Assembly (NCBI RefSeq): GCF_019972135.1
Contig: NZ_BPFI01000001.1
Location: 1,037,106 to 1,101,105, forward strand
Direction: 5' to 3'
Source: Sulfurovum sp. TSL1
GTDB taxonomy: Bacteria > Campylobacterota > Campylobacteria > Campylobacterales > Sulfurovaceae
Length of the DNA: 64,000 nucleotides
The notes under the pieces were generated by a model. The model made no database searches. It worked only from the letters and a program-made list of their open reading frames with translations, and had not been told where the DNA came from. The translations under genes were made by a program, and so were the position numbers. Each line of letters starts with the position of its first letter. Position 1 is the stretch's first letter. This document shows, piece by piece, positions 1 through 64,000 of this stretch.

Positions 1-2047
1 GTAAACCCTTAAAATTTATAAGGGGATGCAGTGCATTATCCTGTATACGCAATGCCCGTATAGAGAAGATATCTTTCTCTTTAGAAAATTTGATAATATC
101 TCCGGCTGAACTTCCTATGGCCTGAATGTCTCCATTGGGTTTCACTTCCACATCGTAACTGTCCGTCACCAAGCTATACTCACCATATCTTAATTGGCTG
201 TTCTCACCTAAAATGATCAAACTTTTTGCTTCTTTGGTGTCATCCTTTTTCGTCGTCTTTTCGCTTTTTTCTTTTTCTGCTTCTAGCGTCAAGAATTTTT
301 CAAGATCAAAATTGAGGTTGGTGAGTTTAATGCGTGAATTGGCTTTACTGTAATAAAAACGTTTATCAAAAGCATAGAAATCCAACGCATTGGATGTGAC
401 GGTACCCTCAAAAGGCACTCTTGTTTTACATTGATCATCTTTTTCATAAAGAAAACATGATTCCCTTTTCAACATGCCATCAAAGGTATAGGTGTTAAAA
501 TCTTTTGTTTTAATATTTACTTTCCCGCCATTCTCAATGGGACCTGGATCCGGCAGATAGGGTTTGATCTTATTCAGGTCACTCAACTGGATGGAGGTTT
601 CATTGCTCTCATTGGTAAGTTTCATAGAGAGCTTGGGTATCTTGATATGGATATTTTTCTCATAGTTGAGTGTAAAAGGCAGTGTTTTATTCTCTAAGTT
701 AAAAAATGTCTCTTTTTCATCTCCAAGCGTGATACGCTTGGCATCAAAGATGAAATCTGCTTTTTTCTTTTGCATATCCAACGTACCATCGAGCTTGCCT
801 TCATAGAACGTATCTTCCAAATAGATATTTTTAAATGTGATCAGGCCTTTGTGATACTGTACATTCCCTCTTACGATAGGAAGTTTGACTTTTTCCAGTA
901 ATACATCGCCTCTATCAAAATCCACATTGACAAAATAATCCTGATAACTGTTCTTCAAGGCCAGATCTGCCATGAACAACACATTGACTTTCCCGCTTTG
1001 CTGATCCAGGGGCAACACAATATCATAGGCTTTAAGTAAGTTCTGCATGGTGACGTCAAACCGGTGATCGGCTTTTATTTTCAGTTTTAGGTTCGTGTCT
1101 GCATTAAGTAGATTGAGTATGCTTACCTTGCTGCCATCTAAACTGATGCCTTCATAGGTCGGCTCCTTCAGGTCAAAATAGAGTCCGCCATTGTGATAGG
1201 TCAATAGTAAACTTGGGGCTAAAACCGGCGGCAGGTTCTCTTTAAAATGTATGTGCGTATCTGAAAAGAGCACTTCGCCGTTCAGTGCATCAAAGTCCAT
1301 TTTAAAGGTGCCGTTTTCCAAGCTTCCTTTACCCGTCAAGGAGCGCAGTGTATAATGGTCTGCTTTGACCTTATCGACGATCCAGCTTCGCACACTTTCC
1401 CTAAGATCAAACATATCAACGATACTTTTCAGATCACGGAAACTGTCACTCTCCAGTCCAAAATCGATCTTATTGCCATCTTTGATCGCGTGAAATCTTC
1501 CCAATGCATCATAAAGTTTAAAAAAGCCTTCTGTTGACAATATCTTTTCATGCAGATCGTAGGTCAGTTTTCCACTCATCGTTACATTATGTTTTTTCAA
1601 AAAAAGCAGAGGGATCGTTGCTTTTAACATCTTCCCTTCACGTTTTGCTGAGCCTATGATCTCATACTCTTTACTTGAAAGCCCTAAGAAATCATCCTTA
1701 AATCTAATACTCATGGTGTTATTATTGAAGGTGATATTTTTCACTACGATGGATTCGAAAAAGGTTAGTAGATATTTGATACGCTCAAATGTCTCATGTA
1801 CACTGCTAAAAGAAGGTTTGGCTTTACTCTGGGGGAGAATGACATGATCCGCTTTTACTATAAGCTTTTTATCGAGTTTAATGTATAATCCCTCTACATT
1901 GTAACCAGCGACTTTAATGGTATCCAATTTGATACCTACCATTAGCCACATAAAAAAAGCGATAAAAAGGACCACCAGGAAGATGAGTGTATTACGTAAA
2001 AGCACATGGATAGCATGGGCAGAAAACATTATACTGGTTTTGATCAT
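1..2047 (-). CDS. AsmA-like / DUF3971 family protein, 5' part only
   Basis: A long open minus-strand frame leaves the left edge, so only the N-terminal part (about 680 residues) is present. The first ATG (2047) gives MIKTSIMFSAHAIHVLLRNT, followed by one hydrophobic helix and then a long beta-rich stretch of alternating polar and hydrophobic residues. That layout is typical of AsmA/YhdP-like periplasmic proteins anchored by one N-terminal helix and implicated in lipid transport or envelope homeostasis. In Campylobacterota a DUF3971 gene of this kind often lies next to mltG. The gene is divergent from mltG and overlaps its 5' end by about 65 bp. A second in-frame ATG lies at 2029. The frame was spot-checked near its start, middle and the window edge without finding a stop. 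The family call is by overall character rather than a sharp motif. Confidence 0.72.
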   Translation of the reverse strand, partial: MIKTSIMFSAHAIHVLLRNTLIFLVVLFIAFFMWLMVGIKLDTIKVAGYNVEGLYIKLDKKLIVKADHVILPQSKAKPSFSSVHETFERIKYLLTFFESIVVKNITFNNNTMSIRFKDDFLGLSSKEYEIIGSAKREGKMLKATIPLLFLKKHNVTMSGKLTYDLHEKILSTEGFFKLYDALGRFHAIKDGNKIDFGLESDSFRDLKSIVDMFDLRESVRSWIVDKVKADHYTLRSLTGKGSLENGTFKMDFDALNGEVLFSDTHIHFKENLPPVLAPSLLLTYHNGGLYFDLKEPTYEGISLDGSKVSILNLLNADTNLKLKIKADHRFDVTMQNLLKAYDIVLPLDQQSGKVNVLFMADLALKNSYQDYFVNVDFDRGDVLLEKVKLPIVRGNVQYHKGLITFKNIYLEDTFYEGKLDGTLDMQKKKADFIFDAKRITLGDEKETFFNLENKTLPFTLNYEKNIHIKIPKLSMKLTNESNETSIQLSDLNKIKPYLPDPGPIENGGKVNIKTKDFNTYTFDGMLKRESCFLYEKDDQCKTRVPFEGTVTSNALDFYAFDKRFYYSKANSRIKLTNLNFDLEKFLTLEAEKEKSEKTTKKDDTKEAKSLIILGENSQLRYGEYSLVTDSYDVEVKPNGDIQAIGSSAGDIIKFSKEKDIFSIRALRIQDNALHPLINFKGL

Positions 2048-2927
2048 CTCTTTCGCCTTTTATACAACACTGCCCATTCAAACAACGCGGACACTTTTAG
2101 TACCGCAGGGATCTATTACGCACATTATATCACAGCTGACACAAAAAGGGTATGCCTTAAGCCCTATAGATACATATATTTTGGTCTTTCTGGGGAAACC
2201 TCAAAGCGGTTGGGTCGATATAGGTGCAACCCGTTTGAACCGTATCGATTTTTTATATAGACTGACCACGGCCAAAGCCAAAATGGAAGAGATCACACTG
2301 ATCCCGGGTGAAACCACGGAACTCTTCTTCACTTCCGTAGCGGCTGACCTGAATCTTGATAAAACAAAACTGGACGCCTATTATCAAGAGTTTTCGCACT
2401 ACCCTGAAGCGGGTATCTATGCAGATACCTATTATGTACCTTACGGTATCAGTGAAAAACATTTTATCCATTTTCTTCTTTCTGCCTCTGAAAAAAAATA
2501 TAAAGAGATCTCTGAAAAGATCTATGGAACCTATAATAAAAAACAGTGGTTAAATGTACTCATTGTTGCGTCTATCATCCAAAAAGAAGCGGCCAATACA
2601 GAAGAGATGCCCGTCGTTTCATCTGTGATCTATAACCGTCTTAAGAAAGGTATGCCTCTGCAAATGGACGGGACACTGAATTACGGTAAATATTCTCATG
2701 TCAAAGTCACTCCGGAACGCATTAAAAATGACACAAGCAGATTTAACACGTACAAATATAAAGGGCTGCCTCACATGCCTATAGGTGCCGTCTCTTTTAA
2801 TGCGATCATCGCAGCGATCAAGCCGGCAAAGACCGACTACCTTTACTTTATGAAAAATGACAAAGGGGTACACGACTTTACGCACAGCTATAAAACGCAT
2901 CGTAAAAATATTCAAAAAGCACGCTGA
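1983..2927 (+). CDS. mltG: Endolytic murein transglycosylase MltG (YceG-like)
   Basis: Membrane-anchored lytic transglycosylase that cleaves nascent peptidoglycan and is thought to end glycan strand elongation. A transmembrane helix lies at about residues 14-30, followed by a small LysM-like region and the YceG catalytic domain. The family core is visible: IIQKEAANTEEM with the catalytic Glu, then VSSVIYNRLKKGMPLQMDGT and the GLPHMPIGAV segment near the end. The ATG at 1983 is preferred over the in-frame ATG at 1917 because it places the TM helix at the usual position and follows AGGA-type sequence. Length (314 aa) is slightly short for the family. It converges with the kinase/phosphatase gene with one base between the stop codons. 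Confidence 0.9.
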   Translation: MSVLRKSTWIAWAENIILVLIISFAFYTTLPIQTTRTLLVPQGSITHIISQLTQKGYALSPIDTYILVFLGKPQSGWVDIGATRLNRIDFLYRLTTAKAKMEEITLIPGETTELFFTSVAADLNLDKTKLDAYYQEFSHYPEAGIYADTYYVPYGISEKHFIHFLLSASEKKYKEISEKIYGTYNKKQWLNVLIVASIIQKEAANTEEMPVVSSVIYNRLKKGMPLQMDGTLNYGKYSHVKVTPERIKNDTSRFNTYKYKGLPHMPIGAVSFNAIIAAIKPAKTDYLYFMKNDKGVHDFTHSYKTHRKNIQKAR

Positions 2928-2928
2928 T

Positions 2929-4572
2929 CTAGAACCACAGAAACTGAACGATATTCAACACGATCATGCCTATAAATCCTATACGGCATACAAGAAGCGG
3001 ATTTCTCTCCAGAATAGATGTACTTTTATCAAAGTAGGGTTTGACTTTCAAGGGATTACTGACTTCGTACTGCATTTCTGAGTAGTTTCTGTAACGTTGA
3101 TCCGTATCGGTATCCAGCGCTCTCAGGATCACACTCTCAAACCATGCAGGGATTTTAGGGTTGAGTTTACCTGGTGCTTTGATACGCTTTTCAAAAGAGG
3201 GATTTTGAAAAGGCTCTATCTCTCCGAACGGAAACTTGTGTGTCAGTACTTCATACAGTGTCACACCTATGGCATAGATCTCTGTCTGTTCATTGACCGG
3301 TGCTTGTTTAAAACGCTCCGGTGCCAGGTATGAAGGTGTACCTGCCCGTGTCACATTGGAGTAGGCTTCAGTGATACTTCCAAAGTCCACCATTTTAAAT
3401 ACCAATTTGCCTTTACGTTCTGTCACAATGATATTTTCAGGCTTGATATCCCCATGGACCAGGTCGTATTTCATAAGGAAATTCGACATCTTGAGCAAAA
3501 AGATGGCCAATGCAACACTCAAATCCACTGAGAGCGGTTTTTTGGCACTGTACGCTTTAAGTGTCTGACCTTCTATGAAACTCATAATGTAGTAACGGTG
3601 TGTACGATTTTTAGGGATCACTGCTTTTGGGAAAAAACCTGCTTTGAGTCTCTTTGCCATCCAAGCTTCTTTTACAAACAGGTCGAGTATCATCTCATCA
3701 TCCATCGCTTCATACGGTATGAACTTGATCACATACTTGAATCCCCGTTTTTCACAAAGCCAGGTACGTTCGTTTTGGATCAATGGCTTGATGAGTGTGT
3801 AGCCATCGATCACTTCACCCGCTTTATAATGCTCACGTACCATAAGGTCACTTTGTTTCAGTCTGAACCGGGGATCCACCTCTTTGATCTCAAGTACAAT
3901 GGCTGTAGTATCGTCAGGAAGATCATCATGATAGAGTTTACTTGCTTTTTTTACCAAAAAAGAGGCACCCATTTTCATATCTGCTCTCAGTTCATCTTCC
4001 GAAAGTTCATGATAGAGTCCATCACTGCAAAGCAGTATCATATCGCCTGCTAAAAGGTTATTTTCAAAATAGTAGGGTGAAACACTCTCCTCCAGTCCCA
4101 TCGCTGCCATCAGTACATTTTCCATACCCTCTTCATCCATGATATGATCTTCAGAGAGTTGGGTCAGTTGCGCATCACCATCAATATTTCTATGTAAATA
4201 GATACGGCTGTCCCCAACATTTGCACCGTAGAGTCTGTCACCCTCTATTACGACAAGTGCGAGTGTCGTAACAAGTTCTTCACGGTCATATTCTGCCATC
4301 GAATCAAGATAGAGTACTCTGTTGATATTTTCTATAAAGTGTTTAATGGACTTTTCCATCGTCCAGCTTTTGGGTCTGTTCTTCAGCGCATTGATCAAAA
4401 AATTGGTCGTGTGTTTGGCTGCCTGTGCTCCCTGCAGCGCAGACCCCACACCATCACAGACCACGGCGACAGTAATGTTCTCCATTACTTTCACTTCAAA
4501 GAAATCATCCCCTTTGAGCTGTGTACCTTTAGCAAGTGTGAGTCCCGATGTTTCGATGCTTTGTTTTGACAT
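2929..4572 (-). CDS. Bifunctional PP2C phosphatase-Ser/Thr protein kinase, membrane-tethered
   Basis: Two signalling enzymes in one chain. Residues about 1-230 are a PP2C-type phosphatase (VCDGVGSALQGAQAA, GANVGDSRIYL, LLCSDGLYHEL, DDTTAIVLE supply the metal-binding Asp residues). Residues about 255-520 are a Hanks-type kinase: VIKF with the ATP-contacting Lys, HGDIKPENIIV catalytic loop (about residue 370), VDFGS metal loop, and YLAPERF. The glycine-rich loop is not recognisable, and HRD is HGD. A C-terminal hydrophobic helix probably anchors it in the membrane. It lies downstream of the nitrate transporter in the same direction; kinase/phosphatase fusions next to NasA transporters are known from other proteobacterial nitrate-assimilation loci (for example Pseudomonas). 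A role in controlling transport or assimilation is inferred; no substrate is evident. Confidence 0.9.
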   Translation of the reverse strand: MSKQSIETSGLTLAKGTQLKGDDFFEVKVMENITVAVVCDGVGSALQGAQAAKHTTNFLINALKNRPKSWTMEKSIKHFIENINRVLYLDSMAEYDREELVTTLALVVIEGDRLYGANVGDSRIYLHRNIDGDAQLTQLSEDHIMDEEGMENVLMAAMGLEESVSPYYFENNLLAGDMILLCSDGLYHELSEDELRADMKMGASFLVKKASKLYHDDLPDDTTAIVLEIKEVDPRFRLKQSDLMVREHYKAGEVIDGYTLIKPLIQNERTWLCEKRGFKYVIKFIPYEAMDDEMILDLFVKEAWMAKRLKAGFFPKAVIPKNRTHRYYIMSFIEGQTLKAYSAKKPLSVDLSVALAIFLLKMSNFLMKYDLVHGDIKPENIIVTERKGKLVFKMVDFGSITEAYSNVTRAGTPSYLAPERFKQAPVNEQTEIYAIGVTLYEVLTHKFPFGEIEPFQNPSFEKRIKAPGKLNPKIPAWFESVILRALDTDTDQRYRNYSEMQYEVSNPLKVKPYFDKSTSILERNPLLVCRIGFIGMIVLNIVQFLWF

Positions 4573-4669
4573 AGGCTGCCTTTATGATTATTCTAAATTA
4601 TATAATAGAAGTTATGACATAATTTAAAATAATATCGAAGAAAAAATAATCTCACTTGATGTGATAGAT

Positions 4670-4690
4670 GCATGAACGTAATGTTCATGC
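4670..4690. promoter_or_regulatory. Perfect 8-bp inverted repeat between nasA and the kinase gene
   Basis: Arms GCATGAAC and GTTCATGC are separated by GTAAT. The repeat lies about 100 bp upstream of the kinase/phosphatase start and about 120 bp beyond the nasA stop. No T-run follows on the minus strand, so it could be an operator or an mRNA processing/stabilising hairpin rather than a classical terminator. Confidence 0.5.
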
Positions 4691-4722
4691 TTGAGTTTAG
4701 AGTGTTTGCTAAAAATTTGAGG

Positions 4723-4737
4723 TTAGCTATAAGCTAA
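4723..4737. promoter_or_regulatory. Second short palindrome between nasA and the kinase gene
   Basis: TTAGCT-ATA-AGCTAA is a perfect 6-bp inverted repeat, 33 bp from the other palindrome. On the minus strand it reads TGATTAGC...TAGCTAACC, faintly like the TGATTAA...TTAACCA sites near nasA but with wider spacing. Function unknown. The rest of the 240-bp spacer is AT-rich without a clear gene. Confidence 0.35.
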
Positions 4738-4812
4738 TCAATGATTTTTTGTAAATGCCCTAGACTCAATGATGTATATTAATTTTATGATTTCTATTAC
4801 ATCAATTGAGAT

Positions 4813-6093
4813 TCAGATCATACCGCCTGCTTTCAATCCCCACGTCGTTCTCCATCTGGTCTTCACAAGTGAGATGCCTGCGATCGCGACTAGAACCACT
4901 GCTGCAAATATCATAAATCCTGCAGTATACCCGTCAAAAGCACCTTTTGACCAACCCAGGGTCTTGATCAGTGCAGTACCGCCGAGACCGCCGGCTGCAC
5001 CGATGATCCCAGTCATAATACCGATATCTTTACCAAACCTTTGCGGGACCAGCTGGAAGACTGCTCCATTTGCCATACCCAAGTTTGCCATGATAAGAAA
5101 AAGCACCACGATGGCCAAGCCAAACGGCAATGCAATGGTAGCATTTACCACAGCCAGTGCTGCAACCGTACCAAAGAAGATATAGAGTGATTTTACTCCA
5201 CCCATTTTATCTGCAATGGCACCGCCTACTGGCCGAAGTACGGCACCTGAAAAAATACACAATGCACCAAAATAACCTGCAACGACTTTCACATTGTCCT
5301 CATCCAATATATCCAGTCCAAATGCGCTCATCTCTACCTGATAGGTGTTCATCAAATAGACTTTCATGTACCCTGCAAAACCTACAAACCCGCCAAAACT
5401 CACTGCATAGAAAAGATTGAACCACCAGGTATCCTTATCTTTAAGCAGTTTCCCGTAATCAGAGAGTTTTTTAGGTCTGGCTTTATAGACAGATTCCGGT
5501 GCATTTTTAGCTATGAATGCATAGGCTATCCATACTACGATAGCCATAACCGCACCCACCAGAAATACGGATTCCCAACCCCATTTTTCTGCGATCTTAG
5601 GCGCAAATAAGAAGTCAATGACCACACCGATGTTACCCGCTCCGGCAAGCCCAAGTACAACGCCTTGTAACTTAGGCGGATACCACTGACCCGCCTGAGG
5701 AAGTGCCACAGCAAATGATGCTCCCGCAAAACCAAGCCCCAACGCTACGATAAGCAGGGCATTGTACGTAATGGTCTCACCCATAAAATATGCCATGAGA
5801 AGTGCTGCGATCACTACAGACTGTGCCATGAGCGCTGTCAGTTTTGCACCGAGCTTATCCACCCCGAAACCAAGTAGGATCCTTAACAGTGCACCAGATA
5901 AAATAGGAAGTGAAAGCAGTGTGGCTTTTTCGCCCGCTGTTATCATATAACCTGTCGCAGCCAATGCCTCACTGATCTCTGTAGAGAGCGGACCTAACAT
6001 GGTCCAAACCATAAAACTCATATCAAAATATAAAAAAGCCATGAACAACGTAGGTGTATGTCCCTGCCCTTTCAACGCCTTAAATCCTGCCAT
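4813..6093 (-). CDS. nasA: Nitrate/nitrite MFS transporter (NasA/NarK-like, NNP family)
   Basis: Major-facilitator permease of the nitrate/nitrite porter family, expected in the inner membrane. The 426-aa protein has about 12 hydrophobic segments, an N-terminal FLYFDMSFMVWTMLGPLS segment typical of NarK/NasA, and glycine-rich helices (LGLGFAGASFAVALPQAGQW; MTGIIGAAGGLGG) matching the nitrate signature regions. The start at 6093 (MAGFKALKGQG) follows a strong GAGGAG Shine-Dalgarno; the longer in-frame start at 6204 would add 37 hydrophilic residues without an RBS. It is divergent from the sirohaem/nitrite/nitrate reductase operon, which fixes its role as assimilatory nitrate uptake. The upstream 17-bp palindrome at 6161 suggests nitrogen control. 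Confidence 0.93.
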   Translation of the reverse strand: MAGFKALKGQGHTPTLFMAFLYFDMSFMVWTMLGPLSTEISEALAATGYMITAGEKATLLSLPILSGALLRILLGFGVDKLGAKLTALMAQSVVIAALLMAYFMGETITYNALLIVALGLGFAGASFAVALPQAGQWYPPKLQGVVLGLAGAGNIGVVIDFLFAPKIAEKWGWESVFLVGAVMAIVVWIAYAFIAKNAPESVYKARPKKLSDYGKLLKDKDTWWFNLFYAVSFGGFVGFAGYMKVYLMNTYQVEMSAFGLDILDEDNVKVVAGYFGALCIFSGAVLRPVGGAIADKMGGVKSLYIFFGTVAALAVVNATIALPFGLAIVVLFLIMANLGMANGAVFQLVPQRFGKDIGIMTGIIGAAGGLGGTALIKTLGWSKGAFDGYTAGFMIFAAVVLVAIAGISLVKTRWRTTWGLKAGGMI

Positions 6094-6160
6094 TTTTTCT
6101 CCTCTCAGATGAATGATTCGTGAAGTATACAATGATAAGAGAGTCATATTTATTGATTTA

Positions 6161-6177
6161 TGATTAATTTTTAACCA
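6161..6177 (-). promoter_or_regulatory. Putative nitrogen-regulon operator, site 1 (upstream of nasA)
   Basis: TGATTAATTTTTAACCA, an imperfect copy of the TGATTAA-N3-TTAATCA palindrome seen near other nitrogen genes in the window. It is centred about 76 bp upstream of the nasA ATG and about 50 bp upstream of the start site implied by a TATACT-like -10 box at 6125-6130 on the minus strand. A weaker half site (TGATTAA, 6238-6244) lies on the sirohaem synthase side. Confidence 0.5.
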
Positions 6178-6323
6178 TTTATTTTTTACATAAATATGGG
6201 CCAAAACCTACATTAAAATTATATATTCAAAACATATTGATTAAAAAATATACAATTATATGAATATGTAACCATCTTTTCAGAGATATAATGACATCAA
6301 TTACAGCGAGGATGATCATAAAG

Positions 6324-7586
6324 ATGAAACAGAGACAAACTTTACCCATATTACTGAAAGAACAGCATATTCTTTTGATCGGTGGTGGGAATGTAGCATT
6401 GCAAAAAGCAGAAGTACTGGCAGAGAACCATATCTCTTTTTCTGTGATATCCCAAGAAGTGCACCCTAAGATACAAACATTGTGTTCTGACATACAGATC
6501 AAAAAATTCAAAACGAAAGATATTCAAAAGCATCTCATTGTGATAGATGCTACTGGGAATGAAAAAGTCACACAAAAACTTTTAAAGTATAAACAGAAAC
6601 ACCCTCTTTTACTCAATGTGGTAGATCAACCTAAAGTCTGTGATTTCTACTTTATGGCACTGACAAAAAATGCACCGCTTCAGATAGCCGTGTCAAGTTC
6701 CGGTGCAAGTCCTACTGTGGCTAAATACTTCAGAGATAAGTGTCAGGCACTCATGCCCGATAATATGGAAACATTTTTGGAAGCGTTGCAGTCACAAAGG
6801 GACAAAGGGATCATAAAGATAGAAAAAACGCTTGAAAAGATCGAACAAATGACAGCCAAGGCGTATCTGGTAGGCTGCGGTCTGGGAGATCCTGAACTGC
6901 TTACACTCAAAGCCTATAACATTATCAAAGAGGTGGATGTCGTCCTCTATGATCACCTCATCAGTGACGAGATCATGGCTATCGTACCAAAACGTACAAA
7001 GAAGGTCTTTGTAGGTAAAGAAAAAGGATTTCATACTAAACCCCAAGAAGAGATCAATAAACTCATACGCACATATATTAAAAAAGGGTACTCCGTTGCA
7101 CGATTGAAAAGCGGTGACCCCTTCATCTTTGGCCGTGGTGCCGAAGAGTTACTTTACCTTTCACAAAAAGGTATCAGAACTGAAGTGATACCGGGTATCT
7201 CTTCAGCAGTATCAGGACCGCTGATGGCAAATATCCCTGTCACAGCAAGGGATTACAGTAATGCCTTTACTGTCGTCTCAGCCCACTTAAAAGGGAATGC
7301 CATCAATCTCAACTGGGTACCGATGTTGGAAAACAGAGATCATACGGTCGTCGTATTGATGGGGCTTACACGGATCAAAGAGATCGTACAGCAGGCAAAA
7401 GCATTACATATAGAGTTGGACACACCTTGTGCCATTGTCTCCAATGCAAGCCGGAAGAACCAGACCGTACTTACCACGACACTTGAGAACCTTGAAGAGG
7501 TTTCCCTTGGGGCATCAAGACCTTCTATTTTGGTCTTTGGAGACGTCATACACTATACAAACACACTGAAAGAGAGTCTAACATGA
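6324..7586 (+). CDS. cysG: Sirohaem synthase, CysG-like (dehydrogenase/ferrochelatase plus uroporphyrinogen-III methyltransferase)
   Basis: Makes sirohaem from uroporphyrinogen III. The N-terminal about 150 residues form the Met8/CysG precorrin-2 dehydrogenase-ferrochelatase domain (ILLIGGGNVALQKAEVL nucleotide fold; SSSGASPTVAKYFRDK). From about residue 178 comes the SAM-dependent methyltransferase domain (YLVGCGLGDPELLTLKA; VARLKSGDPFIFGRGAEE; VIPGISSAVSGP), so the order matches full CysG at near-normal length. The start is not certain: ATG at 6324 aligns best with the family and has GCGAGG 12 bp upstream, while ATGs at 6291 and 6312 are also in frame. Its stop overlaps the nitrite reductase ATG by 4 bp, implying translational coupling and supply of sirohaem to that enzyme. 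Confidence 0.92.
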   Translation: MKQRQTLPILLKEQHILLIGGGNVALQKAEVLAENHISFSVISQEVHPKIQTLCSDIQIKKFKTKDIQKHLIVIDATGNEKVTQKLLKYKQKHPLLLNVVDQPKVCDFYFMALTKNAPLQIAVSSSGASPTVAKYFRDKCQALMPDNMETFLEALQSQRDKGIIKIEKTLEKIEQMTAKAYLVGCGLGDPELLTLKAYNIIKEVDVVLYDHLISDEIMAIVPKRTKKVFVGKEKGFHTKPQEEINKLIRTYIKKGYSVARLKSGDPFIFGRGAEELLYLSQKGIRTEVIPGISSAVSGPLMANIPVTARDYSNAFTVVSAHLKGNAINLNWVPMLENRDHTVVVLMGLTRIKEIVQQAKALHIELDTPCAIVSNASRKNQTVLTTTLENLEEVSLGASRPSILVFGDVIHYTNTLKESLT

Positions 7587-9505
7587 GCATTTTAGAAAAA
7601 GCCTCACAGGCAAGAAATACCAAACTCAACAAAGTCGAGACAACCAAAGCACTGAAGATGCCGATGGATGTATATACCAAGTTAGAAGAGATCGCTGCAG
7701 CCGGATATGAAGGTCTAGCCAAAGAGGACAGTGCCTATTTTTTAAAATGTTTTGGACTCTTTGACAAAGGGGAAGACTTTATGCTTCGCGTGCGTATACC
7801 TGCTGGACAATTGAACTATGAACAAGCGTTACGTATCGGTGAAGTGGCGCAAAAGTACGGGAATGACTATATCGATCTGACGACACGTATGCAGGTCGAA
7901 CTGCGTTACTTGCAGATAGCAGACATTGCCAAAGTGTTACAGGAACTCAAAGAGGTCGGTATCTCTACGTTTCAGACCGGTGTGGACAACCCTCGGAATA
8001 TCGTGACCGATCCACTCGACGGCATCGCATACGATAACATCATTGAGACCAAACCCATCATTGATGCACTCCAAACTATCTTTGGAGAAGATCCGGACTG
8101 GATCTCCGTATTGCCACGTAAATTCAATACAGGTATCTTAGGTTCTCTTTCGAACTCCTGTAACATCTTTGGACATGACTGCTGTTTTGTCTTAGCCCAA
8201 AAAGATGGGGTATTTGGATTTAACATCTATTTGGGTGCGTGTGTAGGTGTACAGGCACAAGATGCCAACCTTTTTGTGCAGATAGACGAAGTGGGTCTCT
8301 TCTACAAATCACTTCTGACTGTATTTAAAACGTACGGATACCGTGATAACCGTAACAAAAACCGTTTGGTGTTCCTTATCAATGATGTCGGTATAGAAAA
8401 CCTTGTCAATGCGATCAAAGAAGAGGCCGATGCCCAATTTGCTCCTGCAGGTACGACGATGGTACAGTCTCAAAATATCGCACTGGGGTCCAACAAAGTA
8501 CTGGGACGTAATGGTAAATATAATTACAAGATCATCGTACCCTCTGGTATATTCAGCGGTACAGACATGATCGCTGCGGCCCAGGCAGCAAAAGTATTTG
8601 GTACAGGGGATATAAGATTGACCTATGACCAGAATGTCTATATCGTAAATATTGCAAAAGATCTACTGGAAGATTTTGAGGCGACAGAACTGATCACGAA
8701 CTATGCGAAGTTCAATAATCTCTACTTTAATGACATGATAGCCTGTGCCGGGACAGCTACCTGTAGCTTTGGTGTCATACCGAACAAGCCTGATGCCATA
8801 GAAATGGCACATTTCCTGAGCTCTGAAGTAGCCATTACAAATGCCAATGTACGTATGAACTGGTCTGCCTGTCCTAAAGGATGTGGCGTACATGGTATCG
8901 CTGATATAGGATTTGAAGGGTGTAAAGCCAAAGATGAAGAAGGTAACCGTGTGGACGGTGTACACATTTTCGTCGGTGGTAAGATCACGCGTATGGCAAA
9001 AGAAGCACATACCTTACATAAAGCCCTGCCGTTAACAGAAGCCAAACATCATGTGAAATATCTGCTTAAGACCTATGCAGCGTATAAACAAAGAGGTGAA
9101 ACCTATGAAACTTTTGATGACAGGTTTTTATCGGCAAACTACTCTTTTCAAGCCCTTGGTTTTTACACAAAGATAAACTATATCCTCAATGAAAAACTGG
9201 GATTGGATCTTTGGTTTGAACTTGAGAGTGCACCAAAAACATTTAAAAAAGAAGAGTTTGAGATTTTTGCTTTTGGATTGAAACTCTTTAAACTGCTTAC
9301 GGGTGAAAAACGTTATGAGTCGGTTGAAAACTTTGAACCTGTACTGGCCAAACCCAGAAACATTACAAGAGATGAAGTCACCAAACTCAATCCGAAAGTC
9401 CCCCCAAAGCTCTCAGAGGTCATCTACACTATGACCCATCAAGAAAAAAGAGAACGTGCACAGGTCTTCTCTGAGCTGATCGTAGCACTTAAAGAAGTTC
9501 ACTAG
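7583..9505 (+). CDS. nirA: Ferredoxin-type nitrite reductase (sirohaem, 4Fe-4S), with C-terminal extension
   Basis: Six-electron reduction of nitrite to ammonium in the cytoplasm. The two-fold ferrodoxin-like/NIR-SIR architecture is recognisable, and the four cluster/sirohaem cysteines are present: C388-x5-C394 (CAGTATC) and C430-x3-C434 (CPKGC). The nitrate reductase gene follows immediately and the sirohaem synthase gene precedes it, favouring nitrite over sulfite as substrate. At 640 aa it is about 100 residues longer than typical NirA, the excess lying after the last NIR-SIR domain (roughly residues 535-640) without a motif I recognise. No NirB-like FAD/NADH domain is present, so ferredoxin is the likely donor. 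An assimilatory sulfite reductase is the alternative. Confidence 0.9.
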   Translation: MSILEKASQARNTKLNKVETTKALKMPMDVYTKLEEIAAAGYEGLAKEDSAYFLKCFGLFDKGEDFMLRVRIPAGQLNYEQALRIGEVAQKYGNDYIDLTTRMQVELRYLQIADIAKVLQELKEVGISTFQTGVDNPRNIVTDPLDGIAYDNIIETKPIIDALQTIFGEDPDWISVLPRKFNTGILGSLSNSCNIFGHDCCFVLAQKDGVFGFNIYLGACVGVQAQDANLFVQIDEVGLFYKSLLTVFKTYGYRDNRNKNRLVFLINDVGIENLVNAIKEEADAQFAPAGTTMVQSQNIALGSNKVLGRNGKYNYKIIVPSGIFSGTDMIAAAQAAKVFGTGDIRLTYDQNVYIVNIAKDLLEDFEATELITNYAKFNNLYFNDMIACAGTATCSFGVIPNKPDAIEMAHFLSSEVAITNANVRMNWSACPKGCGVHGIADIGFEGCKAKDEEGNRVDGVHIFVGGKITRMAKEAHTLHKALPLTEAKHHVKYLLKTYAAYKQRGETYETFDDRFLSANYSFQALGFYTKINYILNEKLGLDLWFELESAPKTFKKEEFEIFAFGLKLFKLLTGEKRYESVENFEPVLAKPRNITRDEVTKLNPKVPPKLSEVIYTMTHQEKRERAQVFSELIVALKEVH

Positions 9506-11521
9506 ATGAGTCAAACAGTGTGTGCATACTGTGGTGTGGGATGCAAATTAGAACATATCAATGATACACTTAAAGGCGTAAAGGAGTATCCTTCAAACCA
9601 GGGGATGTCATGTGCCAAAGGTATCTCACAATCAAAAACCGTCCATACCAATAGACTATTGGAGGTACACTGTAGAGATTCTATACAAGAGAGTTACAGA
9701 CCTTCCACTTATGCGGATAGCTTCCAATTGATTGCTGAAAAAATCAAACAGACTGCCAACCCTGACAGAATCGGATTTTATCTTTCCGGGCAAATGCTCA
9801 ATGAAGACTATTATGTAGCCAATAAACTTGCAAAAGGTTTTGTCGGAACGGCCAATTGTGATACCAATTCAAGAACATGCATGGCAAGTGCTGTCGTGGG
9901 ATATAAAAAATCTTTCGGAATGGATTATGTTCCCGTAAGAATGGAAGATATCGAACATTGTAATTTAATGATACTCATTGGTGCCAATACTGCTGAAGCA
10001 CATGTTGTATTGCACAACAAGATCAAAAAAGCACAAAAAAAAGGCTTAAAAGTTGTCGTCATTGATCCAAGATTTACACTGACTGCTAAAAATGCTGACC
10101 TCTACATACCCCTTAAAGTCGGTACAGATATCGATCTTTTGAATCTACTTGCTATAAAATTGATAAAAGACGACCATATTGCGTATGATTTTATAAAGGA
10201 GCACAGTAACAATTTCAATAGCTACAAAGAGAAGCTCTTGGCACTTGATGAAAAAATGCTCTTAGAGCGCACACAACTTTCAGAAGATATTTTTGAAGCT
10301 TTGTACAGACTTTTTAGACAGAGTAAAAATATCATCACTGCATGGACCATGGGGATCAATCAATCCGTTCAGGGGGTAGATAAAAATCTTGCTATCAACA
10401 ATCTACATATACTAACAGGACAGATCAATAAAAAAGGTTCCGGCCCATTATCTCTCACAGGACAACCCAATGCAATGGGTGGAAGAGAAGTAGGAGGTTT
10501 GAGTACAACGTTGGCCGTCCATTTGGACTATAGTGAAGAGAACTGCCAAAAAGTATCTGATTTTTGGCAGAGTGACACGCTACCAAAAGAAAATGGTCTC
10601 ACAGCTTTTGAAATGATCGAGAAAGCAGATAAAAATGAACTGGATATCCTCATTATCTGTCATACGGACCCTGTCTATCATCTTCCTCATCGGACATTTG
10701 TTGAAAAAGCATTCAAGAAGATACCTCTGGTGGTTGAGATCAATGCCTATCAGGGAAGTGAAACTTCCAAATTCGCGCATATCCTCATACCAGCAGTACC
10801 GTTTGGACAAAAAGAAGGCACACAGACAAACCTCGACAGGACCTTGACACGTGTAGTAGCTTTTGAAGATAAACATGGTTTACTTCAAGATTGGGAAGTA
10901 TTCGCCCAAATAGGAAAACATTTGGGTCATAAAAAAGCATTTGGTTTTCAATCGTCCAAAGAGGTCTTTGAAGAGTATCAGGAAATGACAAGATTGAGTT
11001 ATAAAAGTCACCTTGATATCTATAAAGCAAACTATGATGCCCTTGAACATACGCCTTTTATATGGGGAGAAGCACTCTATGATAAAAATGAATTTCTCAC
11101 GCCAGACAATAAAGCAAATCTTTTGTTTGTAGAAAACCAAAATCTATCAGAACAACCATCCCCAGCGTATCCTTTTATCCTGCTCACAGGACGAACAAGA
11201 GATCAATGGCATACAGGCAGTAAAACTCTCTATACAGACAATCTTTTAAAATATAAAGCGTTAGAGTTTGTAGAAATACATCCAAAGGATGCCGCAGCAC
11301 TTGGTATCAATGAGGATGAAACAGTAAAAATAATCTCTGTCAGAGGAGCACTCAAAGCAAAAGTTGTTTTCGCAGATATCAATCCAAAAACCATTTTCAT
11401 TCCTATTTCACATAGAGACATCAATTATCTTACAGATGATAGACTCGATCCACTTTCAAAAGAGCCTGATTATAACCATAGTGCAGTCAGAATAGAAAAA
11501 ATAGAAGAGTGTACATTGTAG
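9506..11521 (+). CDS. narB: Assimilatory nitrate reductase, NarB-type molybdopterin enzyme
   Basis: Cytoplasmic reduction of nitrate to nitrite. The N-terminal [4Fe-4S] motif is C6-x2-C9-x3-C13-x22-C36. The molybdenum-ligand Cys is in TNSRTCMASAVVGYKKSFG (C125). A molydopterin-dinucleotide-binding C-terminal domain includes LLTGRTRDQWHTGSKT and PISHRD. At 671 aa it matches the shorter ferredoxin-dependent NarB rather than the longer Klebsiella-type enzyme with an extra C-terminal Cys cluster, which is absent. The ATG directly follows the nirA stop codon (0-bp gap), so cysG-nirA-narB form one operon. No ferredoxin gene is seen nearby. Known in other systems as narB, nasA or nasC. Confidence 0.93.
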   Translation: MSQTVCAYCGVGCKLEHINDTLKGVKEYPSNQGMSCAKGISQSKTVHTNRLLEVHCRDSIQESYRPSTYADSFQLIAEKIKQTANPDRIGFYLSGQMLNEDYYVANKLAKGFVGTANCDTNSRTCMASAVVGYKKSFGMDYVPVRMEDIEHCNLMILIGANTAEAHVVLHNKIKKAQKKGLKVVVIDPRFTLTAKNADLYIPLKVGTDIDLLNLLAIKLIKDDHIAYDFIKEHSNNFNSYKEKLLALDEKMLLERTQLSEDIFEALYRLFRQSKNIITAWTMGINQSVQGVDKNLAINNLHILTGQINKKGSGPLSLTGQPNAMGGREVGGLSTTLAVHLDYSEENCQKVSDFWQSDTLPKENGLTAFEMIEKADKNELDILIICHTDPVYHLPHRTFVEKAFKKIPLVVEINAYQGSETSKFAHILIPAVPFGQKEGTQTNLDRTLTRVVAFEDKHGLLQDWEVFAQIGKHLGHKKAFGFQSSKEVFEEYQEMTRLSYKSHLDIYKANYDALEHTPFIWGEALYDKNEFLTPDNKANLLFVENQNLSEQPSPAYPFILLTGRTRDQWHTGSKTLYTDNLLKYKALEFVEIHPKDAAALGINEDETVKIISVRGALKAKVVFADINPKTIFIPISHRDINYLTDDRLDPLSKEPDYNHSAVRIEKIEECTL

Positions 11522-11542
11522 TGTATTCAGGTATACACTACA
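11517..11542. terminator. Perfect 10-bp palindrome holding both stop codons of narB and the DUF234 gene
   Basis: Arms TGTAGTGTAT and ATACACTACA flank a 6-nt loop. The narB TAG (11519-11521) lies in one arm and the convergent DUF234 gene's TAG (11538-11540 on the minus strand) in the other. It probably forms an RNA hairpin in either direction. No U-tract follows on either strand, so intrinsic termination would be weak; mRNA 3'-end stabilisation is an alternative. Confidence 0.55.
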
Positions 11543-12386
11543 ACAAGTGCTCCAGATCATTCAGATCAAACAAAAGCAGATCATCATCCTGTGCTTGCAA
11601 GAGTTCATTTGAAAATCCGCTCTTGGAAAAGAGGGCATAGACATCCACTTTAATGCCTGACTCTGCTGCTTTTGCTTTGAGCTTGGTCAATTCGTTCTTG
11701 CATACTTTTCGGTCTTTGTACTTGCACTCTCCCAGGATGACCTTTTTATCCTGACTCACAGCCAAAATATCGAATTCACTGTGAATATTCCAAAAACTTC
11801 CACTATCCACGATACTCTTATGCTCTGCATAATGCTGTATCAAAAGTGCATCACAAAGCTGTTCATAGACCAAAGAACGTAAACGCTCATAGTGTTTTTC
11901 AAAGTTCTTTAAAAATGCATCCCCTTTCCCTGCAGCCAGATCTTTTTTATAATATGTCACAAAGCCGAACCAGAAACGCATAAAGGGCTGTACAAAACGG
12001 AGTTTATCCTGTACACGGTAAGAGCGTTGCTCTTTTTTGAGTTTATGTTTGGGGTGGCTGCGCAACGGAGATTCTCTTGAAGCTTCGACTTTCAGTACAT
12101 TTAAATCGACCAGTTCCCCGACGATCTTCTCTCCCAGGGCCTCACTCACTTTTGCCTTTCTAAGTACGGAATAGAGTTTTCCGTCTCCTCTGGCTACTGC
12201 CATCAGTATTTCACGATAGGGACTTTCCAAAAGGTATGAGGGAGAGACAAGTGCTTGAAATTTTGAGAAATTTTGCACAAAATTTGACTCGACCATAGAA
12301 AAGACATCATCAAAATAGTCTAATTCTATATTTTTGCCAATACCGCCCAAAATAGAGAAATACTCAACAGCCTGCTCAAGTTCCAA
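11538..12386 (-). CDS. DUF234 (PD-(D/E)XK nuclease-like) protein without its usual ATPase domain
   Basis: 282 aa. The last ~100 residues contain HSEFDILAVSQDKKVILGECKYK (around residues 203-222), a PD-(D/E)XK arrangement (D...E-x-K) as found in the C-terminal DUF234 domain of archaeal/bacterial DEXX-box ATPases. The N-terminal half looks like a winged-helix region (YREILMAVARGDGKLYSVLRKAKVSEALGEKIVGELVDLNVL). The N-terminal P-loop ATPase that normally precedes these domains is missing. It sits convergent to narB and divergent from the regulator pair, and no link to nitrogen metabolism is evident. Function unknown; stand-alone DUF234 proteins are known in this phylum. Confidence 0.7.
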   Translation of the reverse strand: MELEQAVEYFSILGGIGKNIELDYFDDVFSMVESNFVQNFSKFQALVSPSYLLESPYREILMAVARGDGKLYSVLRKAKVSEALGEKIVGELVDLNVLKVEASRESPLRSHPKHKLKKEQRSYRVQDKLRFVQPFMRFWFGFVTYYKKDLAAGKGDAFLKNFEKHYERLRSLVYEQLCDALLIQHYAEHKSIVDSGSFWNIHSEFDILAVSQDKKVILGECKYKDRKVCKNELTKLKAKAAESGIKVDVYALFSKSGFSNELLQAQDDDLLLFDLNDLEHLL

Positions 12387-12493
12387 GTAAGAAAAATGTC
12401 GGTAAAACCTTTGAAATGATGCTTTGATGAAATCCCTTTGTCCATAGATTTAATTATTTTAACATATTTTTATTTTAATTTTTGTATTATAAA

Positions 12494-12510
12494 TGATTAA
12501 TTATTAAACA
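12494..12510 (+). promoter_or_regulatory. Putative nitrogen-regulon operator, site 2 (regulator gene promoter)
   Basis: TGATTAATTATTAAACA, matching TGATTAA-N3-TTAATCA except in the last arm. It begins only a few bases after a TATTAT/TATAAA -10-like box at 12485-12493 and 16 bp before the regulator ATG, so it would overlap the transcription start. That position fits autorepression, unlike the activator-like positions before nasA and amtB. Confidence 0.45.
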
Positions 12511-12525
12511 ACACCAAAGAGTATT

Positions 12526-13260
12526 ATGGAAACATTTTTTAGCAAATCAGATAAAATACAACATATCATCAAGAGTTTTACCCTCACCAAAACACTTTTT
12601 GTTTCATCTATCATCATTGGTGAAGCACATACCGGTAAAAAGTCACTTGCACGTTACCTTTTCCCGGATACACCTTTGGTTTCAGGTAACGATCAACAAG
12701 AAGTTGAGGAAGCACTTGAGCAAAATGATGAGCTTATCATCACCAATTTTGAAAAGCTCAGTAATCAGAATTCTCTTGATTTTACCAATAAACGTATTAT
12801 AGCTACAGCAGATTATATGGGTAATCCAGAGCTCATTGATGACCTTTTTGCTTTTATTTATACCATGCCGTCACTCCAAGAGCGTCCTGAAGATATCGAT
12901 TATTTAAAAGAACTCTTCATCAAAGAGGCATGTTCCACTTTAATGCTAGAAGGGAATACATTTGAATCTGAGTACATCCCTCTCAATCTCACGAAAAACA
13001 GTAAAAGTCTCAAAAGGTCTGTCTATATACACCTGATGAAACAGACTATGAACGCGCAGGATATAGAAGAGATACTCTATCACTATCTACTGAAGCACCT
13101 TGATGGTAACGATGCATACAGGGAACATCTTAGTTTATATGAGAGGCCTCTTATAGAAGCGGGGCTTCACAAATTTGGTTCACAACTGCAGCTTTCACAG
13201 GTTTTGGGGATCAACAGAAACACACTTAGAAAGAAGATACATGAGCACAACATCGATTGA
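12526..13260 (+). CDS. Truncated NtrC-like transcriptional regulator with Fis-type HTH, no receiver, no GAFTGA
   Basis: 244 aa. A Walker A-like IIGEAHTGKKSLARYLF (residues about 30-46) aligns with the GExGTGKE loop of sigma-54 activators. KRIIATADY resembles sensor I, and MPSLQERPEDIDYL matches the PPLRERxEDI signature. The last ~36 residues are a clear Fis/NtrC HTH ending in LGINRNTLRKKIHEHNID. Missing are an N-terminal receiver domain, the GAFTGA loop that contacts sigma-54, and the acidic Walker B (ELIITNFEKL instead of LFLDE). It therefore probably regulates sigma-70 promoters. It overlaps the following PAS gene by 20 bp and precedes amtB-glnK, which argues for nitrogen control. The specific target site is inferred, not shown. 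Confidence 0.82.
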   Translation: METFFSKSDKIQHIIKSFTLTKTLFVSSIIIGEAHTGKKSLARYLFPDTPLVSGNDQQEVEEALEQNDELIITNFEKLSNQNSLDFTNKRIIATADYMGNPELIDDLFAFIYTMPSLQERPEDIDYLKELFIKEACSTLMLEGNTFESEYIPLNLTKNSKSLKRSVYIHLMKQTMNAQDIEEILYHYLLKHLDGNDAYREHLSLYERPLIEAGLHKFGSQLQLSQVLGINRNTLRKKIHEHNID

Positions 13261-13942
13261 TTTTAAATCCTTTATAGAATGGGACAACAACCCTTTCATC
13301 CTTTTTAATGATCAGGGGAAAATACTCTATCTAAATAACGCTGCAGAAATTTTATTCGGGTATGTCACCAAAAAGGAACTTTATGATATCGCTTTATCTT
13401 ATGCGCCTCAAACCTTCGGCTATAAGACCACCTCTCTGGGACTCAATTATGACACCTATAACTTTCATGCTATTGCAGTAGGATATGAGAATGAAGAGCA
13501 GATCTCCTTACGTCTATACAACACGCCACGTATAAAACCCACACGTAAAATAGAAAAAGACAAACTTTTCACCACAGATATTAACATCCTGCTTGAAGCC
13601 AACATAGCACTTTTTAGAACAAAGAATTCCAATCCTCTGAAGCTTCTGACCGATCAGGATCTGCCTGCATTTAAAATAGACCAAAATAATTTCTCCAAAC
13701 TATTAAGAAAAACACTGAATGCATTTAGATCTTCAGACTCCATTGATATTTCTCTTACACTACTGGTTGGTCAGCATGTCATGATAGACAATCAAAGAGT
13801 CCCTATCGCTCAACTTTCCATACTTGCCAATGGGCGCTATGCAGATACTGATGATGAGATATGCAGCCATGCAGAGATGAGCCAGATCAAATGTGTTCTT
13901 AAAGAACACTCTATTAAGCTTGAAATTCCTCTGATTCAATAA
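13241..13942 (+). CDS. PAS-domain protein resembling a degenerate NtrB sensor
   Basis: 233 aa from the ATG at 13241 (MSTTSIDFKSFIEW), which overlaps the regulator gene by 20 bp; a further upstream in-frame start lies deep in that gene. Residues about 10-100 form a PAS domain (NPFILFNDQGKILYLNNAAEILFGY) like the NtrB sensor region. The remainder (KIDQNNFSKLLRKTLNAF ... AQLSILANGRYAD) looks like a worn histidine-kinase ATPase domain, but there is no phosphoacceptor His box and no convincing G1/G2 boxes. A catalytically dead partner of the regulator is the likeliest reading. What it senses is unknown; direct interaction with PII, as with NtrB, is a possibility. Confidence 0.7.
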   Translation: MSTTSIDFKSFIEWDNNPFILFNDQGKILYLNNAAEILFGYVTKKELYDIALSYAPQTFGYKTTSLGLNYDTYNFHAIAVGYENEEQISLRLYNTPRIKPTRKIEKDKLFTTDINILLEANIALFRTKNSNPLKLLTDQDLPAFKIDQNNFSKLLRKTLNAFRSSDSIDISLTLLVGQHVMIDNQRVPIAQLSILANGRYADTDDEICSHAEMSQIKCVLKEHSIKLEIPLIQ

Positions 13943-13952
13943 GCAGCCATAT

Positions 13953-13969
13953 TGATTAAAAATTAATCA
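13953..13969 (+). promoter_or_regulatory. Putative nitrogen-regulon operator, site 3 (upstream of first amtB)
   Basis: TGATTAAAAATTAATCA is a perfect 7+7 palindrome with a 3-bp centre, 80 bp upstream of the amtB ATG and about 50 bp before the start site implied by a weak TACTAT -10 box at 14001. It lies 10 bp after the PAS gene stop codon. Confidence 0.6.
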
Positions 13970-14040
13970 ACAGGCTATGGTAAAAAAATATCATTCATGT
14001 TACTATTGTCTTGTAAAAAATTAATTTAAAAGGAAATAGC

Positions 14041-15348
14041 ATGAAACTAAAACTTTCGGCTCTAATGGCAATGTTTTTGCCTATCTTCGCTTTCGCAGAA
14101 GATAAACTGGACACAGGTGATACAGCATGGATGATGGTATCAACAGCATTTGTACTTCTTATGACACCAGCAGGACTGGCACTTTTCTATGGAGGTATGA
14201 CAAGAGCTAAAAACGTACTCAATACCTATGCAATGGTAATGGGTGCATTTGTAGTTGCATTTGTTGTATGGATCATTGCAGGTTATTCTATTGCATTTGG
14301 AACCAATGAGAGCGCAATGCTTCAAAATGTGTTTGGCGGATTCGGTAATGTAATGCTTGACGGTATTAAGTGGACTGATCTTTCCGGTACATATCCTTCT
14401 TATGTATTTATTGCATTCCAAGGGACATTTGCTGCTATTACTGTAGCGATCGCTGCAGGTTCTGTGATCGAACGTATGAAGTTTTCAACTTGGATGGTCG
14501 TTGTAATCCTTTGGGGTCTTCTTGTGTATGCTCCTGTAACACACATGGTATGGGGTGGTGACGGTGCGCTTCTTTTTGATGCTGGTGCCCTTGATTTTGC
14601 CGGTGGTACTGTTGTACACATGAATGGTGGTTTAGCTGGACTTGTACTCGCACTATTGGTTGGTAAAAGAGCTGGTTACCCTAAAGTAGCTATGAAACCA
14701 TATAGTATCCTTCTTACTGCTGTAGGTGCTGCATTATTATGGTTCGGTTGGTATGGATTTAATGGTGGTTCAGCATTCGGTGCAAATGCTATCGCTGGTC
14801 TTGCTGTCATGACAACAACTGTTGCAACTGCTGCAGCTGCTGTAACTTGGATGCTTCTTGAGTGGTTTGTCTTTAAAAAGCCAACACTTCTTGGCATTGC
14901 TTCAGGTATCATTGCCGGTCTGGTTGCGATCACACCTGCTGCTGGTTTTGTAAGCGTTGGTGGAGCATTCATCGTAGGTATCGTTGGGTCTATCATTGCA
15001 TTCTTCGGTGTGGTAACATTGAAGAAAAAACTTGGTTATGATGATTCTCTTGATGCATTTGGTATCCACTTCCTAGCAGGTCTATGGGGTGCTCTTGCAA
15101 CAGGTCTTCTTGCACTTGATGACAAAGATCTTCTCTGGGATGGTCCACTTAAAGAAAGCGGTGACAGAATGGGACAATTCATGGTACAACTTGAGTCAGT
15201 CGTAGTGGTTGGTCTCTTTACACTTATTGGAACTGTGATCGTTTACTATATCGCTTCAGCGGTCACAGGTGGGGCAAGAGTAGATGAAGAAACTGAGTCA
15301 ACTGGTCTTGATGAGATAGTTCACGGTGAAAATGTAGTGAATGCCTAA
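14041..15348 (+). CDS. amtB: Ammonium transporter AmtB, first copy
   Basis: Inner-membrane ammonium channel of the Amt/Rh family. The 435-aa protein starts with a cleavable-type signal peptide (MKLKLSALMAMFLPIFAFAE), as in many bacterial AmtBs, then 11 membrane helices. The pore twin histidines are present in LDFAGGTVVHMNGG (His about 193, with the conserved Asp) and FGIHFLAGLWG (His about 343). FYGGMTRAKNVLNT is the family N-terminal signature. RBS AAAAGGAA precedes the ATG. It is followed after 36 bp by its PII gene. The upstream palindrome and the preceding regulator pair suggest induction under nitrogen limitation. Confidence 0.96.
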   Translation: MKLKLSALMAMFLPIFAFAEDKLDTGDTAWMMVSTAFVLLMTPAGLALFYGGMTRAKNVLNTYAMVMGAFVVAFVVWIIAGYSIAFGTNESAMLQNVFGGFGNVMLDGIKWTDLSGTYPSYVFIAFQGTFAAITVAIAAGSVIERMKFSTWMVVVILWGLLVYAPVTHMVWGGDGALLFDAGALDFAGGTVVHMNGGLAGLVLALLVGKRAGYPKVAMKPYSILLTAVGAALLWFGWYGFNGGSAFGANAIAGLAVMTTTVATAAAAVTWMLLEWFVFKKPTLLGIASGIIAGLVAITPAAGFVSVGGAFIVGIVGSIIAFFGVVTLKKKLGYDDSLDAFGIHFLAGLWGALATGLLALDDKDLLWDGPLKESGDRMGQFMVQLESVVVVGLFTLIGTVIVYYIASAVTGGARVDEETESTGLDEIVHGENVVNA

Positions 15349-15726
<378 letters not shown>

Positions 15727-15778
15727 TCTTTAGAGAAAAGGAAACCATGCCTTACCAACTCTCATTTTTAAGAGGGAA

Positions 15779-15804
15779 GGGAGAAGCTCTTCTCCCTCTT
15801 CTTT
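15779..15804 (+). terminator. Rho-independent terminator after first amtB-glnK
   Basis: GGGAGAA / TTCTCCC stem with GCTC loop followed by the T-rich TCTTCTTTT. It lies 53 bp after glnK and immediately before the palindromic operator of the second amtB, so the two amtB-glnK modules are probably separate transcription units. Confidence 0.7.
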
Positions 15805-15821
15805 TGATTAATTTTTAATCA
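15805..15821 (+). promoter_or_regulatory. Putative nitrogen-regulon operator, site 4 (upstream of second amtB)
   Basis: TGATTAATTTTTAATCA, a perfect 7+7 palindrome with a TTT centre, directly after the terminator of the first module and about 126 bp before the second amtB ATG. No unambiguous -10 box was identified between it and the gene. Confidence 0.58.
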
Positions 15822-15938
15822 CTTTTCTCCTTTTTGACCCATTATCATTTTTAAACTGCTTTATTTTCGAGCAATACAGACTTCCAATAGATTCCAATAA
15901 TCGATACAATACCAACATTAGAATATAAGGAAATCAAT

Positions 15939-17111
15939 ATGGAAATTAATTACGTCATAGATACCTTCTTCGCACTTTTTGCCATGACTCTTATTATCTT
16001 CATGGTACCGGGTTTTGCCATGCTCGAAGCAGGATTGGTACGAACAAAAAATGTCACATCTGTACTGACGGTCAATGTCATGATCTATGCCATAGCTTCT
16101 CTGGCTTTTTTACTGATAGGGTATGAGCTGGCATTTGGAAGCTGGGATCATCAGGACGGTATGAGCAAATGGGCATTTTTTATGTTTCAAATGGCATTTG
16201 TAGGTAAAGTGGTCAATATTATGAGCGGCGGGGTAAGTGAACGTTCCCGTATACTGCCTTTGGCCATCTTCACCCTTCTTGTCGGGGCATTGATCTACCC
16301 GGTCATTGTAAACCTTACCTGGGGAGCGAACTTTTTAGCCGGCACCGCGTTGGATATCTCATCACTTTCTGACCTGGCAGGTTCAACGGTGATCCACTCT
16401 ACCGGAGGGTGGGCACTGCTTGCAGCTATCCTCATTATGGGACCCAGACGAGGAAGATACAAAGATAATATCGTCCGTGTCATTCCTGCGTCCAACATTC
16501 CTTTGGTCACATTGGGAGCACTTTTACTCTGGATCGGTTGGTTTGGATTTAACGGTGGTTCTGTGGGAACGATCTCATCAAAAGAGAATGCGGATGCCGT
16601 TGCACTGACTATCATGAACACCAATACAGCTGGTCTTGCCGGTGCAATTGCAGGATGGCTACTAACATACTTTAGATATAAAAAATTCGATATCACCGTG
16701 ATACTCAATGGTGCATTGGGTGGGCTTGTCGCCGTCACAGCCGGACCTGACCAATATGATATTCATACCCCTATACTGATCGGTGCGATAGGTGGCGCTT
16801 TGGTTGTCCTGTTCGTACCTATTTTCGATAAATTCAGAATGGATGATCCGGTGGGTGCATTGTCCGTTCACTTGATCAATGGTATCTGGGGTACACTTGC
16901 CGTAGGTATTTTTGTAGCAGATGTAAGCATTTGGACACAATTAAAAGGTATACTTGTTGTAGGTATGATTGTTTTTCCACTTTCATGGATTACAATATAT
17001 AGTATCAACAAGATCTTTGTACTTCGTGCAAATGATGAAGAACAACTTGAGGGAATCGATGCGACAGAGTGTGGTATAGAATCATACCCTGAATTTAAAC
17101 GCAGTATATAA
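15939..17111 (+). CDS. amtB: Ammonium transporter AmtB, second divergent copy
   Basis: 390-aa Amt-family channel, shorter than the first copy and without a signal peptide (starts MEINYVIDTFFALFAMTLII). The conserved pore residues remain: LAGSTVIHSTGG (His about 153) and LSVHLINGIWG (His about 311), plus MLEAGLVRTKNVTSVL near the N-terminus. It is clearly divergent from the first copy, so it is not a recent duplicate, whereas its PII partner is. RBS AAGGAAATCAAT precedes the ATG. It may differ in affinity or in partner PII; this is inference. Confidence 0.94.
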   Translation: MEINYVIDTFFALFAMTLIIFMVPGFAMLEAGLVRTKNVTSVLTVNVMIYAIASLAFLLIGYELAFGSWDHQDGMSKWAFFMFQMAFVGKVVNIMSGGVSERSRILPLAIFTLLVGALIYPVIVNLTWGANFLAGTALDISSLSDLAGSTVIHSTGGWALLAAILIMGPRRGRYKDNIVRVIPASNIPLVTLGALLLWIGWFGFNGGSVGTISSKENADAVALTIMNTNTAGLAGAIAGWLLTYFRYKKFDITVILNGALGGLVAVTAGPDQYDIHTPILIGAIGGALVVLFVPIFDKFRMDDPVGALSVHLINGIWGTLAVGIFVADVSIWTQLKGILVVGMIVFPLSWITIYSINKIFVLRANDEEQLEGIDATECGIESYPEFKRSI

Positions 17112-17119
17112 GGAGATAA

Positions 17120-17462
<343 letters not shown>

Positions 17463-17464
<2 letters not shown>

Positions 17465-17483
17465 AGCACTGAATTGTGCTTTT
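17463..17483 (+). terminator. Terminator hairpin after second amtB-glnK
   Basis: AAAGCAC-TGAATT-GTGCTTTT begins inside the PII stop codon. It is a 7-bp stem ending in a short T-run, lying between the convergent PII and yigZ-family genes. Confidence 0.6.
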
Positions 17484-17502
17484 AAATGCAACATAGAGGG
17501 CG

Positions 17503-18060
17503 TTATCGTCCTTCTTCTTTCAGCTGTTCGATCTTCTTCTCACTCCCCACTAACTTCCAGATCACTTTATCTGCGCCAAAATCACGTTCATAGTTCACAA
17601 GACCTAACTGTTTAAGTCTATAGAGTGTTTTATCTACGTCTGAATAACATGTTTCAAACACATACGTTATCTGCTTTTCATAGGGCACCAAAGTTGCCTC
17701 ATTCAATACATTTTTGACCGATTCTGCATAAGCCCTGGCCATACCGCCTGTACCAAGCTTAATACCCCCAAAATAGCGTACTATGAGTACGGCACAGTTG
17801 ATCAGTGCTTCGCCACGTAAAACATTCAGAGCCGGTACCCCTGCACATCCCTTGGGTTCTCCATCATCCGAAGCATTTTCAACAATTTGTCCAAACTCAT
17901 TGAAATGACGTACGGCATAGACCACATGATTTGCTTTGGGATGCTCAGATTTCAGTTCAGCCTGTAACCCTTCATACGCTGAAATAGGTACAAGATGCGC
18001 AATGAATTTCGAACGATTGACTTCAGTCTTATAAACGATAGGTGAAGTAACTGTAATCAT
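17503..18060 (-). CDS. yigZ: YigZ/IMPACT (UPF0029) family protein
   Basis: 185 aa from the ATG at 18060 (MITVTSPIVYKTEVNRSKFIAHL), which fits the family start; a longer frame to 18150 would overlap ferrochelatase by more than 80 bp. Family hallmarks are ANHVVYAVRHF, ENASDDGEPKGCAGVP and VIVRYFGGIKLGTGGMARAY. IMPACT-domain proteins are linked to translation control in eukaryotes; the bacterial role is unsettled. The start lies 7 bp after the hemH stop, so the two are co-transcribed. Confidence 0.9.
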   Translation of the reverse strand: MITVTSPIVYKTEVNRSKFIAHLVPISAYEGLQAELKSEHPKANHVVYAVRHFNEFGQIVENASDDGEPKGCAGVPALNVLRGEALINCAVLIVRYFGGIKLGTGGMARAYAESVKNVLNEATLVPYEKQITYVFETCYSDVDKTLYRLKQLGLVNYERDFGADKVIWKLVGSEKKIEQLKEEGR

Positions 18061-18067
18061 CAATGGA

Positions 18068-19072
18068 TTATAAATGCTGTCCCGCCCCACAGCAAAGACA
18101 GATACTGCAATCAGCACAAGGGTAGATAGGTGTTGGTTCTTTCGACACATATTTCACAATGAGATCCACAAAGGCATCACTGTCATTCATACATGCTGCT
18201 ACAATATAATCATCAAATTTTATTTTATCAGCGATTTCACGATGTTCTATATCCAGTTCGAACAGTGTTTCAGAGTTATCAATGGTAAATGCCAACGGAT
18301 AGATGAGCACTTTACGATTGACAGGATTACGCAGCACATCCACCAGGTTAGGTTCCAACCAAGCTGCAGACCCTACTTTAGATTGATAGACCAACTTTAC
18401 GTCTTTAAAGACAATACCTTTCACGGCTAACAGTGTTTTAATGGCACTGACATTCGATTCAACCTGACGTTGGTAAGGATCTCCCGCTTTAATAATGCTC
18501 ATAGGTAATCCATGTGCAGACAGGAGCAGATCATATTCACTGCTCTCCTTACCCCCTATCGCTTTTTCTATCTGAGCTACACAAGCTTGAATATAATCCA
18601 TATCATCAAAATATTGACAGGTTGACATCGTGATCTTTGGATGATAATCCAGGGCTTTACATCTTCCGATGATATCCTCATAAGAGGAGAGTGTGGTCGT
18701 GGTTGAGTATTGTGGATACATCGGAAACAATATAAGCTCTTCCACACCCTCTTCTTTGCATTGCTTTAATGCATCTCCGGCAAAAGGAGGAACGTAACGC
18801 ATAGCAGCATAAATAGGCATATCCAACTTACATTTCAGTTTATCAATCAGTTTCTGCGTTAACTCAGATAAAGGAGATTTCCCACCCAGATGTGTATAGC
18901 TCTCTTTAGCATCATCCAGACGTTTGGTTATAATGATTTTACGAATCAATGCACGTGTCATGGGATTTGTTGGTAAAATGTTTTTATCTGAGAACATATT
19001 ATGTAAAAAAAGTTCTACTTCATCCAAATCATTGGGTCCACCCATATTGAGAAGAAAGAGTGCTTTGTTCAT
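18068..19072 (-). CDS. hemH: Ferrochelatase with Cys-rich C-terminus
   Basis: Inserts Fe2+ into protoporphyrin IX. Family features: LLNMGGPNDLDEVELFLHNMF at the N-terminus, LFPMYPQYSTTTTLS, LLSAHGLPMS with the catalytic His, and PLAFTIDNSETLFELDIEH with the conserved Glu. ATG 19072 follows AAAGGA at good spacing; an ATG two codons upstream has none. The last ~20 residues carry five cysteines (CADCSICLCC). Several bacterial ferrochelatases bind a [2Fe-2S] cluster through C-terminal cysteines, so a cluster here is plausible but not shown. Confidence 0.93.
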   Translation of the reverse strand: MNKALFLLNMGGPNDLDEVELFLHNMFSDKNILPTNPMTRALIRKIIITKRLDDAKESYTHLGGKSPLSELTQKLIDKLKCKLDMPIYAAMRYVPPFAGDALKQCKEEGVEELILFPMYPQYSTTTTLSSYEDIIGRCKALDYHPKITMSTCQYFDDMDYIQACVAQIEKAIGGKESSEYDLLLSAHGLPMSIIKAGDPYQRQVESNVSAIKTLLAVKGIVFKDVKLVYQSKVGSAAWLEPNLVDVLRNPVNRKVLIYPLAFTIDNSETLFELDIEHREIADKIKFDDYIVAACMNDSDAFVDLIVKYVSKEPTPIYPCADCSICLCCGAGQHL

Positions 19073-19149
19073 TGACATCCTTTAAAGTCTTGTATCTTAG
19101 CATATAAAGTGTAAAATTCATTAAAGTTATAACATATAAAGGTTAAATT

Positions 19150-19869
19150 ATGATTATTATCCCTGCCCGCATAGGATCAAGCCGCTTCCCCAATAAAGTC
19201 TTAGCAGATATTGGTGGCGTACCGATGGTTGTCAGAACAGCAAAAGCTGTTGAAGGTATCGATAAGGTTGTCATTGCTACAGACGCACAGGAAGTTATAG
19301 ATATCGCACGTACACATGGAATTCAAGCTGTCCTCACATCCGATACACATCAGAGCGGTACGGATCGTATCTACGAAGCAGCACAAAAATTGGAGTTGGA
19401 TGAAAATGAGATCATTATCAATGTGCAGGGAGATGAACCGTTTATCGAAACTGATGTCGTGCAGGCTATCTACGATCTGACAAAAAAGAACAAAGAAGAT
19501 GCACGTATCTTGATGAACTCCTGTTACAAAACCATTTCAAATCCGGAAGCAGATGATCCAAATATCGTAAAAGTTGTGACCGATACCAATAGCCTGGCCC
19601 TCTATTTTTCAAGAGCAAAGATCCCCTACCCTAGAGACCATCATTTTGATGCATACAAAGGACATTTGGGTATCTATGGCTTTACTTTCAAGTCATTGCA
19701 TCAATTTTGTATGCTTGAACCTGCACCGCTGGAAGAAATAGAAAAACTGGAACAGCTTAGAGCCCTTTATCATAGCTATGAAATTGCTATGATAGAGGTG
19801 ACTACAGAGAGTTTTGGCATAGACACCATGGAGGATTTAGAAAGAGCTATTAAACATCATAGATTATGA
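19150..19869 (+). CDS. kdsB: 3-deoxy-manno-octulosonate cytidylyltransferase (CMP-Kdo synthetase)
   Basis: Activates Kdo as CMP-Kdo for lipopolysaccharide core synthesis. The 239-aa protein has the nucleotidyltransferase N-terminus IIPARIGSSRFPNKVLADIGG, TSDTHQSGTDRIYEA, the metal-binding NVQGDEPFI, and YFSRAKIPYPRD. RBS AAAGG lies 6 bp before the ATG. Monocistronic, converging on the pilus-type operon. Confidence 0.95.
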   Translation: MIIIPARIGSSRFPNKVLADIGGVPMVVRTAKAVEGIDKVVIATDAQEVIDIARTHGIQAVLTSDTHQSGTDRIYEAAQKLELDENEIIINVQGDEPFIETDVVQAIYDLTKKNKEDARILMNSCYKTISNPEADDPNIVKVVTDTNSLALYFSRAKIPYPRDHHFDAYKGHLGIYGFTFKSLHQFCMLEPAPLEEIEKLEQLRALYHSYEIAMIEVTTESFGIDTMEDLERAIKHHRL

Positions 19870-19877
19870 TGTTTAAA

Positions 19878-19905
19878 ACAAGAGAGAAATTTCTCTTTTG
19901 TCTTT
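19878..19905. terminator. Terminator between kdsB and the MSHA-like operon
   Basis: ACAAGAGAGAAA pairs with TTTCTCTTTTGT (one G-T pair), followed by CTTT on the plus strand. It lies between convergent kdsB and the mshG-like gene and may serve both. Confidence 0.5.
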
Positions 19906-19909
19906 CGAT

Positions 19910-21157
19910 CTAGCCTTTCACCGCTTTTCCGAGGTCCCACATTGGCATAAAGATACCTAAAGCCATCAGAAGTACCAGTCCTGCAATAAAGAACAACATG
20001 ATCGGTTCTATATAGGCAGCAAGGTTATCGATCAAATCCTGGAATCTCATATCATAATAGTCTGTGACTTTATCCATCATTGCATCTAATTGACCACCCG
20101 CTTCACCTGCTTTTATCATTTGAAGCAACATATTTTCATAGAGACCGGTCAACTGGAAAGCTTCAGCCAAACTCATACCACGACCAATATTTGCATTCAC
20201 AGTTAATAACTTTTCTTTGATCGCAGCATTATCGACCATACCAACAGCCGTCTCCAATGCTTCAGAAACAGGAATACCAGATTTAACCAACTGGCCAAAG
20301 ACCAAATTGTATTTATGCATCGTAGAGAGAAAGATCGCTTTATTGATCAAATAAAATTTTGGATGGATCATCATCTTGTCCATCTGATATTTAAAATCTT
20401 TATTAGTTTTATAGAGATATTTTACGGCAACGACAGACGCAAACAGGACAAAAAGAATGAGCAACCCGTAATTACTGAATGCCCATTCCAGTTTAAGAAG
20501 TATTTGCGTAGGTACTGGAAGTTCTGTTTTGAATTTGGAGAATATATCTTTAAATTTCGGTACAACTACCATGATCAAAATAGTAAATGCAATGGCCATT
20601 GCAGCCAATGTGATCAAGGGGGTTCTAATGGCTTTTTTAAATTTTGCCGTATTATCCCTGATCGTTTCAAGTATATCGGCAAGTTTATGATAAGACTCGG
20701 AAATATTACCCGTTCTCTCTCCGAGATTCGTCATTGCAATAGCAACATGCCCAAACTCATTCGTATAAGGTTCGATCGCATTTGAAATACTGTTACCTGA
20801 ATTAATATCCTTATTGATCGTTGTGTAGATCTCTTTAAGCTGTTTATTTTCAGTATTTTCTGCAACTTCCATCAATGTATCATTGATCGGAATACCAGCA
20901 TCGGTCATGACGGCGATTTGTCGTATGGTTGATATTTTATCGTTGATCGGTATTTTGGATTTGAATGATTTTTGAAAGCCTGACAAGAGTGCAGATAAAC
21001 TATCTTCAAGAGGCGCTGATGTTTCCATCGCTTTCATCACCATTGTCATAGGAAATTTTTGTTTGGCAAGGTTGATGGCTGCCATTTTATTGACTGCTTT
21101 CACTAGCTCTTGTCTTTTCTTACCCTTTTCCATTACTGTTACATTAAAATATTTCAT
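19910..21157 (-). CDS. mshG: Type IV pilus/MSHA inner-membrane platform protein (GspF/MshG-like)
   Basis: 415-aa polytopic protein of the GspF/PilC family that anchors the assembly ATPase in the inner membrane. Two T2SSF repeats are visible, each with a long helix and EAGG-type motif (MTDAGIPINDTL ... MTNLGERTGNISE; LVKSGIPVSEALE ... MIKAGEAGGQLDAMM). Three to four hydrophobic segments are present, the last being AYIEPIMLFFIAGLVLLMALGIF. It follows the ATPase gene by 1 bp and is the last gene of the operon. Confidence 0.92.
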   Translation of the reverse strand: MKYFNVTVMEKGKKRQELVKAVNKMAAINLAKQKFPMTMVMKAMETSAPLEDSLSALLSGFQKSFKSKIPINDKISTIRQIAVMTDAGIPINDTLMEVAENTENKQLKEIYTTINKDINSGNSISNAIEPYTNEFGHVAIAMTNLGERTGNISESYHKLADILETIRDNTAKFKKAIRTPLITLAAMAIAFTILIMVVVPKFKDIFSKFKTELPVPTQILLKLEWAFSNYGLLILFVLFASVVAVKYLYKTNKDFKYQMDKMMIHPKFYLINKAIFLSTMHKYNLVFGQLVKSGIPVSEALETAVGMVDNAAIKEKLLTVNANIGRGMSLAEAFQLTGLYENMLLQMIKAGEAGGQLDAMMDKVTDYYDMRFQDLIDNLAAYIEPIMLFFIAGLVLLMALGIFMPMWDLGKAVKG

Positions 21158-21158
21158 C

Positions 21159-22898
21159 TTATAACCTCGCTACTCTATAAATTTCTGCAATGGTCGTTTT
21201 ACCTTCCAGTGCTTTATGGACACCATCCTCAAACATCGTAATGAATCCTTCTTCCTCAGCCTGTTTTGTCAGTTCTTCTTTAGATGCATTGCTTGCGATC
21301 ATACGTGACATCGTTTCACTGACAGTGAGTACTTCAGATATCATCTCCCTTCCCGCATAGCCGCTATGTCCACACTCTTTGCACCCTTCTCCTATATAGA
21401 AAGTAGGGTTTTCAGGAAGGTATTCTTCTACTGATTTTCGCAGTGTTATATCAAGTACCGTCTCTTTCTTACAATGCACACATATTTTACGGACAAGTCT
21501 TTGTGCCTGTATAGCGACCAATGCGCCACTTACCAGATACTCTTCAATCCCCATATCCAAAATCCTGGTAACAGCTGAGATCGCATCATTTGTATGCAGT
21601 GTAGAGAGAACCAGGTGACCCGTCAGTGCTGCTTGAATGGCAATTCGCAATGTCTCCTTATCCCTGATCTCCCCGATCATAATTTTGTCCGGATCCTGTC
21701 TAAGTATAGATCTCAGTGCATCTGCAAAACTTAATCCTATATTGGCATTCACATGCACTTGTTGCAAACCAGCCATCTGGTATTCCACCGGGTCTTCCAC
21801 TGTGATGATCTTATCTTTTACATCTTTGATCGCATTGAGTGCACCGTAAAGTGTAGTCGTTTTACCAGATCCGGTAGGCCCTGTAACCAATACAATACCA
21901 TAGGGAACCTTGATCGATTCAGAAAATCTGTCATAACAAAACTTACTCATACCTGCGTCTTCAAGCCTGATCATCGCTTTAGACTTATCCAGGATACGAA
22001 GAACGATCGACTCACCAAATATCGTAGGTAACGTCGAAACCCTAAAGTCAAAATCTTTTTTTGATACGGTTGCAGAAAATCTACCATCCTGCGGTTTTCT
22101 TTTTTCTGCAATATCCAGGTTTGAAAGTAGCTTCATTCTTGAAGCCAATGGATTAAAAATATCTCTATCGAATGTGAAACTTTGGCGTAATATACCATCA
22201 ACACGTACTCTAACGATACAACTTTTTTCCAGCGCTTCAATATGAATATCACTCGCACCTGTAAAAATTGCTGATTTCAAAATCACATCGATCAATTTTA
22301 AAACGGCAGGTGATTCATCCGCTTTCTCATCAGCCTTTCCCTCTTGTGCCAGATCTTTACGGATATCAGCAACCAACCCTTTAATACTCTCATTGATCTC
22401 CAGACGCTGCAAATGCTGGTGTATCTGCGATGGTTTAGAAATAGCAATACGTATAGGTTTCTTCGGAAAAAGTCTTTGTATGGCATCTTGCGCAGCCATA
22501 TCAAGAGGATCATCAAATACAATAAGTACATTCAGATCACTCTCTTCTATAGGAATAATATTATATTTGAGCAATTGACTGTATGAAATTTTTGAAAAGA
22601 GTTTCATGTCAATTTCAATATCATCCAGATCCACATACTCTACATGCAGTGTTTTTGCCACCTCTTCAATGATGGGTACAATATTTATTCCTTCTATCTT
22701 TTCAAGATGCGACAAGGTGATCACACCTTGCCTTATCTTCTTAGCCAGAAAGATTTCTACTGTATGCAGATCTGTCATCTCTTCAGCTAAAAGGTTTGCA
22801 AAGGAAATCTTTTTGGGAGGTCTGCTTTTTACCAGTGTAGAAATTGCCTCTTTTGTGATAAGATTTTCTTTAAGCATGATTTCAATGAGTTTTACCAT
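21159..22898 (-). CDS. mshE: Type IV pilus/T2SS assembly ATPase (GspE/MshE-like)
   Basis: 579-aa hexameric ATPase powering pilus or pseudopilus assembly. It has an MshEN-like N-terminal region, then GPTGSGKTTTLYGAL (Walker A, about residue 340), VEDPVEYQM (Asp box), IMIGEIRDKETL (Walker B), HLVLSTLHTNDA (His box). The tetracysteine zinc motif (CVHC...CKEC) of assembly-type GspE/PilB ATPases is present, so it is not a PilT retraction ATPase. RBS GGGAG precedes ATG 22898. About 50 bp separate it from the upstream TPR gene. Confidence 0.94.
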   Translation of the reverse strand: MVKLIEIMLKENLITKEAISTLVKSRPPKKISFANLLAEEMTDLHTVEIFLAKKIRQGVITLSHLEKIEGINIVPIIEEVAKTLHVEYVDLDDIEIDMKLFSKISYSQLLKYNIIPIEESDLNVLIVFDDPLDMAAQDAIQRLFPKKPIRIAISKPSQIHQHLQRLEINESIKGLVADIRKDLAQEGKADEKADESPAVLKLIDVILKSAIFTGASDIHIEALEKSCIVRVRVDGILRQSFTFDRDIFNPLASRMKLLSNLDIAEKRKPQDGRFSATVSKKDFDFRVSTLPTIFGESIVLRILDKSKAMIRLEDAGMSKFCYDRFSESIKVPYGIVLVTGPTGSGKTTTLYGALNAIKDVKDKIITVEDPVEYQMAGLQQVHVNANIGLSFADALRSILRQDPDKIMIGEIRDKETLRIAIQAALTGHLVLSTLHTNDAISAVTRILDMGIEEYLVSGALVAIQAQRLVRKICVHCKKETVLDITLRKSVEEYLPENPTFYIGEGCKECGHSGYAGREMISEVLTVSETMSRMIASNASKEELTKQAEEEGFITMFEDGVHKALEGKTTIAEIYRVARL

Positions 22899-22949
22899 TT
22901 ACCACTCCCTACAATACTCATAAAGTATACCATAATACTCAATTTAGTT

Positions 22950-23687
22950 TTATAATTTATCATTTTCGATCCGATATAATAATTTTTTTGCTTCTTGCGA
23001 ATCTGACTGTTTCAAATAAGTGTTGAGTATGGATAAGGCTTCATTTTTATGACCTAATTTAACTTTTGATTTGACAAAAATGAGTAAACTCTCTTCTTTA
23101 CTCTCATCAAGTTTATTGGTCTCCAATGCCCAATATTCTGCTTTTTCATAATTTCCATTTTTATAATAACTTTTCGCTAGGAATAAGGCATCATCTATGT
23201 CGTGTGATTCAAAAAAACGCTTTTCTACATCTTTATACCCTGAAACACTTGTTGAATCTATGATCTCTAGATGAATTTTCTTCCTTGTTTCGATCTCTTC
23301 ATCAGCAGGAGCTTCATTGGTGTCATCAAGTATAGGGATATCAACCAGTATACTATCGTGTACTTTCACGACCTTATCTTCCATCTCTATCAAATTCTCT
23401 TTTACTTCCAACTTCCCCAATGCCTCATCAAGGAGTAGAGTCTCTTTAACTTTCATCTTATCAGATGTTGCACTATCTTTAAACGATTCATCTTTTTCAG
23501 GAGACTGGATCTCTTTTGAAGTCTCAAAATAGCTTTTCAATGCACCGACATCTATTTTACTATTTGTTTGAAAGAAAAGAATAACAAGAGCTAAAACAAC
23601 AAGAATTCCAGCACCTATATACCAAGGTTTTAATTTTTTCTTCCTGTATCGTTTCCACTCATCTTCTAATTGTTTAATATCATACAT
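22950..23687 (-). CDS. Membrane-anchored TPR protein at the MshN position
   Basis: 245 aa: short basic cytoplasmic N-terminus, one transmembrane helix (PWYIGAGILVVLALVILFF, about residues 21-39), an acidic low-complexity linker, and C-terminal tetratricopeptide-like repeats (ALFLAKSYYKNGNYEKAEYWA; VKLGHKNEALSILNTYL). This matches MshN in topology and gene position; sequence similarity is not decisive. It starts 8 bp inside the upstream ATPase gene's end. Confidence 0.75.
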   Translation of the reverse strand: MYDIKQLEDEWKRYRKKKLKPWYIGAGILVVLALVILFFQTNSKIDVGALKSYFETSKEIQSPEKDESFKDSATSDKMKVKETLLLDEALGKLEVKENLIEMEDKVVKVHDSILVDIPILDDTNEAPADEEIETRKKIHLEIIDSTSVSGYKDVEKRFFESHDIDDALFLAKSYYKNGNYEKAEYWALETNKLDESKEESLLIFVKSKVKLGHKNEALSILNTYLKQSDSQEAKKLLYRIENDKL

Positions 23688-24492
23688 GAATGTATCCTAA
23701 CTTCAGTGCTGCCATTTCAATAATTCTGTCAGATATCTTCGTATAATTCACTTTTGAGGGTTCATTTTTATCATAATATTCACAAATTTCAAAAATAGTG
23801 AATAAAAGCTTATTACACTCCCGGTAATTACCTTTTGTATATTTGTGAATGCGTTTTATATTCTTTGCTTTAATACTATTTGCTATTTCAAAAAGATTCT
23901 TCTTTAAAAGTTTTTTATGTATATAAGCAGTTTGATCTTCTTTTGTAGCATTTTTAAGCTCGATCACTTCCCAAATACGAGATTGAAAATGTTCTTTAGC
24001 GATCAAGTCTTCATCTTCCGTTTTATGTAAAGAGACGACAAATTTGACAGCACGGCTGTCAGAAAGAAGCCGAATCTTTTCCATCATCTCAGGGCTATAC
24101 ATTTGCGCTTCATCCAGTAGGATAATGATCTCTCTTTTACCTCTGAGGTTTTTACAGAAATCAACCAATGAGGCAAAATTCACTTCAGTGTTGCTCGGTA
24201 GATCTTTTTTTGTCAAAACTTTGAATAATTTATGAAAAAACTCTTTTTCATTGATCGCAGGTGTATCAAAATAGTGAATCTCTTTTTGGTGTTTCAGTTT
24301 TTCCTGGACACGGGTGAGTAAAATGCTTTTACCCGTACCAGGTCTTCCAAAAAGCAGGATCATCTTCAACGGCTTATTCATGCTATGCTGCAGTTGTTGA
24401 AAAGCCGTGACAGAAGAGTCTAGATCAATGTAATCATCAATATCTACAGAATCAACGAATACATTTTTAGCAGCTTCATATCTACTTTTCAT
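23680..24492 (-). CDS. mshM: ExeA/MshM-like AAA ATPase
   Basis: 270-aa cytoplasmic AAA protein with Walker A LFGRPGTGKSILLTRV (about residues 47-62), Walker B IIILLDEAQMYSPEMM, and sensor-like FVVSLHKTEDE. It resembles ExeA/MshM ATPases that help secretins assemble through peptidoglycan; the peptidoglycan-binding domain of ExeA is absent, as in MshM. It overlaps the secretin gene by 11 bp and the TPR gene by 8 bp. Confidence 0.85.
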   Translation of the reverse strand: MKSRYEAAKNVFVDSVDIDDYIDLDSSVTAFQQLQHSMNKPLKMILLFGRPGTGKSILLTRVQEKLKHQKEIHYFDTPAINEKEFFHKLFKVLTKKDLPSNTEVNFASLVDFCKNLRGKREIIILLDEAQMYSPEMMEKIRLLSDSRAVKFVVSLHKTEDEDLIAKEHFQSRIWEVIELKNATKEDQTAYIHKKLLKKNLFEIANSIKAKNIKRIHKYTKGNYRECNKLLFTIFEICEYYDKNEPSKVNYTKISDRIIEMAALKLGYIHV

Positions 24493-26089
24493 TTAACTTT
24501 GAATATCCCAAATCTTTCAATGAAACAGACTTGGAATTTTTAACGATATGTGGCGTAATAATAAATACCAACTCTTCTACTGTATTGATTCTCTCTTGAC
24601 GTTTGAACAAAGCACCTAATCCCGGAATATCCCCCAACAGTGGTATATGATTGTCTTTAAACCCTGTTTGAGTTGATATAAGTCCTCCAAGGATAGCATG
24701 TTCTCCATCTTTCACCTTGATGACAGAAGCGATCTGCTGTTTGATCAAATCCGGCGGGATGGTTCTTGCTCCAGCGCCTGTTGTCACAGTATCTATCGTA
24801 TCTGAAATCGATGGGTTGATCTTTAAGGTGATCATGCCGTTACTGTCGATTTCCGGAGTAATATCCAGTAAAACGCCGGCAAAAACAGAATCAACTACCT
24901 CACCTTCAGCTGCAACTGCTCCACCACCGCTACTTGCAGTGCTGGAAGACTTGATTTTATAGAAAAGCTCTTGCCCTACACTGATCAGTGCAGGCTGATT
25001 ATTGAGTGCCATCACCCGAGGACTCGAGACAGATTTAACATCTCCCTGTGTTGATAAGAATTTCACGACTTCACTTACATCAGTACTACCGGTTAAACTT
25101 AATATTTTGGCTGACGATGGCATTGCAGTACTTACAGCATCAGCCACTGTACTTGCTCCTGTAAAATTCGTTATACCTTCTGTAGTATCAAAGGTATAAG
25201 TTGCCACATTTGTCTGAGCTGAAAGTAATGTATTGGCGGTAAGGTTTTGTAAACTATAAAGTTGAGACCAGTCAACACCAGTTGTTGTACTGTCATCAAA
25301 TGATACACTGAGAATACGTATATCGATCAATACTTGTGATTTGATCTGTTTTGTCAGTTCATGTACATATCTGGCTACCCTGTTGATCTGTCTATCGGTA
25401 CCTGTAACTGTTACCATACCTGCTTCTGGATTCACTATAGGTGATAAAGGATTATACTCCCACACTTTACCATCCGGACCCGTCCATGAATCACCTGATC
25501 TTGTGTAATGAGTACTTCCATCAGCAGCACCGATCAAGATACGCTGTATTTCTGCTTCGACCGTCTTCCAAAACTGAAACTCATCTGTACTTTCTATCTC
25601 TATACCTGTTTTCGATGTGGATTGGTTCCCGTTAGCACCTCCTCCTCCTGCTACACCATTAGTAGAATCTTCACTACCGGCAATCGTTACATTCGCAGTA
25701 CTTACACCTTTTCTATGCCCGGAAATATAATGGATACGGAATGTACGTGTGATCAAATATGAGATCGTCAATTTATTTCCATTGAGTGTATAATTCAAGT
25801 CGTTATCTTTAAGAACTGTATTTAAAAAACCTTTTAATGTACTGTTTTTTAACTTCACATAATAAAGATTATTATTCATTCGTAACTTTGCAGCGTCATC
25901 TTTTACGATCACACTTAATCCACAGGTATCAGCAAGATTGTCAATAACATCCCTGATCGTCAATTTACTGTCTATCGTCACACTAAATAACTTTGTAGAA
26001 CAATTTCCTGCTGAGAGATTCTGAGTAACCCCTAATAGCATTGCAAGTACTATAAGAAACTTAACTCCTGATGTATGTATTTTTTTCAT
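24482..26089 (-). CDS. mshL: Outer-membrane secretin (MshL/PilQ-like)
   Basis: 535-aa secretin with a signal peptide (MKKIHTSGVKFLIVLAMLLG...LSAG). A STN-like N-terminal domain follows (TIRDVIDNLADTCGLSVIVKDD), then a secretin_N repeat with a glycine/serine-rich stretch around residue 150, and the C-terminal secretin core: SSPRVMALNNQPALISVGQE, and VKDGEHAILGGLISTQTGFKDNHIPLLGDIPGLGALFKRQ, the canonical C-terminal signature. It forms the outer-membrane pore of a pilus or type II secretion machine. RBS AAAGG precedes ATG 26089. Confidence 0.94.
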   Translation of the reverse strand: MKKIHTSGVKFLIVLAMLLGVTQNLSAGNCSTKLFSVTIDSKLTIRDVIDNLADTCGLSVIVKDDAAKLRMNNNLYYVKLKNSTLKGFLNTVLKDNDLNYTLNGNKLTISYLITRTFRIHYISGHRKGVSTANVTIAGSEDSTNGVAGGGGANGNQSTSKTGIEIESTDEFQFWKTVEAEIQRILIGAADGSTHYTRSGDSWTGPDGKVWEYNPLSPIVNPEAGMVTVTGTDRQINRVARYVHELTKQIKSQVLIDIRILSVSFDDSTTTGVDWSQLYSLQNLTANTLLSAQTNVATYTFDTTEGITNFTGASTVADAVSTAMPSSAKILSLTGSTDVSEVVKFLSTQGDVKSVSSPRVMALNNQPALISVGQELFYKIKSSSTASSGGGAVAAEGEVVDSVFAGVLLDITPEIDSNGMITLKINPSISDTIDTVTTGAGARTIPPDLIKQQIASVIKVKDGEHAILGGLISTQTGFKDNHIPLLGDIPGLGALFKRQERINTVEELVFIITPHIVKNSKSVSLKDLGYSKLNEK

Positions 26090-26093
26090 TCTA

Positions 26094-26498
26094 TTACCTT
26101 TCTTCCAACTTTATGAAATTATCTCTTTTATCATGAAGAAATAATTTTTTAATGTGATTTTCATTGCGAAGTACCACACCTCTTTCACCTATATATTTTA
26201 ATGTATAGCCCATAATACTATCATCAAGATTTTTCCATGAATCATTAATATAAGCTTTGCCATTTACAATAGCATGCAGTACTAATTTTTCTTCGTTTTT
26301 AGCAGGCAGTGCAACTGTCGTCACATTATTCTCTTCTTCCAGTCGTACAAATGGGTCTTTTGTACTTTCTAAAGTGTTTAAGCCTACACCTTCACGTTTT
26401 TCATGTATTTTTAGGATCATATCCTGGATCTGTTTAACAGATAGATCTGCATGTAAGAGCATTGTCAGTGGTAATAGTAATACAAATATCTTTTTCAT
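26094..26498 (-). CDS. Small periplasmic protein at the MshK position
   Basis: 134 aa from ATG 26498 (MKKIFVLLLPLTMLLHADLS), which overlaps the upstream TAA by one base and follows GGGGG. A signal peptide is obvious; the mature part ends with a PilP/MshK-like beta stretch (VNGKAYINDSWKNLDDSIMGYTLKYIGERGVVLRNENHIKKLFL). The call is by position between MshJ-like and MshL-like genes and by this PilP-like ending; a link between inner-membrane platform and secretin is expected. Confidence 0.7.
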   Translation of the reverse strand: MKKIFVLLLPLTMLLHADLSVKQIQDMILKIHEKREGVGLNTLESTKDPFVRLEEENNVTTVALPAKNEEKLVLHAIVNGKAYINDSWKNLDDSIMGYTLKYIGERGVVLRNENHIKKLFLHDKRDNFIKLEER

Positions 26499-27157
26499 TA
26501 GTGATTTATCCCCCATACTGAAATATGAATATCTGCTATCGTGTCCGATGAATTAGTATCTGCAGTCAACTCAGATTCAAAGATATCTGTAACCAAAACA
26601 TTTTGTTCAAGTTCATTCATAAATTTCACAATATTCTTATAAGGTCCTTTACAACCTATACCTATTTCCAAAACATGACCAAAGTTTCCTGTATTTTCAT
26701 TGATATATTTATTCGTAATATACGTCAGGTCAACATTTTGTATCTCCGCTTTATGTGTCACCGAATTTAAGAATTTAGACCAACTTTTTTGATTGAACAA
26801 CATATCAGACAGTTTTTCCAAATTAGAGTCTATGAATTTGATCTTATTTGTGATATCGACGATCTTTTTCTTTTTGACAACGATATCATTATCAAATTTT
26901 TTCACATAGTATTCACGATCACCGCCAACGGTGATTGAGTTGAGATAGATGTTGTTATCTGTGATACTTTTTTGTATGCTTTTCTTACTTCGTTCACTTT
27001 TTTTGTAGAGATCTTCTGTATAAGGCAATAAGTAGGCATACCCTAAATATGCTATAATACCGGCTATACCAAGAATGACTACCCATTTCTCACTCTCTTT
27101 TTTAGGAGCAAAATAGATATCTAATGCTTCTAATTTATCTTCTAAATATTTCATCAT
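26498..27157 (-). CDS. mshJ: PilO/MshJ-like inner-membrane protein
   Basis: 219 aa, one transmembrane helix near the N-terminus (WVVILGIAGIIAYLGYAYLLPY), a coiled-coil region (residues about 50-115), and a C-terminal ferredoxin-like fold, as in PilO/GspM relatives. Its ATGATG start overlaps the stop of the upstream PilM-PilN fusion. Assignment is mainly topology and operon position. Confidence 0.78.
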   Translation of the reverse strand: MMKYLEDKLEALDIYFAPKKESEKWVVILGIAGIIAYLGYAYLLPYTEDLYKKSERSKKSIQKSITDNNIYLNSITVGGDREYYVKKFDNDIVVKKKKIVDITNKIKFIDSNLEKLSDMLFNQKSWSKFLNSVTHKAEIQNVDLTYITNKYINENTGNFGHVLEIGIGCKGPYKNIVKFMNELEQNVLVTDIFESELTADTNSSDTIADIHISVWGINH

Positions 27158-28686
27158 CTTAATACCACCTTTAACATACCAGCATAGTAGTTACTATTAG
27201 GATCTTTTTGGATTCTTTCGATATCTATTTCAATGATTTCATCAAAATGGTTATCAGACATATATTTGATCACTTCTGTAAATTTTCTGTCATCTGAACT
27301 GAGCATGGACAACCATAATGCATCCTTCTCACTTTTTATCATCTCTACATGCACGTCAAACTGATCAAGTTCTTTGGCAAGTGTATGATAGATTCCTGAC
27401 TTCAGACGGTAATTTACTTTTTTATCATAGATAGAAGTAAGCATCTTTGATTTTCCATCATAAGTATCTGATAAGACTTTTATCTTGTCATCCAACACTT
27501 TGATCTGGCTTTTCTTCTCACTAAGTATTTTTTTATACTTATTTGATTCAGCTGTGAGTTTATTATTCTCGATCGTCAATGCATAAATTTTTGCATCATT
27601 CACATAGGAACCTACCAGGTAGACCAAAGGATATGCCAAACTCAGTGCAATAGCTGCAGCAGTTGAAATAATGAACTGACCGCTTGCTCTGTTAACAAAA
27701 GACGGTGCACGTGGATACGTAGATAAATTGACTATAGAAGATTCATCTTCCATATAATCAAATGAAGTTAAAAGCATCAAATATTGTAATTGATCCGTAT
27801 ACCATTCATCACTTGAGACATTATAATTGAAATTAAAATCTGATGAGTGTAGGCCTAAATAGTTTTGACTATAATCATCTAACCCGATAATAGGACCTTT
27901 TTCACTTCCTATAAATAATTGATCGATACTATCTAGATCAAATGCTCTTTTTACATAAATAATAATGTCATTAATGGTGATAAAGACTTCAGCAAAAATT
28001 TTCATAAAACTTTGTTGATAGTCACTATTTGTTGTTTTAAGGCCTTCTGATTCTAATACAGTGTAAAACTCTTTTTCATCGACTTTTTCACCTATAGACT
28101 CACAATATTTATCATAGATCTGTTCTAAAGAGAACTCTATGGATTTCGAATAGAGATATTGACCATTCTCATACACTGTCACAAACGCATCATTTTGCGT
28201 AAAGTAAACAAAACAGTGTGCTTTATTATCTTGCAGTATCTCTTTTTTATAAAGTGGTTTATAAAGAAGCGGTGCAGGGACAATGAGGTCTATATACTTC
28301 GTTTGCTCTTTTAGAGGTAGATAGAGCTCATCAAGCGACTCCGGTTCAGCCACAAAAACATGATACTCTCTCTCTTCTCCTGAACTTTCAACTTCAACAG
28401 AAGAGATAGTATACGTATTAGCCTGATCCAGACCTAACTCTTCATATGCTTTGATATCGAGTATATCTGCAATATCTTCTTCGGGAATATTTCTACTTAT
28501 ATTTACTTTTGTAGTAATAATATCTCTATTATTCACATACGAGGTAATAAAGTTTGAAGTATTGTAAGTGAGTTTATCTAAAGGTTTAAATAAATCATTT
28601 TTAAATGCATAACTTTTACCTGTGTATGCATTAAGCGTGACAACATTTTTTACAGCCGATTCTGACGAACTTTTTTTCAAAAACAT
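27154..28686 (-). CDS. mshI: PilM-PilN fusion protein (MshI-like)
   Basis: 510 aa. Residues about 1-330 resemble a PilM/GspL actin-like cytoplasmic domain (IDLIVPAPLLYKPLYKKE; VFVAEPESLDELYLPL). One transmembrane helix (FIISTAAAIALSLAYPLVYLVGSY) is followed by a coiled coil and a PilN-like periplasmic domain. MshI-type proteins combine these two pilus components. It is the first gene of the operon, with RBS AAGGAAGG in front of ATG 28686. Confidence 0.82.
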   Translation of the reverse strand: MFLKKSSSESAVKNVVTLNAYTGKSYAFKNDLFKPLDKLTYNTSNFITSYVNNRDIITTKVNISRNIPEEDIADILDIKAYEELGLDQANTYTISSVEVESSGEEREYHVFVAEPESLDELYLPLKEQTKYIDLIVPAPLLYKPLYKKEILQDNKAHCFVYFTQNDAFVTVYENGQYLYSKSIEFSLEQIYDKYCESIGEKVDEKEFYTVLESEGLKTTNSDYQQSFMKIFAEVFITINDIIIYVKRAFDLDSIDQLFIGSEKGPIIGLDDYSQNYLGLHSSDFNFNYNVSSDEWYTDQLQYLMLLTSFDYMEDESSIVNLSTYPRAPSFVNRASGQFIISTAAAIALSLAYPLVYLVGSYVNDAKIYALTIENNKLTAESNKYKKILSEKKSQIKVLDDKIKVLSDTYDGKSKMLTSIYDKKVNYRLKSGIYHTLAKELDQFDVHVEMIKSEKDALWLSMLSSDDRKFTEVIKYMSDNHFDEIIEIDIERIQKDPNSNYYAGMLKVVLR

Positions 28687-28711
28687 TTTAAACTTCCTTC
28701 CTTGTTGACCA

Positions 28712-28717
28712 ATTATA
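28712..28717 (-). promoter_or_regulatory. -10 box for the MSHA-like operon
   Basis: TATAAT on the minus strand in a very AT-rich tract (28706-28740), 26 bp upstream of the first ATG. No -35 box is evident, as usual for this phylum. The spacer to era also contains a GGCT-ATTT-AGCC hairpin (about 28822-28833). Confidence 0.5.
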
Positions 28718-28860
28718 TATGTTATAATATTAAAACAATCTTACAAAATGTAAAACTTTCTAAAAATATAACTTTTTTTAATTACTGATCTTTCATTTAA
28801 CAGAAAGTGCCCGCTATATAGGCTATTTAGCCAGCTTATGAATATGGTTCTTTCTCAATT

Positions 28861-29769
28861 TTAAATGATATAACCAAACTCTTCCAAGCCATCTTTGTTT
28901 TTACTCCACCCTTTTTTCACCGCAACATGAAGGTCTAAAAATATTTTTTTACCTGAAAAGAGTTCCATCTGTTCGCGTGCAAGTTTTCCAACACGCTTGA
29001 TCCCTGCACCTTTTTGACCTACGATCATTCCCTTTTGTGTCTCTTTTTCAACCACGATAGTGGCATACACTTTATCCATACTGTCACCCTCGTCGATCTT
29101 TTCTATAGTTACATCGCTCTCGTAAGGTATTTCATCACTAAGATTCTCAAAAATAGACTCACGGATAAGTTCTTTATAGATATCACGTATATGTTCTGTG
29201 GTAAGGATCTCAGGGTCATAGAGGAAAGGAGAGGTTGGCAGATGCTTGCATATCTCATCAAGCAGTTGTTTTTTACCTACTTTTCTATTGACAGAAAAAG
29301 GAATGATCGCTTCAAAAGAATCTTGATATTTCTGATACTCACCCAACTTGGCCAATATATCACCCTGCTTGACATGATCTATCTTGGTAAGCACAACAAT
29401 GTGCTTGACACCTTTGGCTTGAGTAAGTTTTAAAAACTTTTCATACTCTGTAAGCTTGTCCGTGACAGGTGCAAGAAAAATGATAAGATCACTGTCTCCC
29501 ATCGCCTTGAGTGCTTCATCCAACATGAATTGATTCAAGAGTCTCTCTTTTTCATGAATCCCCGGGGTGTCCACAAAAATGATCTGTGCATCCTCATGCA
29601 TGACGATAATATTCATACGTTTACGTGTTGCCTGTGCTTTCTTTGAAACCATGGCAAGCTTTTCGCCAACTATATGGTTGAGCAGCGTGCTTTTCCCTGC
29701 ATTGGGTCTTCCTACCACTGCCACAAAGCCGGCTTTTGTATCGACTTCCTCTTTCTCATGATCAAACAT
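28861..29769 (-). CDS. era: GTPase Era
   Basis: 302-aa essential GTPase binding the 3' end of 16S rRNA during 30S maturation. G motifs: GRPNAGKSTLLN, DTPGIHEKERLLNQ, and TKIDHV (NKxD-type). The C-terminal KH domain begins near residue 205 and includes MIVGQKGAGIKRVGKLAREQMELF. RBS AAGGAAAA precedes ATG 29769. It lies 121 bp downstream of hslU and could share its transcript. Confidence 0.96.
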   Translation of the reverse strand: MFDHEKEEVDTKAGFVAVVGRPNAGKSTLLNHIVGEKLAMVSKKAQATRKRMNIIVMHEDAQIIFVDTPGIHEKERLLNQFMLDEALKAMGDSDLIIFLAPVTDKLTEYEKFLKLTQAKGVKHIVVLTKIDHVKQGDILAKLGEYQKYQDSFEAIIPFSVNRKVGKKQLLDEICKHLPTSPFLYDPEILTTEHIRDIYKELIRESIFENLSDEIPYESDVTIEKIDEGDSMDKVYATIVVEKETQKGMIVGQKGAGIKRVGKLAREQMELFSGKKIFLDLHVAVKKGWSKNKDGLEEFGYII

Positions 29770-29890
29770 TTCATTTTCCTTTTAAGTGACTCGTTACTTG
29801 CGCCTACTTCTAAAATCATCTATAGTATATATATCAGTAAGGCAGAATACAAACATTATCATTGGTGGTTGTATTCTTATACAGTCCTAT

Positions 29891-31219
29891 CTATAATATA
29901 TAACGGGTTGCATCTTCATCTTCAACCACTTTGCTTATCTTCTCTTCTACCAATGCTTTATCCACACGGATCGTTTCACCTTTGTGTTCATCCGCAGAGA
30001 AACTGATCTCTTCGAGGATCTTCTCCATCACTGTATGTAAACGTCTCGCACCTATATCTTCGGTCTTTTCATTGGCAAGCAGTGAATAGTGTGCAATAGC
30101 TCTCAGTGCTTCCTCCTCAAAGACCAATTCCACACCTTCAACCTTCATCAAAGCTTCATACTGTTTAATGAGTGCATTTTTCGGTTCAGTCAAGATACGA
30201 TATAAAGTCTCTTCATCTAAGCTGTTAAGTTCAACACGTAAGGGAAAACGTCCCTGGAGCTCTGGCATCAGATCACTGGGTTTACTCACATGAAATGCAC
30301 CTGCAGCTATGAAGAGAATATGGTCCGTATTGACCATACCCAATTTCGTATTTACCGCGGATCCTTCCACAATAGGAAGTAGATCTCTTTGTACACCCTC
30401 TTTACTAGGATCTTGCCTGCTCTGTGAGTTCGCGGCTACAGCGATTTTATCTATCTCATCAAGAAATACGATACCGCCCTTCTCTACCTTTTCAAGTGCC
30501 AGAGATTTAAGCTCTTCTTCATCAAGAAGTTTTTCACTTGCTTCAGCTTCCAGTATCTTCCTGGCATCTTTTACAGTGACCTCTTTCTCCGGACCTTTCT
30601 TACCCATACCTCCTAGGACTTTTACAATGGACTCCTGCACCTGTATCATCTGTGGAGGAAGTCCCTCTTCGGGCATGGTGGGTGTATTCGGTACTTCTAC
30701 TTTTATCTTGAGATGATCAAGTTCACCTTTGGCATACTTCTCCTGCATACGCATAAAAGAGGCATCATACTCTGCTTTTTTCTGTTCACTGGCACCGGAT
30801 GGAAGAGGAGGAAGAAGTTTTTCTATAATTTTGTTTTCAATATAGTTTTCTATCTTCTCTCTGTTTTTTTCATTTTCACTCTCACGTACCAAAGTCATAG
30901 AGGTTGCGGCCAGATCACGTATCATTGACTCGACATCTCGCCCGACAAATCCTACTTCCGTATATTTACTCGCTTCTACTTTGATGAACGGAAGATTCAT
31001 CATCTTGGCCAAACGTCTGGCGATCTCTGTTTTACCAACCCCTGTACTGCCTATCATCAAGATATTTTTAGGTGTCACATCCTGCTGCATCTCCAGACTG
31101 AGCTGCATACGTCTAAAACGGTTTCTCAGTGCTACGGCGATCGTCTTTTTGGCTTCATGTTGTCCTATGACATATTTATCCAGGTAAGTGACTATCTCTT
31201 TAGGTGTTAAATTATCCAC
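29891..31219 (-). CDS. hslU: ATP-dependent protease ATPase subunit HslU
   Basis: 442-aa AAA+ unfoldase of the HslUV protease. Visible: LDKYVIGQHEAKKTIAVALRNR, Walker A IGSTGVGKTEIARRLA, GYVGRDVE-like VGFVGRDVESMIRDL, Walker B GIVFLDEIDKIA, and the C-terminal tail ending RYIL that docks in HslV. Starts 9 bp after hslV; normal length. Confidence 0.97.
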   Translation of the reverse strand: MDNLTPKEIVTYLDKYVIGQHEAKKTIAVALRNRFRRMQLSLEMQQDVTPKNILMIGSTGVGKTEIARRLAKMMNLPFIKVEASKYTEVGFVGRDVESMIRDLAATSMTLVRESENEKNREKIENYIENKIIEKLLPPLPSGASEQKKAEYDASFMRMQEKYAKGELDHLKIKVEVPNTPTMPEEGLPPQMIQVQESIVKVLGGMGKKGPEKEVTVKDARKILEAEASEKLLDEEELKSLALEKVEKGGIVFLDEIDKIAVAANSQSRQDPSKEGVQRDLLPIVEGSAVNTKLGMVNTDHILFIAAGAFHVSKPSDLMPELQGRFPLRVELNSLDEETLYRILTEPKNALIKQYEALMKVEGVELVFEEEALRAIAHYSLLANEKTEDIGARRLHTVMEKILEEISFSADEHKGETIRVDKALVEEKISKVVEDEDATRYIL

Positions 31220-31228
31220 TACACTTCC

Positions 31229-31759
31229 TTACAGTTCTAATATTTTAATATTCTTGTTCGTATAGATACAAAGTTCACCGGCAACCTCCAGAGACTCCTG
31301 TACCAAAGTTCTTGGATCAAGATCTGTATGTTTATCCAAAGCACGCGCTGCGGAAATGGCATAGTTACCACCAGATCCTATCGCTGCTATTTTCCCGTCC
31401 TCAGGTTCTACGACATCACCGGTACCCGAAAGGATAAAAATATGCTCCTGGTTCAGTACGATCATCATCGCTTCGAGCTGACGCAGATGTTTATCTTTTC
31501 TCCACATTTTGGAAAAGCCTATGACAGACTTGAAAAGATCGCCTCTTTTTTCGGCCAATATCCCTTCGAACATATCAAAAAGGTTAAATGCATCAGCCGT
31601 ACTTCCGGCGAATCCGGCCAATACTTTTCCTTCATGCAGTGTACGTATCTTCGTAGCATTACCTTTAAGTACGGTATCCCCGAAGGTCACTTGACCATCA
31701 CCGCCTATCACTGCCTTTCCGTTACTTTTATACCCCAGTATCGTAGTTGCGTCAAACAT
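31229..31759 (-). CDS. hslV: ATP-dependent protease proteolytic subunit HslV
   Basis: 176-aa N-terminal-nucleophile protease. The catalytic Thr-Thr follows four residues ([25 protein letters not shown]) instead of Met only; HslV of other Campylobacterota has the same short leader, which must be processed. [10 protein letters not shown] and [16 protein letters not shown] match the family. Two bases separate it from rplI, so rplI-hslV-hslU is one operon. Confidence 0.97.
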
Positions 31760-31761
31760 GA

Positions 31762-32205
31762 CTATACACCTACTACTTCTACTTTAATTGTCGCGTGTAT
31801 CGCATGTCCAAGTTTGGCATCTACTTCATGTGTACCCGTCGACTTAAGTGCTTTTTTAAGATTAATGTTTTTTTTGTCAAGTTCTATATTGAGTTGTGAT
31901 TCGATAGCGTTTGAGATATCGGCATTCCCTACTGAACCTTTGATACCCACCGGTGCCAATGGTTTTTCGACTCTAATGGTTGCCGCTTCAAGTGTAATTT
32001 TTTCAGCTTCAAGTCTGGCCAATTCATCTCTAAGGTTTCTTGCCATCTCTTCTTGTTCGGCCTTCCAGTTTTCTACCACCTCAGGTGTAGCCAGTTTTGC
32101 CAAACCCTTTCCTATAAGGAAGTTCTGTCCATAGCCATCTTTTACTTCTTTAATTTCACCTGCTTTACCAAGTGTTTTCACATCTTTGATCAATAATACT
32201 TTCAT
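31762..32205 (-). CDS. rplI: 50S ribosomal protein L9
   Basis: 147 aa with the L9 N-terminal signature [31 protein letters not shown], long connecting helix and C-terminal rRNA-binding domain. It heads the rplI-hslV-hslU operon, with RBS AAGGAATAAGTAA before ATG 32205. Confidence 0.97.
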
Positions 32206-32350
32206 TTACTTATTCCTTCTTATGCCATATGTACTTCTAATTTTAACAAACTTTTACTAGACATCTGTTAAAAGTACTATACATCGCGTACTTTAAAGTA
32301 TAGCTTTAGCCTGATGATAGTATTATATATGGTATATAAATTATGTCAAA

Positions 32351-32359
32351 GGGGGGGGG
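32351..32359 (+). repeat. G9 homopolymer overlapping the mlaA Shine-Dalgarno
   Basis: Nine consecutive G residues preceded by AAA and followed by ATCTTTCT-ATG. The tract is the only SD-like sequence for mlaA. A TATTAT -10 candidate at 32321 places it in the 5' leader. Poly-G tracts of 8 or more are classical slippage sites in Campylobacterota. Confidence 0.75.
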
Positions 32360-32367
32360 ATCTTTCT

Positions 32368-33207
32368 ATGAAGCTTGTTTACATCTTTATTGGTATCACA
32401 TTTTTTACATTTCAAGGATGTACGACAAAAGAAGCGGCCCCCGAGTTACAGTATCAACAGAGTAAAACAGATTCTATCAAAACAGTCACTTCTGATGAAC
32501 CAATAAAAGACGATCAATTAGAAGGATTTGCTGAAGAGTTTGAAGAGGAGTTTTCGGAACAGGAGACAACAACTGTCAGTGATCCCTTAAGTGGTTATAA
32601 TAGAGCGATGACCTCCTTCAATGATACATTTATCCTCTATGCATTGACCCCTGTTTCCGAAGCCTATGCAGCGGTTATACCTCAACCTTTACGATTAGGT
32701 CTATCCAATGCTGTCGAGAACATACAGTTTCCTATTCGCTTTGCCAATAACCTCTTGCAAGGAAAGTTCCAAAATTCTTCGGACGAGCTGGGAAGATTTA
32801 TTATCAACTCCACTGTAGGACTGGGTGGGCTTATAGATGTTGCAACCAACCATATGACAACACCGATACCCGCACATGATGAAGACTTCGGTCAAACTCT
32901 GGGATACTATGGTATGGGATCCGGATTCCATATTGTCCTACCATTCATCGGACCATCGAACATAAGAGATATCATAGGCATTACTGCAGATAGCTATCTC
33001 TCTCCACTTGTGCATGTAAACGGATTGGAAGAGTATAAAATACCTCAAAACTTTGGCCAATCTGTCGGTATCTATACGGTTCATACCATTAACAAAACAT
33101 CTCTGCATTTAGGAGAATATGAAAACCTTAGAAAGGATGCTATAGATCTCTATCCTTTCTTTAGAGACACTTATGAACAAAAACGAAATTCTGATATAGA
33201 AGAATAA
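32368..33207 (+). CDS. mlaA: Phospholipid-transport outer-membrane lipoprotein MlaA (VacJ)
   Basis: Removes mislocalised phospholipids from the outer leaflet. 279 aa from ATG 32368, with a lipoprotein signal ending FFTFQGC. An acidic linker (residues about 50-69, EEFEEEFSEQE) precedes the MlaA domain: DPLSGYNRAMTSFNDTF, FANNLLQGKFQNSSDELGRFIINSTVGLGGLIDVA, EDFGQTLGYYGMG, LPFIGPSNIRD. Further in-frame ATGs upstream (32314, 32329) would put 18 residues before the signal peptide and are unlikely. Confidence 0.94.
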   Translation: MKLVYIFIGITFFTFQGCTTKEAAPELQYQQSKTDSIKTVTSDEPIKDDQLEGFAEEFEEEFSEQETTTVSDPLSGYNRAMTSFNDTFILYALTPVSEAYAAVIPQPLRLGLSNAVENIQFPIRFANNLLQGKFQNSSDELGRFIINSTVGLGGLIDVATNHMTTPIPAHDEDFGQTLGYYGMGSGFHIVLPFIGPSNIRDIIGITADSYLSPLVHVNGLEEYKIPQNFGQSVGIYTVHTINKTSLHLGEYENLRKDAIDLYPFFRDTYEQKRNSDIEE

Positions 33208-33226
33208 ATCAAATAAGGTAAAAAAT

Positions 33227-33790
33227 ATGTTAAAAAAAGTCATTCTACTCTTGTTTCTGTCTGTGCTCTCTCTTTATGCACTGGAAGAGCAAAATATTCA
33301 AAAAGTCACAGACACGAAGGTAAGAGAAGTCTTGAATATCTTGAAAGACAAAAGCTTGTCCCAGAAACAAAAAGATGAAATGAATGTTCGCATTATAGAC
33401 AATATTTTTGATTTTGATATCATGGCACAAATAAGTTTGGGTAAGCGATGGAAAACACTTTCTAAAGATGAACAAAGACGGTTTTCGAAGGCGTTTGAGA
33501 AAAAAATAAAACATTCCTATCTGGATAAACTAAGACTCTACAACAATGAAAAAGTGATCATTAAAGATTTGGAAAAGATCAAATCTAACCGCATTACCTT
33601 GGAAACTCAGGTCATAGGTCTTGATGACACCTATAAAGTCATCTATCTTTTTTACAAGAAGAGACAAACCGATCAATGGTATATCTATGATGTGGAATTG
33701 GTGGGTGTAAGTATTATTCAAACCTATAGAAAACAGTTTGCAGAGTTCTTAACAACAAAAACGGTCAAAGAACTTATAGAATCGCTTTAA
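33227..33790 (+). CDS. mlaC: Periplasmic phospholipid-binding protein MlaC (Ttg2D)
   Basis: 187 aa with a signal peptide (MLKKVILLLFLSVLSLYA) and the MlaC fold signature NIFDFDIMAQISLGKRWKTLSKDEQRRFSKAFE. The C-terminal part (WYIYDVELVGVSIIQTYRKQFAEFL) is typical. The mature protein is rich in Lys. It lies 19 bp after mlaA and shuttles lipid between MlaA and an inner-membrane partner. Confidence 0.93.
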   Translation: MLKKVILLLFLSVLSLYALEEQNIQKVTDTKVREVLNILKDKSLSQKQKDEMNVRIIDNIFDFDIMAQISLGKRWKTLSKDEQRRFSKAFEKKIKHSYLDKLRLYNNEKVIIKDLEKIKSNRITLETQVIGLDDTYKVIYLFYKKRQTDQWYIYDVELVGVSIIQTYRKQFAEFLTTKTVKELIESL

Positions 33791-33831
33791 GTCATTCTGT
33801 GGCAAAAATCCTTATATTAAGAAGATAATCA

Positions 33832-36321
33832 ATGCTATATACTTTTTATCAAAAACTGATACTCAAATACCCCTTATCGGTTTTGATCATCCTTGTAAGC
33901 AGCATACTCATTTTTGGTATCAATGTTCTCAAATTAGAGATTGATGCTTCGGCAGAAACGCTTCTTTTAAATGATGATAAAGACTTGGCATTTTCCAGAA
34001 CTGTAGCCAAAAGGTTCCAAACCAATGATGTACTGATTCTTGCCTATAAACCAAAGCAGGATCTACTCTCTCCCAAAAGTCTGCAAACCCTAACACGTAT
34101 CACTAAAGATCTGGAGAAATTACCCCGTGTCGAATCCGTTGATTCACTCATCAATGTTCCCCTGTTTTTTTCACCTGTACGAGAGATGGATGATCTGATC
34201 AATGAAACCAGAACTCTAAAGAGTCCCGACATCAATCTCTCCATGGTCAAACACGAGTTTTTGACCAGTCCTCTTTATAAGGACAGCCTTGTCAATAAAG
34301 AGTTTACGATATCTTCGATCATCATCCATTTATATCAGGACCCCGAATATTTCACACTTCTGGAAAAAAGAAATCATCTACTGGACAAAGAGAAGAGCGC
34401 TTCACTGACAAAGGCAGAGAAACAGACCCTCCACGATGTCACAGAAGCATTTAAAGCACATAGAGATGCACAACGTGACATTGACAATCAGAATATTAAA
34501 GCGATCCGCTCTCTGATCTCAAAATATCACAATGAAGCTACGTTCTTTTTGGGCGGTGTGCAAATGATCTCCAACGATATCGTTGGATTCATTAAAAACG
34601 ATCTACTGATTTATGGAAGTACACTGATACTTCTCATTATCCTTGTTTTGGGCATTGTTTTCAAAAAGGCAAGATGGGTGATGCTGCCTATACTGATCTG
34701 TACGCTCTCTGTTATTGCGATCACAAGCAGTCTGGGATATTTTGAATGGGAGATCACTGTCATCTCTTCGAATTTTATTGCCTTGCAACTGATCATTACC
34801 ATTTCTATCGTTCTGCATTTGATTGTAAGGTATGAAGAACTTTTAACACTCTATCCTCATGCTTCATCCAAAAGACTTATCTTAGTTACGATGCTTACAA
34901 AAGCCACACCTACTTTCTTTGCTATTCTTACGACGATTGCAGGGTTCTCCACACTGCTCTATTCTCATATCTATCCTGTCATAAATCTGGGTTGGATGAT
35001 GAGTGCAGGAATTTCGATGTCACTCATTATTGCATTTATTGTGTTTCCTGCTGTACTGATGTTACTCAAAAAAACACCTCCTGTAAAGCAGAAGAAGTCC
35101 ATGGCCTTTATACCTTCTCTTACTGCCAAGATCGTACTGCATGATAAAAAAGCGATCTATATCGTCACCTTTCTCTCTATTGTCTTTAGTGTTACAGGGG
35201 CTTCGCAGCTTATTGTAGAGAACAGTTTTATCAACTACTTTAAAAAAGATACGGAGATCTACAAAGGTATGAGCATCATAGACCGGGAGCTGGGTGGAAC
35301 CACTCCTTTAGACATCATACTCACTTTATCGGACAAAAACAGTACTTTCTCATCCACTGCTGCAACACAAGAGAATACGGATGAAGAGGCAGATTCCTTC
35401 GAAGATGAATTTTCGGCTGTAGAGGACCAGGAGCAATACTGGTTTACGAACGAGAAGATCAAGATCATCAAAAAAGTCCATGACTATTTAACACATCTGG
35501 CACAGGTAGGTGAGGTACAGTCTTTTGCCACGCTTCTTGATACAGGAAAGATACTCAATAAAAACAAAGATCTGGACAGTATAGATCTCGCTTTGATCTA
35601 TAAAAAACTGCCCCAGAAATATAGAGATGTGATACTGACACCTTACGTCAATATTGAACATAACCAGCTCAGGTTTTCTACACGTATCATAGACTCCAAT
35701 GAAGGATTACGCAGAGATGCTTTACTCAAAAAGATCAAAGATGACCTGACACAACTCATAGATCCTGATGTCGCAACTGTTCAGCTCTCAAATCTTATGG
35801 TACTTTACAACAATATGCTGCAATCCCTGTTCCATTCACAGATCACGATGGTCGGTCTCGTATTGCTCATCGTTTTTCTCATGTTCCTTGTATTGTTCAG
35901 GTCTCTCAAACTTACATTGATCGCTTTGATCGTCAATATCATTCCAATAGCGCTTGTTTTTGGCTTTATGGGCTGGCTGCATATTCCACTGGACATTATG
36001 ACGATCACCATAGCTGCCATAGCCATGGGAATAGGTATCGATGATACGATACACTATATCCACCGGTTTCAAATTGAATTTGAAAAAGACAATCGTTACT
36101 ACTTTACCATGCATAGAACAAGCACCAGCATTGGAAATGCTTTATACTTTACCACACTGGTCATCGTGATAGGTTTTTCCATCCTGACGTTGTCAAATTT
36201 GATCCCGACCATTTATTTTGGCCTACTTACGATGGTGGTAATGGTCGCTGCACTTACTTCGGACCTGATACTTTTACCCAAACTTTTAATCCACTTCAAG
36301 CCCTTTAAGAGAGTAAAATAG
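33832..36321 (+). CDS. RND-superfamily (MMPL/HpnN-like) transporter of the Mla locus
   Basis: 829-aa inner-membrane protein with the RND layout: TM1, periplasmic loop, TM2-6, TM7, second loop, TM8-12. Sterol-sensing-like segments and IAIAMGIGIDDTIHYIHRFQIEF in the second half are characteristic of MMPL proteins. The second loop carries an acidic stretch (about residues 515-540, DSFEDEFSAVEDQE). In Campylobacterota (for example C. jejuni Cj1371-Cj1373) mlaA and mlaC are followed by such a protein rather than by MlaFEDB, so it likely energises or accepts lipid transfer. Its direct substrate is unproven. Confidence 0.9.
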   Translation: MLYTFYQKLILKYPLSVLIILVSSILIFGINVLKLEIDASAETLLLNDDKDLAFSRTVAKRFQTNDVLILAYKPKQDLLSPKSLQTLTRITKDLEKLPRVESVDSLINVPLFFSPVREMDDLINETRTLKSPDINLSMVKHEFLTSPLYKDSLVNKEFTISSIIIHLYQDPEYFTLLEKRNHLLDKEKSASLTKAEKQTLHDVTEAFKAHRDAQRDIDNQNIKAIRSLISKYHNEATFFLGGVQMISNDIVGFIKNDLLIYGSTLILLIILVLGIVFKKARWVMLPILICTLSVIAITSSLGYFEWEITVISSNFIALQLIITISIVLHLIVRYEELLTLYPHASSKRLILVTMLTKATPTFFAILTTIAGFSTLLYSHIYPVINLGWMMSAGISMSLIIAFIVFPAVLMLLKKTPPVKQKKSMAFIPSLTAKIVLHDKKAIYIVTFLSIVFSVTGASQLIVENSFINYFKKDTEIYKGMSIIDRELGGTTPLDIILTLSDKNSTFSSTAATQENTDEEADSFEDEFSAVEDQEQYWFTNEKIKIIKKVHDYLTHLAQVGEVQSFATLLDTGKILNKNKDLDSIDLALIYKKLPQKYRDVILTPYVNIEHNQLRFSTRIIDSNEGLRRDALLKKIKDDLTQLIDPDVATVQLSNLMVLYNNMLQSLFHSQITMVGLVLLIVFLMFLVLFRSLKLTLIALIVNIIPIALVFGFMGWLHIPLDIMTITIAAIAMGIGIDDTIHYIHRFQIEFEKDNRYYFTMHRTSTSIGNALYFTTLVIVIGFSILTLSNLIPTIYFGLLTMVVMVAALTSDLILLPKLLIHFKPFKRVK

Positions 36322-36412
36322 TTTACAATTTACTATGATCCCATAAGAATTAATATCTCATTTTATAAAATATGTTACAATCAAAAAAAATAAAATAATG
36401 GACCGATCATTT

Positions 36413-38362
36413 ATGTTTCAAGAATTCAAAATAGACAATTTAGACCAGTTTCCCAAAGCGTTAGACACCCTTTTAGACAAGCAACGAGAGATGATCGATG
36501 AGATCACGGCAAATGCCGAGACCAGTTATGACAAAGTCCTTAAACCCCTACAAGACCTGGACGAGGAGCTAGGGCTTTTCTTCACACCGCTTTCTCATCT
36601 TAATGCTGTGATGAACTCTGAAGAGACACAAAAAGCGTATGAAGCATCTATCCCTCTACTCTCCAAGTTTAGTTCTGAAATGGCACAGAATGAAGCTCTG
36701 TTTAAAAAGATAGAGGCGATCAAAGCAGATTCAAAAGAAGCGAACAAAGTGCTGGAACATGAAATCAGAGGCTTTGTACTCTCCGGGGTCAATCTTCCCG
36801 CAGATAAGAAAAAACGCATGGAAGAGATCAATCTCAAACTCTCTGAACTCTCTAACCAGTTTTCACAAAATCTGCTTGATGCGACCAACGCCTATGAACT
36901 CATTATCGAAGAGGTAAAAGATGTTGAAGGCATGCCTCAGTCCGACATCGATGCAGCACAAGAAGAGATCGATGGAAGGATCGTATACAAATTCACACTT
37001 CAAATTCCCAGTTATATGGCCTACATGACTTACGGACCTAACCGTGAGCACAGAAAAGAACTCTCCAAAGCCTATGCGACCAGAGCACCTGAAAACGCAG
37101 AGGTCATAGACCAGATCCTCGCACTCAAACATGAAAAGTCACAGCTTCTTGGCTTTAGCTCTTATGCAGAGTATGCATTGGAGACACGCGATGCGAGCCA
37201 TGAAGATGATGTCATCACATTCTTGAATGAACTGGCCGATGCTGCCTTGCCTCAAGCCAAAAACGAACTGGCTGAACTGAAGGCATTTGCACTTCAAACA
37301 GATGGTATAGAAGACTTGGCAGGTTATGATGTAGGCTACTATTCAGAGAAACTGAAAAAAGAAAAGTTTGACTTTGATGATACGATGACCAAACCCTACT
37401 TCAAACAAGAAAAAGTTTTAGAGGGATTATTGTACATTGTCTCAGAACTTTTTGGTGTCACCTTTGAACCTGCGGATGTACCTACCTGGCACGCATGTGT
37501 CAAACCTTTTGACATTTTCGAAGAGGGCAAACTCTCCGGACGTATCTACTTTGACCTTGAAGCGCGTAAAGAGAAACGCGGTGGTGCATGGATGAATGAC
37601 TGGGAGACACACTATGTGGACTCTAAAGGAGAATTACATCTTCCATCCGCTTTCATCGTCTGTAACTTCTCACCAACAACCCCAAAGACGCCCTCTTTAC
37701 TCAGACATGATGATGTAGTGACACTTTTCCATGAAATGGGACATGCCATCCATCACCTTTTTGGAAAATGCAAAGAGCGCTCCGTCTCGGGTATTAACGG
37801 TGTGGCATGGGATGTGGTAGAGTTTCCTTCACAATTTTTGGAGAACTTTGCTTATGAAGCTGCTATCTTAAAACGTTTTGGTTTTCATTATGAAACAGGA
37901 GAGCCTATTTCAAATGAACTGATGTCAAAGATCAAAGAGACCAAAAACTTCCAGGCAGCCCTTGGCATCTTGCGCCAGGTAGAGTTCTCATTGTTTGATT
38001 TTGTGCTGCATCAGGACCTTTACCAGGGTGAGGAAGTACAGAGATTACTCGATGGTATTCGAGAAAAGACCTCTTTGCTCACACCGCCGAGTTATAACAA
38101 ATTCCAACATGGATTTGCCCATATCTTTGCAGGTGGCTATGCTGCAGGATACTACAGCTATAAATGGGCTGAAGTACTCTCTGCGGATGCTTTTTTCTCC
38201 TGTTTGGATAATGAATCAGGATTTAACAAGGAACGTGCCAAAGGGTATAAAGAGTATATACTGGCAAGCGGTGGTGCGATTGAGATGTCTGAACTCTATG
38301 AAGAGTGGCTTGGACGGAAAGCAGATGTTCAAAGTCTGATCAAACTGTATGAAATAGCATAA
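36413..38362 (+). CDS. prlC: M3-family zinc oligopeptidase (oligopeptidase A / PrlC-like)
   Basis: Cytoplasmic peptidase degrading oligopeptides. The zinc site HEMGHAIHHLFG lies at about residue 440, with the downstream Glu of the M3 family in SQFLENFAYE. The N-terminal helical channel half and TPPSYNKFQHGFAHIFAGGYAAGYYSYKWAEVLSADAF near the C-terminus are typical. ATG 36413 (MFQEFKIDNL) seems more likely than 36398, which has no RBS. It lies 91 bp after the RND gene and could be transcribed separately. Confidence 0.93.
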   Translation: MFQEFKIDNLDQFPKALDTLLDKQREMIDEITANAETSYDKVLKPLQDLDEELGLFFTPLSHLNAVMNSEETQKAYEASIPLLSKFSSEMAQNEALFKKIEAIKADSKEANKVLEHEIRGFVLSGVNLPADKKKRMEEINLKLSELSNQFSQNLLDATNAYELIIEEVKDVEGMPQSDIDAAQEEIDGRIVYKFTLQIPSYMAYMTYGPNREHRKELSKAYATRAPENAEVIDQILALKHEKSQLLGFSSYAEYALETRDASHEDDVITFLNELADAALPQAKNELAELKAFALQTDGIEDLAGYDVGYYSEKLKKEKFDFDDTMTKPYFKQEKVLEGLLYIVSELFGVTFEPADVPTWHACVKPFDIFEEGKLSGRIYFDLEARKEKRGGAWMNDWETHYVDSKGELHLPSAFIVCNFSPTTPKTPSLLRHDDVVTLFHEMGHAIHHLFGKCKERSVSGINGVAWDVVEFPSQFLENFAYEAAILKRFGFHYETGEPISNELMSKIKETKNFQAALGILRQVEFSLFDFVLHQDLYQGEEVQRLLDGIREKTSLLTPPSYNKFQHGFAHIFAGGYAAGYYSYKWAEVLSADAFFSCLDNESGFNKERAKGYKEYILASGGAIEMSELYEEWLGRKADVQSLIKLYEIA

Positions 38363-38370
38363 TGATCTTC

Positions 38371-38404
38371 TCTCACTCTTAGGCCAGATCTCCGAAGAGT
38401 GAGA
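38371..38404 (+). promoter_or_regulatory. Perfect 10-bp inverted repeat between prlC and the small membrane protein gene
   Basis: TCTCACTCTT and AAGAGTGAGA flank a 14-nt loop. It is followed by GGATAGAAAGGAG rather than a T-run, and ends 8 bp before the Shine-Dalgarno of the next gene. It could be a weak terminator for prlC or a leader hairpin affecting the downstream gene. Confidence 0.5.
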
Positions 38405-38423
38405 GGATAGAAAGGAGTCTTTC

Positions 38424-38939
38424 GTGAGCGAATACCGTTCTCTTGCACTAACCGTGATCGCTATCTTTACCATCACTTTAGTGGCTGCCTACTTCAGTCC
38501 CTCATTCGCAGAACAAAAAACCTACCTGGAACTTTTCATCCTTTTTGGAAGCCTGCTTTTCATTTTTGCCGTGGTAGTGATCTTTGCAACGCTGGGATTT
38601 CACTCTTTTGCACTCTTTTTGAGTCTCTTTCTTGCTGCAGTGATCGCAATGTACGGGGTATTGGGGGCCTTGCTTATCACGGCTGTCACCTATTTTCTGT
38701 GGGGTTCCATTTTCGCGATGGAACTACTGTTGTTCTATAATGGCAGTGAAAGTGCCAAAGAGTGGTTCCTGTCCCGGTATGATTTCAAAACATTCAAGAT
38801 GGAATATGTTGCTTTTTATCCGCTGATGGGAATGCTCTATATTTTGTTGGAGTTTATACCCTATCTCTTTTCTAAAGAGAAGTTGTTGAAGTTCACCCCT
38901 TCAAAAGTTTTGAAGGAGATGGAGATGTTACTGGAGTAG
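38424..38939 (+). CDS. Conserved-looking four-to-five-helix membrane protein, function unknown
   Basis: 171 aa starting at GTG with a strong AAAGGAG RBS. About four hydrophobic helices (ALTVIAIFTITLVAAYF; LFILFGSLLFIFAVVVIFATLGF; SFALFLSLFLAAVIAMYGVLGALLITAVTYFLW; FYPLMGMLYILLEFIPYLF) and a charged C-terminus ending VLKEMEMLLE. No catalytic motif is recognised. It converges with argG, six bases apart. Confidence 0.8.
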   Translation: MSEYRSLALTVIAIFTITLVAAYFSPSFAEQKTYLELFILFGSLLFIFAVVVIFATLGFHSFALFLSLFLAAVIAMYGVLGALLITAVTYFLWGSIFAMELLLFYNGSESAKEWFLSRYDFKTFKMEYVAFYPLMGMLYILLEFIPYLFSKEKLLKFTPSKVLKEMEMLLE

Positions 38940-38945
38940 TTTGAT

Positions 38946-40217
38946 CTACTCTTCAGTATTCTTGATGAGAGAAGCGATACGTTCAGGCTGTTTTTTACCT
39001 TCAATGATGAATCTCAATGCATTCAGACGGATAAAGCCTTCTGCATCCGCCTGGTTATAGACTTCATCCTCTTCAAATGTAGAGTGTGCTTCTGAATAGA
39101 GTGATTCATCTGAACTTCTACCCACTACGATCACATTCCCTTTGTAAAGTTTGAGTTTTACTTCACCGTTGACTGTCTCTTGTGTTGTATCGATCGCTGC
39201 TTGCAACATCTTACGCTCCGGTGACCACCAGTATCCGTTATAGATCAGTTTTGCATACTTAGGCATAAGCTCATCTTTAAGGTGTGCTTCTTCTCTATCC
39301 AGTGTGATAGATTCGATCGCTCTGTGTGCTTTGAGCATGATCGTACCACCCGGCGTCTCATAGCATCCGCGTGCTTTCATCCCTACATAACGGTTCTCTA
39401 CGATATCGATACGTCCGATACCATGATTGTTGCCATAGTCATTCAGTGTTTTAAGAAGTGTTGCAGGGCTCATTGTTTCACCGTTGATCGCTATCGGGTC
39501 ACCTTTTTTATACGTAATGGTGATATACTCCGCCTCATCCGGAGCCTCTTCAGGAGAATTTGTCCATAGCCACATATCCTCTTCAGGTTCAGCTGCAGGA
39601 TTTTCAAGGTGAAGCCCTTCATATGAGATATGAAGCAGGTTTGCGTCCATAGAGTATGGGCTTGCTTTAGGGTTACCGTGCTCATCCATATGTTTTTTAG
39701 AGATCTCTATACCGTGTTCCTTTGCATAAGCAAGAAGCTTCTCACGTGAATTGAGGTCCCACTCTCTCCACGGTGCGATCACTGCGATATCCGGATTAAG
39801 ACCCAGATAACCAAGCTCGAAACGTACCTGGTCATTTCCTTTACCCGTTGCCCCGTGACTTACCGCATCAGCGCCGGTCTGTTGTGCGATCTCGATCTGC
39901 TTTTTAGCAATAAGCGGTCTTGCAATAGATGTTCCTAGCAGGTACTCACCCTCATAGATGGCATTGGCTCTGAACATAGGAAAGACAAAATCTTTTACAA
40001 ACTCTTCTCTAAGATCCAGAATAAAAATATTCTCAGGCTTGATACCCATATCCAATGCTTTCTGACGTGCAGGTTCTACCTCTTCACCCTGACCAAGATC
40101 AGCCGTGAAAGTCACTACTTCACACTCATACTCGTCTTGGAGCCATTTTAAGATAATACTCGTATCCAGTCCACCAGAATACGCCAATACTGCTTTTTTA
40201 ATTTTTCTTTTTGCCAT
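38946..40217 (-). CDS. argG: Argininosuccinate synthase
   Basis: 423-aa enzyme joining citrulline and aspartate in arginine synthesis. N-terminal P-loop-like [19 protein letters not shown], then [26 protein letters not shown] and the C-terminal [34 protein letters not shown]. Full length, apparently monocistronic; the CZB-like gene lies 86 bp upstream in the same direction. Confidence 0.97.
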
Positions 40218-40303
40218 GCTATAAGCCTTTAATTAATATTGTTGCAATTTTAGCGTAAATTTAGTTACGGATGGTTTTATTATTCTATGAATTTGAAGAC
40301 AAT

Positions 40304-40867
40304 CTATTCACTGACATAGGCTCCTCTTGCTCCACTCACAGAATTTTTAGACTTGTCTTTTTTACTTTTTTCAACCATTTTTAGGTTCATTTCATACTCT
40401 TTGGCAACCATATAACTGCCAAATGTGTCAAATTCATCCTCTCCTTTTGCATTGAGTTGTTTTTCAAGAAGTCTAAGATGTTGCTTCATTTTATCGCTTA
40501 AAGTGATGATCTCCTGGTAATGTACGGCAGATATTTTGATCGCTCCGTCACTTAACGGTTTTTTTCTACCAAATAAACTACTTTTATGCTTTGAGACACA
40601 GACTTCATAAATCTGCATAAAATGGTTATGTATGCCTTTCCATAATGCTTCGATTTCATATAAAGTATCCACACAGGTGCTATCCCTGAACAGCATGGCC
40701 TCCTGCTCCAGCCACTTTCCGAAATCAATGTCAGACATATTCAACTCAATGTCTTGTTTGTTTGTATCCAAAAGTCCCGCAGATAATAATTTTATCATGC
40801 CTACCCATCTGGTATGTTCTACTCTTGCTTGATGAAGATGATGTAGATATGTCTCTTTATTTGTCAT
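40304..40867 (-). CDS. CZB-like (chemoreceptor zinc-binding-type) domain protein
   Basis: 187 aa, soluble, no signal or membrane helix. Residues about 10-95 resemble the CZB domain: ARVEHTRWVGMIKLLSAGL, then DIDFGKWLEQEA where the usual zinc-ligand Cys of CxFGKW is Asp, and IEALWKGIHNHFMQIYEV with His residues. The remainder is helical and highly charged and contains no kinase, cyclase or methyl-accepting module. CZB domains bind zinc and sense hypochlorous acid or zinc in chemoreceptors and cyclases. Upstream lie a structured leader (40890-40935) and a nitrogen-type operator (40996). The biological role is unknown. Confidence 0.6.
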   Translation of the reverse strand: MTNKETYLHHLHQARVEHTRWVGMIKLLSAGLLDTNKQDIELNMSDIDFGKWLEQEAMLFRDSTCVDTLYEIEALWKGIHNHFMQIYEVCVSKHKSSLFGRKKPLSDGAIKISAVHYQEIITLSDKMKQHLRLLEKQLNAKGEDEFDTFGSYMVAKEYEMNLKMVEKSKKDKSKNSVSGARGAYVSE

Positions 40868-40889
40868 TTAGTATTCCTTGTCAATAGTA

Positions 40890-40935
40890 TCACTATATGA
40901 CATGACACAGGTCACATCCCAATGCTATATAGTGA
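40890..40935 (-). promoter_or_regulatory. Nested inverted repeats in the leader of the CZB-like gene
   Basis: Outer arms TCACTATAT (40890-40898) and ATATAGTGA (40927-40935) are perfectly complementary. Inside lies TGAC-ACAG-GTCA (40903-40914). A TAAAAT -10 candidate at 40959-40964 on the minus strand would put the whole structure in the 5' leader, ending 23 bp from the ATG. No known riboswitch class was recognised. A separate ATAGT-GAT-ACTAT repeat overlaps its start-proximal side. Confidence 0.45.
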
Positions 40936-40995
40936 TTTTAATAATTTCCTTCAGAAATATTTTATCCCAAAGGAATACTTATATTTTTTATAACT

Positions 40996-41012
40996 TGATT
41001 AATTTTTAACCA
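40996..41012 (-). promoter_or_regulatory. Putative nitrogen-regulon operator, site 5 (upstream of CZB-like gene)
   Basis: TGATTAATTTTTAACCA, identical over all 17 bases to site 1 before nasA. It is centred about 137 bp upstream of the CZB-like ATG and about 50 bp before the start implied by the TAAAAT box at 40959-40964. This is the only copy I found outside the nitrogen island. Confidence 0.5.
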
Positions 41013-41034
41013 AATAAATATAGATACTGTTTTC

Positions 41035-41376
41035 TTAGAAATCAAATCCGTATTTCTTCAAAATGATCTCCAACACCGCTTTCTTATAGGCTCCCGTATG
41101 ACGAAATATTTCTTTCCCGGATGCATCAAAAAATATCTGCGTAGGCATCTCTTTGAGTTTATAGATATCACGACTGACCAAACGTTCTTTTTGACCGTCA
41201 ATGGAATAGATCTGAAACTCCGGATGCACCTCTAAGACTTCAGCAAATACTTTGGACATCGCTAAACAGCTGTAACAGTGTGACATGCCAAACGCTAAAA
41301 TAGTAGGTTTACCGTTGCCGATATTATGTTTGATGTATCTATATTCGTTCACTGGTAATGGCTTCTTTTCTGACAT
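41035..41376 (-). CDS. Thioredoxin-like protein
   Basis: 113 aa from ATG 41376 (MSEKKPLPVNEYRY), preceded by TTGGAG; an ATG 12 codons upstream lacks an RBS. Thioredoxin fold with HCYSC active site (FGMSHCYSCLAMSKVFAEV) and the cis-Pro segment MPTQIFF. No signal peptide, so cytoplasmic. Role likely thiol reduction; partner unknown. Confidence 0.85.
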   Translation of the reverse strand: MSEKKPLPVNEYRYIKHNIGNGKPTILAFGMSHCYSCLAMSKVFAEVLEVHPEFQIYSIDGQKERLVSRDIYKLKEMPTQIFFDASGKEIFRHTGAYKKAVLEIILKKYGFDF

Positions 41377-41403
41377 TTTTGCTCCAAGCGTGTAATTAGG
41401 GTG

Positions 41404-41440
41404 ATTATACAAATCCTATCTTAAAAACTTTTGCTATAAT
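41404..41440. promoter_or_regulatory. Divergent -10 boxes for the thioredoxin-like gene and pdxJ
   Basis: TATAAT on the minus strand at 41404-41409 (28 bp from the thioredoxin-like ATG) and TATAAT on the plus strand at 41435-41440 (30 bp from the pdxJ ATG). No -35 boxes are evident in this 93-bp spacer. Confidence 0.6.
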
Positions 41441-41469
41441 CAAACTCATATTATTCAAGGAAATCAACC

Positions 41470-42252
41470 ATGTTATTGGGCGTAAACATAGACCATATTG
41501 CCGTACTGAGGGAAGCAAGAAAAGTAACAGACCCTGATCCGATCGATGCACTGAGCATCTGTAAACGTGCAGGAGCAGACCAGATCACGATCCATCTTCG
41601 TGAAGACCGGCGTCATATGCAGGATATGGATGCCAAAAATATTATAGAGCTTTCTTCTTTACCCGTGAACCTCGAATGTGCCATCTCTTCTGAAATGATA
41701 GATATCGCTTGTGAGCTAAAACCGCATCGTGTCACGCTTGTACCTGAAAAGCGTGAAGAGGTCACTACGGAAGGCGGTCTCGCAGTAACTGGCGAACAAC
41801 CGAAACTCAAAGAGGCTATCCAAAGACTGCACAAAGAAGAGATAGAAGTATCCCTTTTTATAGACCCTACCCTGGATGCCGTCAATGCATCACTTGAACT
41901 GGATGTAGAGTGGATAGAGTTTCATACGGGAAAATATGCCAACATCTATGCGATGCTCTACACGAACCTCTCCAAAACACACCACACTATCCCTGAACTT
42001 GAACTTCCGCGAAAGGTACTCAAAAAGATGCTCAAAGATGAACTCTGCAACCTGCGTCTGCTCTCCTGTGATGCAATGGAGCTTGGATTACGTGTGGCAG
42101 CGGGACATGGCCTTAATATGCAAAATGTCAAAGAGATCGCCGAAATAGAGACAATAGAAGAGCTGAACATCGGCCAAAGTATTATCGCGCGTTCTGTGTA
42201 TACCGGGCTTGAGCAAGCTATCATAGATATGAAATCTATGCTAATAAGATAA
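41470..42252 (+). CDS. pdxJ: Pyridoxine 5'-phosphate synthase
   Basis: Condenses 1-deoxyxylulose 5-phosphate with the PdxA product to give pyridoxine 5'-phosphate. 260 aa, starting LLGVNIDHIAVLREARKVTDPDPIDA; also DQITIHLREDRRHM, VTLVPEKREEVTTEGGL, and AGHGLNMQNV. RBS AAGGAAATCAACC. One base separates its stop from pdxA, so the two B6 enzymes are co-transcribed. Confidence 0.97.
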   Translation: MLLGVNIDHIAVLREARKVTDPDPIDALSICKRAGADQITIHLREDRRHMQDMDAKNIIELSSLPVNLECAISSEMIDIACELKPHRVTLVPEKREEVTTEGGLAVTGEQPKLKEAIQRLHKEEIEVSLFIDPTLDAVNASLELDVEWIEFHTGKYANIYAMLYTNLSKTHHTIPELELPRKVLKKMLKDELCNLRLLSCDAMELGLRVAAGHGLNMQNVKEIAEIETIEELNIGQSIIARSVYTGLEQAIIDMKSMLIR

Positions 42253-42253
42253 C

Positions 42254-43183
42254 ATGTCAAGAAAAAAAGTAGCCATATCCGTCGGTGATCTAAACGGTAT
42301 AGGTATACAGCTTGCCCTTGAGAACCATGACATCATTTCTCAAGAGATAGAGGCTGTTTACTGCATAGACAGAAACATGCTGGAACAAGCAGCCCATAAA
42401 TTAAACCTCACCATACCTTCTAATTTTCAAACGGTGGAAGATCTTGAAGGATACTTTGAGATAGAACCAGGAGTAGTCCGTAAAGAGAGCGGTGCCTATG
42501 CTTATGCTTCATTTGTCAGGGCAGTTGCACTTGCACGCAACAAAAAGGTCGATGCCATCACTACACTGCCCATACATAAAAAAGCATGGGAATTGGCGGG
42601 CGTAGCCTATAAAGGCCATACCGATGCCCTGAGAGATTTTTTCGATGCCGAAGCCATTATGATGTTAGGTTCACCTCAGATGTATGTCGCTCTTTTCACC
42701 GAACATATACCGCTTAGAGAGGTAGCCGGAAGCATCAATGAAAAAGCGTTAACAAGATTTCTCATAGACTTTTACCAGACAGCCAAACCTAGTACACAGG
42801 TAGGTGTGCTAGGTCTGAACCCACATGCCGGAGATGATGGGGTGCTGGGGGATGAAGAACGTATCATACAAAAAGCGATAGAGAATGCCCACAGAGAAAT
42901 AGGCACTAAAATATTCAGTGCTCCGCTTGTACCGGATGTCGCCTTTACCCCCAGAGTACGTGCGAACTATACACACTACATTGCCATGTACCATGACCAG
43001 GGCCTGGCCCCTCTCAAAGCCTTGTACTTTGATGAAGGGATCAATGTATCATTGAACCTGCCGATACTAAGAACTTCCGTAGACCACGGCACGGCATTTG
43101 ACATCGCCTATAAAGGTGTTAAAATAAGTAGTCTAAGTTACTTGAACGCAGTAAAATATATTGTGGATCACACCATACGTTAA
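42254..43183 (+). CDS. pdxA: 4-hydroxythreonine-4-phosphate dehydrogenase
   Basis: Oxidises 4-phosphohydroxythreonine for PdxJ. 309 aa with KVAISVGDLNGIGIQLAL, THPLHKK-like TTLPIHKKAWELAGVAYKGHTDALRDF, LGLNPHAGDDGVLGDEE, and YHDQGLAPLKALYFDEGINVSLNLPILRTSVDHGTAFD. The metal-ligand His residues are present. Its stop overlaps the convergent Cys-rich gene by 4 bp. Confidence 0.96.
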   Translation: MSRKKVAISVGDLNGIGIQLALENHDIISQEIEAVYCIDRNMLEQAAHKLNLTIPSNFQTVEDLEGYFEIEPGVVRKESGAYAYASFVRAVALARNKKVDAITTLPIHKKAWELAGVAYKGHTDALRDFFDAEAIMMLGSPQMYVALFTEHIPLREVAGSINEKALTRFLIDFYQTAKPSTQVGVLGLNPHAGDDGVLGDEERIIQKAIENAHREIGTKIFSAPLVPDVAFTPRVRANYTHYIAMYHDQGLAPLKALYFDEGINVSLNLPILRTSVDHGTAFDIAYKGVKISSLSYLNAVKYIVDHTIR

Positions 43184-43404
43184 CAAAAAAGCGTTGGTGT
43201 TTCATCCTCAACCACTTCACAGTTCTCATTCATCTGTGCACAAAGTCTTTCTTGACAGGATTTACATAAGTAGCGGTAATTTTGCATATCGTAATGGATC
43301 GTATCACCTTCTTTAATATCATCATAACACTCCGCACATACATTGGTTACCCGTAAAAGTATCTCTTTTGTTGCTTCTTGTGTTACAAAACATGGACTAC
43401 TCAT
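43180..43404 (-). CDS. Small Cys-rich, probably zinc-binding protein
   Basis: 74 aa from ATG 43404, preceded by AGGGAG at 5 bp; a GTG two codons upstream is in frame. Pairs NVCAECYDD and YLCKSCQERLC form a two-CxxC zinc-ribbon-like unit, with further Cys at the ends. It starts 8 bp inside the upstream TPR gene, so they are co-expressed. Function unknown. Confidence 0.75.
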   Translation of the reverse strand: MSSPCFVTQEATKEILLRVTNVCAECYDDIKEGDTIHYDMQNYRYLCKSCQERLCAQMNENCEVVEDETPTLFC

Positions 43405-44041
43405 TATCACTCCCTAATTCTTTGATCATTTTTTTTGCTTCTTCCAATGTATCATCTAATGCGTAGGCTTTCGTATACCCTACCAGTGCTTCTTTTTTTC
43501 GTCCCTGGTCATATAAAGTATTCGCATAGTTGAAGTGATGCGGTGCGTATTCAGGATCCAACTCAATGGCACGTTCATGGTGCTTTTCCGCACCCTCATC
43601 CTCTCCAAGTTTATGTAAGACGTTGGCAAGTGACACATGGGCCATGTCATCAGACTCATCGAGCAATAAAAGTTTTTCAAAACTCTCTTTCGCTTCTTCA
43701 TATTCACCTGTCTGCATACAGACATAACCCATTTTTTGAAGTACTTCAGGATTCTTCTCGTCAATGATAAATGCCGATCCCAATGCTTTTTTTGCTTCTT
43801 CGAAATCTTCTTTTTCCACTGCATCATCTGTCATTTGTAACAGTTGTTCCATCCGTGTAGGCTCTACTTCTGGTGTAGAAAATGTTTTATCGGGACGGTT
43901 AATACCCCCTATTTGATCATCTCCTACTTTCGCTTCGAAATCCACACCTCTTTTAGGGTGATTTCCTGAAAAAAGTTGTTTAAAAAAAAGATAAAATACT
44001 CCTCCTGCAATAATAAGAAGTAATAGTTGAAATGTTGTCAT
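43397..44041 (-). CDS. Membrane-anchored TPR protein
   Basis: 214 aa with an N-terminal membrane helix (FQLLLLIIAGGVFYLFF) and about four tetratricopeptide repeats from residue 70 (EDFEEAKKALGSAFIID; EYEEAKESFEKLLLLD; DEGAEKHHERAIELDPEY; RKKEALVGYTKAYALDD). RBS TTGGAG before ATG 44041. A scaffold role is expected from the repeats; partner unknown. Confidence 0.85.
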   Translation of the reverse strand: MTTFQLLLLIIAGGVFYLFFKQLFSGNHPKRGVDFEAKVGDDQIGGINRPDKTFSTPEVEPTRMEQLLQMTDDAVEKEDFEEAKKALGSAFIIDEKNPEVLQKMGYVCMQTGEYEEAKESFEKLLLLDESDDMAHVSLANVLHKLGEDEGAEKHHERAIELDPEYAPHHFNYANTLYDQGRKKEALVGYTKAYALDDTLEEAKKMIKELGSDNE

Positions 44042-44134
44042 AGCTTCTCCAATATAGTTATCGAATGATAAGATAAACTAACTTAAATCCAAAGAAAAAC
44101 TGCTATCATGATAAAAAAGAACCAAAGGATCATT

Positions 44135-44533
44135 ATGTCTTATAAAATCACATTAGATAAAGAGAAATTACAAAAAAAGTTAACACCGCTGGAATATAAT
44201 GTATGCTTGAACCACGGCACGGAAGCACCGTTTCAAAATGAGTTCTGGGACTCAAAAAAAGAGGGGATTTACAGCTGCAAATGCTGTGGTACACCACTCT
44301 TCTCTTCAGAAGCAAAATTTGATTCAGGCACAGGCTGGCCAAGCTACTTTCAACCCATCAATGAAGACGATATAGAAGAGATCGAAGATAGCAGCCACGG
44401 TATGGTCCGTGTAGAAGTACGTTGTGGTGCATGCGGTTGCCATTTGGGACATGTATTCCCTGATGGTCCGGCCCCTACCTATAAGAGATACTGTATCAAT
44501 TCAGCATCTTTGGATTTTAAAGAAAAGGAATAA
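44135..44533 (+). CDS. msrB: Peptide-methionine (R)-S-oxide reductase MsrB
   Basis: Repairs oxidised methionine (R form). 132 aa from ATG 44135 behind AAAGGA; a frame extension to 44108 is unlikely. Zinc-binding CKCCG and CGACG pairs, [13 protein letters not shown], and the catalytic Cys in [11 protein letters not shown] are present. It converges with the next small gene, one base apart. Confidence 0.95.
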
Positions 44534-44534
44534 G

Positions 44535-44804
44535 CTATGATGACTGTAGCTGTGCGGCGATACGCCCGGCAGCTTCATCCATCTCTTCCTTTGTATCAAA
44601 AACAAAAGAGTATTTTTCCTCTTCTCCAAGATTGACAAAAATACCAAACCCCACGACTTCGACCTTGCCTTTGGACTCAATATCTAACCATTCAAGACTG
44701 ACCTGCGTGGTTTCATCTTCATATCCTGTCTTGACTACCGCGGCTGGATAGAGCTGTGTGATCTTTGCAGTGTCAAATTGTTTATCTTCTATTGTGATTA
44801 TCAT
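44535..44804 (-). CDS. Hypothetical 89-residue protein, probably leaderless mRNA
   Basis: No family recognised. It reads as alternating beta strands ending in a helix (TKEEMDEAAGRIAAQLQSS), somewhat like a small PH-like or ACT-like fold; no Cys, signal peptide or membrane helix. A TATAAT -10 box on the minus strand (44811-44816) lies only 6 bp before the ATG, so transcription would begin at or next to the start codon. Confidence 0.7.
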   Translation of the reverse strand: MIITIEDKQFDTAKITQLYPAAVVKTGYEDETTQVSLEWLDIESKGKVEVVGFGIFVNLGEEEKYSFVFDTKEEMDEAAGRIAAQLQSS

Positions 44805-44810
44805 AGAGGG

Positions 44811-44823
44811 ATTATAGTATAAT
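44811..44823. promoter_or_regulatory. Back-to-back -10 boxes for the 89-residue protein gene and yqeY
   Basis: ATTATA (44811-44816, TATAAT on the minus strand) and TATAAT (44818-44823, plus strand) are one base apart. The two divergent promoters would compete for RNA polymerase. yqeY has a 30-bp leader with GGAG. Confidence 0.6.
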
Positions 44824-44852
44824 CACTTTAAATCTAGAATGGAGCCCAAAAG

Positions 44853-45296
44853 ATGAGTTTAAAAGAACAGATAAAAAATGATATTAAAGAAGCCATGCGT
44901 GCAAAAGAGACCATCAAAAGAGATACACTTAGAAATATTCAAGCATCTATCAAGCAGATAGAAGTAGACGAACGCAGAGACGTAACAGACAGTGATGTGG
45001 AAGCTGTATTGATGAAATATTTAAAACAAAGAGAAGATGCCAAAGCACAATTTGCAGAGGCTGGGAGAAATGACCTTGTCGAAAAAGAAGATGCAGAGAT
45101 AGCCATAGTCAAATCCTACCTTCCGGAGCCGATGGACGATGCGGAGTTGGAATCTGTACTGAAAGAGGTCATTGCATCTGTGGGCGCCGAAAGTATGAAA
45201 GATATGGGTAAAGTCATGGGTGGTGCCAAAGCTGCCATAGGAAGCCGAGCAGACGGCGGACGCATTAACCAAATGGTCAAAAAACTACTTAGTTAA
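44853..45296 (+). CDS. yqeY: GatB/YqeY domain protein
   Basis: 147 aa, the stand-alone YqeY family related to the tail of amidotransferase GatB: MSLKEQIKNDIKEAMRAKETIKRDTLRNIQASIKQIEVDERRD at the N-terminus, SYLPEPMDDAELESVL, and MKDMGKVMGGAKAAIGSRADGGRINQMVKKLL at the C-terminus. Probably tRNA-related; exact role not established. RBS GGAG. Confidence 0.94.
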   Translation: MSLKEQIKNDIKEAMRAKETIKRDTLRNIQASIKQIEVDERRDVTDSDVEAVLMKYLKQREDAKAQFAEAGRNDLVEKEDAEIAIVKSYLPEPMDDAELESVLKEVIASVGAESMKDMGKVMGGAKAAIGSRADGGRINQMVKKLLS

Positions 45297-45322
45297 TAAA
45301 ACGCTTTTATATATAAAATAAT

Positions 45323-45477
45323 GTCGACCTGAACGCCCTTGTAAGCGAGGCGATTCGAGAAGGTCGACGCTTTTTTACTTCGTTTTTTCTCTTGTGAAGC
45401 GAAGCGGTGACAAAGTCATCACTCTCTTTGAGAAAAAAATCAAAAGAGAAACAACGCCCCAATCTAAAGTATATAGG
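45323..45477. repeat. Structured intergenic repeat, copy 1
   Basis: GTCGACCT (45323-45330) and AGGTCGAC (45361-45368) form an 8-bp stem around GAACGCCCTTG.AAGCGA.GCGATTCGAGA. This is followed by CTTTTTTACTTCGTTTTTTCT and, after an extra ~41 nt not found in copy 2, by AAAAAAAT..GAGAAACAA. Copy 2 lies at 54239. The 208-bp spacer between yqeY and trpC holds little else; the T-runs could also terminate yqeY. Confidence 0.75.
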
Positions 45478-45504
45478 CAATTAGGGAAAAATTAATATAA
45501 TAAA

Positions 45505-46299
45505 TCAATTCCCATACTTCAAGGCTTTAATAGCCGCAGTAATATCATCCTGTCTCATAAAATGCTCACCGACCAAAAATGCATCTGCTCCTATTTTGGA
45601 AAGTTCTACCACTGTCTCATGGTCATTGATCCCGGACTCAGCCACAATGATCTTACCATTGGGGATGAGCGGTATCAGCTTTTCACTCAAGCGCATGTCC
45701 ATCTCAAATGTTTCAAGGTTACGATGGTTAATACCGATGATATCTGCTCCAGCGAAGATCGCCTTCACAAGGTCCGTTTTGTTATGCACTTCCACCAATA
45801 CATCCAGACCTAAATGACGCGCATAGTCATGCAACTCTTTGAGCTCTTTACGGCTGAGTGCCATTGCGATAAGCAAGATATAATCCGCACCAAATGCCAA
45901 CGCTTCAAGGACCTGGTATTTATCCACAATGAAATCTTTTCTGAGCAACGGGAGATTGACATAACGGCGTACCATTCCGAGATACTCTTTGTCCCCTTTG
46001 AAAAAGTGTGGTTCGGTCAGTATAGAGAGTGAATCTGCTCCACCCTTTTCATAGGCTTGTGCTATCTCAACCGGATCAAAGTCTTCACGAATGATCCCTT
46101 TACTGGGGCTCGCTTTTTTGACTTCCGCAATGATACGGTAAGGGTTTTCCTCCGTAGCGCGTAAAGCACTTTTCACATCTTTAGGGATAAATGGGTTAAA
46201 AGCAAGAGAACGTCCTAACCACTCTTCTGGGTACTCTACTTTTCTTTTTTCTAGATCTGATTTTGTTTTTTTAATGATTTCATCTAATATCTGAGCCAT
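45505..46299 (-). CDS. trpC: Indole-3-glycerol-phosphate synthase
   Basis: 264-aa TIM barrel of tryptophan synthesis. Motifs: [95 protein letters not shown] -10 box on the minus strand (46333-46338) lies 34 bp before the ATG. No other trp genes are adjacent. Confidence 0.96.
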
Positions 46300-46356
46300 A
46301 TATCACTTTCCATATTTCTATAAATTTCGCGTATTATATCTAAAAGAAGCCCGAAA

Positions 46357-47610
46357 TTATTTACACTGTCTGATAGCATCCCAGTGTTCTATGATCTCAG
46401 GTTCTTCCAGTCCCTCTTCATCGACGACTCTTTTCATCAGTTTATAGGCTTTATCACACTTGCGCTGTTTATAGTATCCCCATGCCAAAGAGTCTAGATA
46501 ATACATGTTGTCAGGCTGCTGGATCAATGCATTCTCTATCACATCGATACCCTTTTTGACATTGACCTCTTTGTCTATCAGTGTATAGCCATAATAATTG
46601 AGGTAGATACTGTCATCATTCCCCAATGCAATCGCTTTTTCAAACTGAGAGATCACATCCTGTATCATTTTTTTATCATTTTTATCTTCTGAGTTCTCAA
46701 AAATAAGTACACCCTTCTCTGCGATCCACTTTGAATTTTTATCTTCCTCATACAGTTTATCTACAAGGGTCAATGCTTTGGAAAAATATTTTTTTGTTTT
46801 ATAGAGTTCATAGAGTATGTCATTTCTACTTTGATCTGCTTCCAAAAAAGCAATCGCACCGTCAAGATCTCTTTTGTATATATAGGCATCTATGATCTTT
46901 GTCAGATACTCTTGGTCATTGTCCTGTTGATACAATGCTTTATAGGTCTCTAATATACCGTTGATATCTTTTTCTTTTTGATAAAGCGAAAGCAATTTCA
47001 CGTAGACATCATGACTCACGATATTCATACGGCGATGTGTTTCAAGTAGCTGTATCGCCCTTTTACGTTCACCTGTGAACTCATCCATAATATCAGCCAT
47101 CCGTAGCAATATCTCTTCTCTAGGTACCGTTTCATAAACCCTGCTTAAAAGGTCTAATGCTCTTTTAAATTTTCCGGCATATAAAAATGAATTGGATGCC
47201 AGATCCAGATCCATAGGTTCTTTTGACTGTTCAAGCAGGTTTTCTGCTTCTATGGTTGCATTTTTCACTTGTCTTGCCGTGAGATACAGAGGAATGAGAA
47301 GACGTCTTACTTCGATTCTGTTCGGATTGACCTTATCCCATCTTTTTAAACGTGTGATACTTTCCAGGATGTGATTTCTGCTCATCAATGCGGCAGTGGC
47401 TTCTTTAAAGAGATAGATCTCTGCACCGGTATCATCATAGAGTTTCTTATAGACCTGATAACTGTTTTCATAGGCTTTATATTCATCATATAAAAGTCCT
47501 CTCATGATGAGTTCATCTTCACTGATCTTCATGATTTCTTTGGCAGAGCCCATCACAGTGCTCAAGATCAATACTGTCAATAAGCTAAAAGCTATACGAT
47601 ACCAGGACAC
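46357..47610 (-). CDS. Secreted/periplasmic TPR protein
   Basis: 417 aa from a GTG start (47610) inside the end of the YkgJ-family gene (19-bp overlap). A signal-peptide-like N-terminus (RIAFSLLTVLILSTVMGSA) is followed by many TPR-like repeats through the whole length (for example YFSKALTLVDKLYEEDKN; GIDVIENALIQQPDNMYYLDSLAWGYYKQ). It resembles tetratricopeptide proteins of outer-membrane or gliding-type machines, but no specific family was identified. Confidence 0.82.
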   Translation of the reverse strand: MSWYRIAFSLLTVLILSTVMGSAKEIMKISEDELIMRGLLYDEYKAYENSYQVYKKLYDDTGAEIYLFKEATAALMSRNHILESITRLKRWDKVNPNRIEVRRLLIPLYLTARQVKNATIEAENLLEQSKEPMDLDLASNSFLYAGKFKRALDLLSRVYETVPREEILLRMADIMDEFTGERKRAIQLLETHRRMNIVSHDVYVKLLSLYQKEKDINGILETYKALYQQDNDQEYLTKIIDAYIYKRDLDGAIAFLEADQSRNDILYELYKTKKYFSKALTLVDKLYEEDKNSKWIAEKGVLIFENSEDKNDKKMIQDVISQFEKAIALGNDDSIYLNYYGYTLIDKEVNVKKGIDVIENALIQQPDNMYYLDSLAWGYYKQRKCDKAYKLMKRVVDEEGLEEPEIIEHWDAIRQCK

Positions 47611-47966
47611 TCTTTGCGTACCTCTTCTTCATCATTTTTAAACTGTTCCCAAAATGGGAAAGTACGGCATTGTAAAGGCCGTACAGGGTAAATGGAACAA
47701 CGCTTTAGCGACGCATCAAAAAATATACAGGCATAGTTGTCTTCTGCCAATTTTTTTTCTATCAAAGAGTAGCGATGCTTCACTTTTCTTAAATACATTG
47801 TAGCAAAATCTTCTACACTAAGGTTAACGAACGCTGCCATTTTCTCTATCTCGCTGTATTTAGCCCAGATATAGCCGCTCTCTCCCGTACAACAGTGCCC
47901 TCCACATGCTTCACATGCATTGGGGTTGAATTTAAAATTATACTGTTCGTGTGTCATGAATTCCAT
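47592..47966 (-). CDS. YkgJ-family cysteine cluster protein
   Basis: 124 aa from ATG 47966; an in-frame TTG lies two codons upstream, and another ATG three codons downstream. The cysteine pattern of the YkgJ/FliB-like family is complete: CEACGGHCC near the N-terminus and CSIYPVRPLQCRTFPFW plus a late Cys. Such proteins are predicted to bind an Fe-S or zinc centre; function unsettled. Tightly packed between a methyltransferase and a TPR gene. Confidence 0.88.
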   Translation of the reverse strand: MEFMTHEQYNFKFNPNACEACGGHCCTGESGYIWAKYSEIEKMAAFVNLSVEDFATMYLRKVKHRYSLIEKKLAEDNYACIFFDASLKRCSIYPVRPLQCRTFPFWEQFKNDEEEVRKECPGIV

Positions 47967-47968
47967 GA

Positions 47969-48664
47969 TCAAAAATCACCTTTTATACTGTTTGTATTGG
48001 CACGTTCAAATGCTTTTGCTGCCTTTTCTCTATAAACACTCTTTTCATCAAAGACCACAAATGGAGGCAGTATCTTTGTCATCGATTTAGATCCCAGACG
48101 CGCTGCGATCATCACCAGTTTGGATTCTCTGTCTATTTTAGAATGTACAAACTGCATCGTTTCGACAGTTATACCATAGGAAGTTAAATGATGTAATAAC
48201 AGATCCACCTGCTTGGCATCATAACAGAAGATAAAATACCCTCTGGGCTTCAAAAGTTTTTTTACCTTGGCGATGAAAGCATCTATAGGCAAATGGTGTG
48301 CATACCGTGCAATGTTCAAATGCGTATTGTCACTTTGTTGCACATTTGAGTCATAAAAAGGCGGGTTTGAGATGATATAGTCGAACTTCTCATCCGTCAT
48401 CCACTCTGTAAAATCCCCCAGATGACTTTGCGCTTCCAGATTATTGAGTGCATAATTATGTTTTGCATACTCTAGCATCTTTTCCTGTTTGTCTATAATG
48501 CTGGTCTGAATGTTAAAATCCCTGGTCAATAAAAGTGAGATGATCCCTACACCACAGCCTACATCCAAGAGTCTGCCTTTAGGCTTAAACGAAGAGATAA
48601 AGTCATACAAGAAAATGGAATCACTGTTATAACAGTAGCCGCTTGTAGGTTGATAGAGAAACAA
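47969..48664 (-). CDS. trmN6: tRNA1(Val) (adenine37-N6)-methyltransferase-like protein
   Basis: 231-aa SAM-dependent methyltransferase starting at TTG (48664) with AAAGG at 6 bp. LLDVGCGVGIISLLL is the SAM motif and YIISNPPFYDS the NPPF motif for N6-methylation of adenine. The N-terminal QPTSGYCYNSDSIFLYDFI matches the YfiC/TrmN6 family. HemK/PrmC-like specificity is less likely. Confidence 0.88.
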   Translation of the reverse strand: MFLYQPTSGYCYNSDSIFLYDFISSFKPKGRLLDVGCGVGIISLLLTRDFNIQTSIIDKQEKMLEYAKHNYALNNLEAQSHLGDFTEWMTDEKFDYIISNPPFYDSNVQQSDNTHLNIARYAHHLPIDAFIAKVKKLLKPRGYFIFCYDAKQVDLLLHHLTSYGITVETMQFVHSKIDRESKLVMIAARLGSKSMTKILPPFVVFDEKSVYREKAAKAFERANTNSIKGDF

Positions 48665-48701
48665 ATGATGCCTTTTTTTATGAATTTTACTATATTTTCA
48701 G

Positions 48702-48707
48702 TATAAT
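48702..48707 (+). promoter_or_regulatory. -10 box 7 bp from the bpt start codon
   Basis: TATAAT followed by CGCGATT and then ATG (48715). Transcription would start at or next to the A of the ATG, leaving no Shine-Dalgarno. The sequence TATAATCGCGATTAT is nearly palindromic and may also serve the divergent methyltransferase gene. Confidence 0.55.
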
Positions 48708-48714
48708 CGCGATT

Positions 48715-49470
48715 ATGAATGAAGAACTAGACCTACTCAACCCGCCATCAACAGATTTTTCCATGCTGGACTACGATTGTGCATACATCCCCGGAAATAA
48801 GGTACGTATGAACTATAAGTATGTCTCTCATGCGAGTAAGAAATTTGCCACAGCAGTGATCGCCAGAGGATGGAGACGTTTTGGAAAATACTTCTTCCAT
48901 CCTATCTGTAACGGGTGTAATGAGTGTAAAAGTATACGTATCGATGTCAACAACTATCACTATACCAAATCACAAAAAAAAGCCATCAAACGGAATGCCG
49001 ATACGCAGATCATTGTACAAAAACCCAGTCTTACCGATGCACATATTCATCTCTACAACAAATACCACTCTTTCAAGCATGAAAAAGACCAATGGCAGCA
49101 CCGCAATATTTCACACCGGGAATACCATGAAAACTTTGTAGATGGGTCACATGAGTATGGGAAAGAGGTACTCTATATCAGGGATGGTAAACTCATCGGT
49201 GTTGACCTCATCGATATACTCGATGACGGTATCAGCTCCATATACTTCTACTATGACCCTGATTATGCCAGACTCTCACTGGGTACCTATTCACTGCTCT
49301 ATCAGATACAGTTGGCCCATATACTTGAATTGCCTTGGATCTACTTAGGGTACTGGGTAGAAGGGTGTAAAGCGTTTGCCTACAAACCGAAGTTTCAACC
49401 CCAGGAGATATTGGATAGTTTTCCTCATGTTACAGAAGAACCTGATTGGGAAAAGTGGGATCTAGCGTAA
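48715..49470 (+). CDS. bpt: Aspartate/glutamate leucyltransferase (Bpt)
   Basis: 251-aa aminoacyl-tRNA-protein transferase of the bacterial N-end rule, adding Leu to N-terminal Asp/Glu. Signature features: DYDCAYIPGNKVRMNYKYV, ARGWRRFGKYFFHPICNGCNECKSIRIDV, IYFYYDPDYARLSLGTYSLL, and YLGYWVEGCKAFAYKPKFQP. It converges with and overlaps the next gene by 9 bp at the 3' ends. Confidence 0.95.
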   Translation: MNEELDLLNPPSTDFSMLDYDCAYIPGNKVRMNYKYVSHASKKFATAVIARGWRRFGKYFFHPICNGCNECKSIRIDVNNYHYTKSQKKAIKRNADTQIIVQKPSLTDAHIHLYNKYHSFKHEKDQWQHRNISHREYHENFVDGSHEYGKEVLYIRDGKLIGVDLIDILDDGISSIYFYYDPDYARLSLGTYSLLYQIQLAHILELPWIYLGYWVEGCKAFAYKPKFQPQEILDSFPHVTEEPDWEKWDLA

Positions 49471-50586
49471 AGCGTCCAGCTCCGGACTCTTACGGCACCA
49501 TTTTAAAAAAAGTCTGTCAGGATCTACTCTGGGATCTACCTCTTTCTCTTCAACGATACATTCAGTCAATATCTTTGCCATAAGCGGTGCGAAGACAAAT
49601 CCTCTCCCCCCTAGACCATTACACACAAATAAGTTATCTATATACTTCATCTCAGGTTTGGCACCACGTATCACAGCAGGATATGTTTCCAACATAAAAG
49701 GCACATCTATTACCTTCCCTACCAAAGGAAAGTAGTCTTTAGACCCTGCTCTCATACCGCAAAATACTTCTTTGAGTTCCAGGTCTGAAGTATCGATGAG
49801 AGAAGAAGCTTTTTCTTTGAGAAGTAAGGCTTGTCCTTCCTGGCAAGGTACAGGTTCTTTTACCTCTTTTTCATGTGTCGCACCCAGTTTGATGATGCCA
49901 TCTATGTTGGCACCCACAGACATAGATTGATGCATACTGACCTCTAAAGAAAGTGTGGAAGTGAAGTCTCCTCTAGTCCCCCATGTACCTTTGATACCCA
50001 TATAACGCAAGTCAACCAGTTCACTCTCATAACCCGTCGCCAATACAAGATGCTTAGCGCTGTAGTCACCTACACACCACAACCCATCTTCTTGTATGAT
50101 CTCTGTTACCTCATACACCAAAACATCTATCTCTGAGAGCAAATCTTCGCACATCTCTTTTGCATCACAAACCCCTGCTTCAGGAAAGAAAAAACTGTCA
50201 AACCCAACACCTATACCTTGTGCTTGAAGTTGCTCAGAGGTGTAGTTTTCATACCTGGTTTCATTAAAAGGTGCATACTCGGAAAATTTTTGTGCATCCG
50301 CTTCATCTTTGGGGATGCGTATCACACCGGTTTGATGGAAAAATAAAGGACAGGTCGTGAGATAAAAATCTTTGGCAAACGAGAACGCTTTATTCGTAAG
50401 TGTTTGAAGAGCCGACCCTTTGCCTATCTTGGGAGAGACAAAAGCACCTGCTGCTCCGGAACCTCCTAAGGCGATACCTCTTTTGTCAAGAACAAGTACT
50501 TTTTGGCCTTTTTGTGTCAATGCATAGGCTGTAGATGCGCCTGCGATACCTGCACCGATGATGATAGTATCATAGGTTTTGGACAT
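49462..50586 (-). CDS. FAD-dependent oxidoreductase, MnmC C-terminal-domain-like
   Basis: 374-aa DAO-fold flavoprotein with TIIIGAGIAGASTAYALTQKG (FAD) and GLGGRGFVFAPLMA near the C-terminus. GTRGDF, IIKLGATHE and GMRAGSKDYFPLVGKV resemble the oxidase half of MnmC, which makes the 5-methylaminomethyl group at tRNA wobble uridine. The methyltransferase half is absent, so it is either a stand-alone MnmC(o) or another amino-acid oxidase. It ends 5 bp from glyS and shares its direction. Confidence 0.82.
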   Translation of the reverse strand: MSKTYDTIIIGAGIAGASTAYALTQKGQKVLVLDKRGIALGGSGAAGAFVSPKIGKGSALQTLTNKAFSFAKDFYLTTCPLFFHQTGVIRIPKDEADAQKFSEYAPFNETRYENYTSEQLQAQGIGVGFDSFFFPEAGVCDAKEMCEDLLSEIDVLVYEVTEIIQEDGLWCVGDYSAKHLVLATGYESELVDLRYMGIKGTWGTRGDFTSTLSLEVSMHQSMSVGANIDGIIKLGATHEKEVKEPVPCQEGQALLLKEKASSLIDTSDLELKEVFCGMRAGSKDYFPLVGKVIDVPFMLETYPAVIRGAKPEMKYIDNLFVCNGLGGRGFVFAPLMAKILTECIVEEKEVDPRVDPDRLFLKWCRKSPELDALR

Positions 50587-50591
50587 ACTAT

Positions 50592-52640
50592 CTAAACCGA
50601 TATCTCTTTGATATCCGCAATATTTCTAAACGTTTTATAGATAGAGCCTATCGTATGGAGTCTATTTTGCTGCAACGCTTCATCTTCAGTGTTTACCAGG
50701 ACATCATCAAAATATCCGTCAAGTTCACGTTTGAGCCCAAAAAGTGCTTCGAGTTCTTCCTTATAGTCACTGTAGGTAGCGTTGATCACTTTTTCATACG
50801 CATTATAGAGTGTGACTTCCGCATCTTCTTTAAATAATGTGATATCTATCTCCATACTCGACTCAAGGTCTATCTCTTTAGAGATATTCGCCACACGTTT
50901 AAAGGTAGTGAATTGTTCTTTAAATGCATCACTGCTTACGATCTCATTGAGTGCAGCCACTTTTTTAGCGATCTCATTGATATCTCTTTCCCCTGATGCA
51001 AGTACTGAAGCGATGACCGACGGATTGGCATCGAGTGACTTGTTGATACGTTCTATCATGAATTCACTTAAAAGATCCGTATCAAAGTCATCATAATTGC
51101 CTTTGAGCAACGCGATGATATCATCTATGTTGAATGTCAGATCATACGCTGTCACAATTCTTACAATACCGTTGACCGCACGACGCAGGGCGAAAGGATC
51201 TTTGGAACCTGTAGGTATCTTTCCTACACTGAAGAGTCCAAAGAGTGTATCGAGTTTAACACTCATCGCTACAATGGAGGAGAATACAGAACTTGGAAGT
51301 TCCGCACCCTCACCCACCGGCATATACTGCTCTTTGATGGCATGATATACCAACTCTTCTTCACCCAGTGCCTTGGCATAATAATACCCCATGAGCCCCT
51401 GCAGTTCTGTAAACTCGTACACCATCTCACTCATAAGATCCGCTTTTGCAAGGTTGACTGCTCTGTCCATGGCTTTTTCAAGTACAGTAGAACTTTTCTC
51501 AGTGTCTGATTCTACTCTATCCATGTAGAGGGCAAGCAGTCTGATCGCGATATTATTTTCCCTTTTGATCTTATCTGCGAGTGTCCCCAGGCCATCAATG
51601 AACTGTACCTTCTCAAGGCCATCCGTACTCAGGCCGTTTTTAAGGTCATTTTTGTAGAAGAAGAGTCCATCAGCCAAACGCGGTTTCAGTACACGTTCAT
51701 TTCCTGCGATTACTTTACTATAATCATCTGTATAGGCATTGGAAACCACCACGAACTTGTTTGCTATTTTCCCATGTTCAAATACAGGGAAATAACGCTG
51801 GTGCTCTTTCATAGAGGTAATGATCACTTCAGGTGGGAGTTCCAGGAAAAGTTCATCAAAGGTCCCTACAAGTGCTTTAGGGTTCTCTGTGATCGCTACC
51901 ACTTCAGCCAAAAGTGCTCTATCTCTCTCTATGATGATATTATGCGTCGACTCCAAAGCATCAAATTCAGCTAAGATCTTCGCTTCACGCTCTTTAGGAT
52001 GCAGCATCACCGCACACTCGTCCAGTATACTTTCATAGGAATCTATCGTAGGGATCTCAACTGCATCATAGGTTACCATACGATGTACATAGGTTTTCGT
52101 GTCTGACTTTATACCAAAAAGTTCTACCGGTACAGAGCTCTCACCCAGTCTTACCTGCAGCCATCTAAGCGGTCGGATGAATTCATCCGATCTTGATCCC
52201 CAACGCATCATCTTTCCAAAGGACATAGAAGCCAGCCATTGACTCAACATCTCTTGAAGAAGAGAAACCGTTTCGGCGCCTTTCTCCTCTTTTTTGAAAT
52301 AGAGTACTTCTTTCCCGTTCTTTTCTGCACGACCAAGTGCATCAAAGCTCACACCACATTTACGGGCAAATCCCTGGGCTGCCTGCGTAGGCTCACCATC
52401 TTTGATCGCTGCTTGCACAGGAGGCCCCATAAGTTCTAGTGTACTGTCTGCCTGACGTAATGCCATCGCAGCATGTTTTAGCACAAGTCTTCTGGGGGTA
52501 TAGATAAATTCAAAGTCACAAGAAAGCTTATACTCTTCAAGTATATTTTTCCAAGATTTCTCTATATCAGATACAATTTTCAGTAGTGGTATAGCCGGAA
52601 GTTCTTCTACACCGATTTCGATAAGTAATGCTTGTGTCAT
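50592..52640 (-). CDS. glyS: Glycyl-tRNA synthetase beta subunit
   Basis: 682 aa, full-length beta subunit of the alpha2-beta2 enzyme: LLIEIGVEELPA at the N-terminus, FIYTPRRLVL, MRWGSRSDEFIRPLRWL, VTSMKEHQRYFPV-like ITSMKEHQRYFPVFE, and ASGERDINEIAKKV near the C-terminus. The alpha subunit gene glyQ is not in the window. Confidence 0.97.
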   Translation of the reverse strand: MTQALLIEIGVEELPAIPLLKIVSDIEKSWKNILEEYKLSCDFEFIYTPRRLVLKHAAMALRQADSTLELMGPPVQAAIKDGEPTQAAQGFARKCGVSFDALGRAEKNGKEVLYFKKEEKGAETVSLLQEMLSQWLASMSFGKMMRWGSRSDEFIRPLRWLQVRLGESSVPVELFGIKSDTKTYVHRMVTYDAVEIPTIDSYESILDECAVMLHPKEREAKILAEFDALESTHNIIIERDRALLAEVVAITENPKALVGTFDELFLELPPEVIITSMKEHQRYFPVFEHGKIANKFVVVSNAYTDDYSKVIAGNERVLKPRLADGLFFYKNDLKNGLSTDGLEKVQFIDGLGTLADKIKRENNIAIRLLALYMDRVESDTEKSSTVLEKAMDRAVNLAKADLMSEMVYEFTELQGLMGYYYAKALGEEELVYHAIKEQYMPVGEGAELPSSVFSSIVAMSVKLDTLFGLFSVGKIPTGSKDPFALRRAVNGIVRIVTAYDLTFNIDDIIALLKGNYDDFDTDLLSEFMIERINKSLDANPSVIASVLASGERDINEIAKKVAALNEIVSSDAFKEQFTTFKRVANISKEIDLESSMEIDITLFKEDAEVTLYNAYEKVINATYSDYKEELEALFGLKRELDGYFDDVLVNTEDEALQQNRLHTIGSIYKTFRNIADIKEISV

Positions 52641-52941
52641 TTAGATGGTCCTAGTGAAATTATAATGGCTATTATTTTACCTAAATATTCGTTAAGAGTG
52701 AGATGGGCACCTATAGTGTTGCCTGCCAGCTGTCAAAATATCTGAGCTCACTCTCCTCATTGTATGGTTTTTACACAAAACCTCATAAAAATATCTTAAA
52801 TCGTCATACGTTTAAAAATAGCCGCACATTTTTTGTATACTGCAAACATAAATAACCCGGATAGGTTAACACAGCAAAGAAAAGCAATGAAACTCCGTGA
52901 TCGGTTATTTGATTGCCCATTCTAATATGAGGGAAAATGGT
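52641..52941. other. 301-bp divergent spacer between glyS and the HPP gene
   Basis: No gene seen. It contains an 8-bp inverted repeat AGAGTGAG (52695-52702) and CTCACTCT (52747-52754) around a 44-nt region with GGCA/TGCC pairing, and an AT-rich tract with TGTATAC (about 52835) before the HPP gene. The same arms, in opposite order, occur in the repeat at 38371. Function unknown; leader structure or terminator-like element are options. Confidence 0.4.
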
Positions 52942-53490
52942 ATGAAGCATTACTTTTTACGTATGAAAACAAAGGGGCATTGTCCTCCAAGAAAACCGAT
53001 CAGAAAGATCATATGGTCATGGATAGGGGCATTTTTAGGGATACTCTCCATTGCGTATTTAGGAGAAGTATGGAACAGCCATGACAAAGCTTCTTTATTT
53101 TTGATAGGCTCTTTCGGGGCATCCGCAGTTTTGATCTACGGGGCTCCTTTGGTAGAGTTTTCACAGCCAAGAAATTTGATCGGGGGACATGTATTTTCAG
53201 CACTGGTTGGTGTCACGATAGCTTTACTATGTAAAGAACATATGATTCTTGCCAGTGCATTGGCCGTATCATTGGCTGTTGCGGTGATGCATTTGACAAG
53301 AACCCTACATCCTCCCGGAGGTGCAACCGCTTTGATCGCCGTGATTGGTGGGGACAGTATACAGGATTTGGGATATTGGTATGCAGTAAGCCCGGTATTG
53401 ATCGGTGCTTTTCTTATGTTACTGGTAGCTTTATTTGTCAACAATATGTCCATTGATCCCAAAAGGCATTATCCTGTCTACTGGGTATAA
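52942..53490 (+). CDS. HPP-family integral membrane protein, possible nitrite transporter
   Basis: 182 aa from ATG 52942 (MKHYFLRMKTKG), behind GAGGG at 8 bp; upstream in-frame ATGs lack an RBS. Four hydrophobic helices and the family signature LHPPGGATALIAV, plus FGASAVLIYGAPLVEFSQPRNLIGGH. HPP proteins of chloroplasts and cyanobacteria have been shown to transport nitrite, and the window encodes a NarB/NirA pathway, so nitrite movement is a fair inference. It is 35 kb from that island and lacks the palindromic operator. Confidence 0.88.
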   Translation: MKHYFLRMKTKGHCPPRKPIRKIIWSWIGAFLGILSIAYLGEVWNSHDKASLFLIGSFGASAVLIYGAPLVEFSQPRNLIGGHVFSALVGVTIALLCKEHMILASALAVSLAVAVMHLTRTLHPPGGATALIAVIGGDSIQDLGYWYAVSPVLIGAFLMLLVALFVNNMSIDPKRHYPVYWV

Positions 53491-53551
53491 AATGCTGACC
53501 AATAGCTCCAGCTAACCAAATAGGTCTGTCATTGTGGTAGGTGAAGAGGGA

Positions 53552-53698
53552 TCAGTGTTCCCCGCTCTCATCATCCTGCATATCTATACGTCTGCCTTCA
53601 TCATCAAATTTACTTTTATAATAATTTTTCACGATGCCAAATGTTATAAATACAAATAAAAATACAGCAATGATATAAAGGATATCTCCAAACAGCAT
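53552..53698 (-). CDS. 48-residue single-pass membrane protein
   Basis: Small frame starting one base after the trmL stop (TAA-C-ATG): MLFGDILYIIAVFLFVFITF, then IVKNYYKSKFDDEGRRIDMQ and an acidic end (DDESGEH). One membrane helix near the N-terminus and a charged cytoplasmic or periplasmic tail. The SD is weak, so translation may be coupled to trmL. No family recognised; coding status rests on the clean helix-plus-tail design and tight spacing. Confidence 0.6.
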   Translation of the reverse strand: MLFGDILYIIAVFLFVFITFGIVKNYYKSKFDDEGRRIDMQDDESGEH

Positions 53699-53699
53699 G

Positions 53700-54191
53700 T
53701 TATTGCTCTAGCGTATTGGCTATGGTGATCTTTTCAAACCCTTCATAGTTTTGACGGAGTGCATCATAGATGACGATACCCACACTCACACCAAGGTTCA
53801 AACTTCTGCCTTTTCCACCCATTGGTATGGTGATACACTGCTCCGGGTTGTCAAGTAGTACTTGTTCATTGATCCCTCTGGTCTCAGAACCAAAGAGAAT
53901 GTGATCACCCTTTTTAAATGGTGCGTTAAAGTAGAGATTATCCGTTTTCGTTGTAGCCATATAACTGTTTTGGGTGATAGGATGTGCTTTAAGGTATTCC
54001 TCAAAGCTCTCCCATACTACCAGATCAAGATGTTTCCAATAATCAAGTCCGGCACGCTTTACCGCTTTATCATCAATATCAAATCCGAGTGGTTTGATAA
54101 GATGCAGTGTCGCACCGAGATTGACACATAGACGGCCTATGGTACCCGTGTTTTGGGGAATTTTTGGTTCAACTAAAACGATATTAAACAT
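53700..54191 (-). CDS. trmL: tRNA (cytidine/uridine34-2'-O)-methyltransferase TrmL
   Basis: 163-aa SPOUT-class methyltransferase: FNIVLVEPKIPQNTGTIGRLCVNLGATLHLIKPLGF at the N-terminus, LFGSETRGINEQVL, and the knot segment IPMGGKGRSLNLGVSVGIVIYDALRQ. Acts at the wobble position of tRNA-Leu isoacceptors. Confidence 0.95.
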   Translation of the reverse strand: MFNIVLVEPKIPQNTGTIGRLCVNLGATLHLIKPLGFDIDDKAVKRAGLDYWKHLDLVVWESFEEYLKAHPITQNSYMATTKTDNLYFNAPFKKGDHILFGSETRGINEQVLLDNPEQCITIPMGGKGRSLNLGVSVGIVIYDALRQNYEGFEKITIANTLEQ

Positions 54192-54238
54192 GGAGTAACT
54201 TACCTTTCTCTATCATTAAATCACACATCGTGTGTCTT

Positions 54239-54350
54239 GTCGTGGCGAACGCCCTTGAAAGCGAAGCGATTCGAGAGCCACGACGCTTTTTTGCTTCGTT
54301 TTTTCTAAAAAAATGAAGGGAGAAACAATACCTCAGTCCAAATATGAGGA
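54239..54350. repeat. Structured intergenic repeat, copy 2
   Basis: GTCGTGGC (54239-54246) and GCCACGAC (54277-54284) form the stem around GAACGCCCTTGAAAGCGAAG plus CGATTCGAGA; then GCTTTTTTGCTTCGTTTTTTCT and AAAAAAATGAAGGGAGAAACAA. Loop and tail match copy 1 (45323), whereas both stem arms differ between copies yet stay complementary. It fills most of the spacer between purU and trmL. Confidence 0.75.
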
Positions 54351-54376
54351 AATGTATCAAAAATTTCAATTTATTA

Positions 54377-55213
54377 TTAAAAGACTACCGTCTTATTACC
54401 GTTGACAAACACTCTGTCATGAAGTACCAGTGCCAAAGCGCGTGAAAGTACTATCTTTTCCACATCACGTCCTGCTCTTTGCATATCTTTCCATGAAAGG
54501 CGATGATTGACCGGGATCACATCTTGCGCGATGATCGGTCCTTCATCCAGGTCATCCGTTACAAAGTGTGCTGTAGCCCCTATGATCTTTACACCTCTTT
54601 CAAACGCCTGCTTATAGGGATTGGCACCTATGAACGCAGGAAGGAAAGAGTGGTGAATATTAATGATCTTTTCCGGATAGGCCTTGACAAACTCAGATGT
54701 AAGTATACGCATATACTTTGCAAGCACGATATAGTCAAAGTCAAATTCGCTTATCAGTTTCATTACATGTTCTTCATGCTCTTCTCTGCTCATACCCTCT
54801 GCCGGGACATGAAAAAACGGGATATCAAATCTGCGTACGAAGTTCTCAAGCGTATCATGGTTGGCAATAACACACTCAATCTGTGCATCCAGTTCACCAT
54901 TTGCATGACGTACAAGAATATCACCAAGGGCATGGGACTCTTTGGTAGCCATAAGAATGATTTTCTTGTCTTTTGGTTCCGCGACCCTGATATGTGCATC
55001 CTCAGGTGCAACCGTTTTTAGTTCTTCAAGTAACTCCTGAATATCAAACATGCCTGAAACAACTGTACGCATAAAAAAACGTCCCTGTTCTTTGTCAACA
55101 AATTCACGGTTATTATCGATATTTAAATCTCTGTCATAGAATACTTTGGAAATCTTATATACTAACCCTTTTGAATCTTCACAGTCAATTAAAACTCTTG
55201 CTTTTTTTACCAT
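54377..55213 (-). CDS. purU: Formyltetrahydrofolate deformylase
   Basis: 278 aa: N-terminal ACT domain (RVLIDCEDSKGLVYKISKVFYDRDLNI) and C-terminal formyl-hydrolase domain with LAKYMRILT, INIHHSFLPAFIGANPYKQAFERGVKIIGATAHFVTDDLDEGPIIAQD. Releases formate from 10-formyl-THF, balancing one-carbon pools with purine synthesis. Full length. Confidence 0.96.
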   Translation of the reverse strand: MVKKARVLIDCEDSKGLVYKISKVFYDRDLNIDNNREFVDKEQGRFFMRTVVSGMFDIQELLEELKTVAPEDAHIRVAEPKDKKIILMATKESHALGDILVRHANGELDAQIECVIANHDTLENFVRRFDIPFFHVPAEGMSREEHEEHVMKLISEFDFDYIVLAKYMRILTSEFVKAYPEKIINIHHSFLPAFIGANPYKQAFERGVKIIGATAHFVTDDLDEGPIIAQDVIPVNHRLSWKDMQRAGRDVEKIVLSRALALVLHDRVFVNGNKTVVF

Positions 55214-55249
55214 ATTTACCCTAGTTGCTATTGAATTGTAAAATTATAC

Positions 55250-56398
55250 CTATTTTTCTTTCAAACTCATGATTTTCTCTTCAGTCCGCCTCTGAAGTTC
55301 ATCACCTAAAGCTTTACCCGAAAACCCTTCAGCCATCAACTGAGCGGGGATGACACCTCTGTCAAAAGGTTTATCCCATACATCCAGTTTCTTTGCTACA
55401 GCTATGACGTCTTTATGATAGTTCCCTACATACTCTATGATGCCCTCTTTGAGTGAAAGATGTGCTATGAAAGAGACGGTAACATCTGTAGGCAATGGTG
55501 GTGCTGCCACTTTTTTATAGTAAACGGCGGGTGCGCCCAATCTTTCCAAGATTTCTGTGATATCCAATGAGAAATATGATTTGCAGATAAAAAGAAAATA
55601 ATAGGGTCTTAGGGCTTCTACAAAGTTTTTTTGACTCCTTTGCAGTATCCTGCTTAATACGATAAAGGATCTCTTTCCCATATCTTCGTTAAAAAGCTGT
55701 TTGCCTATACCCAGAGCCAGTAGATAATAAAGGCCATAGTGCAAGTAGCTTCCCATGAACATTTTCTCAAACTCTTTAAAAAGACGTTCCTTAGGCAGAT
55801 CATCCAAAGAGATACCCTGACAAAGCCTACAGCTCTCTTCTTCCACTTTAAACCCAAAACGTGCAGCAAACTGCATGGCACGCAGAACACGCAGACTGTC
55901 CTCTACAAATGATCTTTTATCGACAACACGCAGTATTTTATCTTCAAGGTCTTTCAACCCGTCCCAAAAGTCAAGTATACGTTCATTTTGAATGTCATAC
56001 ATCAATGCATTGATCGTAAAATCCCTTCTTCTGGATGCTTCTTTCTCTTCTGTGGCCAAAGAGACTTCAAAACCGCGATGTCCTTTGGACACTTTTTGTT
56101 CCGTCCGGGGCAAGGAAATATCCAGATCATGGTACTTATAGACAAAAAAACTTTTTCCTACCCCCTGTGCACCCAAATGCTCCATCGCAGTTTCAAAATC
56201 CTCTATACTGATCCCAAAACACTCGATGTCATAATCTTTACACGTATCTCCCAACATACGATCACGTACAGCACCACCGACAATGTAACATTTCGCATGA
56301 TAATATTGTGTCAAATGCTCTGTCACTGTTTTGATGTTTTGAAGTATATGGGGATCGGTTTGAGAGAAAAAATTCGGAAAAGATTTGATAGTGGGCAT
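55250..56398 (-). CDS. cca: CCA tRNA nucleotidyltransferase / poly(A) polymerase family protein
   Basis: 382 aa from ATG 56398 (MPTIKSFPNFF) behind AAAGGG; a longer frame to 56437 is less likely. Class II nucleotidyltransferase head IVGGAVRDRMLGDTCKDYDIECFG with the catalytic DxD, the RRDFTINALMYD motif, and RVLRAMQFAARFGF for the neck. It probably repairs tRNA 3' CCA ends; poly(A) polymerase cannot be excluded from sequence alone. Confidence 0.92.
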   Translation of the reverse strand: MPTIKSFPNFFSQTDPHILQNIKTVTEHLTQYYHAKCYIVGGAVRDRMLGDTCKDYDIECFGISIEDFETAMEHLGAQGVGKSFFVYKYHDLDISLPRTEQKVSKGHRGFEVSLATEEKEASRRRDFTINALMYDIQNERILDFWDGLKDLEDKILRVVDKRSFVEDSLRVLRAMQFAARFGFKVEEESCRLCQGISLDDLPKERLFKEFEKMFMGSYLHYGLYYLLALGIGKQLFNEDMGKRSFIVLSRILQRSQKNFVEALRPYYFLFICKSYFSLDITEILERLGAPAVYYKKVAAPPLPTDVTVSFIAHLSLKEGIIEYVGNYHKDVIAVAKKLDVWDKPFDRGVIPAQLMAEGFSGKALGDELQRRTEEKIMSLKEK

Positions 56399-56430
56399 GG
56401 TATCCCTTTTAAAATCATTGGAAGTTAGAA

Positions 56431-56453
56431 GAGCCAACTCTCAAAGTCGGCTC
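56431..56453 (-). terminator. Terminator hairpin after leuB
   Basis: On the minus strand GAGCCGACT pairs with AGTTGGCTC (one G-T pair) and is followed by the T-rich TTCT. It separates leuDB from the cca gene. Confidence 0.6.
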
Positions 56454-56471
56454 GATAGCAGCGTTTAAGTC

Positions 56472-57542
56472 CTATTTGGATGCATAGTCAGCGATAATAT
56501 CACCGATCTCACTACACGTACAGATCTCTTTCGCATCATAATCACCGATGTCACCTGTACGATACCCTTCGCTCAATGCTTTTTTGATCGCATTGTCTAT
56601 TTTATCTGCGGCTTCATTTTCACCTAAAGCATAACGAAGCATCATACTTGCAGATGAAATGGTTGCCAACGGATTGGCGATGCCCTGTCCGGCGATATCC
56701 GGTGCAGAACCGTGAATAGGTTCAAACAATCCTACACCTGTACCTGTACTGGCACTAGGAAGAAGTCCGATAGATCCGCTTAACATACTCGCAGCATCTG
56801 AAAGAATATCACCAAAGATATTTCCCGTCAAGATCACATCAAACTGCTTAGGATCACGGATAAGCTGCATCGCTGCATTGTCTACATACATATGAGAAAG
56901 TTCCACTTCCGGGTAATCTTTAGAGACCTCTTCTACGATCTCTCTCCAGAACTGGCTGACTTCAAGTACATTGGCTTTATCTACTGAACAGATACGTTTT
57001 TTACGTTTCATAGCGATGTCAAATGCCACGATAGCGATACGTTTGACCTCTTCTCTTGTATAGATCATGGTATTGAATGCATTGTCTTTATTCAGTTCTC
57101 TTGGCTGACCGAAATAGATACCACCAGTCAGTTCACGTACGACCATGATATCTACACCTTTAATGATCTTAGGCTTAAGACTGGATGCATTCACCAGCTC
57201 ATCATAGACCATAGCCGGTCTCAGGTTTGCAAATGTTCCCATCTCTTTACGAAGTCCCAAAAGCCCTGTTTCAGGACGTAAATGTCTCTCAAGTGTGTCC
57301 CATTTCGGTCCGCCTATCGCACCGAATAGCACAGCGTCACATTTCTTTACACCCTGGATCGTCTCTTCAGGGAGTGGAACACCCGTTTCATCGATCGCGG
57401 CACCGCCAAGCAGCATCTCTTCATACTTCAGGTTAAACCCTTGTGTGACAGAGACCGCATCCAATACTTTGATGGCTTCATCAATAATTTCAGGACCGAT
57501 CCCGTCACCTTTAATTACACCGATTTTATAACTTTTACCCAT
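56472..57542 (-). CDS. leuB: 3-isopropylmalate dehydrogenase
   Basis: 356 aa from ATG 57542 ([20 protein letters not shown]) following GAAGG; upstream in-frame codons up to 57590 would overlap leuD. Leucine biosynthesis, oxidative decarboxylation with [33 protein letters not shown], and [19 protein letters not shown] are classical. Four bases after the leuD stop. Confidence 0.96.
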
Positions 57543-57546
57543 ATGA

Positions 57547-58050
57547 TTATGCCTTCGCTTCTTTTTTATTTTCAATCTCTTTTTTCGCAAATGCTATCAG
57601 TCCGCCTGCATCTACCAACTCTTGCATGAATTCAGGAATCGGAGAGAACTTATAGGTTTTAGCCTGTGTGACATTGATCACTTCTCCCGCATCCATATCG
57701 ATTCTCACAACATCACCTTCATTGATCTCAGATGCCTCTTTGAGTTCAAAAATAGGCAGTCCCATATTAAATGCATTTCTGTAAAAGATACGTGCAAATG
57801 TAGGCGCGATCACAGCACTTACACCGGCTGCTTTTAATGCGATAGGTGCATGCTCACGGCTTGAACCGCAACCAAAGTTCTCACCGGCAACGATAATGTC
57901 GCCCTCTTTCATTTTCGAAACAAACTCAGGGTCTGCATCTTCCATTACATATTTTGCCAATTCCGATGGCTCACTTGTATTAAGATATCTTGCTGCGATG
58001 ATCAAATCAGTATCGATATTGTCACCAAATTTCCAAACTTTACCTTGCAA
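57547..58050 (-). CDS. leuD: 3-isopropylmalate dehydratase small subunit
   Basis: 167 aa: [42 protein letters not shown], and [15 protein letters not shown] are family markers. The large subunit leuC is not adjacent. A TATAAT -10 box on the minus strand (58175-58180) lies about 125 bp upstream. Confidence 0.95.
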
Positions 58051-58174
58051 AGTATTATCCTTTTTACTACTATCTCCTTACAAAACAGACTGATGTCTCT
58101 TTGTAATTCCTCTCACCAAAATGACCTTAAAACAGTTTAACATTTTAGATATTGATACGATAAAAATTTTCGCG

Positions 58175-58239
58175 ATTATAACCAAAAAAAGGAAAATTAA
58201 CAAATTCCGTGCCAAAAACTAATAAAATTTCGGTATAAT
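58175..58239. promoter_or_regulatory. Divergent -10 boxes for leuD and rpoD
   Basis: ATTATA at 58175-58180 (TATAAT on the minus strand, leuDB) and TATAAT at 58234-58239 (plus strand, rpoD, about 50 bp before the ATG). The rpoD leader contains a 9-bp direct repeat AGGTTTTCA (58259-58267 and 58281-58289), the second overlapping the Shine-Dalgarno. Confidence 0.6.
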
Positions 58240-58289
58240 ACATTTTAATATCTCCAAGAGGTTTTCACCTCACACATCAAAGGTTTTCA

Positions 58290-60149
58290 ATGGCACCAAA
58301 AGACAGTATGAAGAGTATAGAAACGTTAATTCAGTCTAAGAAAAAAGGTGATGTGGTCACACTAGAGAACATCGCAAAAGAATTTATCAAACAACCGACT
58401 GCAGCGCAAGCTAAAAAGATCCATAAACTTGCCTCCGATACCAATATAGAAATCGTTTCTGCATCAGAATATGCAAAGTTTGTCACAACAAAAGAGAAAA
58501 AAAGAAAAGAAGATGCAAGAAAAAAACTTGTAGAAGGCAATGCAGAAGATGAGTTTGATCTTCATAAAGAAAAAGAACTTCTTGAGTGGAGCCGTTCCGA
58601 CAGCCCTGTCAGAATGTACCTACGTGAAATGGGAAAGATCCCTCTACTGACCAAAGAGGAAGAGGTTGATCTCTCCAAGCGTATCGAAGAGGGAGAAGAT
58701 ATCATCATCGATGCGATCTGTTCCGTCCCTTACCTTATAGGCTACATCATCAACTATAAAGAACCTTTATTGAATCGTGAAAGACGTGTAAAAGAACTTT
58801 TCAAAAGCTTTGAAGACGACAAATCAGATAAAGATGATTCTGATGATGATGATAATGACGATAATGACGATAATGAAACAACAAGTGCACCTAAAGATGA
58901 TAAAAGGGTCAAACAGGTAGTTGACAGCTTTAAGCGCCTTGAAAAAGCAAAAAAAGAGTGGATGAAGGCACGTGAAGACCTCGATACTTTTTTGGAAACG
59001 GAAACAGATGAAGTCAAGATCCTTCATGAACGTCTTAAGATCGCCTTTAAAAAAGAGGCCCTCAAAGCGGCACTTTTAAATCTTGGGCCAACCTCTAAAC
59101 TGATCAATGAACTTGTAAAAGCCATGGAAACGGCACTGAAGAGTGATGACAGTTTTGAGAAAGAGCTTAAACGTTTAGAGTATAAACTGCCACTTTTCAA
59201 TGATACACTCAAAGCCAATCATAAAAAACTGCTTGACAATATCATCAAGATGGATAAAGACGATATCATTGATGCCGTACCAGAGACGACCATGGTAAGC
59301 ACTTATGTTGAGATCAAAAAACTTTTTGAGACCAGAGAAGCAAGTAAAGGCGGATTTGATCTTTCTGAAGAGAAACTCCAGGAGATTTTGGAACAGATCC
59401 GTCAAGGTAAAGCGAAAAGTGAAGTAGCCAAGACAAGAATGGCAAAATCCAACCTTAGATTGGTTGTTTCTATCGCTAAACGTTATACGAACCGAGGGCT
59501 TCCGTTCCTTGACCTCATCCAGGAAGGGAACATCGGTCTGATGAAGGCTGTTGATAAATTTGAATATGAAAAAGGGTACAAATTTTCAACCTATGCAACA
59601 TGGTGGATACGCCAGGCGATCTCCAGAGCCATTGCAGATCAGGCAAGAACGATCCGTATCCCTATTCACATGATAGAGACGATCAACCGTATCAACAAGA
59701 TCATCAGGAAACACCTTCAGGAGACAGGAAAAGAGCCGGATCTTGACACGATCGCTGAAGAAGTGGGACTCTCTGTGGATAAAGTGAAAAATGTCATCAA
59801 GATCACTAAAGAGCCTGTCAGCCTTGAAACACCGGTAGGGGATGAAGATGATGGTAGATTTGGTGACTTCATTGAAGATAAAACGACACTCAGCCCAACC
59901 GATGTGGTACTCAAAGATGACCTGAACAACCAGATAGATGACGTACTTGATCAGCTGAATGAAAGAGAAAAAGCCGTGATCCGTATGCGTTTTGGTCTGC
60001 TTGAAGATGAGAGTGACAGAACACTTGAAGAGATCGGTAAAGAGCTTAGTGTGACACGTGAGAGAGTAAGACAGATAGAATCTTCTGCGATCAAGAAACT
60101 TAAGCACCCTAAAGTGGGAAGAAAACTTAAAAATTACATTGAAGAATAA
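58290..60149 (+). CDS. rpoD: RNA polymerase primary sigma factor RpoD
   Basis: 619 aa. Region 1.1-like N-terminus ([20 protein letters not shown]); region 1.2 with [32 protein letters not shown]; a long non-conserved region holding an extremely acidic stretch (residues about 180-200, mostly D/N). Region 2 has [57 protein letters not shown]. Region 4 has [25 protein letters not shown]. It reads the TATAAT promoters seen through the window. Confidence 0.97.
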
Positions 60150-60169
60150 TTCTTCAACCAACTGTTAAC

Positions 60170-60919
60170 ATGTCTGAACCTAGATTTTTTGCCCTTATTA
60201 TAGGTACAGAGATCCTAAACCGTCGAAGGGCTGATAGGCATTTTGACTTTGTCACCAGAGCTCTAGCCGAAAAGGGTCACAAACTCACCGGTTCTTTTAT
60301 TATAGAGGATGACCCTGCGCTTATTGTTCAAACGATCCAATTTATCGCTTCACAGGAAAATCCTCTGCTCTTCTCTTTTGGCGGTATAGGCTCAACACCT
60401 GATGACCATACCAGAAAATGTGCGGCTATAGCACTGAGAGATGGACTTCTTCACGTACATGAAGAAGCCAAAGCGATCATCGTCAACAAACTGGGTGAGA
60501 AGGCCTACCCCTACTCTGTACGTATGGCAGAACTCCCCGAAGGTGCAACACTCCTGGAGAACCCGATCAATCAAATGCCTGCTTTTGCAGTGGATGAACG
60601 CTATTTCTTTATGCCTGGTTTTCCGGAGATGAGCCATCCTATGGTGACTGAAATTTTAGAAAAGATCATACCGTATAAAAAAGAAACATTCCGACATACT
60701 CTCACCGCACACTGCAAAGAAAATATTTTTATAGAATTAATGGAAAGTATGCCTAAGGGTGTGGAATTCTCTTCTCTACCAAAACGCTACAGTGATAGCT
60801 GGAGGGTTACGATCTCCGTAGCATCAGAGGATAAAGTATTAGCGAAAGCATCATTTGATAAGTATGTCAATCTCCTTGAAAATAAAGATATTATCTATAC
60901 ACTGAATGATGGTGAATAG
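60170..60919 (+). CDS. MoCF-biosynthesis/CinA-like domain protein
   Basis: 249 aa with a MoCF (MogA/CinA-type) domain: ALIIGTEILNRRRADRHFDFVTRALAEKG, and FSFGGIGSTPDDHTRKCAAIAL, the molybdopterin-binding GGxGxTxDD-like signature. The C-terminal nicotinamide-amidase domain of full CinA is absent. It follows rpoD by 20 bp. Whether it serves molybdopterin synthesis (needed by NarB) or pyridine nucleotide repair cannot be told. Confidence 0.85.
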   Translation: MSEPRFFALIIGTEILNRRRADRHFDFVTRALAEKGHKLTGSFIIEDDPALIVQTIQFIASQENPLLFSFGGIGSTPDDHTRKCAAIALRDGLLHVHEEAKAIIVNKLGEKAYPYSVRMAELPEGATLLENPINQMPAFAVDERYFFMPGFPEMSHPMVTEILEKIIPYKKETFRHTLTAHCKENIFIELMESMPKGVEFSSLPKRYSDSWRVTISVASEDKVLAKASFDKYVNLLENKDIIYTLNDGE

Positions 60920-60924
60920 AACTT

Positions 60925-62124
60925 ATGACCTATTTAGACACCTTGAAACATCCTGTTATAAGACGGCTCTCACTCATCCAGTTTATCTCATACTTTGGTA
61001 CATGGTTTTCTCAAGTAGCTATCTTCTCCATGATAGTCTCTTTTGGTGCAAGTGAAGTCACCATCGCTCTCACTGCAGCAATGGCCATGCTGCCTGCAGT
61101 AATACTTGCACCGATCATAGGACTCATTGTAGATCGTATAGAGTTTAAAAAACTGATGAGTGTTCTACTGCTTATTGAAATTTCAATGACGCTTGGATTT
61201 ATATTTATAAACTCATTAGCATATGTATGGATCTTGATGATACTTATTTTTATCCGCTCAGCTGCAGCCTCTCTGCTCTTCTCGGCAGAGATGGCACTCT
61301 TCCCCAAACTGGTATCCGGAAAGATGCTGAAAAATACGAATGAGATACACTCGGTGATCTGGTCACTTTGTTATGCATTAGGTATGGCCGCTGGAGGGAT
61401 CGTCACCCATTATGTAGGTTTTGACCTAGCTTTTATCATAGATGCGATGCTCTACACTGTAGCGGTACTTTTACTGATAGGGTTACATATTTCCATAGAA
61501 AAAATTACCCATGTTGAATCAAATATGCAGATGCTTAAAGATGGATTCAACTACATCCTATCACAAAAAAAGATACAACATCTCATACTTTTACATGCTG
61601 CCATAGGTCTTACCTCTTTTGATGCACTCGTCACCTTGCTTGCAGATTTTCAATACAAAGAGTTTATAGCTGTACCACTTGCTATCGGTTGGATGAATGC
61701 CACAAGAGCTTTAGGTTTAATGATCGGTCCTTTTATCATCGGCAGGATCATCTCCAAAAACAATTTACATTACATTTTCATACTGCAGGGACTGGCTATT
61801 ATGCTTTGGTCCTTTTTAGAATTTAATTTTTATCTGGCACTGATAGGACTTTTTATTACTGGTCTGTTCATTACGACATTATGGTCCTATACCTATTTAC
61901 TCATTCAAGAAGAGACAGAAAGGAGATACATGGGAAGGGTCATCTCTTACAATGACATGATCTTTATGCTTTCAAATGTCATAACAGCACTCTTCATTGG
62001 ATATGCAGCAAAATGGGGGTTATCGCTTGAAAGTATTACATTTACTTTAGGTTTTGGCTTTATTGTTTTTGCAACGTATTATCATTGGTTTAAAAAGCGA
62101 TACATTGATGAAAACAACCAATAG
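60925..62124 (+). CDS. MFS transporter, MFS_3/enterobactin-exporter-like
   Basis: 399 aa with about 12 membrane helices and the N-terminal RRLSLIQFISYFGTWFSQVAIFSMI segment common in MFS_3 (EntS-like) exporters. The helix 2-3 loop is VDRIEFKKLM and helix 10-11 loop QEETERRYMGRV. Substrate unknown. Five bases after the MoCF gene. Confidence 0.88.
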   Translation: MTYLDTLKHPVIRRLSLIQFISYFGTWFSQVAIFSMIVSFGASEVTIALTAAMAMLPAVILAPIIGLIVDRIEFKKLMSVLLLIEISMTLGFIFINSLAYVWILMILIFIRSAAASLLFSAEMALFPKLVSGKMLKNTNEIHSVIWSLCYALGMAAGGIVTHYVGFDLAFIIDAMLYTVAVLLLIGLHISIEKITHVESNMQMLKDGFNYILSQKKIQHLILLHAAIGLTSFDALVTLLADFQYKEFIAVPLAIGWMNATRALGLMIGPFIIGRIISKNNLHYIFILQGLAIMLWSFLEFNFYLALIGLFITGLFITTLWSYTYLLIQEETERRYMGRVISYNDMIFMLSNVITALFIGYAAKWGLSLESITFTLGFGFIVFATYYHWFKKRYIDENNQ

Positions 62125-62716
62125 ACCTGTCTGCTACAACTGCTACAGACCTCAAACCTCATGCATGTGCAGGTACATTACACCTATAGAAACCAACACA
62201 CGGTTTGTCATCTTGATGCATCCAAAAGAGTTCAGAAAGACCAAAAACGGTACAGGTCACTTTACCAACCTCTCTTTGAAGCATTGTGAGATCCATGTGG
62301 GCATAGATTTTACAAAGCATGCGGCTATCAATACTATCATCAATGACCCTTCAAATATCTGCTATACGCTCTACCCGCATGAGAACAGTATCAATCTCAA
62401 TGAAGAACCGATAGGAGAAAAACAAAAAAATACGGTCATTTTCCTTATAGACTCTACCTGGCCCTGCTCGAGAGCCATCTTAACGGCAAGTCCCAATATC
62501 GATGCGTTGCCAAAAATCAGTTTCACCCATACGGAAGTGTCAAAATTTACTTTTAAAGAGCAGCCTGAAGCGTATTGTCTCAGTACCATGGAATCTGCCT
62601 TATGTGTATTAAAACGTTTGAACAGTCATCAGATTGAAGCTATTGAGCGTCAAAAACTCGATCGTTTTTTGCTGCCCTTTGAGAAAATGGTGGCATATCA
62701 ACTCTCTTGTGTCTGA
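62108..62716 (+). CDS. tapT: DTW-domain protein (tRNA aminocarboxypropyltransferase-like)
   Basis: 202 aa from ATG 62108, overlapping the MFS gene by 17 bp. N-terminal zinc-type cysteines CYNCYRPQTSCMCRYI, then LMHPKEFRKTKNGTG and LIDSTWPCSRAI carrying the D-x-x-W motif, and EAYCLSTMESAL. DTW proteins such as TapT add the acp group to uridine in tRNA. Which tRNA position is not deducible. Confidence 0.88.
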   Translation: MKTTNRPVCYNCYRPQTSCMCRYITPIETNTRFVILMHPKEFRKTKNGTGHFTNLSLKHCEIHVGIDFTKHAAINTIINDPSNICYTLYPHENSINLNEEPIGEKQKNTVIFLIDSTWPCSRAILTASPNIDALPKISFTHTEVSKFTFKEQPEAYCLSTMESALCVLKRLNSHQIEAIERQKLDRFLLPFEKMVAYQLSCV

Positions 62717-62731
62717 AAACCAGGCTTCATC

Positions 62732-63628
62732 CTACAGGAGTTTGAATAGGAGTGCCGTACTCAAAAAAGAGAGCAGTATGCCATAACCGACAATGGCAGA
62801 ACTGAGTCTTGGGGCCAGCCCTGACAATGATGCCATCGCACCTGCTGTGACCATCGGTGCCATCCCTGCTTCCATCACAGAGACATTTGCCGCCAAATTT
62901 GTCCACCCTGCCAGTGCTACTATACCTAGTGCGATCAGAGGAGCAATGATCAATTTGATAAAGAGTGCTATAGCAAAAGGCTGTACTTCATGTCCAGGAA
63001 GTTTCAGCTGTAACTGCAGTCCCACAGCGACCAAAGCAATGGGTACGATCGTATTGGCCAGTGATGCCAATACTTTTGAGATCGCCTCTGGAAAAGGAGT
63101 ACTTATGAAAAACAGTGCAATGATCAGGGAAACAAACGGCGGGAATGTGAGCACTTTGACTGCCATGGCCCCAATACTCATTTCACTCTTATTCGAATAA
63201 TAGGCAGCTACAAATATACCATAGGTTGCCAGTGCCAAAAACGTACCCATCTGATCATAGACCAAAATAAAAGGGAGTGCCTCATCACCTAGGTAGGCAC
63301 TAATGACAGGAATACCCAGGAAAGAGGAGTTAGTCAATACGGCTACCAGCATGAGTGCGCCTGTCACTTCTTGACTAAAATGAAGTTTATGGGATACAAA
63401 CAGCGTAAGAAGCGCTGACACTGTCATAACGACCCAGGCAATGATCACAGGAATCATGATATCCATAGAGAGCGTCAGCTTAGGTATTTGCAACAGTATC
63501 ATCGCCGGAAGAGAAATAAATATAACAAATTGATTTAAGATGGCTGCTGACTCTTCCGGAAAGATACGTAATCTGCTGAAGAGATAGCCAATGAAAATAG
63601 CCAGTACGATTAAAATAAAATTTTCCAT
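62732..63628 (-). CDS. AEC-family (auxin efflux carrier-type) permease
   Basis: 298 aa from ATG 63628 (MENFILIVLAIFIGYL) behind GAGGA; the frame extends to 63673 without a better start. Ten hydrophobic helices with LTNSSFLGIPVISAYLGDEAL and SVMEAGMAPMVTAGAMA. Bacterial AEC permeases often carry organic acids such as malate or malonate; substrate unknown here. Lies directly downstream of acetyl-CoA synthetase. Confidence 0.88.
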   Translation of the reverse strand: MENFILIVLAIFIGYLFSRLRIFPEESAAILNQFVIFISLPAMILLQIPKLTLSMDIMIPVIIAWVVMTVSALLTLFVSHKLHFSQEVTGALMLVAVLTNSSFLGIPVISAYLGDEALPFILVYDQMGTFLALATYGIFVAAYYSNKSEMSIGAMAVKVLTFPPFVSLIIALFFISTPFPEAISKVLASLANTIVPIALVAVGLQLQLKLPGHEVQPFAIALFIKLIIAPLIALGIVALAGWTNLAANVSVMEAGMAPMVTAGAMASLSGLAPRLSSAIVGYGILLSFLSTALLFKLL

Positions 63629-63658
63629 CAATGATATTCCTCTTACGTATTCTGCATC

Positions 63659-63684
63659 GGCCTTCTTTACCAAAAAAGAAGGCC
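63659..63684 (-). terminator. Strong hairpin between acs and the AEC gene
   Basis: GGCCTTCTTT and AAAGAAGGCC form a perfect 10-bp stem with a 6-nt loop, 15 bp after the acs stop. No U-run follows on the minus strand, so it may partly terminate acs transcription or stabilise its mRNA. Confidence 0.55.
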
Positions 63685-63698
63685 GGTTATATTACCTT

Positions 63699-64000
63699 TT
63701 AAGCGGCGTTAACACGTCCTTCTATCAGACCTACAATAGTTGGATCTTCAAGTGTAGAGGTATCTTGTGTGATCTTTTCACCTTTTGCCAATGCTCTGAG
63801 TATCCTTCTCATGATCTTTCCTGATCTGGTTTTTGGAAGGTCAGGGACAAAGACCATATCGTCACACAGTGCGATGTTACCGATCTCGGTTTTAATGATC
63901 GTATTGATCTCTTTCATGGTCTCAAGCTCATTGGCCATATCATCCTTGACAGATTTAAGTACGATATAGGCGAAGATCCCTTCTCCTTTCAACTCATGCG
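63699..64000 (-). CDS. acs: Acetyl-coenzyme A synthetase, C-terminal end only
   Basis: The last 100 residues or so of an AMP-forming acetyl-CoA synthetase, running off the right edge. HELKGEGIFAYIVLK starts the visible C-terminal domain, VPDLPKTRSGKIMRRILRALAKGE holds the catalytic Lys that is acetylated in regulated enzymes, and STLEDPTIVGLIEGR matches the family tail. No start codon is in the window. Confidence 0.93.
   Translation of the reverse strand, partial: HELKGEGIFAYIVLKSVKDDMANELETMKEINTIIKTEIGNIALCDDMVFVPDLPKTRSGKIMRRILRALAKGEKITQDTSTLEDPTIVGLIEGRVNAA

Follow-up and report, generated by a model that had tools for sequence, protein, structure and literature searches.

The nitrogen genes in a 64,000-nucleotide stretch of the Sulfurovum sp. 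TSL1 genome, here called the window, share the palindrome TGATTAA-N3-TTAATCA, and this raises the question of which protein reads it and to what effect. The five copies in the initial annotation are all confirmed, including the two perfect ones at 13953 and 15805, see Table 1. Five sites with at most one mismatch compare with 0.05 expected from dinucleotide shuffles, and none of 100 shuffles reached five. When up to three mismatches are allowed there is no enrichment in the window (11 found, 9.86 expected); thus, the signal resides only in near-exact copies. A TTG-opened reading frame from 6204 would span the 6161 site, and the narK start is very probably MAGFK (6093), which leaves this site intergenic. 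With likely gene starts all five sites are intergenic, as had been claimed.

Table 1. Genes and predicted operators in the window.
Feature	Position	Strand	Details
narK-type nitrate/nitrite MFS transporter	4813..6093	-	NCBIfam TIGR00886 E 9.8e-68, below cutoff; Pfam MFS_1 above cutoff
narK operator	6161..6177	-	1 mismatch; 67 bp upstream of likely narK start 6093
Weaker sixth operator, cysG-nirA-nasA	6238..6254	+	TGATTAAAAAATATACA, 3 mismatches; 69 bp before likely cysG start 6324
cysG-like sirohaem synthase	6324..7586	+	Pfam TP_methylase, Sirohm_synth_M
nirA-type nitrite reductase	7583..9505	+	Pfam NIR_SIR; NCBIfam NF007125 E 1.8e-103, below cutoff
nasA-type molybdopterin oxidoreductase (putative assimilatory nitrate reductase)	9506..11521	+	Pfam Molybdopterin E 1e-43
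Operator at regulator gene	12494..12510	+	1 mismatch; directly after -10-like stretch TATTATAA, 15 bp before regulator ATG
Regulator REG, 244 aa	12526..13260	+	Shrunken AAA+ domain and Fis HTH; no receiver, no GAFTGA
Partner, 233 aa	13241..13942	+	Putative PAS and degenerate HATPase-like domain; no DHp found
amtB1 operator	13953..13969	+	Perfect; 71 bp upstream of amtB1
amtB1 ammonium transporter	14041..15348	+	TIGR00836 above cutoff
glnK (PII protein)	15385..15726	+	NF008111 E 8e-48, below cutoff
amtB2 operator	15805..15821	+	Perfect; 117 bp upstream of amtB2
amtB2 ammonium transporter	15939..17111	+	TIGR03644 E 1.5e-116, TIGR00836 289.6 bits vs 343.3; both below cutoff
Second glnK-like gene	17123..17464	+	Translation close to first PII protein by eye
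187-aa gene	40304..40867	-	No Pfam match over cutoff; no NCBIfam match
40304-gene operator	40996..41012	-	1 mismatch; 128 bp upstream of 40304 gene

The genome-wide scan that the annotation had proposed finds four exact copies and six with a single mismatch, ten places in all, every one between real genes. The five outside the window are intergenic too; one of them falls within a reading frame of 75 aa that runs antisense to the start of a porin and is taken as spurious. Genes of 195, 204 and 107 aa at extra sites have no Pfam match. The porins have weak ones, one to OprD just above cutoff and two others to OprD or Alginate_exp below cutoff. Places with two mismatches in the TSL1 genome, where likely sites (NarK2, NrtA/second NasA) are mixed with intragenic matches, were left out of the regulon count. 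A wider pattern, TGWWWAANNNTTWWWCA, was also dropped; it occurs at 12 forward places against 5 for the control in the TSL1 genome and therefore adds noise. In the family sample, the palindrome has 192 exact forward copies, spread over 80 of 150 genomes, whereas the backward control has 2. The shuffles, the genome-wide scan and the backward control together rule out a random or AT-bias origin.

The genes behind the sites support the proposed nitrogen regulon. Exact copies stand before glnA, amtB, narK/nirA, nitrate-ABC or porin genes in 30 of 37 relatives' loci fetched away from the regulator, 12 of the 37 being narK-nirA/cysG intergenic regions; at the other seven the site adjoins neither a nitrogen gene nor a porin gene. 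For TSL1 itself no operator was found upstream of glnA, which has one in some relatives. The site at 6161, earlier assigned to nasA, is instead the narK operator on the minus strand, and the cysG-nirA-nasA genes have the weaker site at 6238-6254. In a close relative (G122, locus L279) there is one site 67 bp ahead of narK and another 69 bp ahead of cysG, the two being 76 bp apart; the one at the place matching 6238..6254 has a single mismatch. The label "CZB-like" for the 40304 gene finds no CZB match in Pfam; its operator is kept, at one or two mismatches, before four of four orthologues of at least 41% identity.

The annotation named the 12526 protein, REG, as the likely reader, and its distribution and sequence support this choice. 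Of 150 family genomes 137 have REG, as do 44 of 160 genomes from the phylum, and regulator and operator recur across Campylobacterota, in many environmental members. Within the genus (30 loci, TSL1 included), 25 loci have a site with at most two mismatches immediately ahead of the regulator and 28 have one on the amtB side, where the downstream gene is unannotated in these short loci.

The palindrome could also belong to some other factor, of the Crp/Fnr, LysR or another type, with REG merely one of its targets. The REG gene does carry a site itself, and exact copies occur in four of the 13 REG-less family genomes (G132, G149, G032, G039), in G132 before amtB, while only 76 of the 137 REG-bearing family genomes contain exact copies (G102, G130, G136 and G143, of the same genus, contain none). 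The outer letters TTGAT/ATCAA resemble Fnr half-sites, but the half-site spacing differs from that of Fnr, and the 17-bp dyad has the geometry of NtrC-type helix-turn-helix (HTH) domains. Moreover, with G155 and G132 left out, a site with at most two mismatches precedes amtB/glnK in 13 of 20 REG-bearing genomes against none of the 13 REG-less genomes scored. Finally, the half-site letters vary with the recognition helix of REG: in the tabulated clades, TGATTAA goes with NRNT and TGTATAA with NR[VIA]T, except that in family f4 TGATTAA occurs together with a V-type helix, which also has TLTKK in place of TLRKK. A different reader is thus very unlikely, and we infer that REG binds the palindrome. 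In 55 loci of other phyla or classes with NtrC-type proteins (932,007 bases) there are three TGATTAA-type matches at up to two mismatches and no pattern.

What kind of protein is REG? It has a C-terminal Fis-type HTH like that of NtrC, matched by Pfam HTH_8 above cutoff; HTH_50 stays below its own. As Pfam gives nothing else, a Crp/Fnr protein is ruled out. The best NCBIfam match is NtrC (TIGR01818), below cutoff and covering only the C-terminus (positions 390-462) of that family. The recognition helix is identical over INRNTLRKK to that of full-length proteins of receiver-AAA-Fis build, from contigs with Geobacter or Pelobacter in their titles. No receiver domain is matched in Pfam or aligned, and the protein begins at the AAA+ remnant. 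GAFTGA is absent from all 19 REG rows of the alignment, in which about 40 consecutive residues including this motif have no counterpart; among 14 full-length comparison proteins eight have it, and the other six are all from alphaproteobacterial contigs by title. None of the 19 rows has a strict Walker A motif (G-x4-GK-[ST]): GK is kept and the S/T place is mostly K or R. The predicted structure (pLDDT 90.6) is nearest to NtrX, ZraR, NtrC1, NtrC4 and PspF, and the central domain aligns with NtrC1/NtrC4 at VIA Z 15.1 over 171-172 residues at 2.5-2.6 A. Other AAA+ domains reach Z 12.7-13.6, therefore the fold alone is not decisive.

The well-known NtrC site has the consensus TGCACCA-N3-TGGTGCA. 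The palindrome was described earlier as a new operator class unrelated to it; this is not supported in that form, as both are 17-bp dyads of 7-3-7 form that share TG...CA on the outside and A/T on the inside. Because this geometry is shared, and because REG has an NtrC-type Fis HTH with an identical recognition helix, REG is best read from its sequence as a shrunken NtrC-type protein and its site as a diverged NtrC-type operator.

The spacing between operator and promoter is nearly constant. Of 63 oriented sites, 48 have a sigma70-type -10 box whose start is 32-33 bases past the operator, and matches to at least five of the six letters of TATAAT at offsets 31-34 also number 48 (shuffles: mean 7.0, maximum 16). 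The claim that operators precede a start site by about 50 bp agrees with this spacing for narK, where TATACT begins at the 32nd base after the 6161 operator, and for the 40304 gene, with TAAAAT at the 32nd base after the 40996 operator; amtB1 has only a four-of-six box (TACTAT) at the usual spacing. For cysG-nirA-nasA, TATAAT begins at the 33rd base after the 6238 operator. The amtB2 site has no -10 at the usual spacing, its best (TATCAT) being at offset 22, closer than in the other cases by about one turn of the helix, and a FetB-like target also lacks the conserved spacing. A sigma54 mechanism was dropped: no sigma54 match was detected in the TSL1 genome, the best PF00158 match has only 34.6 bits, and the promoter form TGGC[AC]-N6-8-TTGC is found in none of the 63 site regions, in which the loose GG-N10-GC form has 12 matches.

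Very probably, the protein that reads the shared palindrome is a reduced relative of NtrC that would work without sigma54. In the scheme that we suggest, REG belongs to the NtrC type, its receiver domain and the sigma54-contacting AAA+ part having been lost and the Fis-type DNA-binding domain kept. A REG dimer would sit on the 17-bp operator, centred near -52, at a fixed distance upstream of a sigma70 -10 box, and would activate narK, cysG-nirA-nasA, amtB-glnK, nitrate-ABC and porin genes, as well as glnA in relatives; through the start-region site at 12494 it would repress its own gene. Judged from position only, activated targets and a self-repressed regulator, as originally proposed, are the likeliest signs. 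Truncated Fis-type proteins can repress, and the site at the REG gene does come directly after a -10-like stretch, so that REG might be a repressor only, keeping its targets off in nitrogen-replete cells without any activation. This is unlikely, as the target operators stand upstream of the -10 box at near-constant spacing and a TTGACA-like -35 is seen in only 7 of the 63 oriented sites, an arrangement usual for activated promoters.

How nitrogen status might reach REG is suggested by the partner gene at 13241. Weak PAS hits fall below cutoff in Pfam (E 0.00091) and in NCBIfam, and the predicted model is consistent with PAS. For DHp there is no Pfam or NCBIfam match, and in the model no long hairpin of helices separates the PAS part from the HATPase-like part. 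Foldseek returns histidine kinases, with many kinase CA domains, NtrB 1r62 among them (E 6e-6, TMt 0.66), and a NifL-NifA entry; there is no family-profile match for this part. The protein looks like an NtrB remnant, and we infer that the signal probably runs from GlnK through this PAS/ATPase-like partner to REG by protein contact, not by phosphotransfer, as in GlnK-NifL-NifA. Such a relay is favoured by the placing of the REG and PAS genes, which are neighbours in every one of the 20 family loci retrieved to examine this and, among 20 loci from other families, in nine (the REG position in one, L174, being taken from the phylum genome search). Alternatively, the partner would be no signal input at all, and REG would be controlled by its own AAA+ remnant, through a nucleotide or metabolite, or by its level alone. 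All 19 rows retain the G and K of Walker A, and the other 11 of the 20 loci have no PAS gene beside REG, thus the PAS relay is not universal; in nine of these a fabD-like gene adjoins REG, and several genomes with such fabD-linked orthologues keep the operator at amtB. Control without the partner is possible, although we consider it less probable than the relay.

Taken as a whole, it is highly likely from the sequence evidence that the palindrome is the operator of REG and that REG is a sigma54-free, NtrC-type sigma70 activator of nitrogen genes that represses itself; it would probably be informed by GlnK through the PAS protein. What the sequences show directly is the operator with its targets and spacing, the architecture of REG, the co-distribution of the two and the covariation of helix and operator, whereas binding by REG, the sign of regulation and the route of the signal are deduced from them. 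More speculatively, and with the balance about even, environmental Campylobacterota may share a phylum-wide protein-contact switch of GlnK, PAS/pseudo-ATPase and REG, derived from an NtrB/NtrC pair stripped of its phosphorelay and sigma54 parts. It would work on sigma70 promoters from a 17-bp operator at constant spacing to the -10 box, in two operator dialects set by one residue of the recognition helix.

The literature within reach seems to contain no description of nitrogen control in Campylobacterota. Among the matches listed, no title or abstract start describes the regulator or the palindrome (subscription journals being mostly outside the scope), and none is relevant by title to the palindrome letters. 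According to a comparative regulon study of Proteobacteria, epsilonproteobacteria were omitted because they have no orthologues of its regulators, NtrC included (PMC5343134), and the Arcobacter butzleri genome paper remarks that NtrC/NtrB and RpoN are missing (PMC2147049). If our reading is true, a nitrogen regulon with its operator is defined for these common bacteria, which oxidise sulfur and hydrogen, an NtrC-type pair has outlived the loss of both sigma54 and phosphotransfer, and nitrogen sensing in Campylobacterota becomes a directly testable question.

Compared with known systems, REG resembles the NtrC (NR-I) enhancer-binding proteins in its Fis-type HTH and in its nitrogen targets, i.e., amtB, glnK and nas genes, and glnA in relatives. 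It differs in having no receiver, no GAFTGA and a degenerate Walker A, and in its AT-rich operator and sigma70-type promoters in a genome without a sigma54 match. NtrC of Rhodobacter capsulatus and Caulobacter, as described in PMC10274813, also lacks GAFTGA and acts with sigma70; like these proteins, REG would combine loss of the sigma54 loop with sigma70 promoters in nitrogen control. However, they are response regulators in which aspartyl phosphorylation matters, whereas a receiver domain is missing from REG, which in its family is adjoined by a pseudo-sensor without DHp. In the NifL-NifA-GlnK system, NifA is a sigma54 activator and NifL contains two PAS domains and an H domain, according to PMC9866876. 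The REG system would be similar in joining an enhancer-type activator to a partner with putative PAS and ATPase-like parts, with a presumed PII input.

The initial annotation had placed five near-exact copies of the palindrome TGATTAA-N3-TTAATCA in the window, and all five are present, see the table; shuffled windows contain 0.05 such copies on average and never reach five. At ≤3 mismatches the motif is not enriched in the window (11 vs 9.86 expected). A scan of the window's own genome, G000 (2.35 Mb, with the window at 1037106-1101105 of contig C1), gives 10 places with ≤1 mismatch. The one at 4099 lies within a frame of 75 aa, antisense to the start of the porin gene, and we take this frame as spurious. 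The 2-mismatch places mix likely members with intragenic matches; the likely members are a second NarK gene and the stretch flanked by an NrtA-like gene and another NasA-like gene, the genome's second.

Operator sites and genes discussed in the text (window positions unless another source is named)
Feature	Position	Remark
Operator	6161	near-exact
Operator	6238	weaker
Operator	12494	near-exact
Operator	13953	near-exact
Operator	15805	near-exact
Operator	40996	near-exact
547-aa protein gene	2929-4572	near nirA
nirA-type gene	7583-9505
REG gene	12526-13260	244 aa, NtrC-type regulator
Partner gene	13241-13942	PAS/ATPase-like protein
Operator, G000	4099	≤1 mismatch, ahead of porin-like gene
Operator, G000	5580	≤1 mismatch, ahead of porin-like gene
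Operator, G000	1207421	≤1 mismatch, ahead of porin-like gene
Operator, G000	513026	flanked by UPF0014/FetB-like gene and ABC permease gene
Operator, G000	C4:105784	ahead of NMT1-type binding protein gene
Two sites, locus L249	1-130	contig end, past 3' end of nifU gene

Exact copies occur in 80 of the 150 sampled Sulfurovaceae genomes, with a tabulated sum of 192 forward places vs 2 for a backward control; 141 of the 192 come from the 53 same-genus rows. From among the matches listed, 37 loci round exact sites were fetched, excluding those within about 4 kb of REG, and their genes were labelled by BLAST against proteins of the window and G000 (three further stretches, fetched on other grounds, are outside this count). 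In 30 of these 37 listed matches the exact site lies ahead of a nitrogen or porin-like gene, which upholds the nitrogen regulon of the initial annotation: narK-nirA/cysG 12, porin-like 8, glnA 5 (one label Pfam-confirmed, four assigned by eye from like N-termini), amtB 4 and NrtA/FetB-like 1. At 7 of the 37 no nitrogen or porin-like gene was found at the exact site. Eight of the 12 narK-nirA regions carry two sites, each with ≤1 mismatch, and in 7 of these 8 the pair is 76-79 bp apart, one site per divergent gene. The second site of the window's own narK-cysG region is the weaker one at 6238, absent from the earlier list. For the gene at 40304, all four orthologues with at least 41% identity (L281-L284) keep the upstream site; among 15 remoter relatives (≤34% identity), 3 have a 2-mismatch site about 64-95 bp upstream, and in the other 12 no upstream site of ≤3 mismatches was found. 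No operator was found upstream of glnA in G000; several relatives have one.

OprD/Alginate_exp-like porin genes (L006, L007, L256, L258, L260, L263, L266, L268, L273, L274) are the second commonest target in the fetched loci, and may encode outer-membrane channels for nitrogen compounds. The L249 sites are possibly linked to nitrogen fixation genes off the contig. By eye, glnA on contig C2 of G000 (locus L220) lies near genes for an SbtA-type bicarbonate transporter-like protein and a small PII-like partner. Within the window, the C-terminal stretch of the nirA-type protein (residues ~557-639) weakly matches Ser/Thr protein kinases, and the 547-aa protein looks by eye like a PP2C-type phosphatase-kinase fusion.

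Most sites share a promoter arrangement. After hand orientation of 64 sites and removal of one out of register (L211), a TATAAT-like hexamer (≥5/6) is found at offsets 31-34 past the operator 48 times over 63 sites, 25 of them at 32 and 23 at 33. In 500 mononucleotide shuffles this count averages 7.0 with a maximum of 16, a control that overstates independence given the kinship among the 63 sequences. The spacing is common to amtB, glnA, narK, nirA and porin genes. Of the window's genes, narK, cysG and the one at 40304 follow it; amtB1 offers no more than TACTAT (4/6) at this spacing, and amtB2 shows no fit. A -35 element resembling TTGACA is found at 7 of the 63 sites, and the sigma54 site TGGC[AC]-N6-8-TTGC at none; loose GG-N10-GC gives 12 matches, most of which span the ribosome site and the start codon of narK. 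If transcription begins 6-7 nt beyond the -10 box, the operator centre would lie near -52. At the REG gene the site instead comes after a -10-like stretch, 15 bp ahead of the ATG, which suggests that REG represses its own gene.

REG is found in 137 of the 150 family genomes and in 44 of 160 sampled Campylobacterota genomes, spread over ten families. Exact motif copies occur in 76/137 REG-bearing vs 4/13 REG-less family genomes. GlnK was searched in 21 REG-bearing and 33 REG-less genomes, and 14 of the latter have it. Around amtB/glnK starts chosen by hand, the stretch scored ran from at most 200 bp upstream to 30 bp into the gene, less where a locus was shorter; G155, whose upstream DNA is off the contig, and G132 were left out. 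A site with ≤2 mismatches is present in 13/20 REG-bearing vs 0/13 REG-less genomes (Fisher p 0.00016); the figures are 11/20 vs 0/13 at ≤1 mismatch and 15/20 vs 2/13 at ≤3. G132 is REG-less by search, yet has exact sites ahead of amtB2; both its contigs stop 77 bp before amtB1, the expected place of REG, and its inclusion makes the REG-less figure 1/14. REG-less G032 and G039 have no nitrogen gene near their exact sites.

Tabulated by clade, with good sites adjoining REG or amtB, the recognition helix and the operator appear to vary together. An NRNT helix in REG is found with half-sites that read TGATTAA or differ from it by one letter, and NR[VIA]T with TGTATAA-like half-sites (L051, L052, L177, L178, L183). 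L176 (NRIT) has a weak mixed site and no better one. Family f4 departs from this pairing: it combines V and TLTKK in the helix with perfect TGATTAA sites. Many REG loci have no site near REG under the strict filter and neither support nor oppose the pairing.

The closest named relatives of REG are mostly from Sulfurovum MAGs. Its Fis-type HTH matches Pfam HTH_8 above cutoff, and its best NCBIfam match is NtrC, below cutoff and limited to the C-terminal 73 positions; by canonical NtrC membership tests, REG falls outside. In Foldseek the AlphaFold2 model (pLDDT 90.6) finds NtrX, ZraR, NtrC1 and PspF, intermingled with RuvB AAA+ domains, and it aligns to NtrC1/NtrC4 with VIA Z 15.1 over 171-172 residues. 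Three receiver-AAA-Fis proteins, encoded on contigs with Geobacter or Pelobacter in the title, served for comparison. REG lacks their receiver domain and about 40 central residues including GAFTGA, and its recognition helix is identical to theirs over INRNTLRKK. GAFTGA is absent from 19/19 REG rows; 8 of 14 comparison proteins have it, and the six without are all from alphaproteobacterial contigs by title. The sigma54 DNA-binding domain has no match in G000 and a match in 22/150 family genomes (21 above cutoff); it went unmatched in 116 of the 137 family genomes that carry REG, many of them incomplete MAGs. On sequence grounds, the operator appears to be a diverged NtrC-type site, and REG an NtrC-type regulator that lacks both receiver and sigma54 loop and serves a nitrogen regulon.

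The partner gene adjoins REG in 20/20 family loci fetched for this adjacency and in 9/20 loci from other families. In nine of the remaining 11 (f7, part of f8, f10, f11) REG is by a fabD-like gene, and in two (L177, L178; f6) by amtB-glnK with no PAS gene. In the fabD-linked loci (L179-L182, L184-L188), whose genes were named by eye, REG is not beside amtB, and several of these genomes still have an operator at amtB; in several, an FKBP-type isomerase-like gene precedes REG. The PAS match of the partner is weak and below cutoff. Its structure model (pLDDT 85.5, pTM 0.59) is paired by Foldseek with histidine kinases, including the NtrB catalytic domain 1r62, and a NifL-NifA complex entry stands at rank 49; no DHp segment was seen. 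Judging from the model, the partner looks like a remnant of NtrB, and by analogy it may act by contact, like NifL.

A literature search by title and abstract start, covering few subscription journals, returned no description of REG among the matches listed. One study leaves epsilonproteobacteria out, orthologues being lacking (PMC5343134), and another notes NtrC/NtrB and RpoN as missing from A. butzleri (PMC2147049). The GAFTGA-less NtrC of Rhodobacter capsulatus is reported to act with sigma70 (PMC10274813). REG, likewise GAFTGA-less, would work in the same way, but it is the more reduced protein.

Follow-up and report, generated by a model that had tools for sequence, protein, structure and literature searches.

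A paired NtrC-like and NtrB-like protein without phosphotransfer and sigma-54 parts as a probable nitrogen regulator of Campylobacterota

Across most lineages of Campylobacterota two genes, here named A (pseudo-NtrC) and B (pseudo-NtrB), form a conserved and always paired unit, and they are kept as a pair even in genomes where they lie far apart. We consider it probable that they constitute a nitrogen regulator of this phylum which requires neither phosphorylation nor sigma-54 and which steers uptake genes via a palindromic DNA site; judging from the sequences, A and B very probably switch the genes for ammonium, nitrate and urea uptake through this site. The loss of the phosphotransfer and sigma-54 parts from both proteins is ancient, and the residues that remain are strongly conserved. 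Coordinates refer to the window, the whole stretch of 64,000 nucleotides of Sulfurovum sp. TSL1 that was analyzed; families, genera, genomes and loci carry our own labels (f, g, G and L).

Sulphur-oxidising Campylobacterota form one of the major groups of chemosynthetic organisms in vent and sediment habitats. In a literature search that covered few subscription journals, we found no paper describing the A/B pair as a nitrogen regulator of Epsilonproteobacteria or Campylobacterota, and none that names what regulates the uptake of ammonium, nitrate and urea in the sulphur-oxidising members. The pair provides a candidate regulator, a DNA site and a list of targets, all directly testable, and it indicates that a two-component system may lose every catalytic phosphotransfer and sigma-54 part and yet persist as a strictly paired regulator.

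Architecture of the two proteins

The first-pass annotation had placed two overlapping genes at 12526-13942, and both were recovered there on the forward strand: A at 12526-13260 and B, starting with ATG, at 13241-13942, with reading frames that share 20 bp. A (244 aa) consists of a shortened NtrC-type AAA+ core followed by a Fis-type HTH, and B (233 aa) of a PAS domain and a CA-like fold without DHp. The nearest named relatives are from Sulfurovum, with Sulfurovum sp. AR at 93% identity, and neither protein belongs to a named family in the Pfam and NCBIfam libraries searched.

In these libraries A gives little signal beyond its C-terminal HTH (residues 206-240, containing NRNTLRKK; 13141-13245, +), which matches HTH_8 at 9.9e-6, above the Pfam cut-off; the best NCBIfam model is ntrC at 4.5e-10, far below that model's own cut-off. 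Profile and fold searches place A within the sigma-54-activator superfamily, the family to which it had been ascribed at first. The profile of the A family matched the PDB chains NtrC1, FleQ, PspF and Fis, some relatives exceed the Pfam Sigma54_activat cut-off, and the predicted structure of A (pLDDT 90.9), a check that had been proposed from the beginning, has NtrC4/NtrC1 as top structural matches (Z 15.3, 172 of about 235 residues aligned). About 60 residues of a normal NtrC-type core are without counterpart in A in this comparison, and the segment from the P-loop to the Walker B strand, the usual place of GAFTGA, is much shortened.

An alignment of 86 A proteins bears out most of what had been read from the single sequence, namely a retained Walker A-like loop and Fis-type HTH together with a missing receiver and GAFTGA loop. 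The P-loop (GEAHTGK, residues 32-38; 12619-12639, +) is retained family-wide, with G32 and G37 in 86/86 members and K38 in 84/86, while a GAFTGA-like word is absent from 86/86; A has no receiver with a phospho-Asp and starts directly within the AAA+ core. At the Walker B place the 86 members carry T/E/K-N/D-F/I/L and not D-E, which is missing in either register of a strand whose alignment is uncertain by one residue. The protein of the window has T-N at this place, so that the absence of an acidic Walker B holds for it but not for the whole family, some relatives having retained an acidic residue. Among 32 diverse A proteins 19 columns are invariant, and most of these belong to the P-loop or the HTH.

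The PAS domain of B is a weak Pfam match (9e-4, below the cut-off). In the predicted structure (pLDDT 87) residues 109-233 (13565-13939, +) have the CA domain of NtrB/NRII, 1r62, as top structural match (Z 15.0, 121 residues aligned), this domain being about 30 residues shorter in B than in 1r62. The PAS domain runs straight into it, with no DHp helices between the two in the model. The aligned B family has no conserved histidine that could represent an H box (the best His column reaches 35/73) and neither DxGxG nor a glycine/ATP lid at the N, G1, F and G2 boxes. The description of B as a PAS domain with an ATPase-like fold and no H box was thus correct, and neither family showed an intact H box or an equivalent of GAFTGA, so that the computable outcomes named beforehand as refuting did not occur; calling the fold of B 'worn' was misleading, given so old a loss and the strong conservation of what is left. 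One genome (G202) carries a second copy of B beside a clpX-like gene (L088:6099-6818) in addition to an A-linked B.

Co-inheritance of A and B

The phylogenetic distribution, a second check envisaged at the outset, was followed by running profiles of both proteins over 298 genomes of Campylobacterota with a completeness of 90% or more. A was found in 101/298 and B in 101/298, and the two sets of genomes are identical; a search with a single B sequence had overlooked unlinked orthologues that the profile recovered. A and B also agree in 34/36 further genomes, the two misfits being G236, whose genome is less complete, and G433, which has a weak A match only. At other taxonomic levels, A was found in 158/175 genomes of the family and in 260/394 good genomes of the order.

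The joint absence of A and B arose more than once. It is seen in most members of f9 and f12, a subset of the f7 genus g17, one f8 genome and four f1 genomes that are 97-99% complete. Where members of f7, f9, f12 and f8 carry the pair, A and B lie apart from each other (one case in f7 excepted), and joint loss in these families is therefore informative. The A/B-lacking genomes of g17 (G180, G197, G223, G247, G267, G304 and G336; L124-L127, L145-L147) keep PII, with amtB in several; in these close relatives A, B and the palindrome have been lost despite PII.

It might be supposed that A and B are functionless, decaying remnants of a two-component system, having lost receiver, GAFTGA, DHp, H box and ATP lid altogether. 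In almost all of more than 150 genomes their frames are open and of full length, many residues are invariant, and the two genes occur together in 101/101 genomes; we give this idea virtually no credit, and pseudogene decay is ruled out by conservation.

PII is present in 101/101 genomes with A and B and in 36/197 without them. The latter 36 genomes, which keep PII in the absence of the pair, are a counterpoint to the nitrogen reading.

Genomic neighbourhoods

In the window A and B lie among genes for nitrogen uptake and assimilation. Upstream are a gene for a NarK-family nitrate/nitrite transporter on the reverse strand (4813-6204, -; TIGR00886 1e-67, below cut-off; true start probably near 6105) and, on the forward strand, the nitrate-assimilation operon, which begins with a siroheme synthase-like gene as read from the sequence (6291-7586, +) and also holds genes of the nitrite/sulphite reductase type (7583-9505, +) and the molybdopterin nitrate reductase type (9506-11521, +). 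Downstream are the ammonium transporter genes amtB1 (14041-15348, +) and amtB2 (15939-17111, +; TIGR03644 1.5e-116 and TIGR00836 3.6e-86, both below cut-offs), and the PII genes glnK1 (15385-15726, +) and glnK2 (17123-17464, +). All of these apart from glnK2 are probable targets of the pair, and PII, the product of glnK1, is in addition a possible input to B. A minus-strand DUF234 gene (2.7e-15; 11538-12386), probably unrelated, separates A from the nitrate reductase gene.

Elsewhere A occupies one of two homes: the slyD-fabD interval (f15, f19, f3, f4, f8, f9, f12, part of f17 and others) or the vicinity of amtB-glnK (f1, f5, f7, f14, part of f17 and one f15 genome). Of the 91 genomes for which coordinates were listed, 29 have A at most 8 kb from a PII gene, where 1.1 would be expected by chance, the genomes being related so that these are not 29 independent events; linkage of A with amtB-glnK extends over six families. 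The connection with nitrogen, drawn originally from one neighbourhood, has thus gained support from this linkage, from the co-occurrence with PII and from the palindrome common to the upstream regions of nitrogen genes.

B also has two homes, and in 0/80 genomes does it occupy both. It adjoins A in 32/80, with a usual overlap of 8-23 bp, and in 47/80 it follows rpoD in the same orientation, the distance being mostly 1-16 bp (outliers are two loci with a spacing of about 300 bp and one with an overlap of 11 bp); in 1/80 (G181) it is in neither place. Loci with B behind rpoD include L074-L082, L086, L087, L092, L093 and L108, and the identity of rpoD was confirmed by Pfam regions 1.2, 2, 3 and 4. 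The combination of A in slyD-fabD and B behind rpoD in many genomes speaks against a locus dedicated to nitrogen and suggests expression of a housekeeping kind or tied to growth, and the position of B behind rpoD may reflect steady expression only, or may mark a contact with sigma-70.

Taken to its end, the latter thought would make B chiefly a partner of sigma-70, anti-sigma- or appropriator-like and derived from GHKL proteins, with the pair coupling RpoD to the nutrient state. GHKL-fold anti-sigma factors exist, and B is directly downstream of rpoD in the 47 genomes and never beside A as well; however, in the 32 genomes where B is with A, rpoD is without it (in the window a different gene, 60170-60919, lies behind rpoD, 58290-60149), and the nearest structure among the matches listed is the NtrB CA domain, although the lack of anti-sigma factors in that list says little either way. 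We judge this role for B highly improbable.

A palindromic site before nitrogen genes

The gap between B and amtB1 contains a perfect palindrome, TTGATTAA-AAA-TTAATCAA, whose 15-bp core fits the published Fis consensus GNtYAaWWWtTRaNC (PMC2816674). The general form, TTGATTAA-N3-TTAATCAA, first came up in this analysis and fits the same consensus. An exact scan of the 64-kb window returned five Fis-consensus places, four of them at promoters of the nitrogen cluster. The sites, given without strand, are ATGATTAATTATTAAACAA (12493-12511), 14 bp before A and probably autoregulatory; the perfect site TTGATTAAAAATTAATCAA (13952-13970), 70 bp before amtB1; TTGATTAATTTTTAATCAC (15804-15822), 116 bp before amtB2; ATGATTAATTTTTAACCAT (6160-6178), in the intergenic DNA from which the NarK-type transporter gene and the siroheme-nitrite-nitrate reductase operon diverge; and TTGATTAATTTTTAACCAA (40995-41013), 128 bp before the gene at 40304-40867 (-). 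The last gene codes for 187 aa with no Pfam or NCBIfam match and, by eye, a CZB-type look. It is the placement of the window sites and not the number of matches that is telling, as match counts in this AT-rich DNA are modestly above chance (6 vs 3.1 and 6 vs 1.4 in two scans).

Over the whole genome (2.35 Mb), at most one mismatch being allowed, the pattern gave 11 forward matches vs 1 for a reversed control pattern. Beyond the window the palindrome precedes a nitrate ABC transporter (TIGR01183 9e-64, TIGR01184 8e-96), a urea-type ABC transporter (TIGR03427 7.5e-167) and porins. That some of the putative targets are porins is a further counterpoint to the nitrogen reading; two outer-membrane porin-like genes of this genome have the palindrome upstream (L132, site 4080; L134, site 3421) and are possibly porins for nitrogen sources. 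A candidate with one mismatch, C1:729148 (L136), was rejected, being weak as a 19-mer and having no nitrogen genes beside it.

The B-amtB1 gap holds no sigma-54 promoter-like match. A sigma-70 promoter prediction at amtB (TCAACA-16-TATCAT, 13967-13994) was set aside, the count of such matches being no better than chance.

The site in other genomes and the recognition helix of A

In its strict form (at most two mismatches) the site was found before amtB/glnK in 19/75 regions of A-bearing genomes, where shuffles predict 0.2, with representatives in f1, f3, f5, f12, f14, f15, f17 and f19; it was found in 0/16 regions of genomes without A and B. In several of the strict-site genomes amtB is distant from both A and B. 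A looser form, TTGNNTAANNNTTANNCAA, which was framed after seeing the data, precedes amtB/glnK in 32/37 genomes with A vs 1/15 without it (Fisher 9e-8, kinship ignored), at a median distance of 67 bp from the start codon. The contrast recurs inside f7, where the looser site is present in 5/8 A-bearing genomes vs 0/7 A-lacking genomes of g17.

Whole-genome counts follow the same line: 5-10 sites in Sulfurovum vs 0-3 for controls, about as many as the control in A-lacking f7 genomes, and low counts, mostly of two-mismatch matches, in f9 and f12 genomes without A. Before amtB the strict site was not found in G207 (f19) and G327 (f15), nor either form in G351 and G257 (f7). In most Sulfurovum loci a site lies 13-35 bp before A itself, and none is present there where A occupies the slyD-fabD operon.

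The half-site varies with the recognition helix of A, a correlation noticed after the fact. The helix NRNTLRKK goes with the half-site TTGATTA or its TTGCCTA variant, and NR[I/A/T/M]TL goes with TTGTATA, in 9/12 non-N genomes with a site. The switch occurs inside f17 and inside f15. The other three of the 12 are exceptions from f14 (NRVTL), of which two have TTGATTA and the third is mixed. An asymmetric site with the halves TTGATTA and TTGCCTA stands before amtB in f3 and f1-g2 genomes (L121, L120, L046, L073).

From this correlation we infer that A binds the palindrome, and a different, co-inherited regulator could own the site. Such an owner might be a CRP/FNR-family protein, A and B acting elsewhere: the half-sites TTGAT/ATCAA resemble an FNR box, and the co-inheritance would be compatible with a third gene. 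The spacing is 9 bases and not 4, for which reason the palindrome was rejected as an FNR box; the core agrees with the consensus of Fis, a different recognition helix in A comes with a different half-site, and the palindrome precedes A itself, all of which make another owner very unlikely.

It could also be thought that A is a Fis-like global growth regulator with B as its modulator, nitrogen genes being some of many targets and the link with amtB-glnK incidental. The slyD-A-fabD operon, the fact that in many families B follows rpoD at 1-16 bp, and the Fis-like HTH of A would agree with this. Yet about 11 strong sites in 2.35 Mb are far fewer than expected of a global Fis, most of the identified genes at strong sites are nitrogen uptake genes, sites before amtB persist where A is unlinked, and A and B are confined to PII-bearing genomes; we therefore regard a global role as quite unlikely, and continue with A and B as a nitrogen regulator.

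Proposed mechanism and comparison with known systems

The ancestors of A and B would be an activator resembling NtrC and a sensor resembling NtrB, whose phosphotransfer and sigma-54 contact were lost early in the phylum. A would work as a dimeric Fis-like protein on the palindrome and steer sigma-70 promoters, as suggested by the missing sigma-54 loop in A together with the missing sigma-54 promoter-like match in the B-amtB1 gap. The site at amtB, about 67 bp before the start codon, would fit activation by A, and that at A, 14 bp before the start codon, autorepression; that A activates rather than represses is a guess from site position. Nucleotide at the retained P-loop may tune the assembly of A without a hydrolysis cycle. 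B would sense nitrogen status, most likely through contact of PII with its CA-like domain and/or through a PAS ligand, and would hold or release A by direct contact, in the manner of NifL on NifA. Under nitrogen limitation A would then turn on ammonium, nitrate and urea uptake.

The closest counterpart in architecture is NtrB-NtrC (NRII-NRI), which shares with the pair the AAA+ core and Fis-type HTH of A, the PAS and CA fold of B, for which the NtrB CA domain is the best structural match, and the amtB-glnK neighbourhood. Unlike it, A and B are without receiver, GAFTGA, D-E Walker B, DHp/H box and ATP lid, and are 244 and 233 aa long vs about 470 and 350.

NifL-NifA likewise joins a PAS and non-catalytic GHKL protein to an AAA+ activator. 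NifA keeps GAFTGA and acts with sigma-54, unlike A, which also lacks its GAF domain, and NifL of A. vinelandii, in contrast to B, retains a nucleotide-binding GHKL domain and an H domain. The NifL-NifA system is controlled by contact and by PII, GlnK acting through the GHKL domain (PMC9866876). By analogy we infer that B contacts both A and PII, and that it would control A through contact, with PII as input.

A second precedent is the GAFTGA-less NtrC of Rhodobacter capsulatus and Caulobacter, which acts on sigma-70 promoters of nitrogen genes (PMC10274813). It resembles A as an NtrC-type protein without GAFTGA, but keeps the receiver, phosphorylation and a true NtrB kinase, none of which A has. 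The best reading by analogy is that A and B would work like NifL-NifA combined with R. capsulatus NtrC.

A bolder version of this reading, which we hold to be unlikely, is that B bridges PII, A and sigma-70, and that phosphorelay and sigma-54 control were replaced phylum-wide by contacts into the RpoD holoenzyme; if so, B would be expected beside A or behind rpoD.

With Fis, finally, A shares the recognition helix and the 15-bp consensus (PMC2816674). Fis is a protein of about 98 aa with neither an AAA+ core nor a partner, whereas A, at 244 aa, has such a core and few predicted sites per genome.
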